In this document: positions 1 through 64,000 of the stretch, piece after piece | How positions within the stretch are numbered: position 1 is the stretch's first letter | Layout of the letters: every line of letters starts with the position of its first letter | The notes under the pieces: generated by a model | Seen by the model: the letters and a program-made list of their open reading frames with translations, nothing else | What the model was told of the DNA's origin: nothing | Databases searched by the model: none | DNA from: Trichostrongylus colubriformis | Taxonomy: Eukaryota > Nematoda > Chromadorea > Rhabditida > Trichostrongylidae | Direction: 5' to 3' | Assembly: GCA_963978905.1 (NCBI GenBank) | Contig: OZ022256.1 | Span: 3,703,501 to 3,767,500 of the forward strand | Length of the DNA: 64,000 nucleotides | Translations under genes and position numbers: made by a program

Positions 1-1073
1 CCCATGGAACTTTGAAATGAGACCCAGGGGGATCGATAGAGCTTCCAACGCTGGTTATTACTGCGAAAACCAAAATTGCCAACTGACATCCTGAAGCGAG
101 TTACGAGGGGTCAAAGCTTCCCTGTGACATCTCAATGGCGAGGCGCTTCCTCATCAGCGTGACTAGCGCAGAGCCACTAATGGCAACCGTAGGTCAGTGG
201 TAGTGCCCCGGTTCTGCAGGCGCGAAATTGTGGGTTTGCTTCCCGCCGGTGCGCGTTTCTTTGCATTTTGTGTTTCATTGTCAGTAAGTACTTCTCTTTC
301 ACTTCTGAACGTTTACTTTTACGATATTCGCGCGTAGGGGGTCGAATTACCCCTCTGTGCAAATTTCCAGCCGGATCCAGTTTTTGGCCCAACTTCGGAA
401 AATTAGGGGTGGCCAGGGGTTAAGTAGGAGTTTTTGAATTTCCCCCACGAAAAATCCTGCAAGCTGAACAAGGTGACCTAAACATACCTATCACACTTGC
501 CCATCACACTAAACGCACGTAACAAGCGCCAAATAAGAGCATTTGCTGGGCAAGGGTCAACGACTACTCCTTTGTTGAATGGGTTGCCAGCCAATAGCCC
601 ATCAATTTTTCCGAGATTTGGTCAAATTCTCGAATTGGCTGAAAACTTGTCCCATAAGGTAATTCGATCCCCTGAGCACGAAAATCACACTGGTTTTGCG
701 TGAAACCGTATGGCTCGCGCGCTATGGGCTCCCAAACATACCATGAAATGGTATTACTCTTTTTTTCAGAAAAACCTTCATAACTTCATTCAGGTATTGT
801 TTGACAGATTGTGAATACAGATTTGAGATCAGCATTCAAAAGCGCGAACAGTGGTATGTGTCTCATTGCAAATGGCCATTTCGACGAACCGTCTGATGGC
901 AAAGTGCCTCGCCAATGAGGTGTCAGAGGCAAATTTTGACCCGTCGTGACTCGCTTCAGGATGCCATTTGACAATTTTGGTTTTTACAGTTATAATCAGA
1001 TCAGCGTTCGAAGCTCTATCGATCCCCCGTGTCTCAGTTCAATGTTCCATGGGAGGTAAAATACCTTCTCTTG
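1..1073. mobile_element. Harbinger-like TIR element, copy 1 (left end outside window)
   Basis: The first about 170 bases and the last about 190 bases (roughly 880-1073) are inverted repeats of each other. Both arms begin near CCCATGG and share the block GGGGGATCGATAGAGCTT. The right end (about 1051-1073) matches, in inverse, the outer terminus of the better-delimited copy at 14867-16568, and it is followed directly by TTA, as expected for a 3-bp TWA target duplication. About 20 bases of the left end lie outside the window. No transposase is visible, so it is non-autonomous. The PIF/Harbinger assignment rests on the TWA target and on copy 2; it is inference. Confidence 0.6.
183..252 (+). other. 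tRNA-like (Pol III box A/B-like) segment inside the Harbinger-like element
   Basis: A segment resembling a decayed tRNA sits inside the left arm side: a box A-like GTCAGTGGTAGTGC, a CCCGG/TTCTGCA anticodon-arm-like stretch and a box B-like GTGGGTTTGCTTCCC. The same arrangement recurs in copy 2 at about 15061-15139. The acceptor stem does not pair well, so it is not a functional tRNA. It may be a captured tRNA pseudogene or SINE head. Weak evidence. Confidence 0.3.
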
Positions 1074-2464
1074 TTAGAGCGATTACACGGTAATGCTACG
1101 GGCGCCACACATAGTTGACTTGTAATCGCTTTGAGACCCAACAACACGGCGCCTTTAGCTCTTCCGCATGGCTTGTTGCGACACGCAGCGGTGCGAAATG
1201 CTGGTACACAGCTCTGTACCCCTCCCTCCGTCACCATAATGCCAGAGTTAGTTTACTTTTCAACAACTTAAATTGGAAAACTTGAGCAAAGACTAAGATT
1301 CGATTTGTTCAACATCCTATAAAATGCCCCCCCCCCCTCCATTCGCCCTATTAGGATCGCACTCACTGGGGTGTATGCCATTGGGACAGAAAATACGCTT
1401 ACCGGCGTCCGGTGTACGAGACGATGGTGCGAGCTATGGAAGGGATCACGGTGCCCTGCGCCTCATTCGAGGTGTAATCGCTTTGGGAGCCAACCAATGC
1501 GGTGCTCGTAGCTCACAGCATCGCGTTGGTGCTAAACACGGCCGCGAGTTTTCTGTCTTAAAGGCGTGCAACCCACTCACTTTTGTTCCACAGTTCTAGA
1601 AGAGCACGCCGCAGTGCATAGTTCGTCTTGGGTAGCAACCATTACCTTACCAGAGCAGACTCCAAGACTTCATCCTACTTTCTCATCGAGTATATCAGTT
1701 GAAAATGGGAAACTCCATGAGATAAAACATTATCTGAGCACATGCATAACAGCACAGTTCACCAATCGATATTTATAAAAAGCGCAAATGATGTTCATTT
1801 TTGCATAGCAACCGAACTCCTACTAAATGTGACTGAGGCAATCCATTTTCGATACTTTCCCGGGAGAACCATACTGCCTACAGTGCCGTTCTGTTTTGTT
1901 AATCAGTTTTAATATTGTTGAATCAATTTTATCTACGCGATGTACCTCGAGCGTCGCAAGGCAGTGGAGAGTGCTCTATAAGATAAAGCCGCGTTCATAC
2001 TTTGCGCAGGCAACGAGGCAGGTTGGCACAAGTGGAGACGCAAAGACACGCAGCTACGCTTTACCGCTAGCACCGTAGAGTATGGACGCGGTCCGACCGC
2101 TCTCATGAACTCAGTTTCCCACAACTTTAACCGGTCTAGCCTAATCGCACTGTCCCACCCCCGCCTCCACAAATATTCTATTTCCGCATGTTTCTTCTGC
2201 GCTGACACCTAGTGCGACGTCAGCACCTCGCAGAATGGCTGTGAGTGTGCTACGTGGACTTTTTATAAGTAGAAGTGCTGTCGCAATGATAACATGCCCC
2301 GAACTCCAACATCAATTAGGCAGCATTTATAGTGGTTGAATCATCGTTTCTGCGAAATTGAAGAGTCTGCGGAAACCGAATGGATACGTATCGATGGCGA
2401 AAATTGTAAAGTTGCGTTTTTATGGATATGCGGAAACTGCGTTTTTAAGGAAATGTAGAATTGT
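1074..2464. other. no recognisable gene
   Basis: No family-level coding signal is seen. There is an 11-base C run at 1327-1337. Two diverged segments (about 1105-1160 and 1465-1515, sharing TGTAATCGCTTTG) look like an old local duplication. Open frames here are short and unremarkable. Confidence 0.5.
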
Positions 2465-2934
2465 TTAAAGGCACACCACGCGATAATCAGATTAGGTCTC
2501 ACATTCTTGGAGCAAGTAGCTCCTTGGATAACTGCTCTCGTTGCACCTTTGTTGCGGCTGCACGGTGCACCATCACCTTGTCGTGTCTGCTTGAACACAG
2601 CCGAGCCACGCCCACCCAACCACATCACACGTAGTCTTAGACGAACGAATTTCCTACGGGGGTGCTTACAGGGGGGAGGAAGCTTGTGATAAGAGAAGAT
2701 AATGCAACGAAACAGCCATTGCGATGATGAAAACAGGTTCACATTGGAAACTGTTGTTCTAAGGTCAGGTGTGATTTGGTTGAGTGGGCGTGGCTCGGCT
2801 GTGTCCAAGCAGGCACAGCAGCGTTAGGGTGCACCGTGCGGCCGCATCAAAGGTGCAGCCTAAGCAGTTGTGGAAGGACCTACTCGCCTCGAGAAAGCAA
2901 GCCACTTTCTGATTATCGCGTGGTGTGCCTTTAA
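2465..2934. mobile_element. fold-back MITE with TTAA target duplication
   Basis: Perfect terminal inverted repeats run 2469-2490 and 2909-2930, beginning AGGCACACCACGCGATAAT. They are flanked on both sides by TTAA (2465-2468, 2931-2934), the target of piggyBac-type elements. Inward, the arms stay partly complementary for about 170 bases: a GGTGCACC / GGTGCACCGT block and an AGCCACGCCCACCCAAC / GTTGAGTGGGCGTGGCT block. The whole element can therefore fold on itself. No coding capacity. Older relatives of this terminus occur at about 16978 and 34480. Confidence 0.75.
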
Positions 2935-2984
2935 TCTATATTTCTATTAGCCTCTCAACTTGAGAACGAAAAGCGATGCGTAGC

Positions 2985-3670
2985 TAATCCCTTCCCGCTT
3001 TTTCCTCTTCTTCTTCTCCCTAGCGCTAGTTACGGCTTGCAAGGTTCTTGTCTGACCTCGCCATTTATTTCTATCCATGCATCTTCCCTCCTAGCGTCCA
3101 CTTCGATGAGGTCGTCTCTTCTTTGGGGCTCCGCGTGCTCGCTCTGCGCTCTGAACTTTAGCACTTTTTTGTAGGGTTATCTTTTGGTCTTCTCAGCACG
3201 TGTCCATACCATCGCAACTTTATCTAGACAGAAGCAAACAACATCTATCACATAAGCAAACACAGAAGCAGTTTGCCTGATCTCTCTTACATTCCCGGTC
3301 CTGACCTTGTCCAGTCGCTTCCAGCCGCATGCCCATTTCGACATTCTCATTTTAGCTGCATAAGCTGCCTCTCAGGTTCTTTGTCATGGGCCACTACCTA
3401 TTCGTTACCGTACAACATTGCGGGTGTCACCGCTGTTCGGAACACCTTGCTTTTGAGCGTCCTGAAGCACTGTAGACCACAGAAGTCCTGTGGACACCCT
3501 CCCTCACATCCATACCACGCTTATTCGGGCCTTCACCGCTTGGTCTACCACACCTTCGACCGCGTGATTCGCGTAGTACTGCGCGATAGCCAATCCGCTA
3601 TAGTTTCAATTGCCGTTAGACAACAAAATTGACCTTTGAAGTGCCTGAATCCCGAAATGATGCCAGGTAC
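2985..3670 (-). pseudogene. relic of RTE-type reverse transcriptase C-terminus
   Basis: Read on the minus strand and allowing several frameshifts and stops, this stretch gives the signature tail of RTE-clade polymerases: a KYLAS block near 3660, LKSKVFRTAVTPAMLYG about 3395-3455, a KLRWYGHVLRRPKDN block about 3185-3235, and a basic end. The order matches the intact-looking C-terminus of the element at 43329-44249 (KSKIYRTVVRPVALYGSECW, LRWYGHVLRAD). The RT catalytic part is absent, so this is a 3' fragment. It is much more decayed than the RTE copies in the tRNA array. Confidence 0.7.
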
Positions 3671-5014
3671 TTCAGAAGATACCAGTTGTCTAAAGCACAA
3701 CAGTTCAATGCGGAATGATGCGACAGGGGCTCCATCAATAACGAATCAGTCAACACCATCACATTTCTACCATATCCACGTCACATACCCTACAGTGCGA
3801 GCACAGTGCTATAGCCAAATTGGCTGCACAATAAGGCCACAGGATGAAAGGATTCAGTGCGCACCAGCTTTGGCTATGCGATGTGCCTCGCGCCTCACAC
3901 GGCGCTGACGAAGTACGGTATAGACACAAGATAATGTTAATACGAGCTACTCAGAGACGTGGTTCAGCATAGATAGCGTATATGTCGCGAAAACGAGGAT
4001 CGCTCCTTAGTTCCTGTGGCGCACGGGCTCCCGTGGGTTTGACCGCCGCGGCTCCACGTTGGTCATATTCCGTAATCGCCGAAGCTCCTTGTTGGTCATA
4101 TTCCGTGATCGTTCGATATCGAACGATGGCTGTGCACCGCGGCACCATCACGGACCTCCCCGGGTAGTATTCTCTCCGGGTTCTTCGAAGCGTGTGGCGA
4201 GTTCGTCTCTTTCGTCAAAACCACACGGGCCTCTCTGACGAGGCCGGCGGCGGCACCACGGGGCTTGGGCCCTTAAAACAAGTCATGCTACAGTCCCACA
4301 TTCCTGGAATTAACCTGAATCTAGCACATAGTGTCGTCGGACGGGGCTCGTAGCGAGTTGCATTTTAATCCAGTTCTTATGTCATATTATTCATGGTATT
4401 AGTTCACATGAACTTATTGCTATTCTTGTGTGATTTTTCCGAGTGTCTTTAGGGCTGTTTCCCTCGCTCCTACTCGCACCGCACGTGTTAGTATCATACC
4501 GTTTGACGTCATTGTGCGACTTGGTACTGTTGGGGAAAGTTCCCAGGCGTCAGCCTGGTTGACTCGGGTATCCTGTCCTCTATTAGTTCAGTTAAGCACA
4601 TTGGGACCCCGGTAGGGCAGGCTAGGCGCGGTTCGCGATCAATGCGGGCCACCCATGGGGCACCGTTTGCAACAGTATAACTTTATTAAATTAACATTTA
4701 CTCACATCCATTGGTGTCACCCATTAGTCACTGTAATCGAGGTACTGCGACTGCCCTTGATAGTTAGGCCCATAATCCGTTTCCGACCCTATGCGCACAT
4801 TGTGTTACCTGTCTGACCCGGCCATGACTTGCTGAAAAGATTGCAATTGGTTTCTTCCACTCAATAACTTCACTATACTGTTGCTCTATATGCTGTTGCT
4901 TTGCTCCATCATTCCCTATACACAATCAGCCATTTGCGGACGGACAGCATAGCGACAACCTGAAAGGCACGCAATCGCACAAAGCTATCAGTTCAGATAG
5001 TAAGAAGGTTATAC
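3671..5014. other. no recognisable gene
   Basis: Nothing is recognised by family. A short direct repeat (TTGGTCATATTCCG at about 4058 and 4094) and a GC-rich patch at 4190-4270 are the only structure seen. Confidence 0.5.
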
Positions 5015-5479
5015 TTAAAGGAACCGGAAGGGGGTCCGAAACAAGAAGAAGATGCAAAGAAATGAGCATTTTGTAATGAACACTCAAGGTCAGAAGCGAT
5101 AATAGGCGAAAAAACCCGGGTTCGAAAGCGCGACACTGCGGTGTGTATTCGCATCCCATTCGCATCAGCGCATCCATTCCGAGTTGTCCGCTGTAGGAGA
5201 CTGGCCGAGGGCCAACGTTAGTTGTAGCGCCTGACGCGCAGCGCAGTGGAGTGGCCATTCCCAACTACATTAGCATTCATGTAAGTACATCTAGAAACAA
5301 TATTAGAAAGAACAGTGGAGAAAGAAAAAAGAAAAAGCAGATTTATAATAGAAACATCTTCTTTTGGCACCATGCCAAGGCGTCAAATTGGCGAGTTTGT
5401 GCAATGGCGGCCACTCAAACTCGTCCACACTACGTCTGTTCTACAGTAAGCCAAAATTACCCCCTCCTGGTGTCTTTAA
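5015..5479. mobile_element. TTAA-target MITE, copy 1
   Basis: The element runs from 5019 (AGGAACCGGAAGGGGGT) to 5475 (ACCCCCTCCTGGTGTCT), with imperfect terminal inverted repeats and TTAA on both sides (5015-5018, 5476-5479). It aligns along its length with the element at 14178-14633, for which an empty site exists. No transposase; a piggyBac-type mobilisation is inferred from the TTAA target. Confidence 0.7.
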
Positions 5480-5686
5480 AGACACCAGAAGGAGAACAGA
5501 CGAAGAGACCAGAAGGAGAACTGTAGAACAGACGTAGTGTGGACGAGTTTGAGTGGCCGCCATTGCACAAACTCGCCAATTTGACGCCTTAGCATGGTGC
5601 CAAAAGAAGATGGTTCTATTATAGATTCGTTTTTTCCTTTTAGTTTTTACTTTGTTCTTTCTTATATTGTTTCTAGATGTACTTAC
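5480..5686. mobile_element. inverted partial copy of the same MITE (tail-to-tail)
   Basis: Starting at AGACACCAGAAGGAG, this segment is the reverse complement of the right part of the preceding MITE (about 5281-5475), ending with TTCTAGATGTACTTAC opposite GTAAGTACATCTAGAA at 5281. It lacks the far terminus and so is truncated. Together with 5281-5475 it forms a palindrome with arms of about 170 bases. Confidence 0.7.
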
Positions 5687-5893
5687 GGGTCAAATACAGT
5701 CGGGGGGGGGGGGGGGGGGGGGGGAGACGCAAAATTTCCCTTCCTAGGGTTGGGCTAAAGCAGATGAGACCTATGCTTTGACAGATGCTTTTTAATGTGG
5801 GAGGAGGGGGTATCAATTTTAGCCTAAGCCTAGTAAGGGAAAGGAGCTTTGACGTCAACGCAAAGTTGCGTCTCCCCCGACTTTGTTTGACCC
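5687..5893. mobile_element. short hairpin MITE, copy 1
   Basis: Inverted ends GGGTCAAA...TTTGACCC enclose a second inverted block (GGGGAGACGCAAA / TTTGCGTT...GTCTCCCC) and inner complementary arms (CCTAGGGTTGGGCTAAA / TTTAGCCTAAGCCTAG). A second diverged copy is at 18828-19057. A homopolymer of 23 G (5702-5724) lies in the left arm. Non-coding. Confidence 0.6.
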
Positions 5894-7904
5894 TTCTGAG
5901 ATTTTCAGGTATAGAAATGCACAATTAAGAAGATCCATAAGTAAACAAGTAAAATATGTCACTAGAAAACAGTCTAAAGAGGAAATAATTCAAAATGAGG
6001 TTACATAAGGCCGAAGACAAGCTTTAAAATGAACGAAGCGTGGCTCGGCCATGGAAGCTTGCAGTTCGGACGGAAGCGCGCCCTGGGGGCAAATAGCGCC
6101 CTATAGCGCGTTTTTCAACGCCGGTTTCGTTACACATTGTATCTACCGAACCCATATGTTTGTTTTACGCCATTGTTTTTGTAAACGTTATTTCGCCCTT
6201 GCCCCCCTCCCGGTGCCTTTAAGCTCCAAATTAATGCGGGAGAAGCGTGGGAGCCATCAACAAGCTCATCAAAGAACAGCAAACTTTCTCAAAACCACTC
6301 CTTCGGAAGTTTGAGCGCTTCTTTCGTTTTCCTTCTTTAGCGCTCCATCCTCGACTACCATTATGGGATTACGAGAGCATCCAAGCAATCTGGTGTGCTT
6401 TCAGAGATGAGTACAGGTAAAGAGCTCGTGGAGAACAATGCAGCAGTAGATGATGCTTGCTATTGGTGAAGTTTTTGGCAGTAAGAGCAGGCTGCACAAT
6501 TGATACAGAGCATTTAAGTGTGGCTTATTGAGCTCAACGATGTGAATTCCACCATCTGTTGCATTCCTGCCTTGTTAATCAGTTTGAGAAAACCGATGAG
6601 CCGAACTACTACATATTGCTCACTATCTGGGATCAGAGCTACTTTTCGATTTTGTGGTAGAACGAATACTCAAAAATCACCGAGAAACGAAAGGCTCCAG
6701 TCAATCCACACGACTCCAAATATAATTTATTCAGTAGTAAAAGTCTGTAGCTTCAGGGTGGTAATATTTCGGTATAGATTCAAAAGTATCCGTGTTCAAT
6801 ATGTAGAAACGTTCATTTGCGATCCATTGTGCAGGTTTTGCGCAACTTGCTTGCTTGTACTCACTGGAAAAATTAGCTTTCCATTTCATGATAGACGTTT
6901 CACATCAGGAGGAGTCGAGTCACGGTACACGAACAAATGTGTGGAGGGAAGACCTATCGCGGTGCGCGAGCTCGCTCGTCGCGGCCATTGCAATGGGGCG
7001 CTCAGCATGTTTACAGAAGGAAGAAAACGCTATCTATTTGCACGGCTACATTATCGCTTTTCGAGCACCTATATTTGATCTTGGGTACTGTATGTACTCG
7101 CCCTGAGACGCAGGTGGATTCAAGGCATGGACTCCCTGTCTCTGCTGTGCTGCGCTGATTCATATCCTCTGTATCCGTACAGACGCTCAGAGACTTGGAC
7201 TCTGCGTAAGCAGGAAGGGCATGCGGTCGGCGTCAACGCGCCATCGAGAGGACGATGTTCGGAGTGTCCCGATAGTAATAGGCGGTAGCGGAAAGAGGGT
7301 GCGAGGCAAGTCTTCCTGCCCCTCGCGGACCCACACTGGTAGCGAAGTAAACATGGAAAGAAGGAAATGGAAACAATAGACATGAGCTCACACAATGTCG
7401 TCGTAGGAGAACAGTTAGTCCTCGCATGTACGTAGTTGTAATATACTTTATTGAATGTTTGCAAATTGCAGTAAAATACCTATAGCACAATGAGAATCCA
7501 ACAGACGAAAGAGTCACCAAAGACCAGTAGTGCAGTCTCAAAACTAAGAACCAGTACCTAAGTTTCATACACTCCTCCAAAAACTGTGTCTACCTCTAGA
7601 ATGTGGAATAAATATTTGTTTCAAGGAAAAACATATTAGCATAGACGATTAGTAAATAGCTTACCCCCATCAGAAAAACTGTATCATCCAACAGCAAAGG
7701 TAGAAACGGCAGGCACCATTTTTGTCTCTACATTGCAGCGTAGCTGTGCAGGAACAAGGAACGGTTACGATTTAATGCTGAAATAGCAATGATAGTGACT
7801 TTGGTATAGAGTCTTTTGGCCCTCTTTTACATTCCTTATGCACTTGGAAAGTGCAATTAATCGCTAATAAACATTGCATCAGTGGAGTAGCGCGTTTTCA
7901 CTTT
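5894..7904. other. no recognisable gene
   Basis: The plus strand is open from 6518 to 7078 (186 codons), but the translation shows no family motif, signal or splice context. A 53-codon ATG-initiated frame at 7127-7288 is equally unsupported. No RNA gene or TE terminus is recognised. Confidence 0.4.
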
Positions 7905-8839
7905 TGATGCTTTCACGGTGACCCAGCATGTTCCCACTTTATTCTGACGACTATCGTTTTAGTCCTTTCTTTCTCTGAGGCCGCGATCATATACTGAATG
8001 GGATGGCAGCTCGACGTAAAGCAAGAGATGCGTATACATCGAGAAAATGAGCGCATCGGCCATCCGCGATTCGGGAGAATTGGCGGATCAGCGCATCCCC
8101 GTTTGGCTATTTGCCTCAATGCAAATAAACCGACGTGGTGGAATGTAACATGCCAAAAAATCCCATGTCGCGGATGCGTCGATACGCCGATACGCCAATG
8201 CGCCGATGCCTCAACAATCTCACTGAGCTGGGTATGAACGCAGCCTAAGAGTTACTACTCACTGTGTTGAACTGATTGAGAGGGCTACTGCTCACTGTGT
8301 TGACTAGTCTTTTTTCTTTGATGGTAGTCAAGTGTAGCCCACATAGAGGAGGTTTGCTCTTAAATTATGCATATATCTAAAAAATCTCTTTTATACCTAC
8401 ATGAAGCTTTGATTCGAAACTGACAGCCGCGAGTGTTCTTCTTCTACCTCTTCTGTCTGTTACACGAAGACCGTCGGTATTTTCGTGTTTCGGAGTACAG
8501 ACTAATTCCTATGACATTCTGTTACTTATGGTTAGCCATGATTTTTACGCTGACAGAAGTTTGAAATTTTTGACATGTGCCTGGAGTGTTTTACGCGTGT
8601 TTTGAATAAATTATGCTATAACTGCATACTTAACAGGCTTTCTGTCTGATGAGCTGCAGATTTTGACATGTGATCAGCATAAAAGATTCTGCTTCATTAA
8701 AAACACTCCAGAATCCTACTTTATATAATCGGCTAAGTGTGTCTGTTGGTGTGTCTGTGTGTGTGTGTTTGTGTCTGTTTAACCGGAAATTCATATCTCG
8801 CGTCGCAGCAAAGATGAGATCCTAAATTCTAGATATGAT

Positions 8840-10060
8840 ATAGAGGGTGGCAAGGGGACCCCAGCGGTGGTGGACCGAAAGTGATAGCAGCTGATAAGGG
8901 CCGATAAAGAGCCTCGAAAGACGTATATCGCCAGATTCGTTTCGCCTTTCGGATCGATCTTAGAGCACCGACACTCATAGGTGTTTTAGGGGGTGGGACG
9001 GGTACATAAATGGTGGGTGATCCAAACCGATAACGCTTGATAAGATTTGATAAGGAGCGTCAAAAGACAAATATGGCCAAATCCGTTTCCCCATTCGGGT
9101 CGATCCTAGAGCACCGACACTCATAGGTGTTTTAGGGGGTGGGACGGGTACATAAATGGTGGGTGATCCAAACCGATAACGCTTGATAAGATTCGATAAG
9201 GAGCGTCAAAAGACAAATATGGCCAAATCCGTTTCCCCATTCGGGTGGATCCTAGAGCACCGACACTCATAGGTGTTTTAGGGGGTGGGACGGGTACATA
9301 AATGGTGGGTGATCCAAACCGATAACGCTTGATAAGATTCGATAAGGAGCGTCAAAAGACAAATATGGCCGAATCCGTTTCCCCATTCGGGTCGATCTTA
9401 GAGCACCGACACTCATAGGTGTTTGAGGGGGTGGGACGGGTACATAAATGGTGGGTGATCCAAACCGATAACGCTTGATAAGATTCGATAAGGAGCGTCA
9501 AAAGACAAATATGGCCGAATCCGTTTCCCCATTCGGGTCGATCTTAGAGCACCGACACTCATAGGTGTTTGAGGGGGTGGGACGGGTACATAAATGGTGG
9601 GTGATCCAAACCGAAAACGCTTGATAAGATTCGATAAGGAGCGTCAAAAGACAAATATGGCCGAATCCGTTTCCCCATTCAAGTCGATCTTAGAGCACCG
9701 ACACTCATAGGTGTATTAGGAGGTGGGACGGACTTGAATGGTGGGTGATCCAAACTGATAATCCTACTTTATATAATCGGCTAAGTGTGTCTGTTGGTGT
9801 GTCTGTGTGTGTGTGTGTGTGTCTGTTTGATTCGATAAGATTCGATAAGCAGCGTCAAAAGACAAATGTGGCCAGTCCCGTTTCCCCATACGGATAGATC
9901 TTAGAGCGTCGACACTCATAGGTTTTGTGAGGGGTGGAACTGGCACATCAATGGTGTGTGATCCAAAATGATAACGGTTGATGAGATTAAAGGGGTGTCA
10001 AAAGGCTAATGTCACCAGATCCGTTTCGCTCTTCTGGCTAACAATGGAATATTCACATTC
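8840..10060. repeat. 146-bp tandem repeat inside the Helitron
   Basis: The landmark ACACTCATAGG recurs at 8971, 9117, 9263, 9409, 9555 and 9701, a constant 146-bp spacing. Units contain GGGTGGGACGGGTACATAAA and GATAAGGAGCGTCAAAAGAC. The first unit and the units after 9760 are more diverged. The run is broken at 9763 by another Helitron-type 5' end. Confidence 0.85.
9763..9828 (+). mobile_element. nested or duplicated Helitron 5' terminus with TG microsatellite
   Basis: TCCTACTTTATATAATCGGC followed by CTAAGTGTGTCTGTTGG and a (TG)n run repeats the start of the element at 8714 almost exactly, within the 146-bp repeat run. It is either a second truncated insertion or an internal duplication of the terminus. 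Confidence 0.6.
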
Positions 10061-10171
10061 ACAGGGGTACGAGAACCTCAATGGTGACTTTTCGAAACTA
10101 ATAACTGCTTACAGGGGCTGATAAGACCCATCAGGAGGTGGGGAAGGGATAAAATCCGGTACATCACTTAC

Positions 10172-10347
10172 TACTACCATACGACTGCTATAGTCAGAGC
10201 GTCTGATGCTCAGTGTCATTGGATGAACATATTTTGTTTGTGTTCTGATATCTGCTGCCGATGTATCGACCACAAAATTAGCTAGCGTTCCGAATAATGA
10301 TGCATGTCTTTTGATACTGCGTTCTACATGGATGATCAAGACACCAT
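10172..10347 (-). pseudogene. candidate captured exon inside the Helitron
   Basis: On the minus strand, 58 codons are open between a weak AAATCTAG acceptor and a GTAAGT donor (10166-10171). The translation includes VERSIKRHASLFGTLANFVV and KYVHPMTLSIRRSDYSSR and looks protein-like. I do not recognise the family. Helitrons are known to carry captured gene fragments, which makes this plausible; no full gene is present. A second minus-strand frame at about 10550-10665 (KDYVCPLIFNPLAEVV) could belong to the same source. Confidence 0.3.
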
Positions 10348-10669
10348 CTAGATTTGTGATGGTAAAGCAAGCGATTCATCCTCTCATGCTGTGCCAGCAA
10401 CAACACTGGGTATCGACCGCTAGACTAAGTGAAATTCGGAATAGTGGTGAATGTTTACAAAAACGATGAGCATAGATAACTGGCATATGGATCTGCCACC
10501 AATATATAGGAAATAGGTGCTCAGCAAATGAACGAATTGCTACCAATTGATGCAGTGGAATCCAAAACTGTCGATCCCTAAACTATCCAAACTCCCAATA
10601 GCGACCACTTCAGCCAAAGGGTTAAAGATCAGTGGGCAAACATAGTCCTTCCTAATCCATTTACTTTGA

Positions 10670-10748
10670 CCAGTTGGGCTAGCGCACACTACTGCACGCA
10701 TCAGACAGGCGAGCAAGCAAAATGAGTTTGATCGATATCGATTGTTGG
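10670..10748 (-). mobile_element. inverted Helitron 3' terminus
   Basis: The complement of this stretch matches 10838-10913 over about 75 bases, including the hairpin (GCAGTAGTGTGCGC) and the terminal CTGG. The two Helitron 3' ends therefore face each other across an approximately 90-bp spacer and form a palindrome ending at the element boundary. Confidence 0.65.
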
Positions 10749-11684
10749 GTATGATCATTCACACGGTTTGCTAAGAGAGACCTCCGCAGAAAAAGGGAAA
10801 GGGAAACGGAATCCCGTGAATTCCATCTTTCCCCATATCAATCGATATCGATCATGCTCATTTTGAGTGCTGAACTGTTTGATGCGCGCAGTAGTGTGCG
10901 CCAGCCCAACTGGTAACCTTGAGTGGGCTAAACTGCTAAATTATGAAAGTAGAGATGCTGAGGAATCTGACTCTGACATAGAGAAATCCAAAAAAAGTTC
11001 CCGAAAATTGCAAAAATAAGACTTTCTGACATTTGGCCTTAGACGGGATTAACGCATGAAAAAGCCTTTGAATCGATTCCCGCTAGCCATCATCTGAGAC
11101 CAACAATCACGTCTGGGGTGGAGGACCTGGGCTGATTGGTGGAGCCATGCTTGCTTCTTCGGATCTGCACGCTCCACGAGCTGGCACCCACGCCTCCGTA
11201 AAAGTACAGCCTACTGGTGTGGGTCGTACTATTATATCTCACCACAGTGTTAGCTGTACCCCAAATAATCCTGGAATGTGTTTTCAAGGAAGAGATAAGC
11301 AACTTAGTGATTCATGACAAGGAAGCTGAGTCACATATACACAGTTTGATACATGTTGATATAGTATGACATCTACGGTTTCTGTAAACACGTCAGTCGT
11401 GTAAACACATGGTCACTTCAATTTTAAAACGTTGCCTCCCACGGTAGTACAGCACCTTTTCATAACTTCCAGCGGCTCAGATATACAAAAATCCCTCAGA
11501 GGGGTCAGCAGGGCGGTCCTTCACCCAAGCCATCAGTCATTCCTTTGGTCTCATACATGTCACACTGTCCCGATTGGCTTCAGGGCTATAGTACGTGAGC
11601 CCTCCTTGCGCGAGGGGATCATGTGAATAATTGCTTAAGCAGGAAAAGATCTAATCTTTTCGAAAAAAAACTTCGGTCTGTTCT

Positions 11685-12115
11685 CTTATTCTAGGTATGC
11701 TCTTTTTATGCTTACAGAGCCTTGCTACGATCGAGCAGCGTAACATACCAATTTCGATGACATTTATGCAAAAATCCCATTTTTATTGTTCTTCCATCTC
11801 GAAATAAAGATTTCATGCTTACAGGAGCTTTGTTTCGATCGAGCCATGAAATACCAATTTCGATGAATTACACGTGAAAATGCTATTTATTACTGATCTC
11901 TTGTTCTTGGAATATATATTATTTATGCTTACAGGAGCCTTGCTACGATCGAGCAGTATTAATTCCGATGAGATTTATGCGGAGATGCTATTTTTATTGT
12001 TCTTCCATTCTTGAAATATGTATGCATTTTATGCTTACAGGAGCCTTGCTACGATCGAGCAGCTATAAGATACCAGTTGCGGCGGATATCATGTTGAATT
12101 AGTAATTATTATTGT
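11685..12115. repeat. about 105-bp tandem repeat upstream of the signal-peptide-like exon (copy A)
   Basis: There are four imperfect units, each with TTATGCTTACAGGAGC, CTACGATCGAGCAG, a TTTCGATGA block and a TTTTTATTGTTCTTCCAT block. Copy B (22615-23150) has five units at the equivalent place. The TTACAG|GAG context looks like a repeated splice acceptor, but no consistent frame runs through, so the function is unknown. Confidence 0.7.
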
Positions 12116-12312
12116 TATCGTATTCATTGTGTGCACATTTTATACCTATAAAAGTGTTATTTATACAATCTTTTCGGGGAGCCATATAATATCTATTTCG
12201 ACAGATATAATGCAAACTCAATAGTTTTCATAACTATGTAAGGTCCGCGTCTGGCGTTACTCCACATTTTATACAACTCCCGACGGGCCCTGTACGAAGT
12301 GTTGTTGGAACG

Positions 12313-12359
12313 ATGCGGCTCATTACGGGCTATCTACTTATATTCTGCTTGATCACACT
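12313..12359 (+). pseudogene. candidate first exon, signal-peptide-like (copy A)
   Basis: An ATG opens MRLITGYLLIFCLITL, a basic-then-hydrophobic stretch typical of a secretion signal, and is followed at once by the donor GTAAGT. Copy B has the same exon and donor at 23346-23392 (MRLITVYLLTFCLIIL). A likely next exon follows TCTCCTGCAG at 12462, but joining it leaves an early stop in both copies. The gene is therefore either broken in both or my splice choice is wrong. Other splice-like blocks follow at 12796-12850 and 13527-13656. Product unknown. Confidence 0.4.
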
Positions 12360-13526
12360 GTAAGTAAAACTCAATCGGTTGTTATCACTGAGGGAGGGGT
12401 AAACATCTTTATTCCAGGGGCTAGGAGCGAAAGGGTGTGCTTTTTGTTTTTTCTCCTGCAGTTGCTCTCTGTGATAAAGCCTCTGTGCCTGAAGAACATT
12501 TCGTTCTACGTAAAAACCCTATTACGTTTCTCTAATCTGTTATTCTATTACGTGAAGACTTGAATGGATCACTTGGAATTTCGGTCTGCTTCTGCTATAT
12601 ACAAGTGTAGGCGCTTGCATTCACTTCTTCCACCGGAGTAATTCATAAATGTTAGGAGTAGGTTCTCACGCCACATAAGGGTAAGCTGATCTCCTCCAGG
12701 ATTCGTAAGAAACTTTCCAAAGCTTAAAGAGAACTACCTACAAGCTATCTGCTTCTTTGCACTTTGCTATTCAGCTTGAACTAATCTATTTTAGCTGTGG
12801 GTTATCCGTTTCCAGAGGACGTGGAAGGGGACGTACGGCTAGCGGACATGGGTGAGTGTTAGTATTCCAATAAGATCATTTCCCCAGATCATTACCATTG
12901 CTATCGAGTAAGGATAAGGACCTCGAAGCTTGATGAGCTCATTCCTTATCACTGGTCCGTCGCGTGATCGTGATGAGGGTGTGTGCCTACAGCTTGGAAT
13001 TAATCAATTGGCGTTTGCGTTTTCTGAAAATGGACCTAGATGGCGCGCTGAAAGTGCATACACTCATTTTTCATCGCAGTGCTGGGCAGTGAGGATGTGC
13101 TAGGAGTAAGATCTTTCGTCAAATGAGAGTAAGGTGAGCCAATCCATCCCCGGATTTAAAAAAAACTTTCTAGAATTCTTAGAGAACCACTTTATAGGAA
13201 TGGACCCGACCTTTTACAACTAATAAAACCTTGACTGGGCACCAACTTACGTTATTTAGAAAAAAGCTCGAAGCTTATCGAGTAGCACAGTAATCTACTC
13301 CGCTCCAATCTACAGTAGCCTACAGTAGTCCACATTATTAACTCTACAGTAGTCAATGTAGTGTTCTGCAGGGAAAGGTTTATATTTTCGAAAACTATTC
13401 CAAGGGGATAGCTCAAGGACTACTCCTGCACTGATGGTCTGAAACACAGGAAGCAGCTCTCTTGCTGCTAAGCTCTCCAATTCCAATTCACTAAAAAGCT
13501 ATTTGCTACTTCTGCTGTGTTGACAG

Positions 13527-13656
13527 GGAGATGTATGTCACTAGGGCAGAAAATTCTCACCGCAGCATGCAGCTCGCTTGCGAGGAAGATCGCCTAGTCG
13601 GACTGTTCTGCGATGGTATGGTTCGACGATACAATTCTATCTTAGTAGTGCCAAAG
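13527..13656 (+). pseudogene. conserved 130-nt exon candidate (copy A)
   Basis: This block lies between TGTTGACAG and a GT and is open in one frame for 43 codons, including EMYVTRAENSHRSMQLAC and EEDRLVGLFC. The copy B versions at 29600-29729 and 32666-32795 have exactly the same length and an open frame. About four of ten differences are silent, while flanking DNA has indels. This suggests past coding constraint. Family not recognised; probably an internal exon of the gene whose first exon is at 12313. Confidence 0.45.
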
Positions 13657-14173
13657 GTTTTTAATAGGTGCCATGAACTTTTTCAATACACATCCTAGCT
13701 ACCGTTGTGGTCAGTTCTCTCCTTGAGAACCAGACAGCTCATAATTAGCTCATTACAGTTTCTAAGTAAGTTTATCAAGTTCTGGGCGTTGAGCAAGGGG
13801 AGCCGATACGAGGTCGCGTGATGCGATCTTCTGCTGTGCCTCCCTATGACTCTCTGATTTTCTTGACCCGATCCTATCATTTTCCTTATTTCAGAAGTGT
13901 GAATAATGCGAAGCGCCCGGAAACATCACCCTTTTTGTCCACGTTGAAATCCTTTATACCCTTTTGGGGTTAAAGGCGATAAGGTGGATGAAAGCTCGAC
14001 CCTCATTTACCGAACAGACCACCACTCGGATACGCCATCATAAAACTTGCAGAATTCTCCTTCTTTACTTATATATGGATGCTAAAGTAACTTTTGTTGT
14101 GTAAACCTTGAATCACGAAAGCACTGTAGTGTACACACTGAGCATACAGGAATCGATCACGAATAAAATAATC

Positions 14174-14637
14174 TCGAAAGGAATCGGAAGGAGTCCGAAA
14201 CAAGAAGAAGATGCAAAGAAATGAGCATTTTGTGACGAACACTGATGGTTAGAAGCGATAATTGGTGAAAAACTCGGATTCAACTTTGCGACGCTGTGGT
14301 GTGTATTCGCATCCCATTCGCATCCACACACAGATTTCCGAGTTATCCGCTGTAGGAGACGGGCCGCGGGTCAGCGTTAGTTGTAGCACCTGACTCGCAG
14401 CGCAGTGGAGTGACCATTCTCAAATACATTAGCATCCATGTAAGTACATCTAGAAACAATATAAGAAAGAACAAAGTTAAAAGTAAAGGAAAAAACAAAT
14501 TTATAACAGAAACAACTCGTCTTGGCACCATGCCAAGGCGTCAAATCGGCGAGTTTGTGCAATGGCGGCCACTTAAACTCGTCCACACTACGTCTGTTCT
14601 ACTGTAGGTCAATATTACCCCCTTCCGGTGTCTTTAA
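14174..14637. mobile_element. TTAA-target MITE, copy 2
   Basis: The element 14178-14633 starts AAGGAATCGGAAGGAGT and ends ACCCCCTTCCGGTGTCT. The right flank is TTAA; the left flank is now TCGA, a mutated TTAA. The paralogous site near 30770 (AGTCATTAAAACAAAG) has a single TTAA and no insert, so both ends are confirmed. Homologous along its length to 5019-5475. Confidence 0.75.
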
Positions 14638-15060
14638 AACAAAGAAATTGCGAATTCCTCATGATTTTTCTAACTTTCAGTGCTGTCGGCCAGCACTGTC
14701 TGAGCCTCATGGGACACAACGGCTGACAGGCAATGCTGCCCTTCTCCATATAATTCCTGAGAAGTTTCGATGCAAGGGATCCGTTTTTAATTGCGGATTT
14801 TTTTTTTTTTTTCAGGGATTTTTTTTTTCTAAGAGCACGCTGGACTGCTTGCAACCAATAATCTAACAAGGGAGGGGTTTCAACTTCCCATGGTACATTG
14901 AGTTGAGACCAAGATCAATCGATAGAGCTCCGAATACTGATTATAATTGTGAAAGTCAAAATTGCAAAATGCCGTTCTGAAGCGAATTAAGAAGGGTCAA
15001 AGTTTGCCGGTGACTTGTCTGTGACAGCACTTTGCCATCAGCACTGCCGTTGCTTAGATA

Positions 15061-15139
15061 GTAACGATCTTCGTTGCTCAGTGGTAAGATCCCGGTTCTG
15101 TAGGCGTGAGGACGTGGGTTTGCTCCCTTTCGGGGCGCA
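15061..15139 (+). other. tRNA-like segment (second copy)
   Basis: Counterpart of 183-252: GCTCAGTGGTAAGATCCCGG and GTGGGTTTGCTCCC recall boxes A and B, but no cloverleaf closes. Confidence 0.3.
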
Positions 15140-15710
15140 CTTTTTTCCATTTCGTGCATCACCGTCAGTAAGTGCTTTATTTTCACTTCTAAACATTTCC
15201 TTGTATGATATTCGCGCGTATGGGGGTCGAATTGCCCCTCTATGCAAATTTTAAGCCGGATCCAGTTTTTGGCCCAACTTCGGAAAATTAGGGGTGGCCA
15301 GGGGTTAAGTTGAAGTTTTTTGAATTCCCTTCCACAAAAAATCCTGCAGGCTGAGCAAGATAACCTGAACATACCTATCACACTTGCCCATCACACTAAC
15401 GCACGTTACAAGCGCCAAATAAGAGCATTTTCTCGACAAGGGTCAACGACTTCTCCTTTGTTGAATGGGTCACCAGCCAATAGCCCATCAATTTTCCCGA
15501 GGTTTGGTCAAATTCTCGAATTGGCTGAAAACTTGTCCCATGGGGTAATTTGATCTCCTGAACACGAAAATCACACTAGTTTTGCGTGAAAAGTATGGCT
15601 CGCGCGCTATGGGCTCCCAAACATACCATGAAATGGTATTATTTTTTTCAGAAAACCCCTTCATAACTTCATTCAGGGAATTGTTCGACAGATTCTTAGG
15701 GAATGATCAT

Positions 15711-16192
15711 TGTCGATTGTTTTTCTTTTGTATGCCAACACGAGGTTAGTTGTGGAACCTTTATTGGCCTAACGTTTCCACCTTCTCGTCTTCTTCAGAG
15801 GCCTGAAGATGGCTCGAAGCTCTTGATTTGCAAAATATCCGAACAAGCGCCTCCTCCCCTCTAGCGTTTCCGGCTAGAGGGGAGGAGGCGCTCAACATCG
15901 AGTCAAGTAAGACTCATTCGCCCTTACTGACACATGTGATTGAGGCGCGAGCTGCTGCTCCGCTGGTGGAATCTTGGGTGAGTTTGTTGTTTCATTACCG
16001 GGTTGTCCGAGAGCGATCTCGAAACGACGCCGGAAACGCTAGAGGGGAGGAGGCGCTTGTTCGGATATTTTGCAAATCAAGAGCTTCGAGCCATCTTCAG
16101 GCCTCTGAAGAAGACGAGAAGGTGGAAACGTTAGGCCAATAAAGGTTCCACAACTAACCTCGTGTTGGCATACAAAAGAAAAACAATCGACA
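15711..16192. mobile_element. fold-back element with 163-bp inverted arms
   Basis: The arms 15711-15873 and 16030-16192 are nearly perfect inverted repeats, starting TGTCGATTGTTTTTC and meeting at CCGGAAACGCTAG. A smaller palindrome (15849-15891, CGCCTCCTCCCCTCTAG and its complement) lies at the inner end of the left arm. The 12-mer AATGATCATTGT occurs at both 15702 and about 16231 and may be a target duplication. The open frame 15828-16142 is a by-product of the palindrome. Confidence 0.65.
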
Positions 16193-17248
16193 ACTATGCC
16201 GAGGTTTCAACAAGGGAGAACATGGGAACTAATGATCATTGTGTTTACACTGATCTCATATCAATGCTGTTTAAAAGGACGTACTCCCGAGTAATGTTCA
16301 ACTCTGTTGTATCTCAATAAACGACTTCCGGCTGTGTTGTGGAGCTATAACAATTCTAAATACAGATTTGAGATTCAAAAGCGCATCCAGTGGTATGTAT
16401 TTCATTGCAAATGGCCATTTGGACAAACCGTCTGATCACAAAGCGCCTCGCCATTGAGGCATCACAAGCAAACTTTGATCCCTCCTACCTCGTTTCAGAA
16501 TGGCATTTAGCAGTTGAGGTTTTCACAGTTATAATGTGTAACTGTGGAAAGTTGAAACCCTTCCCTGGTAAGACCTGGCTGAACATCACAGTTAGCTGAT
16601 TCAAAGAAAAGCCCAAAACTCATCAAAACACTATAATAATCTGCACTAATCTTCAATAAGCTGTAGTAGTCTACACTAATCAGCATTAGAGTAATACAAC
16701 TAGTGCTTTACAGGAGCAGATTTACATTTTTTGAGAAGTATTTACCAGTGGAATACCTCAAGGATTACTTCTGCAGTGCTGTCCTGATACCCAGAGAGCA
16801 GCTCTATTTTTTCTACGCTTTCTACCAATTGACACTCAAACTTTGATATAGAGGAGTAGCACAGATGGATCAAAACCCAACTGCCACTTCTTCTCTATTG
16901 ACAGAAAGATGTGTGTCAGAAGGGCGGAACATATAGCTCCTTTGCCATGAAAGGTTTCCAAAAGCAATTTTTATCAGAGGTACACCACGCGTCGGAGTGC
17001 ATCTTCCAACCAGACTGCACCCACCCAACCAATTCAATGTGGCGTACACATAGCGAAAGAAGCCTGCGACCCATTGCGATTAGGTTAAACAAAAATTGCA
17101 GTGTGAAGGCATTGTTACTATGCGCGATGCCATGAAGCAAAGAAGGCTTCAGTACTCTTACGCGGACCCTGCTTGGGGAAAATTTTCCCTTGTAAGACTG
17201 CTCGTCCTTTCCTCTTTTTCGTGAGTGACTCAGGACCTCTGCTTTCAG

Positions 17249-17373
17249 GAATTGGCGCGAGATAACACTAGTTTAGCGCAAGCCGTGCTTTCGAAAGACC
17301 TCACATTTTTGAAGGTTTGGTCTACTGAGAAGCCTACAGGTGGCGCAAAGCTCGTGACTTGTGACATACCCGA
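17249..17373 (+). pseudogene. candidate internal exon
   Basis: A block between CTGCTTTCAG and GTAAGT stays open for 41 codons, including ELARDNTSLAQAVLSKDL and KVWSTEKPTGGAKLVTCDIP. The homologous stretch at 34866-34970 in copy B has frame-breaking indels. The splice sites are good by nematode standards. The family is not recognised and the adjoining exons cannot be joined with confidence. Confidence 0.35.
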
Positions 17374-17400
17374 GTAAGTGCCTCACCGCTCTAGCACTCT

Positions 17401-18189
17401 TAACAGCCTTCCAAAAACACTTTCGACAGCCGCGCGAATCGCGCAATCGCCTGAATCGCGTCTTTTGAACGAGCCTAGGAAAAAGGGAAAGGAGCTGCGA
17501 AATGGTGAAATGAGTCTCTTGTGCAAAAAAAAAAACTTGCTGACTATGTAAGTAGTGGATCTACAATGCACTTTGTCCCCTCCTCACAATGACCCGAATT
17601 TTTATTCGATGGAAACATTTGGGTTATGGGTTACATCACGTGGATTGTAGAACATGAAACGAATGTGAGTCAGACGGATGCGAAATAATATTTTCACCAA
17701 AAACGAAAAACAACACGCGAGCTTGAAGCTTTGCAGAATAAGAAGTGCAGAAAGCTCAGACCAGTTCGAACTCCCATCCTGTTTGGAAGCCACGAGAGCC
17801 GAGATCCTTCCGGGAAATAATAGGGAAGGGGGGGGGGGTGGGGAGTGAGGAATTGGGCAGAATAAGTGGCCGTGCCGGAAAATGACGGCTCTTCATAAAA
17901 TGGCCAGATGCTAACAGTTCGCATTAGTTATCTTGAAATCAAGGACTGTATGAATATTTCTGAAAATATGTCACGCTGGACGGCGAGCGACGTATTCGTG
18001 TCCGTCATGGAGGTGAGCAATCTTCTCAAAATGCTGCTGAAACATTTCTGACATCAGAAAGTGCACTCGTTCCAGCATTGTGACATACTCTCGGTCAGAC
18101 CCGTCGTTGAATAAATGGAAAATGATTCACATTCCTTCGTTAGCGCATAGATTGACCACGAAAGAAATAAGGCAGTGCGAGCTGGCGCA
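17401..18189. other. no recognisable gene
   Basis: No coding, RNA or TE signature is seen apart from an A tract (17525-17535) and a G tract near 17830. Confidence 0.5.
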
Positions 18190-18416
18190 ACTACACCAGC
18201 CTCAGATCGGGAATCGAGCAGGACTCAGCGGATAGGTTTGACATGTAATGAAGAGCCAGTGCTTTATCCTCCCAGACGAGTCTAGCACCAATTCACCGAC
18301 CATGGAAAGATGGAAGGGCCGATCGGTCTGAGCAGGCACTGATGCGAAACTTGATCCCCGTACCATAGGAGTGGGAATGCGCGCCACCTATCACTACACC
18401 ACCTACACACTATGAC
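18190..18416 (-). mobile_element. tRNA-derived SINE-like sequence
   Basis: Read on the minus strand, it opens with a tRNA-like head: box A-like GGTGGTGTAGTGATAGG and box B-like GGGATCAAGTTTCGC about 35 bases on. A body follows with GAATTGGTGCTAGACTCGTC and GGGAGGATAAAGCACTGG. This is the usual SINE arrangement. No clean tail or target duplication was found, so the ends are approximate. Confidence 0.45.
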
Positions 18417-18827
18417 AAATTAATCATGGGGGAATTTTCAAATTCGCCGAAATCCCGAGGTCCCGAAGTATAATAGATCAGATTAGCCGAACCCCTGGTA
18501 ATTGCAGATCATTAAGATCAGTCAAAACTTATCGAAAGCAGGGAATGGGAACGGGGGGCGGGGGGTAGAGGGGTAACATAGGCCAGCGCATCTGAATCCA
18601 CGTTCCAGCTTAATCACTACAAGCCACTAAAAAAAAGGGAGATCAAAACGAAGAAAAGATTGTGATTGGGAGATATGAATTTCACATAAGCTAGCTTACG
18701 TAGTTAAGAGTCCAGATGTTCAAATTCGTCCCCTCCCCCTCTACCCTTCTGTTTCTCATAGCGCCTAATTCATTGAGCAAAGGGGATGTACTGCAGCTAG
18801 ACCAGATGTGATGCAAAATAAACGCTA
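18417..18827. other. no recognisable gene; G-rich patch
   Basis: 18551-18582 (GGGGGGCGGGGGGTAGAGGGG) contains four G runs that could form a quadruplex. Otherwise nothing is recognised. Confidence 0.4.
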
Positions 18828-19057
18828 GGTCAACTAAAGTCGGGGAGACGTAAAACTTTCACCGACGTCTCAGCTCCTTTCCCTCCCTAGGCTTGGGCTA
18901 CAGCAAATAAGACGGTTGCTTTATCATATAATTGGAGAGGATGTAATTCATGAATTACAGCCCAAGCCTAGGGAGGGAGAAGAGCATCGTGGTCCGTGAA
19001 AAGTTGAGCTTCCCCCCTCCACCCCCGCCAACCCCCTCACCCAACTTTAATTGACCC
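18828..19057. mobile_element. short hairpin MITE, copy 2
   Basis: GGTCAACTAAAGTCGGGGAG at the left is echoed in inverse at the right (TTTAATTGACC). The inner arms CCTCCCTAGGCTTGGGCT and AGCCCAAGCCTAGGGAGG are perfectly complementary. Same family as 5687-5893. Confidence 0.6.
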
Positions 19058-19184
19058 GAGGCACGAGACGTCTCAATGACAGCACACCCAAAAAATGTCA
19101 ACGTCTACTGAAAACTGTATGACTACGGAAGTGGATACTGTGGCAGGGTAAACAAAAGCAAGGAGGCATCACGATGTGAGATAA

Positions 19185-19376
19185 CTTGAAATCCCGCACC
19201 ACAATATCGTAGCCGGCATCTTATTGAGAAATGCCGATAAAAACGAGATATTAAGCTATGGAAAAGGAGGAACGAATCTGGATCCAAGGCAAATAAAAGA
19301 AATAATCGATGAATTCGAAAATCCTGGAAGGCAGTTACAGTCTTTCATACAGAAACTTGTTCCTAACAATGCTTAG
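19185..19376 (+). pseudogene. candidate terminal coding exon, unrecognised protein
   Basis: An open frame ending TAG at 19374-19376 translates to a protein-like sequence including VAGILLRNADKNEILSYG, LDPRQIKEIIDEFENP and QSFIQKLVPNNA. It has no ATG, so it would be a 3' exon, perhaps after the acceptor-like ATATCGTAG ending at 19212. Composition (balanced, amphipathic) is better than chance frames nearby. No family assigned and no neighbouring exon found. Confidence 0.35.
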
Positions 19377-19894
19377 GGTCCTCAGCAGGTTTACAACGGC
19401 AATATGATAGATCCTACTCGTGGAGAGCAAACACGATGACTGGGCTAGTTCCCACAGACGACCAAAAAAGTCACAGTTAACCACCAAGGTAGAAGCGGCC
19501 GTCGATGTTCGAGGGTTTTGTGAGAGTCGTTACTATTGGTTAGCTGCGAGAACGTTTGGTGAAGCTACTGCCCGTCTGTTGTACGTATGCAGTCGTAATA
19601 GACCACTCTGATTCAATGAAATATTGACGGTAACGGTGATCGCTGGCTTGGACTACTGGAAAATCAGCAATTTGTTGTTTTATGGCAATTAAGCATATCA
19701 AAGTGACGATCGGAAAACTTTGGCTTGATCCAGAAAGGGTGTGTATCGTAAGGACAGGATTTCACGCCATGTGGCGCAATGCATGCAAACCAGGTGCATT
19801 ATATGTAAGCGGGTCTTGAAACTATTACTGCTTCCGATGCTTTCACTCACACTTAATCCACTTTTGTTGAAAACCAATTACATACAGTACACGC
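19377..19894. other. no recognisable gene
   Basis: Only short frames are present and no element termini are seen. Confidence 0.5.
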
Positions 19895-20207
19895 CCTCTG
19901 GCCCAGCATGTTTTCACTTTAGTATTACTGACGACTATCGTTTTACTCGCTGCATTCTGTGAAGCCGCGTTCATATCAAATTGAATGGGATTTTCGGCGA
20001 ATCGACGTAAAGCAAAAGATGCGTATATATCGAGAAAATGAGCGCATCCGCGATTTTGGCTATTTACCGCAATGCAAATACACTGACGTGGTGGTACGTA
20101 TCATGCCCAAAAGTCCCACGTTGCGGATGCTCGATGCGCCGATGCGTCGATGCGTCAATCCCATTCAGTTGAGAATGAAAGCAGCCTAGGAAATACTACT
20201 CACTGTG

Positions 20208-20459
20208 ATTTTGATATTTTTGATTTTGATTTTTGATACTGCTGTTTATCGCCGCAGCTCACGATGCGAATGTTAGGGCTCAACACGTTATACGTGTGAG
20301 TGCTGATAAGCTATGGTGAATATACCATTCAAAACCTAAGCTAAGGTTAAAAGGATGTTGGTAGTGTATTGGATTAGCACATATCCCCTGAAAGGATCAA
20401 GTGCGTCGAGTCCCGTCCGACACCGATGCTTTTGCCCATAACTCAGCATCCTTGTAGTA
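20208..20459 (-). mobile_element. SINE-like retroposed insert with 13-bp target duplication
   Basis: The insert is flanked by ACTACTCACTGTG at 20195-20207 and 20460-20472. Copy A (about 8255) has that 13-mer once and no insert. On the minus strand it ends in an ATCAAAA-type repeated A-rich tail, as SINEs do. Box A/B-like motifs (ATTGGATTAGCAC, GCGTCGAGTCCC) are present but lie on the plus strand, opposite to the tail. The promoter orientation is therefore unclear. Confidence 0.6.
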
Positions 20460-21369
20460 ACTACTCACTGTGTTGAACTAATTGAGAGGGCTACTGCTCA
20501 CTGTGTTGACTAGGCTTTTTTTCGTTGATAGTGTCAAGTCTAGCCCTCATAAAAGATGTTTGTTCCTAAACTATGCACATATTTGAAAAATTTCTTATGT
20601 ACCTGCTTGAAGCTTCGTTTGGAAACTGACATCTACGAGTGTTCCTCTTCTACCTCTTCTGTCTATTTCGCAAACACCTTCGGTATATTCGTGTTCCGGA
20701 ACTCAGATTAATCTTATGACATCCTGTTACTTGGGGTTAGCCATCATTTTTACGATGACAGATGTTTGAAGAAATTCTGCACATGAGCCTGGATTGTTCC
20801 ATGGATGTTTTGAAGAAATTATGCTGAAACTGCATGCTCAAAAGGCCTTCTTTCAGATGATCCGCAAATTTTGACATGTGATCAGCACCAAAGATTCTGC
20901 TTCATTATAGACACATTTCAGGATAACCTTGAATGGCTAAATCGCAGAATTATGATAGTAGAGATGCTGAGGAATACTCCGACAAAGGGATATCCGATAG
21001 AAGTTTTCGTAAATAGCAAAAATGAGGCCTCCTGACATTTGGTATTGGACGAGATTACCGCGTGAAAACAAGCCTTCGAATAAATTCCCGCTGGATGGCA
21101 TTATAAGCAACTGTGAGACCAACAATCACGTCTGAGGTGGGCGAACTTGGGCTGATTGGTGGAGCCGTGCTTGCTCTTTGGATCTGCACACTCCACGAAC
21201 TGGCACCCACGCCTCTGTAAAGGTACAGTCGGACTACTCTACCTGACCACGGTGTTAACTGTAATCCCCGAATAATCGTGGAGTGTTTTTTAAGGAAGAG
21301 ATAAGCAAATCAGTGATTCATTACATGGAAGCTGAGTCACGAATATATAGTTTAATACATGTTGATATA

Positions 21370-22293
21370 CAGGGTGTCCCAAAATTATGGGAGCCTGAAC
21401 TCGCAATTTTTCGGATTCCTCAATACATTTGTGTCAATCCTTTTTCTTTCATTTGCTGCTCAGTGGGTGCACAGGATCTTCTTCTACCAAGGTGCATGCT
21501 CGTCAGGGTGAAGCTCATGGTATTTCCAAAATTTCAGAAGTTTTTCAAATACACTTGGTGGTCAATCGCTTCAACGGTGACACGCACCTCGCCGTACTTT
21601 TGTTCGAGCGAAAAAATTTCCACGTTCTGAACCGATGAGGGCAACTCATTGTGGCCAGCAACGTCTGGTAGGGTACACCATGTCGATAGGGTGTTTGGAT
21701 TCCACCAATCGGGTCCCAGTAATGATTGAGGGTCCAATGATGACACGCTGTTGGTTTCCATCAATTTCGGCGTAAAGCTTGCGGGAATGTGAACATGAGG
21801 AACTGGCTGTTGGACATAATAAAGCACTGTCCTCACTAGTCTTTCGCAAAAATACTTAGTGAGTTTAGCGGCAAAACGCTTTAGTTTATAGAACCAAATT
21901 GATACAAAAGCGCTGCCGACTTGATTTTTCCGAATTCACTACTTTTCGAAACGTTCACCAAATTTCTCAAGACATGATTCCATTGATCTACTGCCAGGGT
22001 CCTCAACTAGAAGCAAGGTCTGACGAGTCAGCCATCCTAGTACGGAGTCACATAAGGTAGCCCTGAGAAAGATATGGGAAGGAATGTATGGAAAAAGCTG
22101 CGTGTCAAGGGCGGTTGAGTGATAGAGAGACTTTGAGCCTGTATCCTTGTCGGGGCAGAGAAACTTATGATATGACTGCTGTTTCTTGTTGCATAAGTTG
22201 TGGGTAAAGTTGTGAATGGGTTGATTTTCCATCCACTCTATTGACGCCAACAAAATATTGCAATACCTTGGCGCCCATAATTTTGGGACCTTG
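21370..22293 (-). mobile_element. mariner-type transposon relic
   Basis: The terminal inverted repeats share TCCCAAAATTATGGG: the left end starts CAGGGTGTCCC and the right end is the complement of CAAGGTCCC, two bases shorter. TA flanks both ends (21368-21369, 22294-22295). Copy A has the empty TTGATATAGTATGAC with a single TA at about 11359. At 924 bp it is shorter than a full mariner (about 1.3 kb). The minus strand keeps a blurred transposase C-terminus (PHVHIPASFTPKLMETN, DWWNPNTLSTW in place of the usual PDLNP-type motif). Inactive. Confidence 0.75.
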
Positions 22294-22614
22294 TAGTATG
22301 ACATCTACGGTTTCTGTTAACACGTCAGTCGTGTAAACACATAGTGGCTTCAATATTCAAAAAGTTGTCTCCCACGATAGTACAGCACGTTCTCATACTT
22401 TGCAGCGCATGTGTTCAAAAATTCCTTAGGGGGGTTCAGCAGGGCAGTTCTTCACCCAAGTCATCAGTCATTCGTTTGGTCTCATAGGTGTCTACCGCCC
22501 CGATTGTTCAGAGCTAAAGGACGTGAGCCCTCCTCGCACGAGGGCATTGTGCGAATAATTCTTTAGGGCGGCAAAGAGCTACTCCTCTCGAAAAAAAAAC
22601 TTCGGTCTGTTCTC

Positions 22615-23150
22615 TTATTCTTGGTATGCTCTTTTGTGCTTACAGGAGACTTGTTACGATCGAGCAGCGCAAAATAATAATTTCGATGAAATTTATGCAA
22701 AAATTCTATTTTTATTGTTCTCCCATTTGAAATTTATGCTTACAGGAGCTTTATTTCGATCAAGCCATAAAATACCGAGTCCGATGAAATTCATGCGGAA
22801 ATGCTATTTTTATCCTTCTCCCATTCTTGAGATATACATTTTATGTTTACAGAAGCTTTGCTTCGATCGAAGAGCCATAAAATACCGATTTCGATGAATT
22901 ACACGTGGAAGTACTTCTTTTTTACTGTTCTCTTGTTCTTGGAATATACATTTTATGCTCACAGGAGCCTTGTTAAGATCGCGCAGCATAACATTCCAAT
23001 TTCGATGAAATTTATGCGAAAATGCTAATTTTTTTGTTCTCTCATTCTTGAAATGTGCATTTTATGCTTACAGGAGCCTTGCTACGATCGAGCAGCTATA
23101 AGATACCAATTGCGGTGGATATCATGTTGAATTACTAATTTTTATTGTTA
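22615..23150. repeat. about 105-bp tandem repeat (copy B)
   Basis: There are five imperfect units with TTATGCTTACAGGAGC and CGATCGAGCAG, one more than in copy A, so unit number has changed since the duplication. Confidence 0.7.
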
Positions 23151-23345
23151 TAGTATTCATGGTGTGCACATTCTGTACCTATAAAAGTGTTGTTTATTCA
23201 ATCTGTTCGGGGAGCCATATAAGATCTATTTCGACAGATATAATGCAAACTCAATAGTTTTCATAACTATTTAAGGTCCGCGTCTGGCGTTACTCCACAT
23301 TTTATACAACTTCCAACGAGCCCTGTGCGGAGTGCTGGTAAAACA

Positions 23346-23392
23346 ATGCGGCTCATTACGGTCTATCTGCTTACATTCTGTTTGATTATTCT
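23346..23392 (+). pseudogene. candidate first exon, signal-peptide-like (copy B)
   Basis: ATG begins MRLITVYLLTFCLIIL, followed by GTAAGT (23393-23398). Against copy A there are three amino acid changes and about three silent changes, with no indel. The block after TCTCCTACAG (23498) again gives a stop in the joined frame. Confidence 0.4.
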
Positions 23393-23915
23393 GTAAGTGA
23401 AGCTCAATTGTTTGTTAACACTGAGAAAGGCGTCAACATCTTTATCCCCGGAGCTAGGTTAGCAAGAGGGTGTGCCTTTTGTTTTTTCTCCTACAGTTCC
23501 TCTTTGTAATAAAACTTCTGTGCCTAAGGAACATCTTGTTCTACGTAAAAACCCTATTAAAAACGTAATTACCCTAGAACTTGGGATTTTTGTCTGCCTT
23601 TTCTATACACAAGTGGAGGTGCTTGCATTCATTTCTTCCACCGAAGTACTTCATGAATGTTAGGAGTAGGTTCTTACACTACATAAGGTTAAGGTGAGCC
23701 AATCTCCTCCTGGATTTGTATGAAACTTTGCAAATTTAAAGAGAACTACCTACAAAAGCTATTTGCTTCTTTGCACTTTGTTACTCACCTTGAACTAACC
23801 TATTTCAGCTGCGGGTTATCCGATTCCAAATGCCCCTTAATGAGATGTGGGGCTGCCGGATCTAATGGGTGAGTGTGGATATTTTAATAAGATCATTTCC
23901 TCAGATCATTAAATG

Positions 23916-24460
23916 CAGCATTAGGAGAAAGTCGGACGAAAAGTAAAAGAAGTAGTGAATGTGAAAGTCGAAATGCCTAGTAACAGGACAGTGAAGAAAC
24001 AACGGATGGAATTGGCCAAAAACACGAGAAATAGGACCCCCTTCCCACTGTTGATTCTCGACGCGGACGATCTGTCCGTCAAAAGGCGGGTATTCTGATC
24101 TAGTTTTCCACTGGCATGTTGCCAAGTAAACACAAGGGAACGTTTGGAAATACGACAGCATCTACTTTTTGGAGTGAGCGTCAAGTAAAACTGCGAAAGC
24201 GCGCCGCAAAACCTTCGATCCTGCCGCATCTCCTTGGACGCTCCCACCCCAGTCAATCGGGAATTACGTCATCCGGAGGAGGGATCGACTTATCAAGAGG
24301 CAGAACAGATGGGCGATTGCGGCGTTTTGCGGCGTTTCTACAGCTCGGAGGCGCGCATTTTCACTGGGATTTCGCCACAGGTAGCCTCCCTAGGCCCAGG
24401 ACTACCATGTGAGAGACTTCTTGTAAAGATTTCTCCATTACCATATTTCCCCTAATGCTG
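23916..24460. mobile_element. 545-bp TIR insertion, unclassified DNA element
   Basis: It opens with CAGCATTAGGAGAAA and closes with the inverse (TTTCCCCTAATGCTG). Copy A has no such sequence at about 12902. A clean target duplication is not visible. Non-coding. Confidence 0.45.
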
Positions 24461-25320
24461 TCTTCAAGATTGCTATCGAGTAAGGATAAGGACCTTGAAG
24501 CTTTATGAGCTCTTCCCTTATCACTGGTCCATCGCGTGATCGTGATAAGGATGTGTACTTACAACTTGGAATTAATCACTTGGCGTTTGCGTTTTCTGAA
24601 AATGGACCCAGATGACGCGCTAGAAGTGCATGAACTCATTTTTCATTGAAGTGCTAGGCAGTGAGGGGGTGCTAGAAGTAGGATCCTGCGACAAATGAGA
24701 GTGAGATGAGCCAATCCATCCCCGGATTCATGAAAACTCTCTAGAACCTGGAGAGAACCACCAACAAGAACTATCTACTTCTCTGCACTTTGTTATTCAG
24801 CTTGAACTAATTCAGCGGCTTGAAAGGACCCCAAAAGGGGCAAAAGGGAAATACTCGTCAACAATCCAGTAACAACAAGAATCTCTGAGCTTTCTGAGCT
24901 TTTTCCTTTCCATTACCCCGTGGCGTAACTATGATAAGTGGATGCTTACAAATAATGTCACCCACCTGGGAGGCAACGGTATAACTTTGTTTGCATTTCT
25001 GGTCAACCACTTACAACTAATAAAACCTCAACTGGGAATCAACTTTCGTTCTTTAAAGAAAACCACGAAGCTTATCGAGTAGTACAGTAATCTACTCCAC
25101 TCTAATTTAAAGTAGCCAACAGCAGTCCACATTATCAACTCTGCAGTAGTCAAAGTAGTGCTCTGCAAGGAAAGGTTCATATTTTTGAGAACTACTAGTT
25201 TTCCAAGGGAATAGCTCAGGAAATACTTCTGCAGTGATGTTCTGGAACGCAGGAAGCAGTTCTCTTTTTGCTAAGCTCTCCAATTCCAATTCACCATAAG
25301 CTATTTGCTACTTCTGCTAT

Positions 25321-25749
25321 ATAAAAAGAAGTGTAGATGTTATTAGTTAAATGGATAAGAAGAGATGAAATGGTTCGTTTCGCCTCTGTCTCAGACGAAC
25401 CATTTTCTTTCGTCTAGCTTGAGGCTCATCAGTCAGATGGGGTAGACGAAACAAGACAGTGTGTAAGTCCAAGTTAATACGAAAAAGTATAAAAGGAAGA
25501 ATTATAGTGATAAATGGAAATGTAACTCAGAAATAAACATCACGAACAAAGCGGTGTTAATGTTAAAAAGAGAGAAATACTAATAAAAATGAAAGTAAGA
25601 GTGTATAGATGTAATGCACCAACAGAAGAATAGAAACAAAAAAGGGGATAATACGAGAAGAAGAGTAGATATTACCAATTATAGATTGAATACTCACAGC
25701 TAATCAGTTAATTTGGAGCATGTTATTTATAAAGAGATTTATGAATGTA
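25321..25749. other. A-rich insertion flanking the Helitron, unclassified
   Basis: Absent from copy A, where TTCTGCT joins GTGTTGACAG directly. It contains an 11-bp-stem inverted repeat (ATGGTTCGT ... ACGAACCAT, about 25370-25403) and repeated GACGAAAC-like motifs. It may be an older element into which the Helitron at 25750 inserted. Confidence 0.35.
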
Positions 25750-28700
25750 TCCCTACTATATATAAAGCGCTAAGGCGTCTGTCCCTCCGTCTGTCACAAA
25801 ATTAGGTATCATATGAAAAACGACCTGTGCAGATGGGGCCAAGTGTGGTATGGGTAGGGCATGGGACAGGAAGTAAAGACCACACATGGACCAAATTAAG
25901 CTCCGCCCACGGGGGCGGGGCGTGCACTGGAATGTTTGGCTTTCAGCCCGAAAATGTTGATTACGTTTGAACGTGCTCCTAACGTAGGGAGAAGATGGAT
26001 TTAGGTCAGGGATGAGTTTCTGAAGGTCAGGAAAGAATGCAGGGCACAGTGGGCGGGGCATTTAAAGTGGTGGGCGGAGCTTGGACGTTACATGAAAAAC
26101 GACCTGTGGAGATGGGGACAAATGCGGTATGGGTAGGGCATGGGACACTAAGTAAAGACCACACATGGACCAAGTTAAGCTCCGCCCATAATTGGCGGGG
26201 CCGTCGTGGAATGTTCAAAAATTGTTGATTGGGTTCGAATGTGCCTCAAACATAGGGAGAAGATGGATCAAGGTCAGGGATGAGTTTCTGAAGGTCAGGA
26301 AAGAATGCAGGGCACAGTGGGCGGAGCATTTAAAGTGGTGGGCGGAGCTTGGACGTTACATGAAAAACGACCTGTGGAGATGGGGACAAATGCGGTATGG
26401 GTAGGGCATGGGACACTAAGTAAAGACCACACATGGACCAAGTTAAGCCCCGCCCATAATGGGCGGGGCCGTCGTGGAATGTTCAAAAATTGTTGATTGG
26501 GTTCGAATGTGCCCCAAACATAGGGAGAAGATGGATCAAGGTCAGGGATGAGTTTCTGAAGGTCAGGAAAGAATGCAGGGCACAGTGGGCGTAGCATTTA
26601 AATTGGTGGGCGGAGCTTGGACGTTACATGAAAAACGACCTGTGCAGATGGGGCCAAGTGTGGGATGGGTAGGGCATGGGACAGGAAGTAAAGACCACTC
26701 ATGGACCAAATTAAGCTCCGCCCACGGGGGCGGGGCGTGCACTGGAATGTCTGGCTTTCAGCCCGAAAATGTTGATTACGTTCGAACGTGCTCCTAACGT
26801 AGGGAGAAGATGGATTTAGGTCAGGGATGAGTTTCTAAAGGTCAGGAAAGAATGCAGGGCACAGTGGGCGGAGCATTTAAAGTGGTGGGCGGAGCTTGGA
26901 CGTTACATGAAAAACGACCTGTGGAGATGGGGACAAATGCGGTATGGGTAGGGCATGGGACACTAAGTAAAGACCACACATGGACCAAGTTAAGCTCCGC
27001 CCATAATTGGCGGGGCCGTCGTGGAATGTTCAAAAATTGTTGATTGGGTTCGAATGTGCCTCAAACATAGGGAGAAGATGGATCAAGGTCAGGGATGAGT
27101 TTCTGAAGGTCAGGAAAGAATGCAGGGCACAGTGGGCGGAGCATTTAAAGTGGTGGGCGGAGCTTGGACGTTACATGAAAAACGACCTGTGGAGATGGGG
27201 ACAAATGCGGTATGGGTAGGGCATGGGACACTAAGTAAAGACCACACATGGACCAAGTTAAGCTCCGCCCATAATGGGCGGGGCCGTCGTGGAATGTTCA
27301 AAAATTGTTGATTGGGTTCGAATGTGCCCCAAACATAGGGAGAAGATGGATCAAGGTCAGGGATGAGTTTCTGAAGGTCAGGAAAGAATGCAGGGCACAG
27401 TGGGCGTAGCATTTAAATTGGTGGGCGGAGCTTGGACGTTACATGAAAAACGACCTGTGCAGATGGGGCCAAGTGTGGGATGGGTAGGGCATGGGACAGG
27501 AAGTAAAGACCACTCATGGACCAAATTAAGCTCCGCCCACGGGGCGGGGCGTGCACTGGAATGTCTGGCTTTCAGCCCGAAAATGTTGATTACGTTCGAA
27601 CGTGCTCCTAGCGTAGGGAGAAGATAGATTTAGGTCAGGGATGAGTTTCTGAAGGTCAGGAAAGAATGCAGGGCACAGTGGGCGGAGCATTTAAAGTGGT
27701 GGGCGGAGCTTGGACGTTACATGAAAAACGACCTGTGGAGATGGGGACAAATGCGGTATGGGTAGGGCATGGGACACTAAGTAAAGACCACACATGGACC
27801 AAGCTAAGCTCCGCCCATAATGGGCGGGGCCGTCGTGGAATGTTCAAAAATTGTTGATTGGGTTCGAATGTGCCCCAAACATAGGGAGAAGATGGATCAA
27901 GGTCAGGGATGAGTTTCTAAAGGTCAGGAAAGAATGCAGGGCACAGTGGGCGTAGCATTTAAATTGGTGGGCGGAGCTTGGACGTTACATGAAAAACGAC
28001 CTGTGCAGATGGGGCCAAGTGTGGGATGGGTAGGGCATGGGACAAGAAGTAAAGACCACACATGGACCAAGTTAAGCTCCGCCCATAATGGGCGGGGCCG
28101 TCGTGGAATGTTCAAAAATTGTTGATTGGGTTCGAATGTGCCCCAAACATAGGGAGAAGATGGATCAAGGTCAGGGATGAGTTTCTAAAGGTCAGGAAAG
28201 AATGCAGGGCACAGTGGGCGTAGCATTTAAATTGGTGGGCGGAGCTTGGACGTTACATGAAAAACGACCTGTGCAGATGGGGCCAAGTGTGGGATGGGTA
28301 GGGCATGGGACAGGAAGTAAAGACCACTCATGGACCAAATTAAGCTCCGCCCACGGGGGCGGGGCGTGCACTGGAATGTCTGGCTTTCAGCCCGAAAATG
28401 TTGATTGGGTTCGAATGTGCCCCAAACATAGGGAGAAGATGGATCAAGGTCAGGGATGAGTTTCTAAAGGTCAGGAAAGAATGCAGGGCACAGTGGGCGT
28501 AGCATTTAAATTGGTGGGCGGAGCTTGGACGTTACATGAAAAACGACCTGTGCAGATGGGGCCAAGTGTGGGATGGGTAGGGCATGGGACAGGAAGTAAA
28601 GACCACTCATGGACCAAATTAAGCTCCGCCCACGGGGGCGGGGCGTGCACTGGAATGTCTGGCTTTCAGCCCGAAAATGTTGATTACGTTCGAACGTGCT

Positions 28701-29570
28701 CCTAACGTAGGGAGAAGATGGATTTAGGTCAGGGATGAGTTTCTAAAGGTCAGGAAAGAATGCAGGGCACAGTGGGCGTAGCATTTAAATTGGTGGGCGG
28801 AGCTTGGACGTTACATGAAAAACGACCTGTGCAGATGGGGCCAAGTGTGGGATGGGTAGGGCATGGGACAGGAAGTAAAGACCACTCATGGACCAAATTA
28901 AGCTCCGCCCACGGGGGCGGGGCGTGCACTGGAATGTCTGGCTTTCAGCCCGAAAATGTTGATTACGTTCGAACGTGCTCCTAACGTAGGGAGAAGATGG
29001 ATTTAGGTCAGGGATGAGTTTCTAAAGGTCAGGAAAGAATGCAGGGCACAGTGGGCGTAGCATTTAAATTGGTGGGCGGAGCTTGGACGTTACATGAAAA
29101 ACGACCTGTGCAGATGGGGCCAAGTGTGGGATGGGTAGGGCATGGGACAGGAAGTAAAGACCACACATGGACCAAGTTAAGCTCCGCCCATAATGGGCGG
29201 GGCCGTCGTGGAATGTTCGAAAATTTGTTGATTGTGTTTGAATGTGCCCCAAACATAGGGAGAAGATGGATCAAGGTCAGGGATGAGTTTCTGAAGGTCA
29301 GGAAAGAATGCAGGGCACAGTGGGCGTAGCATTTAAATTGGTGGGCGGAGCTTGGACGTTACATGAAAAACGACCTGTGGAGATGGGGACAAGTTTGGAT
29401 GGGTAGAGCATGGGACAAGAAGTGAAGACCACACATGGAATAATTTAAGCTCCGCCCACGGTGGGCTGGGTGTGCACTGAAATATTCTGTCCTCAAGAAA
29501 AAGAGCAATACAGGCCGACCTACTGACGCACATGGTGTTTCGCGCACAGTAGTGTGCGCCTGCCAACTGG
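25750..29570 (+). mobile_element. non-autonomous Helitron carrying a 268/279-bp minisatellite
   Basis: The 5' end is TCCCTACTATATATAAAGCG, preceded by A. The 3' end is CTGG, followed by T, with a perfect hairpin GCGCAC-AGTAGT-GTGCGC 12 bases upstream, near-identical to the terminus at 10913. The interior is almost wholly tandem repeat (25810-29500). No helicase is encoded. The 3' half is duplicated at 31306-32636. Confidence 0.65.
25810..29500. repeat. 268/279-bp minisatellite array
   Basis: The landmark ATGCAGGGCACAGTGGGCG recurs at 26037, 26305, 26573, 26852, 27120, 27388, 27666, 27934, 28202, 28481, 28760, 29039 and 29308. Two unit types alternate: 268 bp with GGCCGTCGTGGAATGTTC, and 279 bp with GCGTGCACTGGAATGTCTGG. 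Both contain TGGGCGGAGCTTGGACGTTA and ATGAAAAACGACCTGTG. The open frames on both strands simply repeat with the units and are not genes. Confidence 0.9.
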
Positions 29571-31305
29571 TGAGTTAATAAATGAGTATGTGTTGACAGG
29601 GAGATGTATGTCACTAGGGCAGAAAATTCGCACCGCAGCATGCAGCTCGCGTGCCAGGAAGATCGCCTAGTCGGACTGTTTTGCGCTGCTATGGTTCTAC
29701 GATACAATCCTGTCTTAGTAGTGCCGAAGGTCTTTTTTGGTTTTGCTATAAACTTTTTCAATACACATCTTAGCTACCGTAACTGTGGTCAAAAAGAGAG
29801 AAAGTATGGTCAGTTTTTTTTTCTTGAGAACCAGACAGCAATAGTTAGCTTATGGTGAAATTCTAAGTCTTCTTCTCAAGTTCCGGCCGTTCCGCAAGGG
29901 TATCCTATGCAGAGCCGCGTGGCGCGACCTTCCGATGTAGCCAACTACACTGATTTTTCCAGCCCAATCTGATCTAATCCCGTTTCAGAGCATCACAGAC
30001 GAGGAGGAAGCGCAGTAAAGGACTGCAAGTATAGACTTGTCGTATTCGTAACACACTACAATTAGCTGATCTGAAGAAAAGCCCAAAGCTCATCAAAACA
30101 CTACAGTAATCTGCAGTAATCTTCATTAAACTATAGTAGTCCACACCAATCAGCATTAGAGTAAGCTAAGTAGAACTTTACAGAGCCAGATTTACATTTT
30201 TTTTGAGAATTATTTACCAACGGAATACCTCAACACTAGAGGTAAAAAATGGGGTCAAAAATAGAGAAATTGTGGTCAGTTTTTTTCTTGGAAACCAAAC
30301 AGCTCATGTTTAGCTCATTACAAATTCTAAGTAATTTCATCAAGTTCTGGGCGTAGCTCAAGGAGAGCCGATATGAGGTCGCGTGATGCAATCCTCTGCT
30401 GTGCCTCCCTATGACCCTCTGGTTTTCTTGACCCGATCCTATCACTTTCCCTATTTCAGAGACGTGCAGAAAGGCGAACAAGTCGAAAAGAAGATGGGAG
30501 CGGAGGGCATGAAACCTCTATCCATTTTATCCATTTTGAATTCCTTTTTATCCCCTTTTTTGGGGTAGAAGGTGGTAAGGTGGACTGGAAGCTCGACTCT
30601 CATTTACCAAACCGACCACCTCAACTCGGATGCGCCATCACAAAACTTCCAGAGTTTTTCTTCTTTATTTATAGATGGATGCTCTCTAATTTTTGTTATG
30701 TAAAGCATGAATCACCAAAGCAATGTAGTGTACACACTGAGCATACAGGAATCGTTCACGAATAAATAGTCATTAAAACAAAGAAATCGCCAATTCCTTG
30801 AGATTTGGCTAACTTTCAGTGCTGTCGGCCAGCATTGCTCGAGTCTGACAGGACACAACGGCTGGCAGGCAATGCTGATCGACGTCGTCGGCAACGTGTT
30901 AATAAAGCTGGTTGCTTACGGATGCTTCCCTCCTCCATATAATTCCTGAGAAATTTCGATGCCAGGGAACCGTTTTATTGCGTTTTGGGGAACACGCTGG
31001 ATTGCTTGCAACCAACAATCTAAGACCTAGCTGCACACTACAGTTAGCCGATCTGAAGAAAAGCCCAAGGCTCATCAACACTGCAGTAATCTGCAGTAAT
31101 CTTCACCAAGCTATAGTAGTCTACACTAATCAGCATTAGAGTAAGCTAAGTAGAGCTTTACAGAACCAGATTTACATTTTTTGAGAACTATTTACCAACG
31201 GAATACCTCAAAGATTACTTCTGCAGTGGTGTTCTGATACCCAGGGAGCAGCTCTATTTTTGCTACGCTTTCTACCAGTTGACACTCAAACTATGATATA
31301 AAGGA
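28240..31305. repeat. 3066-bp tandem duplication, left copy
   Basis: 28481-31305 matches 31547-34371 at a constant offset of 3066, with almost no differences seen. The first partial minisatellite unit differs, probably through unit exchange. It covers the Helitron 3' part and 1.7 kb of host copy B sequence. Confidence 0.85.
29600..29729 (+). pseudogene. conserved 130-nt exon candidate (copy B1)
   Basis: Same acceptor (TGTTGACAG), length and open frame as 13527-13656. Changes include E to Q, D to A, R to L, S to P and I to V, with several silent changes. Confidence 0.4.
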
Positions 31306-34300
31306 CGGAGCTTGGACGTTACATGAAAAACGACCTGTGCAGATGGGGCCAAGTGTGGGATGGGTAGGGCATGGGACAGGAAGTAAAGACCACTCATGGA
31401 CCAAATTAAGCTCCGCCCACGGGGGCGGGGCGTGCACTGGAATGTCTGGCTTTCAGCCCGAAAATGTTGATTACGTTCGAACGTGCTCCTAACGTAGGGA
31501 GAAGATGGATTTAGGTCAGGGATGAGTTTCTAAAGGTCAGGAAAGAATGCAGGGCACAGTGGGCGTAGCATTTAAATTGGTGGGCGGAGCTTGGACGTTA
31601 CATGAAAAACGACCTGTGCAGATGGGGCCAAGTGTGGGATGGGTAGGGCATGGGACAGGAAGTAAAGACCACTCATGGACCAAATTAAGCTCCGCCCACG
31701 GGGGCGGGGCGTGCACTGGAATGTCTGGCTTTCAGCCCGAAAATGTTGATTACGTTCGAACGTGCTCCTAACGTAGGGAGAAGATGGATTTAGGTCAGGG
31801 ATGAGTTTCTAAAGGTCAGGAAAGAATGCAGGGCACAGTGGGCGTAGCATTTAAATTGGTGGGCGGAGCTTGGACGTTACATGAAAAACGACCTGTGCAG
31901 ATGGGGCCAAGTGTGGGATGGGTAGGGCATGGGACAGGAAGTAAAGACCACTCATGGACCAAATTAAGCTCCGCCCACGGGGGCGGGGCGTGCACTGGAA
32001 TGTCTGGCTTTCAGCCCGAAAATGTTGATTACGTTCAAACGTGCTCCTAACGTAGGGAGAAGATGGATTTAGGTCAGGGATGAGTTTCTAAAGGTCAGGA
32101 AAGAATGCAGGGCACAGTGGGCGTAGCATTTAAATTGGTGGGCGGAGCTTGGACGTTACATGAAAAACGACCTGTGCAGATGGGGCCAAGTGTGGGATGG
32201 GTAGGGCATGGGACAGGAAGTAAAGACCACACATGGACCAAGTTAAGCTCCGCCCATAATGGGCGGGGCCGTCGTGGAATGTTCGAAAATTTGTTGATTG
32301 TGTTTGAATGTGCCCCAAACATAGGGAGAAGATGGATCAAGGTCAGGGATGAGTTTCTGAAGGTCAGGAAAGAATGCAGGGCACAGTGGGCGTAGCATTT
32401 AAATTGGTGGGCGGAGCTTGGACGTTACATGAAAAACGACCTGTGGAGATGGGGACAAGTTTGGATGGGTAGAGCATGGGACAAGAAGTGAAGACCACAC
32501 ATGGAATAATTTAAGCTCCGCCCACGGTGGGCTGGGTGTGCACTGAAATATTCTGTCCTCAAGAAAAAGAGCAATACAGGCCGACCTACTGACGCACATG
32601 GTGTTTCGCGCACAGTAGTGTGCGCCTGCCAACTGGTGAGTTAATAAATGAGTATGTGTTGACAGGGAGATGTATGTCACTAGGGCAGAAAATTCGCACC
32701 GCAGCATGCAGCTCGCGTGCCAGGAAGATCGCCTAGTCGGACTGTTTTGCGCTGCTATGGTTCTACGATACAATCCTGTCTTAGTAGTGCCGAAGGTCTT
32801 TTTTGGTTTTGCTATAAACTTTTTCAATACACATCTTAGCTACCGTAACTGTGGTCAAAAAGAGAGAAAGTATGGTCAGTTTTTTTTTCTTGAGAACCAG
32901 ACAGCAATAGTTAGCTTATGGTGAAATTCTAAGTCTTCTTCTCAAGTTCCGGCCGTTCCGCAAGGGTATCCTATGCAGAGCCGCGTGGCGCGACCTTCCG
33001 ATGTAGCCAACTACACTGATTTTTCCAGCCCAATCTGATCTAATCCCGTTTCAGAGCATCACAGACGAGGAGGAAGCGCAGTAAAGGACTGCAAGTATAG
33101 ACTTGTCGTATTCGTAACACACTACAATTAGCTGATCTGAAGAAAAGCCCAAAGCTCATCAAAACACTACAGTAATCTGCAGTAATCTTCATTAAACTAT
33201 AGTAGTCCACACCAATCAGCATTAGAGTAAGCTAAGTAGAACTTTACAGAGCCAGATTTACATTTTTTTTGAGAATTATTTACCAACGGAATACCTCAAC
33301 ACTAGAGGTAAAAAATGGGGTCAAAAATAGAGAAATTGTGGTCAGTTTTTTTCTTGGAAACCAAACAGCTCATGTTTAGCTCATTACAAATTCTAAGTAA
33401 TTTCATCAAGTTCTGGGCGTAGCTCAAGGAGAGCCGATATGAGGTCGCGTGATGCAATCCTCTGCTGTGCCTCCCTATGACCCTCTGGTTTTCTTGACCC
33501 GATCCTATCACTTTCCCTATTTCAGAGACGTGCAGAAAGGCGAACAAGTCGAAAAGAAGATGGGAGCGGAGGGCATGAAACCTCTATCCATTTTATCCAT
33601 TTTGAATTCCTTTTTATCCCCTTTTTTGGGGTAGAAGGTGGTAAGGTGGACTGGAAGCTCGACTCTCATTTACCAAACCGACCACCTCAACTCGGATGCG
33701 CCATCACAAAACTTCCAGAGTTTTTCTTCTTTATTTATAGATGGATGCTCTCTAATTTTTGTTATGTAAAGCATGAATCACCAAAGCAATGTAGTGTACA
33801 CACTGAGCATACAGGAATCGTTCACGAATAAATAGTCATTAAAACAAAGAAATCGCCAATTCCTTGAGATTTGGCTAACTTTCAGTGCTGTCGGCCAGCA
33901 TTGCTCGAGTCTGACAGGACACAACGGCTGGCAGGCAATGCTGATCGACGTCGTCGGCAACGTGTTAATAAAGCTGGTTGCTTACGGATGCTTCCCTCCT
34001 CCATATAATTCCTGAGAAATTTCGATGCCAGGGAACCGTTTTATTGCGTTTTGGGGAACACGCTGGATTGCTTGCAACCAACAATCTAAGACCTAGCTGC
34101 ACACTACAGTTAGCCGATCTGAAGAAAAGCCCAAGGCTCATCAACACTGCAGTAATCTGCAGTAATCTTCACCAAGCTATAGTAGTCTACACTAATCAGC
34201 ATTAGAGTAAGCTAAGTAGAGCTTTACAGAACCAGATTTACATTTTTTGAGAACTATTTACCAACGGAATACCTCAAAGATTACTTCTGCAGTGGTGTTC

Positions 34301-34371
34301 TGATACCCAGGGAGCAGCTCTATTTTTGCTACGCTTTCTACCAGTTGACACTCAAACTATGATATAAAGGA
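31306..34371. repeat. 3066-bp tandem duplication, right copy
   Basis: The join at 31305/31306 is abrupt: host sequence GATATAAAGGA runs straight into minisatellite CGGAGCTTGG. At the right end the same host sequence continues normally into AGTAACACAGCTG, which fixes the boundaries. Confidence 0.85.
32666..32795 (+). pseudogene. conserved 130-nt exon candidate (copy B2)
   Basis: Second copy of 29600-29729 created by the 3066-bp duplication; identical as far as I can see. Confidence 0.4.
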
Positions 34372-35183
34372 GTAACACAGCTGAATCAAAACTCATCTGC
34401 TACTTCTTCTCTATTGACAGGAAGGCAGAACATATCGCTCCGTTGCCATAAAAGGTTTCTAGAGCAATTTTCATTACAGGCACACCACGCGAAAATCAAA
34501 TTAGTCGCTTACCTTTTGGGTCAAGCAGATCCATTGCACGACTGATGAGCTTGAACCCTTGTTGCGGCGTCGGAGCGCATCTTCACGGCAGACAATCCTT
34601 GCTCGAGCTCAACCAGACTGCACCCACCCAACCAATTCAATGTGGCGTATGCATAGCGAAAGAATCCTGCTACCCATTGCGATTAAGTTACACAAAAATT
34701 GCATGTGAAGGCACTGTTACCAGGATGTTAAAGTGTGCGCGACACCATAAACCGAAGAAGACTTCAGTACTCGTACGCGGACCGCATGAGATAAATTTCC
34801 CTTAATGTACCTAAGACTGCCCGTCCTTTCCCTCTTTCGTGAGGACTCACGACCTCTGCTTTCAGGAATTGGCGCGAGATAAACTAATATCGCGCAAGCC
34901 GTGCTTTCAAAAGACCTCACATTTGAAGGTTTGGCCTTCCTGAGAAGCCCATAGGTGGCGCGAAGCTTTTGACATCTCACTATTAGAAGCCTTTCAAAAA
35001 CGCTTTTCACAGCCCAGTAATGAGACGGCAGACACAACAAGACATCACCAGAAGTGGGAAGCATCAACTCATAATGCGAGATTAGCGGAAATGCGGAATT
35101 GCGGGTATGGGAAAAGTAGATCGGTCGATGAATAAATATCGTGGGAATGCGGAATCGTCAAACCTCCGTTTTCCTGTTTCTCC
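34372..35183. other. end of copy B; decayed MITE and exon remnants
   Basis: 34475-34730 holds a diverged relative of the 2465-2934 MITE terminus (GGCACACCACGCGA), also present at 16978 in copy A, so it predates the duplication. 34866-34970 is the broken counterpart of the exon at 17249. No intact gene. Confidence 0.45.
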
Positions 35184-35248
35184 TGCAGGGTTCTAAATAT
35201 ATCTTGTCAGTATTGCTAATCATAGCTGGTCCAGAAATTACCTGTCGT

Positions 35249-35318
35249 GCTTCCGTGCAGTCTGCAGCGCGTCAGTCTCATAATCTAAAGGTCGTGAGTT
35301 CGAGCCTCAACGGCAGCA
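35249..35318 (+). tRNA. tRNA-Met(CAT), degenerate
   Basis: Unit I-1. Three bases are missing in the D arm/box A, the T stem and acceptor are mismatched (CTCAACGGCAGC), and only T3 follows. Likely pseudogene. Confidence 0.6.
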
Positions 35319-35432
35319 ATCTTTCTGCTACACGGTGTTTCGTTGCTACAAAACCTCACTTCAACCCTGCAGGGTTCTGAATATATCTTGTCAGTATTAC
35401 TATGCATAGCTCATCCAGAAATCACCTGTCGT

Positions 35433-35505
35433 GCTTCCGTAGCGCAGACGGCAGCGCGTCAGTCTCATAATCTGAAGGTCGTGAGTTCGAGCCTCACTGG
35501 GAGCA
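35433..35505 (+). tRNA. tRNA-Met(CAT)
   Basis: Unit I-2. D-loop AGACGG; acceptor TGGGAGC gives a G-T pair; T4 terminator. Confidence 0.9.
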
Positions 35506-35620
35506 ATCTTTTCGCTACACGGTGTTTCGTTGCTAAAGACCATCACTTAAGCCCTGCAGGGTCCTGAATATATCTTGTCATAAACTGCTAATCATACCTG
35601 GTCCAGAAATTAACAGTCGT

Positions 35621-35693
35621 GCTTCCGTAACGCAGTCGGCAGCGCGTCAGTCTCATAATCTGAAGGTCGTGAGTTCGAGCCTCACCGGGAGCA
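35621..35693 (+). tRNA. tRNA-Met(CAT), box A variant
   Basis: Unit I-3. G10 to A (TAACGC) breaks the first D-stem pair. Confidence 0.88.
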
Positions 35694-35808
35694 ATCTTTT
35701 TGCTGCACGGTGTTTCGTTGCTAAAGGCCCTCACTTCAACCCTGCAGGGTCCGGAATATATCTTGTCATAAACTGCTAATCATACCTGGTCCAGAAATTA
35801 CCCGTGGG

Positions 35809-35881
35809 GCTTCCGTAGCGCAGTCGGCAGCGCGTCAGTCTCATAATCTGAAGGTCGTGAGTTCGAGCCTCACCGGGAGCA
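35809..35881 (+). tRNA. tRNA-Met(CAT)
   Basis: Unit I-4, consensus body; GTGGG-type 5' flank. Confidence 0.95.
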
Positions 35882-35995
35882 ATCTTTTTGCTGCACGGTG
35901 TTTCGTTGCTAAAGGCCCTCACTTCAACCCTGCAGGGTCCTGAATATATCTTGTCAGTTTTGCTAATCATACCTTGTCCAGAAATTAACAGCCGT

Positions 35996-36068
35996 GCTTC
36001 CGTAGCGCAGACGGCAGCGCGTCAGTCTCATAATCTGAAGGTCGTGAGTTCGAGCCTCACCGGGAGCA
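35996..36068 (+). tRNA. tRNA-Met(CAT)
   Basis: Unit I-5, D-loop AGACGG. Confidence 0.94.
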
Positions 36069-36182
36069 ATCTTTTTGCTGCACGGTGTTTCGTTGCTAAA
36101 GACCCTCACTTCAGCCCTGCAGGGTCCTGAATATATCTTGTCAGTATTGCTAATCATAGCTGGTCCGAAAATTTCCTGTCGT

Positions 36183-36255
36183 GCTTCCGTAGCGCAGTCG
36201 GCAGCGCGTCAGTCTCATAATCTGGAGGTCGTGAGTTCGAGCCTCACCGGGAGCA
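36183..36255 (+). tRNA. tRNA-Met(CAT)
   Basis: Unit I-6; single change in the variable-loop side (CTGGAGG for CTGAAGG). Confidence 0.93.
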
Positions 36256-36369
36256 ATCTTTTTGCTGCACGGTGTTTCGTTGCTAAAGAACCTCACTTCA
36301 GCCCTGCAGGGTCCTGAATATATCTTGTCAGTATTGCTAATCATACCTTGTCCAGAAATTAACAGCCGT

Positions 36370-36442
36370 GCTTCCGTAGCGCAGTCGGCAGCGCGTCAGT
36401 CTCATAATCTGAAGGTCGTGAGTTCGAGCCTCACCGGGAGCA
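36370..36442 (+). tRNA. tRNA-Met(CAT)
   Basis: Unit I-7, consensus. Confidence 0.95.
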
Positions 36443-36555
36443 ATCTTTTTGCTGCACGGTGTTTCGTTGCTAAAGGCCCTCACTTCAACCCTGCAGGGTC
36501 CTGAATATATCTTGTCAGTTTTGCTAATCATAGCTGGTCCAAAAATTACCTGGGG

Positions 36556-36628
36556 GCTTCCGTAGCGCAGTCGGCAGCGCGTCAGTCTCATAATCTGAAG
36601 GTCGTGAGTTCGAGCCTCACCGGGAGCA
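36556..36628 (+). tRNA. tRNA-Met(CAT)
   Basis: Unit I-8, consensus; preceding spacer one base short. Confidence 0.95.
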
Positions 36629-36742
36629 ATCTTTTTGCTGCACGGTGTTTCGTTGCTAAAGACCCTCACTTCAGCCCTGCAGGGTCCTGAATATATCTTG
36701 TCAGTATTGCTAATCATAGCTGGTCCAAAAATTTCCTGTCGT

Positions 36743-36815
36743 GCTTCCGTAGCGCAGTCGGCAGCGCGTCAGTCTCATAATCTGAAGGTCGTGAGTTCGA
36801 GCCTCACCGGGAGCA
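36743..36815 (+). tRNA. tRNA-Met(CAT)
   Basis: Unit I-9, consensus. Confidence 0.95.
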
Positions 36816-36929
36816 ATCTTTTTGCTGCACGGTGTTTCGTTGCTAAAGAACCCCACTTCAGCCCTGCAGGGTCCTGAATATATCTTGTCAGTATTGCTAA
36901 TTATACCTTGTCCAGAAATTAACAGTCGT

Positions 36930-37002
36930 GCTTCCGTAGCGCAGTCGGCAGCGCGTCAGTCTCATAATCTGAAGGTCGTGAGTTCGAGCCTCACCGGGAG
37001 CA
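36930..37002 (+). tRNA. tRNA-Met(CAT)
   Basis: Unit I-10, consensus. Confidence 0.95.
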
Positions 37003-37116
37003 ATCTTTTTGCTGCACGGTGTTTCGTTGCTAAAGACCATCACTTAAGCCCTGCAGGGTCCTGAATATATCTTGTCAGTTTTGCTAATCATAGCTGGTCC
37101 AAAAATTACCTGTGGG

Positions 37117-37189
37117 GCTTCCGTAGCGCAGTTGGCAGCGCGTCAGTCTCATAATCTGAAGGTCGTGAGTTCGAGCCTCACCGGGAGCA
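37117..37189 (+). tRNA. tRNA-Met(CAT)
   Basis: Unit I-11; D-loop AGTTGG. Confidence 0.94.
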
Positions 37190-37303
37190 ATCTTTTTGCT
37201 GCACGGTGTTTCGTTGCTAAAGACCATCACTTAAGCCCTGCAGGGTCCTGAACATATCTTGTCAGTTTTGCTAATCATAGCTGGTCCAAAAATATCCTGT
37301 CGT

Positions 37304-37376
37304 GCTTCCGTAGCGCAGTCGGCAGCGCGTCAGTCTCATAATCTGAAGGTCGTGAGTTGGAGCCTCACCGGGAGCA
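37304..37376 (+). tRNA. tRNA-Met(CAT), T-loop variant
   Basis: Unit I-12; T-loop TTGGAGC, losing the invariant C56 and weakening box B. Confidence 0.88.
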
Positions 37377-37490
37377 ATCTTTTTGCTACACCGTGCTTCG
37401 TTGCTAAAGACCCTCACTTCAGCCCTGCAGGGTTCTGAATATATCTTGTCAGTATTACTATGCATAGCTCATCCAGAAATCACCTGTCGT

Positions 37491-37563
37491 GCTTCCGTAG
37501 CGCAGTCGGCAGCGCGTCAGTCTCATAATCTGAAGGTCGTGAGTTGGAGCCTCACCGGGAGCA
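37491..37563 (+). tRNA. tRNA-Met(CAT), T-loop variant
   Basis: Unit I-13; T-loop TTGGAGC. Confidence 0.88.
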
Positions 37564-37677
37564 ATCTTTTTGCTACACCGTGCTTCGTTGCTAAAGACCC
37601 TCACTTCAGCCCTGCAGGGTCCTGAATATATCTTGTCAGTATTACTATGCATAGCTCATCCAGAAATCACCTGTCGT

Positions 37678-37750
37678 GCTTCCGTAGCGCAGACGGCAGC
37701 GCGTCAGTCTCATAATCTGAAGGTCGTGAGTTCGAGCTTCACTGGGAGCA
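37678..37750 (+). tRNA. tRNA-Met(CAT), T-arm variant
   Basis: Unit I-14; AGACGG D-loop, TTCAC T stem (wobble) and TGGGAGC acceptor. Confidence 0.88.
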
Positions 37751-37864
37751 ATCTTTTTGCTACACCGTGTTTCGTTGCTAAAGACCCTCACTTCAGCCCT
37801 GCAGGGTTCTGAATATATCTTGTCAGTATTACTATGCATAGCTCATCCAGAAATCACCTGTCGT

Positions 37865-37937
37865 GCTTCCGTAGCGCAGACGGCAGCGCGTCAGTCTCAT
37901 AATCTGAAGGTCGTGAGTTCGAGCCTCACCGGGAGCA
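37865..37937 (+). tRNA. tRNA-Met(CAT)
   Basis: Unit I-15; D-loop AGACGG. Confidence 0.94.
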
Positions 37938-38051
37938 ATCTTTTTGCTGCACGGTGTTTCGTTGCTAAAGACCCTCACTTAAGCCCTGCAGGGTCCTGAA
38001 TATATCTTGTCAGTTTTGCTAATCATACCTGGTCCAGAAATTAACAGTCGT

Positions 38052-38124
38052 GCTTCCGTAACGCAGTCGGCAGCGCGTCAGTCTCATAATCTGAAGGTCG
38101 TGAGTTCGAGCCTCACCGGGAGCA
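38052..38124 (+). tRNA. tRNA-Met(CAT), box A variant
   Basis: Unit I-16; TAACGC. Confidence 0.88.
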
Positions 38125-38238
38125 ATCTTTTTGCTGCACGGTGTTTCGTTGCTAAAGGCCCTCACTTCAACCCTGCAGGGTCCTGAATATACCTTGTCAG
38201 TATTGCTAATCATACCTGGTCCAGAAATTAACAGTCGT

Positions 38239-38311
38239 GCTTCCGTAGCGCAGTCGGCAGCGCGTCAGTCTCATAATCTGAAGGTCGTGAGTTCGAGCCT
38301 CACCGGGAGCA
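38239..38311 (+). tRNA. tRNA-Met(CAT)
   Basis: Unit I-17, consensus. Confidence 0.95.
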
Positions 38312-38425
38312 ATCTTTTTGCTGCACGGTGTTTCGTTGCTAAAGGCCCTCACTTCAACCCTGCAGGGTCCTGAATATATCTTGTCAGTTTTGCTAATCAT
38401 ACCTGGTCCAGAAATTAACAGTCGT

Positions 38426-38498
38426 GCTTCCGTAGCGCAGTCGGCAGCGCGTCAGTCTCATAATCTGAAGGTCGTGAGTTCGAGCCTCACCGGGAGCA
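38426..38498 (+). tRNA. tRNA-Met(CAT)
   Basis: Unit I-18, consensus. Confidence 0.95.
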
Positions 38499-38612
38499 AT
38501 CTTTTTGCTGCACGGTGTTTCGTTGCTAAAGGCCCTCACTTCAACCCTGCAGGGTCCTGAATATATCTTGTCAGTTTTGCTAATCATACCTGGTCCAGAA
38601 ATTAACAGTCGT

Positions 38613-38685
38613 GCTTCCGTAGCGCAGTCGGCAGCGCGTCAGTCTCATAATCTGAAGGTCGTGAGTTCGAGCCTCACCGGGAGCA
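38613..38685 (+). tRNA. tRNA-Met(CAT)
   Basis: Unit I-19, consensus. Confidence 0.95.
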
Positions 38686-38799
38686 ATCTTTTTGCTGCAC
38701 GGTGTTTCGCTGCTAAAGACCCTCACTTAAGCCCTGCAGGGTCCTGAATATATCTTGTCAGTTTTGCTAATCATACCTGGTCCAGAAATTAACAGTCGT

Positions 38800-38872
38800 G
38801 CTTCCGTAACGCAGTCGGCAGCGCGTCAGTCTCATAATCTGAAGGTCGTGAGTTCGAGCCTCACCGGGAGCA
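38800..38872 (+). tRNA. tRNA-Met(CAT), box A variant
   Basis: Unit I-20; TAACGC. Confidence 0.88.
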
Positions 38873-38986
38873 ATCTTTTTGCTGCACGGTGTTTCGTTGC
38901 TAAAGGCCCTCACTTCAACCCTGCAGGGTCCTGAATATATCTTGTCAGTTTTGCTAATCATACCTGGTCCAGAAATTAACAGTCGT

Positions 38987-39059
38987 GCTTCCGTAGCGCA
39001 GTCGGCAGCGCGTCAGTCTCATAATCTGAAGGTCGTGAGTTCGAGCCTCACCGGGAGCA
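38987..39059 (+). tRNA. tRNA-Met(CAT)
   Basis: Unit I-21, consensus. Confidence 0.95.
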
Positions 39060-39173
39060 ATCTTTTTGCTGCACGGTGTTTCGTTGCTAAAGACCCTCAC
39101 TTAAGCCCTGCAGGGTCCTGAATATATCTTGTCAGTTTTGCTAATCATACCTGGTCCAGAAATTAACAGTCGT

Positions 39174-39246
39174 GCTTCCGTAACGCAGTCGGCAGCGCGT
39201 CAGTCTCATAATCTGAAGGTCGTGAGTTCGAGCCTCACCGGGAGCA
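39174..39246 (+). tRNA. tRNA-Met(CAT), box A variant
   Basis: Unit I-22; TAACGC. Confidence 0.88.
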
Positions 39247-39360
39247 ATCTTTTTGCTGCACGGTGTTTCGTTGCTAAAGACCATCACTTAAGCCCTGCAG
39301 GGTCCTGAATATATCTTGTCAGTTTTGCTAATCATACCTGGTCCAAAAATTACCTGTGGG

Positions 39361-39433
39361 GCTTCCGTAGCGCAGTCGGCAGCGCGTCAGTCTCATAATC
39401 TGAAGGTCGTGAGTTCGAGCCTCACCGGGAGCA
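39361..39433 (+). tRNA. tRNA-Met(CAT)
   Basis: Unit I-23, consensus; GTGGG-type 5' flank. Confidence 0.95.
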
Positions 39434-39547
39434 ATCTTTTTGCTGCACGGTGTTTCGTTGCTAAAGACCCTCACTTAAGCCCTGCAGGGTCCTGAATATA
39501 TCTTGTCAGTTTTGCTAATCATACCTGGTCCAGAAATTAACAGTCGT

Positions 39548-39620
39548 GCTTCCGTAACGCAGTCGGCAGCGCGTCAGTCTCATAATCTGAAGGTCGTGAG
39601 TTCGAGCCTCACCGGGAGCA
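39548..39620 (+). tRNA. tRNA-Met(CAT), box A and terminator variant
   Basis: Unit I-24; TAACGC, and the T5 run is broken to TTCTT. Confidence 0.85.
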
Positions 39621-39734
39621 ATCTTCTTGCTGCACGGTGTTTCGTTGCTAAAGACCATCACTTAAGCCCTGCAGGGTCCTGAATATATCTTGTCAGTTTT
39701 GCTAATCATACCTGGTCCAAAAATTACCTGTGGG

Positions 39735-39807
39735 GCTTCCGTAGCGCAGTCGGCAGCGCGTCAGTCTCATAATCTGAAGGTCGTGAGTTCGAGCCTCACC
39801 GGGAGCA
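39735..39807 (+). tRNA. tRNA-Met(CAT)
   Basis: Unit I-25, consensus. Confidence 0.95.
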
Positions 39808-39921
39808 ATCTTTTTGCTGCACGGTGTTTCGTTGCTAAAGACCCTCACTTCAGCCCTGCAGGGTCCTGAATATATCTTGTCAGTATTGCTAATCATACCT
39901 GGTCCAGAAATTAACAGTCGT

Positions 39922-39994
39922 GCTTCCGTAGCGCAGTCGGCAGCGCGTCAGTCTCATAATCTGAAGGTCGTGAGTTCGAGCCTCACCGGGAGCA
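39922..39994 (+). tRNA. tRNA-Met(CAT)
   Basis: Unit I-26, consensus. Confidence 0.95.
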
Positions 39995-40108
39995 ATCTTT
40001 TTGCTGCACGGTGTTTCGTTGCTAAAGACCATCACTTAAGCCCTGCAGGGTCCTGAATATATCTTGTCAGTTTTGCTAATCATACCTGGTCCAAAAATTA
40101 CCTGTGGG

Positions 40109-40181
40109 GCTTCCGTAGCGCAGTCGGCAGCGCGTCAGTCTCATAATCTGAAGGTCGTGAGTTCGAGCCTCACCGGGAGCA
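40109..40181 (+). tRNA. tRNA-Met(CAT)
   Basis: Unit I-27, consensus. Confidence 0.95.
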
Positions 40182-40295
40182 ATCTTTTTGCTGCACGGTG
40201 TTTCGTTGCTAAAGACCCTCACTTAAGCCCTGCAGGGTTCTGAATATATCTTGTCAGTTTTGCTAGTCATAGCTGGTCCAAAAATTTCCTGTCGT

Positions 40296-40368
40296 GCTTC
40301 CGTAGCGCAGACGGCAGCGCGTCAGTCTCATAATCTGAAGGTCGTGAGTTCGAGCCTCACCGGGAGCA
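40296..40368 (+). tRNA. tRNA-Met(CAT)
   Basis: Unit I-28; AGACGG. Confidence 0.94.
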
Positions 40369-40483
40369 ATCTTTTTGCTACACCGTGTTTCGTTGCTAAA
40401 GGCCCTCACTTCAACCCTGCAGGGTCCTGAATATATCTTGTCATAAACTGCTAATCATACCTGGTCCAGAAATTACCCGTGGG

Positions 40484-40556
40484 GCTTCCGTAGCGCAGTC
40501 GGCAGCGCGTCAGTCTCATAATCTGAAGGTCGTGAGTTCGAGCCTCACCGGGAGCA
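40484..40556 (+). tRNA. tRNA-Met(CAT)
   Basis: Unit I-29, consensus; 188-bp spacing. Confidence 0.95.
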
Positions 40557-40670
40557 ATCTTTTTGCTGCACGGTGTTTCGCTGCTAAAGACCCTCACTTC
40601 AACCCTGCAGGGTCCTGAATATATCTTGTCAGTTTTGCTAATCATAGCTGGTCCAAAAAATTCCTGTCGT

Positions 40671-40743
40671 GCTTCCGTAGCGCAGTCGGCAGCGCGTCAG
40701 TCTCATAATCTGAAGGTCGTGAGTTCGAGCCTCACCGGGAGCA
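40671..40743 (+). tRNA. tRNA-Met(CAT)
   Basis: Unit I-30, consensus. Confidence 0.95.
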
Positions 40744-40858
40744 ATCTTTTTGCTACACCGTGTTTCGTTGCTAAAGACCCTCACTTCAACCCTGCAGGGT
40801 CCTGAATATATCTTGTCATAAACTGCTAATCATACCTGGTCCAGAAATTAACAGTCGT

Positions 40859-40931
40859 GCTTCCGTAGCGCAGACGGCAGCGCGTCAGTCTCATAATCTG
40901 AAGGTCGTGAGTTCGAGCCTCACCGGGAGTA
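40859..40931 (+). tRNA. tRNA-Met(CAT), acceptor variant
   Basis: Unit I-31; AGACGG, and C72 to T (GGGAGTA) makes G1-T72. Confidence 0.88.
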
Positions 40932-41045
40932 ATCTTTTTGCTACACCGTGCTTCGTTGCTAAAGACCCTCACTTCAGCCCTGCAGGGTTCTGAATATATC
41001 TTGTCAGTTTTGCTAGTCATAGCTGGTCCAAAAATTTCCTGTCGT

Positions 41046-41118
41046 GCTTCCGTAGCGCAGACGGCAGCGCGTCAGTCTCATAATCTGAAGGTCGTGAGTT
41101 CGAGCCTCACCGGGAGCA
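41046..41118 (+). tRNA. tRNA-Met(CAT)
   Basis: Unit I-32; AGACGG; its 3' spacer is split by the retrotransposon. Confidence 0.94.
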
Positions 41119-41208
41119 ATCTTTTTGCTACACCGTTCTTCGTTGCTAAAGACCCTCACTTCAGCCCTGCAGGGTTCTGAATATATCTTGTCAGTATTGC
41201 TAATCATA

Positions 41209-44200
41209 GGTGGTGTTGTCCGCTCCTCCACGTGGTGCCACTGGAAACTACCTAGTCACGGTAGGCCGAACGCGGACGATACGATTCCGGCGACAGACCC
41301 TCGTGACAAGTCGGCCGAGGAACGCTCGAGTCACAACACAATGAAGGATGGTCACTTACGATGTAGAGGAAAAGGCTAGGGCGTACCCCGGAAGCGACGC
41401 GCGCCTTTATCGCCCGATTGGCGTGTCAAATGAAAAGCAAGGGCTACCTACTGAGCAAGGGCGTGGAAGGCTGAAGAAGTTAGCCCTAAATCAGGCCACA
41501 ACTCGATTCGCGGCTCTGAATGTTGGATCGATGACAGGAAAATCGAGGGAAGTCGCAGCAGCTCTGAAGGCGAGACGAATTGATGTCTGCGCTGTCCAGG
41601 AGACGAAGTGGGCAGGAGCGAAAGCGAAAGACATTGGAGAAGGATATAAAATTCTGTATAATGGAATTGCTAGAACGAGAAACGGAGTTGGAATTATTGT
41701 ATCTGAAAAATTCCGCGACGCCATTTTTGAAGTGGAAAGATATGACGACCGTCTGATGAAAGTTGTTTTTGTCATTGAATCGCGGAAGATTCATTTCTTC
41801 ACGGCACGCTCCGCAAGCTGGATGCTCGGCTTTGGAGAAGGAAGCTTTCTGGAACTTGCTCGATAGTAAGACCATGCTAGTACCAGCTGATGAGCTCTTA
41901 TTCGTTGCCGGAGATCTAAACGGGCATGTCGGGAAGCACAGTAACGGACATCCTTGCCATGGCGACTTTGGGTACGGCGCCCAAAACGATGATGGCAACC
42001 GCATTTTGGACTATGCCGATGCCCATGATCTCATAATACTGAACACGTGGTACATAAAACGAGATTCTCATCTGGCGACGTACCACAGTGGAAGGAACTC
42101 GTCGCAAATCGATTTTATTCTTATGAGAAGAAAGGACCGATGGCTAGCAAGGGACGTAAAGGTCATTCCTTGCGAGACTGTAGCAACTCAGCATCGTCCA
42201 CTAGTAGGCACATTCTCACTGCGACCACCAAAGCACAAGTATGCGGAGCGTACTGGACCAGCGAGGATAAAGTGGTGGAGGTTCAGAGAGAACGAAGCTG
42301 AGGTAATTGGACGGGTGGCACTGCCGAACCTCACTTCTGTTGAAGATACCTGGATCGCGGCAAAGAAGAACATCTTAGCAGCTGCTTGTACAGTACTGGG
42401 CTACACAAAGACCGGTAGGAAGCGCATCGACAAGGAAGCATGGCTGTGGACAGAAGAAGTTCAGTCCTGCGTAAGAAAGAAAAAGGCATTATACCATGCT
42501 TATCTCCAAGATAGGACTGCTGAAAACTGGACCGCTTACCGATCCGCGAAAGCAGAAGCGAAGAAAGCTGTAGCGAAGACTAAGGCGGCTCGATTTGAAG
42601 AACTGTACCGCAAGCTGGACACTCGTGAAGGTGAGAAAGACCTGTACAAGCTTGTAAGATCCCGAAATCGAAGGACTGAGGATACTGCGAAATTCTACGG
42701 TATCATGGACGAAAAAGGACAGCTTCTGTCAAACCCTCCAGATGTTCGTGAAAGATGGAGAGCATACTTTGAAATAATTTCAACTGAGGAGTTTGCTCAC
42801 CCGCCGATAGAGGATGCAGTTCCAACAGAGGGGGCTGTTCCCATGATTACTCCTGCGGAGGTTACAGAAGCACTGAAGAAGATGAACAATGGTAAGGCGA
42901 CCGGACCTGACGACATCGCTGCCGAAATTTGGAAGTCAAGTCTCTGGGATCCGTCCATCTGGCTGTCCTCACTATTCAACCTGATAGTGAAAGAGCGTTG
43001 CATCCCCAAGGATTGGACTTCAAGCATAACCATTCCAATCTTCAAGAGGAAGGGTTCCCCAGCAGAATGTTCGAGTTATCGGCCGGTACGGCTCCTCACT
43101 CACACCATGAAGGTTTTCGAGAGAATTCTGGATAAGCGCGTGCGTGATATCGTTTCACTTAGCGCTAACCAGTGCGGGTTTGTATGCAACCGCAGCACGA
43201 CTGATGCAATATATGCGGCTAGGCTGCTCGTGGAGAAGCACCGAGAAAAGTCAAAGACGGTGCATCTTGGATTTCTCGATCTGGAGAAAGCGTTTGACCG
43301 TGTACCGCACGATGCGATATAGTACGCGTTGAGGAAACACAATGTTCCAGAGGAATTGGTGGAGTGGATAAAGCTGCTGTACAGGAACCCCACCAGTTGT
43401 GTCAGAACGGCAGCGGGAACATCAAAGCCTTTCCAAATCACCGTAGGCGTACATCAAGGCTCCGCGTTGTCCCCACTACTCTTCAATATAGTCCTGGACG
43501 TTGTGACTAGGGACCTGCAACAACCAGTGCCTTGGACGCTTTTGTATGCCGACGATGTCATGCTCGCATCCGAGGACCGGCTCAGCTTACAACTGCAGGT
43601 CCAATCTTGGAATGACAGATTGGCGCGCTTCGGACTGCGGCTGAATGCAAGAAAGTCAGTGTACTTGACAAACGATACGTCGTTTCTTGGAACCGTGCAA
43701 GTGGACGGCATAGACTTGCCAAGGTCAAGTGCATTCTGCTATCTGGGGTCGACGATCGCTCAAGACGGGAACATCATGGACGAGGTCAATTCAAGAATAT
43801 CGGCAGCGTGGCATAAGTGGCGAACAGCAACTGCTGTTCTCTGCGACAGGAAGGTCAGCACCAAGCTGAAGTCAAAAATATATCGGACAGTTGTGCGACC
43901 CGTAGCGTTATACGGTTCTGAGTGTTGGCCAGTTACGAAAGAGGCCGAAAGACGCCTAGGCGTCATGGAAACAAAAATGCTGAGATGGTCTTCTGGTCTG
44001 ACTCAGCTGGACCGCATACGCAACGAAGATCTGCGAGATTGTTTCGGAGTCGTCCCAATCCAAGATAAGCTACGTGAATCCAGATTGAGATGGTACGGGC
44101 ACGTACTGCGTGCTGATGTAGACTCAGTCGTCAAAAAAGCGACGCTGCACGAAGTGGCCGGAGAAAGACCTCGGGGAAGACCCAGGCAACGTTGGATGGA

Positions 44201-44331
44201 TGTCATACGAAATGACATGAAGGGTGGGACTCCATCCCGAAGACGCTGAAGACCGGATAAGATGGCGTCATCGTTCAAGCAAAGGACCCTGCTGTGCGGG
44301 ACAAACGCTAAGAAGAAGAAGAAGAAGAAGA
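41209..44331 (+). mobile_element. RTE-clade non-LTR retrotransposon, copy 1
   Basis: A 3.1-kb element inserted in a tRNA spacer. The target AGTATTGCTAATCATA is duplicated at 41193-41208 and 44332-44347 (the edge is ambiguous by a few bases because the tail is AAG). Removing insert plus one duplication restores the 187-bp spacing exactly (162+25). Layout: short 5' leader with CTCCACGTGGTGCCACTGG, endonuclease-RT frame 41348-44249, very short 3' UTR and an (AAG)n tail. This compact design is characteristic of RTE elements. It was full-length at insertion but is now dead. Confidence 0.92.
41348..44249 (+). pseudogene. RTE endonuclease/reverse transcriptase, frameshifted and interrupted (copy 1)
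   Basis: Frame piece one (from 41348) holds the first half of the APE-type endonuclease: LNVGSMTG near residue 57, the catalytic QETKW near 84, and NGVGIIVSEKF. At about 41804-41807 two bases appear lost inside the expected TAYAPQ motif, and the frame continues from APQAGC in the next phase. It then shows GDLNG (about 41907), SQIDFIL and QHRPLV (endonuclease His), then RT: NNGKATGPDDI, SYRPVRLL, motif A FLDLEKAFDRVP. A TAG at 43320-43322, where related elements usually have Trp, stops it. The same frame continues with HQGSALSPLLFNI, catalytic YADD (43545-43556), LRLNARKS, YLGSTI and the RTE tail (LRWYGHVL, RPRGRPRQRW). No translation of a complete enzyme is expected. Confidence 0.93.
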
Positions 44332-44333
44332 AG
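44309..44333 (+). repeat. (AAG)n tail of RTE copy 1
   Basis: About eight AAG triplets at the element's 3' end; RTE elements commonly end in short tandem repeats used in target-primed reverse transcription. Confidence 0.85.
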
Positions 44334-44371
44334 TATTGCTAATCATACCTGGTCCAGAAATTAACAGTCGT

Positions 44372-44444
44372 GCTTCCGTAGCGCAGTCGGCAGCGCGTCA
44401 GTCTCATAATCTGAAGGTCGTGAGTTCGAGCCTCACCGGGAGCA
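44372..44444 (+). tRNA. tRNA-Met(CAT)
   Basis: Unit II-1, consensus; first after RTE copy 1. Confidence 0.95.
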
Positions 44445-44559
44445 ATCTTTTTGCTACACCGTGTTTCGTTGCTAAAGACCCTCACTTCAACCCTGCAGGG
44501 TCCTGAATATATCTTGTCATAAACTGCTAATCATACCTGGTCCAGAAATTAACAGTCGT

Positions 44560-44632
44560 GCTTCCGTAGCGCAGTCGGCAGCGCGTCAGTCTCATAATCT
44601 GAAGGTCGTGAGTTCGAGCCTCACCGGGAGCA
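44560..44632 (+). tRNA. tRNA-Met(CAT)
   Basis: Unit II-2, consensus; 188-bp spacing. Confidence 0.95.
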
Positions 44633-44746
44633 ATCTTTTTGCTACACCGTGCTTCGTTGCTAAAGACCCTCACTTCAGCCCTGCAGGGTTCTGAATATAT
44701 CTTGTCAGTTTTGCTAATCATAGCTGGTCCAAAAATATCCTGTCGT

Positions 44747-44819
44747 GCTTCCGTAGCGCAGTCGGCAGCGCGTCAGTCTCATAATCTGAAGGTCGTGAGT
44801 TGGAGCCTCACCGGGAGCA
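44747..44819 (+). tRNA. tRNA-Met(CAT), T-loop variant
   Basis: Unit II-3; TTGGAGC. Confidence 0.88.
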
Positions 44820-44933
44820 ATCTTTTTGCTACACCGTGCTTCGTTGCTAAAGACCCTCACTTCAGCCCTGCAGGGTCCTGAATATATCTTGTCAGTATTA
44901 CTATGCATAGCTCATCCAGAAATCACCTGTCGT

Positions 44934-45006
44934 GCTTCCGTAGCGCAGACGGCAGCGCGTCAGTCTCATAATCTGAAGGTCGTGAGTTCGAGCTTCACTG
45001 GGAGCA
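44934..45006 (+). tRNA. tRNA-Met(CAT), T-arm variant
   Basis: Unit II-4; AGACGG, TTCAC, TGGGAGC. Confidence 0.88.
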
Positions 45007-45120
45007 ATCTTTTTGCTACACCGTGTTTCGTTGCTAAAGACCCTCACTTCAGCCCTGCAGGGTTCTGAATATATCTTGTCAGTATTACTATGCATAGCTC
45101 ATCCAGAAATCACCTGTCGT

Positions 45121-45193
45121 GCTTCCGTAGCGCAGACGGCAGCGCGTCAGTCTCATAATCTGAAGGTCGTGAGTTCGAGCCTCACCGGGAGCA
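45121..45193 (+). tRNA. tRNA-Met(CAT)
   Basis: Unit II-5; AGACGG. Confidence 0.94.
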
Positions 45194-45307
45194 ATCTTTT
45201 TGCTGCACGGTGTTTCGTTGCTAAAGACCCTCACTTAAGCCCTGCAGGGTCCTGAATATATCTTGTCAGTTTTGCTAATCATACCTGGTCCAGAAATTAA
45301 CAGTCGT

Positions 45308-45380
45308 GCTTCCGTAACGCAGTCGGCAGCGCGTCAGTCTCATAATCTGAAGGTCGTGAGTTCGAGCCTCACCGGGAGCA
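45308..45380 (+). tRNA. tRNA-Met(CAT), box A variant
   Basis: Unit II-6; TAACGC. Confidence 0.88.
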
Positions 45381-45494
45381 ATCTTTTTGCTGCACGGTGT
45401 TTCGTTGCTAAAGGCCCTCACTTCAACCCTGCAGGGTCCTGAATATATCTTGTCAGTATTGCTAATCATACCTGGTCCAGAAATTGACAGTCGT

Positions 45495-45567
45495 GCTTCC
45501 GTAGCGCAGTCGGCAGCGCGTCAGTCTCATAATCTGAAGGTCGTGAGTTCGAGCCTCACCGGGAGCA
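45495..45567 (+). tRNA. tRNA-Met(CAT)
   Basis: Unit II-7, consensus. Confidence 0.95.
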
Positions 45568-45681
45568 ATCTTTTTGCTGCACGGTGTTTCGTTGCTAAAG
45601 GCCCTCACTTCAACCCTGCAGGGTCCTGAATATATCTTGTCAGTTTTGCTAATCATACCTGGTCCAGAAATTAACAGTCGT

Positions 45682-45754
45682 GCTTCCGTAGCGCAGTCGG
45701 CAGCGCGTCAGTCTCATAATCTGAAGGTCGTGAGTTCGAGCCTCACCGGGAGCA
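45682..45754 (+). tRNA. tRNA-Met(CAT)
   Basis: Unit II-8, consensus. Confidence 0.95.
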
Positions 45755-45868
45755 ATCTTTTTGCTGCACGGTGTTTCGTTGCTAAAGGCCCTCACTTCAA
45801 CCCTGCAGGGTCCTGAATATATCTTGTCAGTTTTGCTAATCATACCTGGTCCAGAAATTAACAGTCGT

Positions 45869-45941
45869 GCTTCCGTAGCGCAGTCGGCAGCGCGTCAGTC
45901 TCATAATCTGAAGGTCGTGAGTTCGAGCCTCACCGGGAGCA
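45869..45941 (+). tRNA. tRNA-Met(CAT)
   Basis: Unit II-9, consensus. Confidence 0.95.
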
Positions 45942-46055
45942 ATCTTTTTGCTGCACGGTGTTTCGTTGCTAAAGACCCTCACTTAAGCCCTGCAGGGTCC
46001 TGAATATATCTTGTCAGTTTTGCTAATCATACCTGGTCCAGAAATTAACAGTCGT

Positions 46056-46128
46056 GCTTCCGTAACGCAGTCGGCAGCGCGTCAGTCTCATAATCTGAAG
46101 GTCGTGAGTTCGAGCCTCACCGGGAGCA
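46056..46128 (+). tRNA. tRNA-Met(CAT), box A variant
   Basis: Unit II-10; TAACGC. Confidence 0.88.
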
Positions 46129-46242
46129 ATCTTTTTGCTGCACGGTGTTTCGTTGCTAAAGACCATCACTTAAGCCCTGCAGGGTCCTGAATATATCTTG
46201 TCAGTTTTGCTAATCATACCTGGTCCAGAAATTAACAGTCGT

Positions 46243-46315
46243 GCTTCCGTAGCGCAGTCGGCAGCGCGTCAGTCTCATAATCTGAAGGTCGTGAGTTCGA
46301 GCCTCACCGGGAGCA
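46243..46315 (+). tRNA. tRNA-Met(CAT)
   Basis: Unit II-11, consensus. Confidence 0.95.
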
Positions 46316-46429
46316 ATCTTTTTGCTGCACGGTGTTTCGTTGCTAAAGGCCCTCACTTCAACCCTGCAGGGTCCTGAATATATCTTGTCAGTTTTGCTAA
46401 TCATACCTGGTCCAGAAATTAACAGTCGT

Positions 46430-46502
46430 GCTTCCGTAGCGCAGTCGGCAGCGCGTCAGTCTCATAATCTGAAGGTCGTGAGTTCGAGCCTCACCGGGAG
46501 CA
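46430..46502 (+). tRNA. tRNA-Met(CAT)
   Basis: Unit II-12, consensus. Confidence 0.95.
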
Positions 46503-46616
46503 ATCTTTTTGCTGCACGGTGTTTCGTTGCTAAAGACCATCACTTAAGCCCTGCAGGGTCCTGAATATATCTTGTCAGTTTTGCTAATCATACCTGGTCC
46601 AGAAATTAACAGTCGT

Positions 46617-46689
46617 GCTTCCGTAACGCAGTCGGCAGCGCGTCAGTCTCATAATCTGAAGGTCGTGAGTTCGAGCCTCACCGGGAGCA
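46617..46689 (+). tRNA. tRNA-Met(CAT), box A variant
   Basis: Unit II-13; TAACGC. Confidence 0.88.
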
Positions 46690-46803
46690 ATCTTTTTGCT
46701 GCACGGTGTTTCGTTGCTAAAGGCCCTCACTTCCACCCTGCAGGGTCCTGAATATATCTTGTCAGTATTGCTAATCATACCTGGTCCAGAAATTAACAGT
46801 CGT

Positions 46804-46876
46804 GCTTCCGTAGCGCAGTCGGCAGCGCGTCAGTCTCATAATCTGAAGGTCGTGAGTTCGAGCCTCACCGGGAGCA
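46804..46876 (+). tRNA. tRNA-Met(CAT)
   Basis: Unit II-14, consensus. Confidence 0.95.
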
Positions 46877-46990
46877 ATCTTTTTGCTGCACGGTGTTTCG
46901 TTGCTAAAGGCCCTCACTTCAACCCTGCAGGGTCCTGAATATATCTTGTCAGTTTTGCTAATCATACCTGGTCCAGAAATTAACAGTCGT

Positions 46991-47063
46991 GCTTCCGTAG
47001 CGCAGTCGGCAGCGCGTCAGTCTCATAATCTGAAGGTCGTGAGTTCGAGCCTCACCGGGAGCA
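46991..47063 (+). tRNA. tRNA-Met(CAT)
   Basis: Unit II-15, consensus. Confidence 0.95.
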
Positions 47064-47177
47064 ATCTTTTTGCTGCACGGTGTTTCGTTGCTAAAGGCCC
47101 TCACTTCAACCCTGCAGGGTCCTGAATATATCTTGTCAGTTTTGCTAATCATACCTGGTCCAGAAATTAACAGTCGT

Positions 47178-47250
47178 GCTTCCGTAGCGCAGTCGGCAGC
47201 GCGTCAGTCTCATAATCTGAAGGTCGTGAGTTCGAGCCTCACCGGGAGCA
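47178..47250 (+). tRNA. tRNA-Met(CAT)
   Basis: Unit II-16, consensus. Confidence 0.95.
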
Positions 47251-47364
47251 ATCTTTTTGCTGCACGGTGTTTCGTTGCTAAAGACCCTCACTTAAGCCCT
47301 GCAGGGTCCTGAATATATCTTGTCAGTTTTGCTAATCATACCTGGTCCAGAAATTAACAGTCGT

Positions 47365-47437
47365 GCTTCCGTAGCGCAGTCGGCAGCGCGTCAGTCTCAT
47401 AATCTGAAGGTCGTGAGTTCGAGCCTCACCGGGAGCA
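47365..47437 (+). tRNA. tRNA-Met(CAT)
   Basis: Unit II-17, consensus. Confidence 0.95.
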
Positions 47438-47551
47438 ATCTTTTTGCTGCACGGTGTTTCGTTGCTAAAGGCCCTCACTTCAACCCTGCAGGGTCCTGAA
47501 TATATCTTGTCAGTTTTGCTAATCATACCTGGTCCAGAAATTAACAGTCGT

Positions 47552-47624
47552 GCTTCCGTAGCGCAGTCGGCAGCGCGTCAGTCTCATAATCTGAAGGTCG
47601 TGAGTTCGAGCCTCACCGGGAGCA
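47552..47624 (+). tRNA. tRNA-Met(CAT)
   Basis: Unit II-18, consensus. Confidence 0.95.
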
Positions 47625-47738
47625 ATCTTTTTGCTGCACGGTGTTTCGTTGCTAAAGACCATCACTTAAGCCCTGCAGGGTCCTGAATATATCTTGTCAG
47701 TTTTGCTAATCATACCTGGTCCAAAAATTACCTGTGGG

Positions 47739-47811
47739 GCTTCCGTAGCGCAGTCGGCAGCGCGTCAGTCTCATAATCTGAAGGTCGTGAGTTCGAGCCT
47801 CACCGGGAGCA
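47739..47811 (+). tRNA. tRNA-Met(CAT)
   Basis: Unit II-19, consensus; GTGGG-type flank. Confidence 0.95.
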
Positions 47812-47925
47812 ATCTTTTTGCTGCACGGTGTTTCGTTGCTAAAGACCCTCACTTAAGCCCTGCAGGGTCCTGAATATATCTTGCCAGTTTTGCTAATCAT
47901 ACCTGGTCCAGAAATTAACAGTCGT

Positions 47926-47998
47926 GCTTCCGTAACGCAGTCGGCAGCGCGTCAGTCTCATAATCTGAAGGTCGTGAGTTCGAGCCTCACCGGGAGCA
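47926..47998 (+). tRNA. tRNA-Met(CAT), box A and terminator variant
   Basis: Unit II-20; TAACGC; terminator TTCTT. Confidence 0.85.
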
Positions 47999-48112
47999 AT
48001 CTTCTTGCTGCACGGTGTTTCGTTGCTAAAGACCATCACTTAAGCCCTGCAGGGTCCTGAATATATCTTGTCAGTTTTGCTAATCATACCTGGTCCAAAA
48101 ATTACCTGTGGG

Positions 48113-48185
48113 GCTTCCGTAGCGCAGTCGGCAGCGCGTCAGTCTCATAATCTGAAGGTCGTGAGTTCGAGCCTCACCGGGAGCA
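48113..48185 (+). tRNA. tRNA-Met(CAT)
   Basis: Unit II-21, consensus. Confidence 0.95.
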
Positions 48186-48299
48186 ATCTTTTTGCTGCAC
48201 GGTGTTTCGTTGCTAAAGACCCTCACTTCAGCCCTGCAGGGTCCTGAATATATCTTGTCAGTATTGCTAATCATACCTGGTCCAGAAATTAACAGTCGT

Positions 48300-48372
48300 G
48301 CTTCCGTAGCGCAGTCGGCAGCGCGTCAGTCTCATAATCTGAAGGTCGTGAGTTCGAGCCTCACCGGGAGCA
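48300..48372 (+). tRNA. tRNA-Met(CAT)
   Basis: Unit II-22, consensus. Confidence 0.95.
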
Positions 48373-48486
48373 ATCTTTTTGCTGCACGGTGTTTCGTTGC
48401 TAAAGACCCTCACTTAAGCCCTGCAGGGTTCTGAATATATCTTGTCAGTTTTGCTAGTCATAGCTGGTCCAAAAATTTCCTGTCGT

Positions 48487-48559
48487 GCTTCCGTAGCGCA
48501 GACGGCAGCGCGTCAGTCTCATAATCTGAAGGTCGTGAGTTCGAGCCTCACCGGGAGCA
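48487..48559 (+). tRNA. tRNA-Met(CAT)
   Basis: Unit II-23; AGACGG. Confidence 0.94.
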
Positions 48560-48674
48560 ATCTTTTTGCTACACCGTGTTTCGTTGCTAAAGGCCCTCAC
48601 TTCAACCCTGCAGGGTCCTGAATATATCTTGTCATAAACTGCTAATCATACCTGGTCCAGAAATTACCCGTGGG

Positions 48675-48747
48675 GCTTCCGTAGCGCAGTCGGCAGCGCG
48701 TCAGTCTCATAATCTGAAGGTCGTGAGTTCGAGCCTCACCGGGAGCA
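48675..48747 (+). tRNA. tRNA-Met(CAT)
   Basis: Unit II-24, consensus; 188-bp spacing. Confidence 0.95.
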
Positions 48748-48861
48748 ATCTTTTTGCTGCACGGTGTTTCGCTGCTAAAGACCCTCACTTCAACCCTGCA
48801 GGGTCCCGAATATATCTTGTCAGTTTTGCTAATCATAGCTGGTCCAAAAAATTCCTGTCGT

Positions 48862-48934
48862 GCTTCCGTAGCGCAGTCGGCAGCGCGTCAGTCTCATAAT
48901 CTGAAGGTCGTGAGTTCGAGCCTCACCGGGAGCA
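48862..48934 (+). tRNA. tRNA-Met(CAT)
   Basis: Unit II-25, consensus. Confidence 0.95.
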
Positions 48935-49048
48935 ATCTTTTTGCTACACCGTGTTTCGTTGCTAAAGACCCTCACTTCAACCCTGCAGGGTCCTGAATAT
49001 ATCTTGTCAGTTTTGCTAATCATACCTGGTCCAGAAATTAACAGTCGT

Positions 49049-49121
49049 GCTTCCGTAGCGCAGTCGGCAGCGCGTCAGTCTCATAATCTGAAGGTCGTGA
49101 GTTCGAGCCTCACCCGGAGCA
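49049..49121 (+). tRNA. tRNA-Met(CAT), acceptor variant
   Basis: Unit II-26; acceptor CCGGAGC, a unit with no equivalent before RTE copy 1. Confidence 0.92.
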
Positions 49122-49236
49122 ATCTTTTTGCTACACCGTGTTTCGTTGCTAAAGACCCTCACTTCAACCCTGCAGGGTCCTGAATATATCTTGTCATAAA
49201 CTGCTAATCATACCTGGTCCAGAAATTAACAGTCGT

Positions 49237-49309
49237 GCTTCCGTAGCGCAGACGGCAGCGCGTCAGTCTCATAATCTGAAGGTCGTGAGTTCGAGCCTCA
49301 CCGGGAGTA
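49237..49309 (+). tRNA. tRNA-Met(CAT), acceptor variant
   Basis: Unit II-27; AGACGG, GGGAGTA. Confidence 0.88.
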
Positions 49310-49423
49310 ATCTTTTTGCTACACCGTGCTTCGTTGCTAAAGACCCTCACTTCAGCCCTGCAGGGTTCTGAATATATCTTGTCAGTTTTGCTAGTCATAG
49401 CTGGTCCAAAAATTTCCTGTCGT

Positions 49424-49496
49424 GCTTCCGTAGCGCAGACGGCAGCGCGTCAGTCTCATAATCTGAAGGTCGTGAGTTCGAGCCTCACCGGGAGCA
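49424..49496 (+). tRNA. tRNA-Met(CAT)
   Basis: Unit II-28; AGACGG; last before RTE copy 2. Confidence 0.94.
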
Positions 49497-49586
49497 ATCT
49501 TTTTGCTACACCGTGCTTCGTTGCTAAAGACCCTCACTTCAGCCCTGCAGGGTTCTGAATATATCTTGTCAGTATTGCTAATCATA

Positions 49587-52500
49587 GGTGGTGTTGTCCG
49601 CTCCTCCACGTGGTGCCACTGGAAACTACCTAGTCACGGTAGGCCGAACGCGGACGATACGATTCCGGCGACAGACCCTCGTGACAAGTCGGCCGAGGAA
49701 CGCTCGAGTCACAACACAATGAAGGATGGTCACTTACGATGTAGAGGAAAAGGCTAGGGCGTACCCCGGAAGCGACGCGCGCCTTTATCGCCCGATTGGC
49801 GTGTCAAATGAAAAGCAAGGGCTACCTACTGAGCAAGGGCGTGGAAGGCTGAAGAAGTTAGCCCTAAATCAGGCCACAACTCGATTCGCGGCTCTGAATG
49901 TTGGATCGATGACAGGAAAATCGAGGGAAGTCGCAGCAGCTCTGAAGGCGAGACGAATTGATGTCTGCGCTGTCCAGGAGACGAAGTGGGCAGGAGCGAA
50001 AGCGAAAGACATTGGAGAAGGATATAAAATTCTGTATAATGGAATTGCTAGAACGAGAAACGGAGTTGGAATTATTGTATCTGAAAAATTCCGCGACGCC
50101 ATTTTTGAAGTGGAAAGATATGACGACCGTCTGATGAAAGTTGTTTTTGTCATTGAATCGCGGAAGATTCATTTCTTCACGGCACGCTCCGCAAGCTGGA
50201 TGCTCGGCTTTGGAGAAGGAAGCTTTCTGGAACTTGCTCGATAGTAAGACCATGCTAGTACCAGCTGATGAGCTCTTATTCGTTGCCGGAGATCTAAACG
50301 GGCATGTCGGGAAGCACAGTAACGGACATCCTTGCCATGGCGACTTTGGGTACGGCGCCCAAAACGATGATGGCAACCGCATTTTGGACTATGCCGATGC
50401 CCATGATCTCATAATACTGAACACGTGGTACATAAAACGAGATTCTCATCTGGCGACGTACCACAGTGGAAGGAACTCGTCGCAAATCGATTTTATTCTT
50501 ATGAGAAGAAAGGACCGATGGCTAGCAAGGGACGTAAAGGTCATTCCTTGCGAGACTGTAGCAACTCAGCATCGTCCACTAGTAGGCACATTCTCACTGC
50601 GACCACCAAAGCACAAGTATGCGGAGCGTACTGGACCAGCGAGGATAAAGTGGTGGAGGTTCAGAGAGAACGAAGCTGAGGTAATTGGACGGGTGGCACT
50701 GCCGAACCTCACTTCTGTTGAAGATACCTGGATCGCGGCAAAGAAGAACATCTTAGCAGCTGCTTGTACAGTACTGGGCTACACAAAGACCGGTAGGAAG
50801 CGCATCGACAAGGAAGCATGGCTGTGGACAGAAGAAGTTCAGTCCTGCGTAAGAAAGAAAAAGGCATTATACCATGCTTATCTCCAAGATAGGACTGCTG
50901 AAAACTGGACCGCTTACCGATCCGCGAAAGCAGAAGCGAAGAAAGCTGTAGCGAAGACTAAGGCGGCTCGATTTGAAGAACTGTACCGCAAGCTGGACAC
51001 TCGTGAAGGTGAGAAAGACCTGTACAAGCTTGTAAGATCCCGAAATCGAAGGACTGAGGATACTGCGAAATTCTACGGTATCATGGACGAAAAAGGACAG
51101 CTTCTGTCAAACCCTCCAGATGTTCGTGAAAGATGGAGAGCATACTTTGAAATAATTTCAACTGAGGAGTTTGCTCACCCGCCGATAGAGGATGCAGTTC
51201 CAACAGAGGGGGCTGTTCCCATGATTACTCCTGCGGAGGTTACAGAAGCACTGAAGAAGATGAACAATGGTAAGGCGACCGGACCTGACGACATCGCTGC
51301 CGAAATTTGGAAGTCAAGTCTCTGGGATCCGTCCATCTGGCTGTCCTCACTATTCAACCTGATAGTGAAAGAGCGTTGCATCCCCAAGGATTGGACTTCA
51401 AGCATAACCATTCCAATCTTCAAGAGGAAGGGTTCCCCAGCAGAATGTTCGAGTTATCGGCCGGTACGGCTCCTCACTCACACCATGAAGGTTTTCGAGA
51501 GAATTCTGGATAAGCGCGTGCGTGATATCGTTTCACTTAGCGCTAACCAGTGCGGGTTTGTATGCAACCGCAGCACGACTGATGCAATATATGCGGCTAG
51601 GCTGCTCGTGGAGAAGCACCGAGAAAAGTCAAAGACGGTGCATCTTGGATTTCTCGATCTGGAGAAAGCGTTTGACCGTGTACCGCACGATGCGATATAG
51701 TACGCGTTGAGGAAACACAATGTTCCAGAGGAATTGGTGGAGTGGATAAAGCTGCTGTACAGGAACCCCACCAGTTGTGTCAGAACGGCAGCGGGAACAT
51801 CAAAGCCTTTCCAAATCACCGTAGGCGTACATCAAGGCTCCGCGTTGTCCCCACTACTCTTCAATATAGTCCTGGACGTTGTGACTAGGGACCTGCAACA
51901 ACCAGTGCCTTGGACGCTTTTGTATGCCGACGATGTCATGCTCGCATCCGAGGACCGGCTCAGCTTACAACTGCAGGTCCAATCTTGGAATGACAGATTG
52001 GCGCGCTTCGGACTGCGGCTGAATGCAAGAAAGTCAGTGTACTTGACAAACGATACGTCGTTTCTTGGAACCGTGCAAGTGGACGGCATAGACTTGCCAA
52101 GGTCAAGTGCATTCTGCTATCTGGGGTCGACGATCGCTCAAGACGGGAACATCATGGACGAGGTCAATTCAAGAATATCGGCAGCGTGGCATAAGTGGCG
52201 AACAGCAACTGCTGTTCTCTGCGACAGGAAGGTCAGCACCAAGCTGAAGTCAAAAATATATCGGACAGTTGTGCGACCCGTAGCGTTATACGGTTCTGAG
52301 TGTTGGCCAGTTACGAAAGAGGCCGAAAGACGCCTAGGCGTCATGGAAACAAAAATGCTGAGATGGTCTTCTGGTCTGACTCAGCTGGACCGCATACGCA
52401 ACGAAGATCTGCGAGATTGTTTCGGAGTCGTCCCAATCCAAGATAAGCTACGTGAATCCAGATTGAGATGGTACGGGCACGTACTGCGTGCTGATGTAGA

Positions 52501-52709
52501 CTCAGTCGTCAAAAAAGCGACGCTGCACGAAGTGGCCGGAGAAAGACCTCGGGGAAGACCCAGGCAACGTTGGATGGATGTCATACGAAATGACATGAAG
52601 GGTGGGACTCCATCCCGAAGACGCTGAAGACCGGATAAGATGGCGTCATCGTTCAAGCAAAGGACCCTGCTGTGCGGGACAAACGCTAAGAAGAAGAAGA
52701 AGAAGAAGA
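49587..52709 (+). mobile_element. RTE-clade retrotransposon, copy 2
   Basis: Offset 8378 bp from copy 1 with the same internal sequence as far as I can read, the same (AAG)n tail and the same flanking AGTATTGCTAATCATA (49571-49586, 52710-52725). Identical insertion point and flanks mean it arose by duplication of the locus, not by a new transposition. Confidence 0.92.
49726..52627 (+). pseudogene. RTE endonuclease/reverse transcriptase, copy 2
   Basis: Carries the same 2-base loss near 50182-50185 and the same TAG at 51698-51700 as copy 1; YADD at 51923-51934. Protein pieces are identical to copy 1. Confidence 0.93.
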
Positions 52710-52749
52710 AGTATTGCTAATCATACCTGGTCCAGAAATTAACAGTCGT

Positions 52750-52822
52750 GCTTCCGTAGCGCAGTCGGCAGCGCGTCAGTCTCATAATCTGAAGGTCGTG
52801 AGTTCGAGCCTCACCGGGAGCA
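52750..52822 (+). tRNA. tRNA-Met(CAT)
   Basis: Unit III-1, consensus. Confidence 0.95.
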
Positions 52823-52937
52823 ATCTTTTTGCTACACCGTGTTTCGTTGCTAAAGACCCTCACTTCAACCCTGCAGGGTCCTGAATATATCTTGTCATAA
52901 ACTGCTAATCATACCTGGTCCAGAAATTAACAGTCGT

Positions 52938-53010
52938 GCTTCCGTAGCGCAGTCGGCAGCGCGTCAGTCTCATAATCTGAAGGTCGTGAGTTCGAGCCTC
53001 ACCGGGAGCA
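52938..53010 (+). tRNA. tRNA-Met(CAT)
   Basis: Unit III-2, consensus. Confidence 0.95.
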
Positions 53011-53124
53011 ATCTTTTTGCTACACCGTGCTTCGTTGCTAAAGACCCTCACTTCAGCCCTGCAGGGTTCTGAATATATCTTGTCAGTTTTGCTAATCATA
53101 GCTGGTCCAAAAATATCCTGTCGT

Positions 53125-53197
53125 GCTTCCGTAGCGCAGTCGGCAGCGCGTCAGTCTCATAATCTGAAGGTCGTGAGTTGGAGCCTCACCGGGAGCA
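53125..53197 (+). tRNA. tRNA-Met(CAT), T-loop variant
   Basis: Unit III-3; TTGGAGC. Confidence 0.88.
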
Positions 53198-53311
53198 ATC
53201 TTTTTGCTACACCGTGCTTCGTTGCTAAAGACCCTCACTTCAGCCCTGCAGGGTCCTGAATATATCTTGTCAGTATTACTATGCATAGCTCATCCAGAAA
53301 TCACCTGTCGT

Positions 53312-53384
53312 GCTTCCGTAGCGCAGACGGCAGCGCGTCAGTCTCATAATCTGAAGGTCGTGAGTTCGAGCTTCACTGGGAGCA
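53312..53384 (+). tRNA. tRNA-Met(CAT), T-arm variant
   Basis: Unit III-4; AGACGG, TTCAC, TGGGAGC. Confidence 0.88.
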
Positions 53385-53498
53385 ATCTTTTTGCTACACC
53401 GTGTTTCGTTGCTAAAGACCCTCACTTCAGCCCTGCAGGGTTCTGAATATATCTTGTCAGTATTACTATGCATAGCTCATCCAGAAATCACCTGTCGT

Positions 53499-53571
53499 GC
53501 TTCCGTAGCGCAGACGGCAGCGCGTCAGTCTCATAATCTGAAGGTCGTGAGTTCGAGCCTCACCGGGAGCA
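53499..53571 (+). tRNA. tRNA-Met(CAT)
   Basis: Unit III-5; AGACGG. Confidence 0.94.
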
Positions 53572-53685
53572 ATCTTTTTGCTGCACGGTGTTTCGTTGCT
53601 AAAGACCCTCACTTAAGCCCTGCAGGGTCCTGAATATATCTTGTCAGTTTTGCTAATCATACCTGGTCCAGAAATTAACAGTCGT

Positions 53686-53758
53686 GCTTCCGTAACGCAG
53701 TCGGCAGCGCGTCAGTCTCATAATCTGAAGGTCGTGAGTTCGAGCCTCACCGGGAGCA
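53686..53758 (+). tRNA. tRNA-Met(CAT), box A variant
   Basis: Unit III-6; TAACGC. Confidence 0.88.
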
Positions 53759-53872
53759 ATCTTTTTGCTGCACGGTGTTTCGTTGCTAAAGGCCCTCACT
53801 TCAACCCTGCAGGGTCCTGAATATATCTTGTCAGTATTGCTAATCATACCTGGTCCAGAAATTAACAGTCGT

Positions 53873-53945
53873 GCTTCCGTAGCGCAGTCGGCAGCGCGTC
53901 AGTCTCATAATCTGAAGGTCGTGAGTTCGAGCCTCACCGGGAGCA
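53873..53945 (+). tRNA. tRNA-Met(CAT)
   Basis: Unit III-7, consensus. Confidence 0.95.
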
Positions 53946-54059
53946 ATCTTTTTGCTGCACGGTGTTTCGTTGCTAAAGGCCCTCACTTCAACCCTGCAGG
54001 GTCCTGAATATATCTTGTCAGTTTTGCTAATCATACCTGGTCCAGAAATTAACAGTCGT

Positions 54060-54132
54060 GCTTCCGTAGCGCAGTCGGCAGCGCGTCAGTCTCATAATCT
54101 GAAGGTCGTGAGTTCGAGCCTCACCGGGAGCA
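54060..54132 (+). tRNA. tRNA-Met(CAT)
   Basis: Unit III-8, consensus. Confidence 0.95.
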
Positions 54133-54246
54133 ATCTTTTTGCTGCACGGTGTTTCGTTGCTAAAGGCCCTCACTTCAACCCTGCAGGGTCCTGAATATAT
54201 CTTGTCAGTTTTGCTAATCATACCTGGTCCAGAAATTAACAGTCGT

Positions 54247-54319
54247 GCTTCCGTAGCGCAGTCGGCAGCGCGTCAGTCTCATAATCTGAAGGTCGTGAGT
54301 TCGAGCCTCACCGGGAGCA
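54247..54319 (+). tRNA. tRNA-Met(CAT)
   Basis: Unit III-9, consensus. Confidence 0.95.
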
Positions 54320-54433
54320 ATCTTTTTGCTGCACGGTGTTTCGTTGCTAAAGACCCTCACTTAAGCCCTGCAGGGTCCTGAATATATCTTGTCAGTTTTG
54401 CTAATCATACCTGGTCCAGAAATTAACAGTCGT

Positions 54434-54506
54434 GCTTCCGTAACGCAGTCGGCAGCGCGTCAGTCTCATAATCTGAAGGTCGTGAGTTCGAGCCTCACCG
54501 GGAGCA
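54434..54506 (+). tRNA. tRNA-Met(CAT), box A variant
   Basis: Unit III-10; TAACGC. Confidence 0.88.
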
Positions 54507-54620
54507 ATCTTTTTGCTGCACGGTGTTTCGTTGCTAAAGGCCCTCACTTCAACCCTGCAGGGTCCTGAATATATCTTGTCAGTATTGCTAATCATACCTG
54601 GTCCAGAAATTAACAGTCGT

Positions 54621-54693
54621 GCTTCCGTAGCGCAGTCGGCAGCGCGTCAGTCTCATAATCTGAAGGTCGTGAGTTCGAGCCTCACCGGGAGCA
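54621..54693 (+). tRNA. tRNA-Met(CAT)
   Basis: Unit III-11, consensus. Confidence 0.95.
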
Positions 54694-54808
54694 ATCTTTT
54701 TGCTGCACGGTGTTTCGTTGCTAAAGGCCCTCACTTCAACCCTGCAGGGTCCTGAATATATCTTGTCATAAACTGCTAATCATACCTGGTCCAGAAATTA
54801 ACAGTCGT

Positions 54809-54881
54809 GCTTCCGTAGCGCAGACGGCAGCGCGTCAGTCTCATAATCTGAAGGTCGTGAGTTCGAGCCTCACCGGGAGTA
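54809..54881 (+). tRNA. tRNA-Met(CAT), acceptor variant
   Basis: Unit III-12; AGACGG, GGGAGTA; 188-bp spacing. Confidence 0.88.
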
Positions 54882-54995
54882 ATCTTTTTGCTACACCGTG
54901 CTTCGTTGCTAAAGACCCTCACTTCAGCCCTGCAGGGTTCTGAATATATCTTGTCAGTTTTGCTAGTCATAGCTGGTCCAAAAATTTCCTGTCGT

Positions 54996-55068
54996 GCTTC
55001 CGTAGCGCAGACGGCAGCGCGTCAGTCTCATAATCTGAAGGTCGTGAGTTCGAGCCTCACCGGGAGCA
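54996..55068 (+). tRNA. tRNA-Met(CAT)
   Basis: Unit III-13; AGACGG. Confidence 0.94.
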
Positions 55069-55182
55069 ATCTTTTTGCTACACCGTGCTTCGTTGCTAAA
55101 GACCCTCACTTCAGCCCTGCAGGGTTCTGAATATATCTTGTCAGTTTTGCTAATCATAGCTGGTCCAAAAATATCCTGTCGT

Positions 55183-55255
55183 GCTTCCGTAGCGCAGTCG
55201 GCAGCGCGTCAGTCTCATAATCTGAAGGTCGTGAGTTGGAGCCTCACCGGGAGCA
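55183..55255 (+). tRNA. tRNA-Met(CAT), T-loop variant
   Basis: Unit III-14; TTGGAGC. Confidence 0.88.
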
Positions 55256-55369
55256 ATCTTTTTGCTACACCGTGCTTCGTTGCTAAAGACCCTCACTTCA
55301 GCCCTGCAGGGTCCTGAATATATCTTGTCAGTATTACTATGCATAGCTCATCCAGAAATCACCTGTCGT

Positions 55370-55442
55370 GCTTCCGTAGCGCAGACGGCAGCGCGTCAGT
55401 CTCATAATCTGAAGGTCGTGAGTTCGAGCTTCACTGGGAGCA
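55370..55442 (+). tRNA. tRNA-Met(CAT), T-arm variant
   Basis: Unit III-15; AGACGG, TTCAC, TGGGAGC. Confidence 0.88.
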
Positions 55443-55556
55443 ATCTTTTTGCTACACCGTGTTTCGTTGCTAAAGACCCTCACTTCAGCCCTGCAGGGTT
55501 CTGAATATATCTTGTCAGTATTACTATGCATAGCTCATCCAGAAATCACCTGTCGT

Positions 55557-55629
55557 GCTTCCGTAGCGCAGACGGCAGCGCGTCAGTCTCATAATCTGAA
55601 GGTCGTGAGTTCGAGCCTCACCGGGAGCA
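55557..55629 (+). tRNA. tRNA-Met(CAT)
   Basis: Unit III-16; AGACGG. Confidence 0.94.
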
Positions 55630-55743
55630 ATCTTTTTGCTGCACGGTGTTTCGTTGCTAAAGACCCTCACTTAAGCCCTGCAGGGTCCTGAATATATCTT
55701 GTCAGTTTTGCTAATCATACCTGGTCCAGAAATTAACAGTCGT

Positions 55744-55816
55744 GCTTCCGTAACGCAGTCGGCAGCGCGTCAGTCTCATAATCTGAAGGTCGTGAGTTCG
55801 AGCCTCACCGGGAGCA
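55744..55816 (+). tRNA. tRNA-Met(CAT), box A variant
   Basis: Unit III-17; TAACGC. Confidence 0.88.
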
Positions 55817-55930
55817 ATCTTTTTGCTGCACGGTGTTTCGTTGCTAAAGGCCCTCACTTCAACCCTGCAGGGTCCTGAATATATCTTGTCAGTATTGCTA
55901 ATCATACCTGGTCCAGAAATTAACAGTCGT

Positions 55931-56003
55931 GCTTCCGTAGCGCAGTCGGCAGCGCGTCAGTCTCATAATCTGAAGGTCGTGAGTTCGAGCCTCACCGGGA
56001 GCA
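55931..56003 (+). tRNA. tRNA-Met(CAT)
   Basis: Unit III-18, consensus. Confidence 0.95.
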
Positions 56004-56117
56004 ATCTTTTTGCTGCACGGTGTTTCGTTGCTAAAGGCCCTCACTTCAACCCTGCAGGGTCCTGATTATATCTTGTCAGTTTTGCTAATCATACCTGGTC
56101 CAGAAATTAACAGTCGT

Positions 56118-56190
56118 GCTTCCGTAGCGCAGTCGGCAGCGCGTCAGTCTCATAATCTGAAGGTCGTGAGTTCGAGCCTCACCGGGAGCA
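56118..56190 (+). tRNA. tRNA-Met(CAT)
   Basis: Unit III-19, consensus; 5' spacer has a private TGATTATATC change. Confidence 0.95.
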
Positions 56191-56304
56191 ATCTTTTTGC
56201 TGCACGGTGTTTCGTTGCTAAAGGCCCTCACTTCAACCCTGCAGGGTCCTGAATATATCTTGTCAGTTTTGCTAATCATACCTGGTCCAGAAATTAACAG
56301 TCGT

Positions 56305-56377
56305 GCTTCCGTAGCGCAGTCGGCAGCGCGTCAGTCTCATAATCTGAAGGTCGTGAGTTCGAGCCTCACCGGGAGCA
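56305..56377 (+). tRNA. tRNA-Met(CAT)
   Basis: Unit III-20, consensus. Confidence 0.95.
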
Positions 56378-56491
56378 ATCTTTTTGCTGCACGGTGTTTC
56401 GTTGCTAAAGACCCTCACTTAAGCCCTGCAGGGTCCTGAATATATCTTGTCAGTTTTGCTAATCATACCTGGTCCAGAAATTAACAGTCGT

Positions 56492-56564
56492 GCTTCCGTA
56501 ACGCAGTCGGCAGCGCGTCAGTCTCATAATCTGAAGGTCGTGAGTTCGAGCCTCACCGGGAGCA
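56492..56564 (+). tRNA. tRNA-Met(CAT), box A variant
   Basis: Unit III-21; TAACGC. Confidence 0.88.
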
Positions 56565-56678
56565 ATCTTTTTGCTGCACGGTGTTTCGTTGCTAAAGGCC
56601 CTCACTTCAACCCTGCAGGGTCCTGAATATATCTTGTCAGTATTGCTAATCATACCTGGTCCAGAAATTAACAGTCGT

Positions 56679-56751
56679 GCTTCCGTAGCGCAGTCGGCAG
56701 CGCGTCAGTCTCATAATCTGAAGGTCGTGAGTTCGAGCCTCACCGGGAGCA
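56679..56751 (+). tRNA. tRNA-Met(CAT)
   Basis: Unit III-22, consensus. Confidence 0.95.
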
Positions 56752-56866
56752 ATCTTTTTGCTGCACGGTGTTTCGTTGCTAAAGGCCCTCACTTCAACCC
56801 TGCAGGGTCCTGAATATATCTTGTCATAAACTGCTAATCATACCTGGTCCAGAAATTAACAGTCGT

Positions 56867-56939
56867 GCTTCCGTAGCGCAGACGGCAGCGCGTCAGTCTC
56901 ATAATCTGAAGGTCGTGAGTTCGAGCCTCACCGGGAGTA
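56867..56939 (+). tRNA. tRNA-Met(CAT), acceptor variant
   Basis: Unit III-23; AGACGG, GGGAGTA. Confidence 0.88.
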
Positions 56940-57053
56940 ATCTTTTTGCTACACCGTGCTTCGTTGCTAAAGACCCTCACTTCAGCCCTGCAGGGTTCTG
57001 AATATATCTTGTCAGTTTTGCTAGTCATAGCTGGTCCAAAAATTTCCTGTCGT

Positions 57054-57126
57054 GCTTCCGTAGCGCAGACGGCAGCGCGTCAGTCTCATAATCTGAAGGT
57101 CGTGAGTTCGAGCCTCACCGGGAGCA
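57054..57126 (+). tRNA. tRNA-Met(CAT)
   Basis: Unit III-24; AGACGG; last before RTE copy 3. Confidence 0.94.
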
Positions 57127-57216
57127 ATCTTTTTGCTACACCGTGCTTCGTTGCTAAAGACCCTCACTTCAGCCCTGCAGGGTTCTGAATATATCTTGTC
57201 AGTATTGCTAATCATA

Positions 57217-60200
57217 GGTGGTGTTGTCCGCTCCTCCACGTGGTGCCACTGGAAACTACCTAGTCACGGTAGGCCGAACGCGGACGATACGATTCCGGCG
57301 ACAGACCCTCGTGACAAGTCGGCCGAGGAACGCTCGAGTCACAACACAATGAAGGATGGTCACTTACGATGTAGAGGAAAAGGCTAGGGCGTACCCCGGA
57401 AGCGACGCGCGCCTTTATCGCCCGATTGGCGTGTCAAATGAAAAGCAAGGGCTACCTACTGAGCAAGGGCGTGGAAGGCTGAAGAAGTTAGCCCTAAATC
57501 AGGCCACAACTCGATTCGCGGCTCTGAATGTTGGATCGATGACAGGAAAATCGAGGGAAGTCGCAGCAGCTCTGAAGGCGAGACGAATTGATGTCTGCGC
57601 TGTCCAGGAGACGAAGTGGGCAGGAGCGAAAGCGAAAGACATTGGAGAAGGATATAAAATTCTGTATAATGGAATTGCTAGAACGAGAAACGGAGTTGGA
57701 ATTATTGTATCTGAAAAATTCCGCGACGCCATTTTTGAAGTGGAAAGATATGACGACCGTCTGATGAAAGTTGTTTTTGTCATTGAATCGCGGAAGATTC
57801 ATTTCTTCACGGCACGCTCCGCAAGCTGGATGCTCGGCTTTGGAGAAGGAAGCTTTCTGGAACTTGCTCGATAGTAAGACCATGCTAGTACCAGCTGATG
57901 AGCTCTTATTCGTTGCCGGAGATCTAAACGGGCATGTCGGGAAGCACAGTAACGGACATCCTTGCCATGGCGACTTTGGGTACGGCGCCCAAAACGATGA
58001 TGGCAACCGCATTTTGGACTATGCCGATGCCCATGATCTCATAATACTGAACACGTGGTACATAAAACGAGATTCTCATCTGGCGACGTACCACAGTGGA
58101 AGGAACTCGTCGCAAATCGATTTTATTCTTATGAGAAGAAAGGACCGATGGCTAGCAAGGGACGTAAAGGTCATTCCTTGCGAGACTGTAGCAACTCAGC
58201 ATCGTCCACTAGTAGGCACATTCTCACTGCGACCACCAAAGCACAAGTATGCGGAGCGTACTGGACCAGCGAGGATAAAGTGGTGGAGGTTCAGAGAGAA
58301 CGAAGCTGAGGTAATTGGACGGGTGGCACTGCCGAACCTCACTTCTGTTGAAGATACCTGGATCGCGGCAAAGAAGAACATCTTAGCAGCTGCTTGTACA
58401 GTACTGGGCTACACAAAGACCGGTAGGAAGCGCATCGACAAGGAAGCATGGCTGTGGACAGAAGAAGTTCAGTCCTGCGTAAGAAAGAAAAAGGCATTAT
58501 ACCATGCTTATCTCCAAGATAGGACTGCTGAAAACTGGACCGCTTACCGATCCGCGAAAGCAGAAGCGAAGAAAGCTGTAGCGAAGACTAAGGCGGCTCG
58601 ATTTGAAGAACTGTACCGCAAGCTGGACACTCGTGAAGGTGAGAAAGACCTGTACAAGCTTGTAAGATCCCGAAATCGAAGGACTGAGGATACTGCGAAA
58701 TTCTACGGTATCATGGACGAAAAAGGACAGCTTCTGTCAAACCCTCCAGATGTTCGTGAAAGATGGAGAGCATACTTTGAAATAATTTCAACTGAGGAGT
58801 TTGCTCACCCGCCGATAGAGGATGCAGTTCCAACAGAGGGGGCTGTTCCCATGATTACTCCTGCGGAGGTTACAGAAGCACTGAAGAAGATGAACAATGG
58901 TAAGGCGACCGGACCTGACGACATCGCTGCCGAAATTTGGAAGTCAAGTCTCTGGGATCCGTCCATCTGGCTGTCCTCACTATTCAACCTGATAGTGAAA
59001 GAGCGTTGCATCCCCAAGGATTGGACTTCAAGCATAACCATTCCAATCTTCAAGAGGAAGGGTTCCCCAGCAGAATGTTCGAGTTATCGGCCGGTACGGC
59101 TCCTCACTCACACCATGAAGGTTTTCGAGAGAATTCTGGATAAGCGCGTGCGTGATATCGTTTCACTTAGCGCTAACCAGTGCGGGTTTGTATGCAACCG
59201 CAGCACGACTGATGCAATATATGCGGCTAGGCTGCTCGTGGAGAAGCACCGAGAAAAGTCAAAGACGGTGCATCTTGGATTTCTCGATCTGGAGAAAGCG
59301 TTTGACCGTGTACCGCACGATGCGATATAGTACGCGTTGAGGAAACACAATGTTCCAGAGGAATTGGTGGAGTGGATAAAGCTGCTGTACAGGAACCCCA
59401 CCAGTTGTGTCAGAACGGCAGCGGGAACATCAAAGCCTTTCCAAATCACCGTAGGCGTACATCAAGGCTCCGCGTTGTCCCCACTACTCTTCAATATAGT
59501 CCTGGACGTTGTGACTAGGGACCTGCAACAACCAGTGCCTTGGACGCTTTTGTATGCCGACGATGTCATGCTCGCATCCGAGGACCGGCTCAGCTTACAA
59601 CTGCAGGTCCAATCTTGGAATGACAGATTGGCGCGCTTCGGACTGCGGCTGAATGCAAGAAAGTCAGTGTACTTGACAAACGATACGTCGTTTCTTGGAA
59701 CCGTGCAAGTGGACGGCATAGACTTGCCAAGGTCAAGTGCATTCTGCTATCTGGGGTCGACGATCGCTCAAGACGGGAACATCATGGACGAGGTCAATTC
59801 AAGAATATCGGCAGCGTGGCATAAGTGGCGAACAGCAACTGCTGTTCTCTGCGACAGGAAGGTCAGCACCAAGCTGAAGTCAAAAATATATCGGACAGTT
59901 GTGCGACCCGTAGCGTTATACGGTTCTGAGTGTTGGCCAGTTACGAAAGAGGCCGAAAGACGCCTAGGCGTCATGGAAACAAAAATGCTGAGATGGTCTT
60001 CTGGTCTGACTCAGCTGGACCGCATACGCAACGAAGATCTGCGAGATTGTTTCGGAGTCGTCCCAATCCAAGATAAGCTACGTGAATCCAGATTGAGATG
60101 GTACGGGCACGTACTGCGTGCTGATGTAGACTCAGTCGTCAAAAAAGCGACGCTGCACGAAGTGGCCGGAGAAAGACCTCGGGGAAGACCCAGGCAACGT

Positions 60201-60339
60201 TGGATGGATGTCATACGAAATGACATGAAGGGTGGGACTCCATCCCGAAGACGCTGAAGACCGGATAAGATGGCGTCATCGTTCAAGCAAAGGACCCTGC
60301 TGTGCGGGACAAACGCTAAGAAGAAGAAGAAGAAGAAGA
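57217..60339 (+). mobile_element. RTE-clade retrotransposon, copy 3
   Basis: Offset 7630 bp from copy 2; same sequence, tail and flanking AGTATTGCTAATCATA (57201-57216, 60340-60355). Confidence 0.92.
57356..60257 (+). pseudogene. RTE endonuclease/reverse transcriptase, copy 3
   Basis: Same lesions: 2-base loss near 57812-57815 and TAG at 59328-59330. YADD at 59553-59564. Confidence 0.93.
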
Positions 60340-60379
60340 AGTATTGCTAATCATACCTGGTCCAGAAATTAACAGTCGT

Positions 60380-60452
60380 GCTTCCGTAGCGCAGTCGGCA
60401 GCGCGTCAGTCTCATAATCTGAAGGTCGTGAGTTCGAGCCTCACCGGGAGCA
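60380..60452 (+). tRNA. tRNA-Met(CAT)
   Basis: Unit IV-1, consensus. Confidence 0.95.
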
Positions 60453-60567
60453 ATCTTTTTGCTACACCGTGTTTCGTTGCTAAAGACCCTCACTTCAACC
60501 CTGCAGGGTCCTGAATATATCTTGTCATAAACTGCTAATCATACCTGGTCCAGAAATTAACAGTCGT

Positions 60568-60640
60568 GCTTCCGTAGCGCAGTCGGCAGCGCGTCAGTCT
60601 CATAATCTGAAGGTCGTGAGTTCGAGCCTCACCGGGAGCA
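60568..60640 (+). tRNA. tRNA-Met(CAT)
   Basis: Unit IV-2, consensus. Confidence 0.95.
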
Positions 60641-60754
60641 ATCTTTTTGCTACACCGTGCTTCGTTGCTAAAGACCCTCACTTCAGCCCTGCAGGGTTCT
60701 GAATATATCTTGTCAGTTTTGCTAATCATAGCTGGTCCAAAAATATCCTGTCGT

Positions 60755-60827
60755 GCTTCCGTAGCGCAGTCGGCAGCGCGTCAGTCTCATAATCTGAAGG
60801 TCGTGAGTTGGAGCCTCACCGGGAGCA
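60755..60827 (+). tRNA. tRNA-Met(CAT), T-loop variant
   Basis: Unit IV-3; TTGGAGC. Confidence 0.88.
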
Positions 60828-60941
60828 ATCTTTTTGCTACACCGTGCTTCGTTGCTAAAGACCCTCACTTCAGCCCTGCAGGGTCCTGAATATATCTTGT
60901 CAGTATTACTATGCATAGCTCATCCAGAAATCACCTGTCGT

Positions 60942-61014
60942 GCTTCCGTAGCGCAGACGGCAGCGCGTCAGTCTCATAATCTGAAGGTCGTGAGTTCGAG
61001 CTTCACTGGGAGCA
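60942..61014 (+). tRNA. tRNA-Met(CAT), T-arm variant
   Basis: Unit IV-4; AGACGG, TTCAC, TGGGAGC. Confidence 0.88.
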
Positions 61015-61128
61015 ATCTTTTTGCTACACCGTGTTTCGTTGCTAAAGACCCTCACTTAAGCCCTGCAGGGTCCTGAATATATCTTGTCAGTTTTGCTAAT
61101 CATACCTGGTCCAGAAATTAACAGTCGT

Positions 61129-61201
61129 GCTTCCGTAACGCAGTCGGCAGCGCGTCAGTCTCATAATCTGAAGGTCGTGAGTTCGAGCCTCACCGGGAGC
61201 A
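61129..61201 (+). tRNA. tRNA-Met(CAT), box A variant
   Basis: Unit IV-5; TAACGC. Confidence 0.88.
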
Positions 61202-61315
61202 ATCTTTTTGCTGCACGGTGTTTCGTTGCTAAAGGCCCTCACTTCAACCCTGCAGGGTCCTGAATATATCTTGTCAGTATTGCTAATCATACCTGGTCCA
61301 GAAATCACCTGTCGT

Positions 61316-61388
61316 GCTTCCGTAGCGCAGACGGCAGCGCGTCAGTCTCATAATCTGAAGGTCGTGAGTTCGAGCTTCACTGGGAGCA
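61316..61388 (+). tRNA. tRNA-Met(CAT), T-arm variant
   Basis: Unit IV-6; AGACGG, TTCAC, TGGGAGC, in a hybrid spacer context (CATACCTGGTCCAGAAATCA) suggesting unit exchange. Confidence 0.88.
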
Positions 61389-61502
61389 ATCTTTTTGCTA
61401 CACCGTGTTTCGTTGCTAAAGACCCTCACTTAAGCCCTGCAGGGTCCTGAATATATCTTGTCAGTTTTGCTAATCATAGCTGGTCCAAAAATTTCCTGTC
61501 GT

Positions 61503-61575
61503 GCTTCCGTAGCGCAGTCGGCAGCGCGTCAGTCTCATAATCTGAAGGTCGTGAGTTCGAGCCTCACCGGGAGCA
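61503..61575 (+). tRNA. tRNA-Met(CAT), terminator variant
   Basis: Unit IV-7; consensus body, TTCTT. Confidence 0.9.
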
Positions 61576-61689
61576 ATCTTCTTGCTGCACGGTGTTTCGT
61601 TGCTAAAGACCATCACTTAAGCCCTGCAGGGTCCTGAATATATCTTGTCAGTTTTGCTAATCATACCTGGTCCAAAAATTACCTGTGGG

Positions 61690-61762
61690 GCTTCCGTAGC
61701 GCAGTCGGCAGCGCGTCAGTCTCATAATCTGAAGGTCGTGAGTTCGAGCCTCACCGGGAGCA
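61690..61762 (+). tRNA. tRNA-Met(CAT)
   Basis: Unit IV-8, consensus. Confidence 0.95.
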
Positions 61763-61876
61763 ATCTTTTTGCTGCACGGTGTTTCGTTGCTAAAGACCCT
61801 CACTTCAGCCCTGCAGGGTCCTGAATATATCTTGTCAGTATTGCTAATCATACCTGGTCCAGAAATTAACAGTCGT

Positions 61877-61949
61877 GCTTCCGTAGCGCAGTCGGCAGCG
61901 CGTCAGTCTCATAATCTGAAGGTCGTGAGTTCGAGCCTCACCGGGAGCA
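61877..61949 (+). tRNA. tRNA-Met(CAT)
   Basis: Unit IV-9, consensus. Confidence 0.95.
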
Positions 61950-62063
61950 ATCTTTTTGCTGCACGGTGTTTCGTTGCTAAAGGCCCTCACTTCAACCCTG
62001 CAGGGTCCTGAATATATCTTGTCAGTTTTGCTAATCATACCTGGTCCAGAAATTAACAGTCGT

Positions 62064-62136
62064 GCTTCCGTAGCGCAGTCGGCAGCGCGTCAGTCTCATA
62101 ATCTGAAGGTCGTGAGTTCGAGCCTCACCGGGAGCA
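62064..62136 (+). tRNA. tRNA-Met(CAT)
   Basis: Unit IV-10, consensus. Confidence 0.95.
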
Positions 62137-62250
62137 ATCTTTTTGCTGCACGGTGTTTCGTTGCTAAAGGCCCTCACTTCAACCCTGCAGGGTCCTGAAT
62201 ATATCTTGTCAGTTTTGCTAATCATACCTGGTCCAGAAATTAACAGTCGT

Positions 62251-62323
62251 GCTTCCGTAGCGCAGTCGGCAGCGCGTCAGTCTCATAATCTGAAGGTCGT
62301 GAGTTCGAGCCTCACCGGGAGCA
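62251..62323 (+). tRNA. tRNA-Met(CAT)
   Basis: Unit IV-11, consensus. Confidence 0.95.
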
Positions 62324-62437
62324 ATCTTTTTGCTGCACGGTGTTTCGTTGCTAAAGGCCCTCACTTCAACCCTGCAGGGTCCTGAATATATCTTGTCAGT
62401 TTTGCTAATCATACCTGGTCCAGAAATTAACAGTCGT

Positions 62438-62510
62438 GCTTCCGTAGCGCAGTCGGCAGCGCGTCAGTCTCATAATCTGAAGGTCGTGAGTTCGAGCCTC
62501 ACCGGGAGCA
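62438..62510 (+). tRNA. tRNA-Met(CAT)
   Basis: Unit IV-12, consensus. Confidence 0.95.
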
Positions 62511-62624
62511 ATCTTTTTGCTGCACGGTGTTTCGTTGCTAAAGACCCTCACTTAAGCCCTGCAGGGTCCTGAATATATCTTGCCAGTTTTGCTAATCATA
62601 CCTGGTCCAGAAATTAACAGTCGT

Positions 62625-62697
62625 GCTTCCGTAACGCAGTCGGCAGCGCGTCAGTCTCATAATCTGAAGGTCGTGAGTTCGAGCCTCACCGGGAGCA
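62625..62697 (+). tRNA. tRNA-Met(CAT), box A and terminator variant
   Basis: Unit IV-13; TAACGC; TTCTT. Confidence 0.85.
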
Positions 62698-62811
62698 ATC
62701 TTCTTGCTGCACGGTGTTTCGTTGCTAAAGACCATCACTTAAGCCCTGCAGGGTCCTGAATATATCTTGTCAGTTTTGCTAATCATACCTGGTCCAAAAA
62801 TTACCTGTGGG

Positions 62812-62884
62812 GCTTCCGTAGCGCAGTCGGCAGCGCGTCAGTCTCATAATCTGAAGGTCGTGAGTTCGAGCCTCACCGGGAGCA
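62812..62884 (+). tRNA. tRNA-Met(CAT)
   Basis: Unit IV-14, consensus. Confidence 0.95.
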
Positions 62885-62998
62885 ATCTTTTTGCTGCACG
62901 GTGTTTCGTTGCTAAAGACCCTCACTTCAGCCCTGCAGGGTCCTGAATATATCTTGTCAGTATTGCTAATCATACCTGGTCCAGAAATTAACAGTCGT

Positions 62999-63071
62999 GC
63001 TTCCGTAGCGCAGTCGGCAGCGCGTCAGTCTCATAATCTGAAGGTCGTGAGTTCGAGCCTCACCGGGAGCA
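62999..63071 (+). tRNA. tRNA-Met(CAT)
   Basis: Unit IV-15, consensus. Confidence 0.95.
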
Positions 63072-63185
63072 ATCTTTTTGCTGCACGGTGTTTCGTTGCT
63101 AAAGACCCTCACTTAAGCCCTGCAGGGTTCTGAATATATCTTGTCAGTTTTGCTAATCATACCTGGTCCAAAAATTACCTGTGGG

Positions 63186-63258
63186 GCTTCCGTAGCGCAG
63201 TCGGCAGCGCGTCAGTCTCATAATCTGAAGGTCGTGAGTTCGAGCCTCACCGGGAGCA
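63186..63258 (+). tRNA. tRNA-Met(CAT)
   Basis: Unit IV-16, consensus. Confidence 0.95.
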
Positions 63259-63372
63259 ATCTTTTTGCTGCACGGTGTTTCGTTGCTAAAGACCCTCACT
63301 TCAGCCCTGCAGGGTCCTGAATATATCTTGTCAGTATTGCTAATCATACCTGGTCCAGAAATTAACAGTCGT

Positions 63373-63445
63373 GCTTCCGTAGCGCAGTCGGCAGCGCGTC
63401 AGTCTCATAATCTGAAGGTCGTGAGTTCGAGCCTCACCGGGAGCA
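63373..63445 (+). tRNA. tRNA-Met(CAT)
   Basis: Unit IV-17, consensus. Confidence 0.95.
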
Positions 63446-63559
63446 ATCTTTTTGCTGCACGGTGTTTCGTTGCTAAAGACCATCACTTAAGCCCTGCAGG
63501 GTCCTGAATATATCTTGTCAGTTTTGCTAATCATACCTGGTCCAAAAATTACCTGTGGG

Positions 63560-63632
63560 GCTTCCGTAGCGCAGTCGGCAGCGCGTCAGTCTCATAATCT
63601 GAAGGTCGTGAGTTCGAGCCTCACCGGGAGCA
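63560..63632 (+). tRNA. tRNA-Met(CAT), terminator variant
   Basis: Unit IV-18; consensus body, TTCTT. Confidence 0.9.
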
Positions 63633-63746
63633 ATCTTCTTGCTGCACGGTGTTTCGTTGCTAAAGACCATCACTTAAGCCCTGCAGGGTCCTGAATATAT
63701 CTTGTCAGTTTTGCTAATCATACCTGGTCCAAAAATTACCTGTGGG

Positions 63747-63819
63747 GCTTCCGTAGCGCAGTCGGCAGCGCGTCAGTCTCATAATCTGAAGGTCGTGAGT
63801 TCGAGCCTCACCGGGAGCA
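63747..63819 (+). tRNA. tRNA-Met(CAT)
   Basis: Unit IV-19, consensus. Confidence 0.95.
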
Positions 63820-63933
63820 ATCTTTTTGCTGCACGGTGTTTCGTTGCTAAAGACCCTCACTTCAGCCCTGCAGGGTCCTGAATATATCTTGTCAGTATTG
63901 CTAATCATACCTGGTCCAGAAATTAACAGTCGT

Positions 63934-64000
63934 GCTTCCGTAGCGCAGTCGGCAGCGCGTCAGTCTCATAATCTGAAGGTCGTGAGTTCGAGCCTCACCG
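63934..64000 (+). tRNA. tRNA-Met(CAT), cut by window end
   Basis: Unit IV-20; 67 of 73 bases visible, all consensus. Confidence 0.9.

What the first reader, a model, noticed from the sequence alone, without database searches (positions are those of the whole stretch)
35184..64000. A satellite made of elongator tRNA-Met genes: 104 head-to-tail copies
Every 187-bp unit carries a complete tRNA-Met(CAT) gene with internal promoter boxes and, in nearly all, a T5 terminator. Tandem tRNA arrays are known (for example the Xenopus tRNA-Met repeat and Entamoeba arrays), but a single-isoacceptor satellite with a monomer of near-nucleosomal length is unusual. Either it supplies very high tRNA-Met dosage, or it is a satellite that uses TFIIIC/Pol III sites structurally (boundary, heterochromatin or replication-pausing roles). 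Both are inference.
Basis: partly seen in the sequence, partly recalled or inferred. Interest (0 to 1): 0.88.

Follow-up and report, generated by a model that had tools for sequence, protein, structure and literature searches.

The report
Nematode satellite of methionine tRNA genes
One 44-kb stretch of a nematode chromosome holds 142 tandem copies (some damaged) of the gene for the everyday methionine tRNA, 141 of the 147 matches to that gene found in the genome, and it likely supplies most of that tRNA, much as ribosomal RNA comes from repeated genes.

Summary
The array is real. The array continues past the window to 142 units over 43.6 kb, with a fourth RTE copy and one LTR retrotransposon. 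The host is a rhabditid nematode (331 Mb, six large chromosomes; COX1 95% to a Rhabditida cluster). A genome scan of the tRNA core gives 147 matches: 141 in the array and 6 dispersed genes, 3 of which have exactly the array's tRNA. The 29-nt spacer motif occurs only in the array. Between copies the tRNA is about five times less diverse than the spacer; 98 of 142 units keep both promoter boxes, cloverleaf, anticodon and terminator. Best reading: an amplified, rDNA-like tRNA gene locus kept working by selection and homogenised by unequal exchange, with the RTE marking multi-unit block duplications. Transcription was not tested. A silent passenger satellite is the main rival; a structural role has no positive evidence beyond a weakly supported invariant palindrome in the spacer. 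Tandem tRNA arrays are known; this unit size, gene share and host make it a new variant.

The parts
35182..41207 (+). Array block 1: 32 tRNA-Met units, the first degenerate (tRNA remnant from about 35246)
41208..44331 (+). RTE-like non-LTR retrotransposon copy 1 (frame break near 41760-41866, in-frame stop at 43320-43322, (GAA)n tail)
44332..49585 (+). Array block 2: 28 units
49586..52709 (+). RTE copy 2, identical to copy 1
52710..57215 (+). Array block 3: 24 units
57216..60339 (+). RTE copy 3, identical to copies 1 and 2
60340..64000 (+). Array block 4: 19 full units and one cut by the window end; the array continues to C1:3782315
36370..36442 (+). Example unit: consensus elongator tRNA-Met(CAT)
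   Evidence: 66.2 bits; this exact 73-nt tRNA occurs in 56 units of the window
36377..36388 (+). Box A of the example unit (tRNA positions 8-19)
   Evidence: read from the sequence; the box definition is recalled; intact in 87 of 103 units
36421..36431 (+). Box B of the example unit (tRNA positions 52-62)
   Evidence: read from the sequence; the box definition is recalled; C56G in 6 of 103 units
36446..36450 (+). T5 terminator of the example unit
   Evidence: read from the sequence; at least T4 in 97 of 103 units
36302..36311 (.). Invariant palindrome CCCTGCAGGG upstream of the example unit's gene, 68-59 bp before it
   Evidence: 11 invariant columns in 139 units; as long a run in 109 of 5,000 permutations; the 29-nt motif matches 140 times in the genome, all in the array

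Best explanation
This is a tandem array of 142 elongator tRNA-Met genes in a nematode, likely a working, rDNA-like tRNA gene locus in which each 187-bp unit would be transcribed separately by RNA polymerase III from its own internal promoter. Shown: the array holds 141 of 147 genome-wide matches to the tRNA core, most units keep promoter boxes, cloverleaf and terminator, and the tRNA plus T-tract varies about fivefold less between copies than the spacer. Shown: neighbouring copies are more alike than distant ones, and multi-unit blocks have been duplicated together with one dead RTE insertion. Inferred: unequal exchange and gene conversion drive this turnover, and selection removes damaged genes while redundancy lets a quarter to a third of units stay impaired. 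Untested: that units are transcribed, how many are active, and in which tissue or stage.
For: Genome share 141 of 147. Three of 6 dispersed genes have exactly the array's consensus tRNA with unrelated flanks. Diversity 0.0169 in the tRNA versus 0.0841 in the spacer over 139 units and 0.0148 versus 0.0761 over 102 window units; variable sites 9 of 73 versus 40 of 105, p=1.5e-4, or 9 versus 33 with identical patterns merged, p=0.004; column permutation 0 of 20,000; tRNA plus T-tract is among the 2 least diverse of 188 (window) and 187 (whole array) rotations. 98 of 142 units strictly intact. Adjacent units differ by 8.04 columns against 10.36 for all pairs, lowest of 300 permutations 9.49. RTE copies share collinear flanks.
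Against: No expression or Pol III data. 44 of 142 units fail at least one strict criterion, and impaired types (C56G, G10A) recur along the array and within the duplicated blocks. Over the whole array the site count is weaker (19 of 73 versus 47 of 104, p=0.012), and the 73-column tRNA alone ranks only 8 of 188 and 7 of 187 rotations. Units with lesions have more diverged spacers by unit (p=0.002) but not by distinct type (p=0.20). Gene conversion confined to the gene could mimic part of the contrast.
Confidence: 0.65

Rival explanations
1. A passenger satellite: a tRNA gene was caught in tandem amplification, most units are silenced like other satellite DNA, and the few dispersed genes do the work. 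Low diversity of the tRNA would reflect conversion or past rather than present use.
For: 44 of 142 units fail a strict criterion; impaired types are carried along in block duplications; the array accumulates transposons; a tRNA cluster is silenced in Arabidopsis seedlings (PMC12419691, whole text).
Against: The conserved part of the unit is the gene and its T-tract, which amplification of whole units alone does not explain; only 6 dispersed genes were found, and only 3 of them have exactly the array's consensus tRNA.
Confidence: 0.2
2. A structural element: TFIIIC/Pol III sites and the conserved upstream palindrome organise chromatin (boundary, clustering or fork pausing), and tRNA output is secondary.
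For: Spacer columns 120-130 are invariant in 139 units, an 11-column run reached in 109 of 5,000 permutations; a human tRNA tandem repeat is implicated as a boundary element (PMC4041453, abstract and passages).
Against: The spacer run is weakly significant and was noticed in the data first. Conservation includes the anticodon arm and T-tract, which a TFIIIC-only role would not need, while 6 window units have a C56G box B. No chromatin data.
Confidence: 0.1
3. An assembly artefact: a few units were expanded, or blocks were duplicated, by misassembly.
For: Three RTE copies are identical and the fourth differs by one base gap; no reads were available to check depth.
Against: 49 distinct unit types among 103 units; blocks of 32, 28 and 24 units that differ in content; a single LTR insertion in one place; flanking sequence without array units on both sides; a chromosome-scale assembly with telomere repeats at the start of two large contigs.
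Confidence: 0.04

Closest known systems
Entamoeba tRNA gene arrays (PMC2652664; abstract and passages)
   Same: tRNA genes in head-to-tail tandem arrays thought to evolve in concert; some array units hold a single tRNA gene, for example [R-TCT]
   Different: There almost all tRNA genes lie in 25 kinds of array unit, over 10% of the genome, and E. histolytica has short tandem repeats between genes; here one isoacceptor in one array was found, with a plain spacer. A protist, not an animal.
Human 1q23.3 tRNA tandem repeat (PMC4041453; abstract and passages)
   Same: Animal tandem repeat carrying tRNA genes, with transposons nearby
   Different: 7.3-kb unit with several isoacceptors (Leu, Gly, Glu, Asp) and CTCF sites, 9-43 units per allele; here a 187-bp unit with one gene and 142 units. 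CTCF was not tested here.
Arabidopsis SYY tRNA cluster (PMC12419691; whole text of a commentary)
   Same: Tandem tRNA genes that give large local gene dosage; silenced in seedlings, active in root cap cells
   Different: 27 Ser-Tyr-Tyr units according to the figure legend; a plant; here one isoacceptor and activity unknown
Xenopus tandemly arrayed tRNA genes (PMC11500080; passages)
   Different: From recall the Xenopus unit is about 3 kb with several tRNA genes; here 187 bp with one gene. Stage of activity unknown here.
5S rDNA and rDNA arrays (recalled)
   Same: Works like one: a tandem array holding most recognised genes for a translation RNA, homogenised and invaded by non-LTR elements
   Different: The product is a tRNA, at least 6 dispersed genes exist, and the RTE is a dispersed family, not site-specific

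Membership tests
Functional elongator tRNA-Met gene | Cloverleaf with CAT anticodon and elongator features (G1-C72, TTC at 54-56) | tested here: met
   103 Rfam matches of 52-66 bits in the window; 102 ARAGORN tRNA-Met
Functional elongator tRNA-Met gene | Box A, box B and T-tract terminator in most units | tested here: met
   78 of 103 in the window, 98 of 142 in all; the rest fail at least one criterion
Functional elongator tRNA-Met gene | Transcribed by Pol III and aminoacylated | not testable with these tools
   No RNA or ChIP data
Satellite-like tandem repeat | Head-to-tail short monomers, homogenised, with multi-unit duplications | tested here: met
   187-bp period; neighbours more alike; shared flanks of the RTE copies
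Satellite-like tandem repeat | Heterochromatic, centromeric or subtelomeric location | tested here: inconclusive
   Array is 3.7 Mb from the start of a 64-Mb contig and the window has no tandem telomere repeat; chromatin unknown
tRNA-derived SINE | Dispersed copies that share the unit outside the tRNA | tested here: not met
   The 29-nt spacer motif matches 140 times at up to 3 mismatches, all in the array; dispersed genes share the tRNA only
Entamoeba-type tRNA arrays | Most tRNA genes of the genome organised in tandem arrays | not tested
   The genome-wide tRNA family search did not complete
RTE-clade non-LTR retrotransposon (the insert) | Endonuclease and reverse transcriptase domains | tested here: met
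   RVT_1 above its cut-off in two frames (48.6 and 63.5 against 29.6 bits); Exo_endo_phos weak, 22.4 bits against a cut-off of 24.5
RTE-clade non-LTR retrotransposon (the insert) | Very short 3' UTR of simple repeats, and target-site duplication | tested here: met
   (GAA)n end and a duplicated TATTGCTAATCATA; that is 14 bp, against 6-12 bp given in PMC2887409 (passages)
RTE-clade non-LTR retrotransposon (the insert) | Placement in the RTE clade by a tree | not tested
   No tree was built; relatives by search are Plectus and strongylid reverse transcriptases

The most novel reading that the evidence does not exclude
A nematode has turned one tRNA isoacceptor into an rDNA-like locus: essentially all of its elongator tRNA-Met comes from one satellite of 187-bp, nucleosome-sized transcription units, so that copy number at a single unstable site sets the supply of the tRNA for every internal methionine and can vary between individuals and stages.
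Probability: 0.3. Interest if true: 0.82.

Novelty: new variant of a known kind. Interest (0 to 1): 0.6.

Why it matters
If the units are active, this animal keeps about 96% (141 of 147) of the recognised genes for one tRNA at a single unstable locus, which makes dosage, silencing and copy-number change of one tRNA directly testable. The RTE copies are a built-in marker of block duplications, and the contrast between tRNA and spacer lets one measure selection within a highly redundant tRNA family. It also warns that tRNA gene counts in an assembly can be dominated by one array.

Tried and rejected
Rejected: the tRNA-derived SINE reading (spacer motif found only in the array); independent or site-specific RTE insertions (the family has 36 dispersed places on all six large contigs among the scored candidates, while the three window copies are identical, broken frames included, at the same spacer position with collinear flanks); a location at the very chromosome end (3.7 Mb from the start of a 64-Mb contig).

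Led nowhere: Pfam on 10 large upstream frames, none above cut-off; tRNA core in viral contigs, 0 matches. Nine paper searches on tRNA arrays and satellites listed no paper whose title or abstract start reports such an array; some lists were cut to 20 or 30 papers, and the library holds open-licence PMC texts only.

Not obtained: a genome-wide Rfam tRNA count and a looser tRNA-Met scan (tool busy). The share 141 of 147 therefore holds for matches with up to 3 mismatches in a 58-nt core; more diverged tRNA-Met genes would be missed.
Full report
What is there. The window carries 104 tRNA-Met(CAT) units from 35182 to its end, seen as 102 genes by ARAGORN, 103 Rfam tRNA matches and a TRF period of 187. 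Of 103 spacings 88 are 187, 11 are 188, one is 186 and three are 3,326. The three long gaps hold a 3,124-bp element, identical in all three copies, with a reverse transcriptase above the Pfam cut-off and an endonuclease match just below it, a frame break and an in-frame stop, a (GAA)n tail and a duplicated target TATTGCTAATCATA in the spacer. This fits RTE elements as described in PMC2887409 (abstract and passages), although the duplication is longer than the 6-12 bp given there. The best matches to one of its frames are from Plectus sambesii (58%) and strongylid nematodes (53-57%).

Beyond the window. The window is C1:3703501-3767500 of a 330.9-Mb genome in 52 contigs. I saw the lengths of 23 of 52 contigs: six are 38.9-64.0 Mb and together make 329.6 Mb, and C52 has 13.7 kb. 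C3 and C7 begin with (GCCTAA)n, the nematode telomere repeat (recalled); the start of C5 does not, and those of C1, C6 and C8 were not looked at. C52 encodes mitochondrial proteins under code 5; its COX1 is 95% identical to a Rhabditida cluster, 92% to Litoditis and 90% to Angiostrongylus (rank looked up). So the host is a rhabditid nematode; the species was not identified. With adjacent stretches fetched, the array has 142 units from C1:3738682 to C1:3782315, a fourth RTE copy that differs by one base gap, and one LTR retrotransposon (182-bp LTRs 98.9% identical; 5-bp duplication GTTGC read by eye).

Genome-wide. A 58-nt tRNA core at up to 3 mismatches matches 147 times, against 0 for the reversed control (100 places listed, counts whole). 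By the same rule 141 of these lie in the array, so 6 are dispersed. All 6 were read: 3 have exactly the array's consensus tRNA, one differs at 1 site, one at 2, and one (on C8) at 4, including its 3' end. Their flanks look unrelated to the array spacer (by eye). The 29-nt spacer motif matches 140 times, and the array holds 140 by the same rule. A degenerate array remnant lies at C1:3840270-3840548, 81-83% identical in the longer matches, and no tRNA was found there.

Selection. Units were aligned with the transposons cut out. In the window (102 units; the degenerate first unit and the cut last unit dropped) diversity is 0.0148 in the tRNA, 0.0114 in the next 10 bp with the T-tract and 0.0761 in everything after the tRNA. 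Variable sites are 9 of 73 in the tRNA against 40 of 105 in the spacer beyond the T-tract, p=1.5e-4; with columns of identical pattern merged, 9 against 33, p=0.004. In the whole array (139 units; units 0, 139 and 141 dropped) diversity is 0.0169 against 0.0841, while variable sites are 19 of 73 against 47 of 104, p=0.012. Column permutation reaches the contrast in 0 of 20,000, assuming independent columns. A rotation test that keeps neighbouring columns together puts the 83 columns of tRNA plus T-tract among the 2 lowest of 188 rotations in the window and of 187 in the whole array; the 73-column tRNA alone ranks only 8 and 7, the minimum starting at column 11. The least variable segment found in the window is positions 18-55. 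So conservation of gene plus terminator is supported, but moderately by the strictest test.

Damage. Strictly intact units are 78 of 103 in the window and 98 of 142 in all. Allowing either purine at position 57 and dropping units 0, 139 and 141, 98 of 139 are intact. Lesions include G10A in box A, C56G in box B, mispaired stems, lost T-tracts and one CAT to TAT anticodon. They are denser at the right end: 13 of 22 aligned units from unit 118 on against 28 of 117 before, p=0.0018; the split was chosen after seeing the data. Units with lesions have more diverged spacers by unit (p=0.002), but not by distinct type (p=0.20).

Turnover. There are 49 unit types among 103. Neighbours are more alike than random pairs (8.04 against 10.36 differing columns; lowest of 300 permutations 9.49). 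Runs of identical types recur at shifts of 11, 24 and 28 units. RTE copies 1 and 2 match without a mismatch from 70 bp left of the insert to 1.15 kb right of it; copies 2 and 3 from 430 bp left to 0.7 kb right. Outside the array the RTE family has 36 places on all six large contigs among the 40 of 55 candidates scored, the nearest 99% identical. Units differ on average at 10.2 of 188 columns. The likely order is therefore: diversified array, one RTE insertion, then recent block duplication. That order is inferred.

Mechanism. The best-supported reading is an amplified locus of working tRNA genes. Most units have what Pol III is known to need (box A, box B, T-tract; recalled), and the product part is the conserved part. 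Amplification by unequal exchange and conversion is inferred from the patterns above; transcription is not shown. The main rival is a silent passenger satellite: silencing of a tRNA cluster is reported for Arabidopsis seedlings, with activity in root cap cells (PMC12419691, whole text). A structural role is possible: an 11-column invariant run with the palindrome CCCTGCAGGG lies upstream of each gene, but runs as long arise in 109 of 5,000 permutations, and the 29-column minimum in 199 of 5,000.

Relation to what is known. Tandem tRNA arrays are known in Entamoeba, including single-gene units (PMC2652664, abstract and passages), at human 1q23.3 (PMC4041453, abstract and passages), in Arabidopsis and in Xenopus (PMC11500080, passages). 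A 2010 survey (PMC2888827, abstract and passages) said tRNA tandem repeats had so far been reported only in Entamoeba histolytica. None of the passages I saw describes a single-isoacceptor 187-bp array in a nematode; the searches are listed in Tried and rejected. I rate it a new variant of a known kind.

Noticed in passing
window 28237-31305 and 31303-34371: A 3.07-kb direct duplication, 99.7% identical, with 268-279-bp tandem repeats (25813-29458, 31306-32549), just upstream of the array.
   Followed up: partly
window 8902-9761; also C1:3787754-3788548: A 146-bp tandem repeat (5.9 copies); a 79% relative of 8713-9504 lies about 5 kb beyond the right end of the tRNA array.
   Followed up: no
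C1:3773772-3778593 (L009/L010): A single LTR retrotransposon sits in one array unit, with 182-bp LTRs 98.9% identical and a 5-bp duplication GTTGC; found in one place of the array only.
   Followed up: partly
C1:3767807-3767881: One unit has a CAT to TAT anticodon change and would read as tRNA-Ile(TAT); it also carries G10A and lacks a T4 terminator.
   Followed up: no
spacer of each unit, e.g. window 36302-36311: The palindrome CCCTGCAGGG is invariant in 139 aligned units while most of the spacer varies; weakly significant (109 of 5,000 permutations).
   Followed up: partly
C1:3846626 (minus strand) and C1:3840270-3840548: A solo tRNA-Met gene with the array's consensus tRNA, and a degenerate array remnant, lie 58-64 kb beyond the array.
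   Followed up: partly
right end of the array, units 118-140 (C1:3773369-3782055): Lesioned units are denser here (13 of 22) than in the rest (28 of 117), as expected if array ends escape homogenisation; split chosen after seeing the data.
   Followed up: partly
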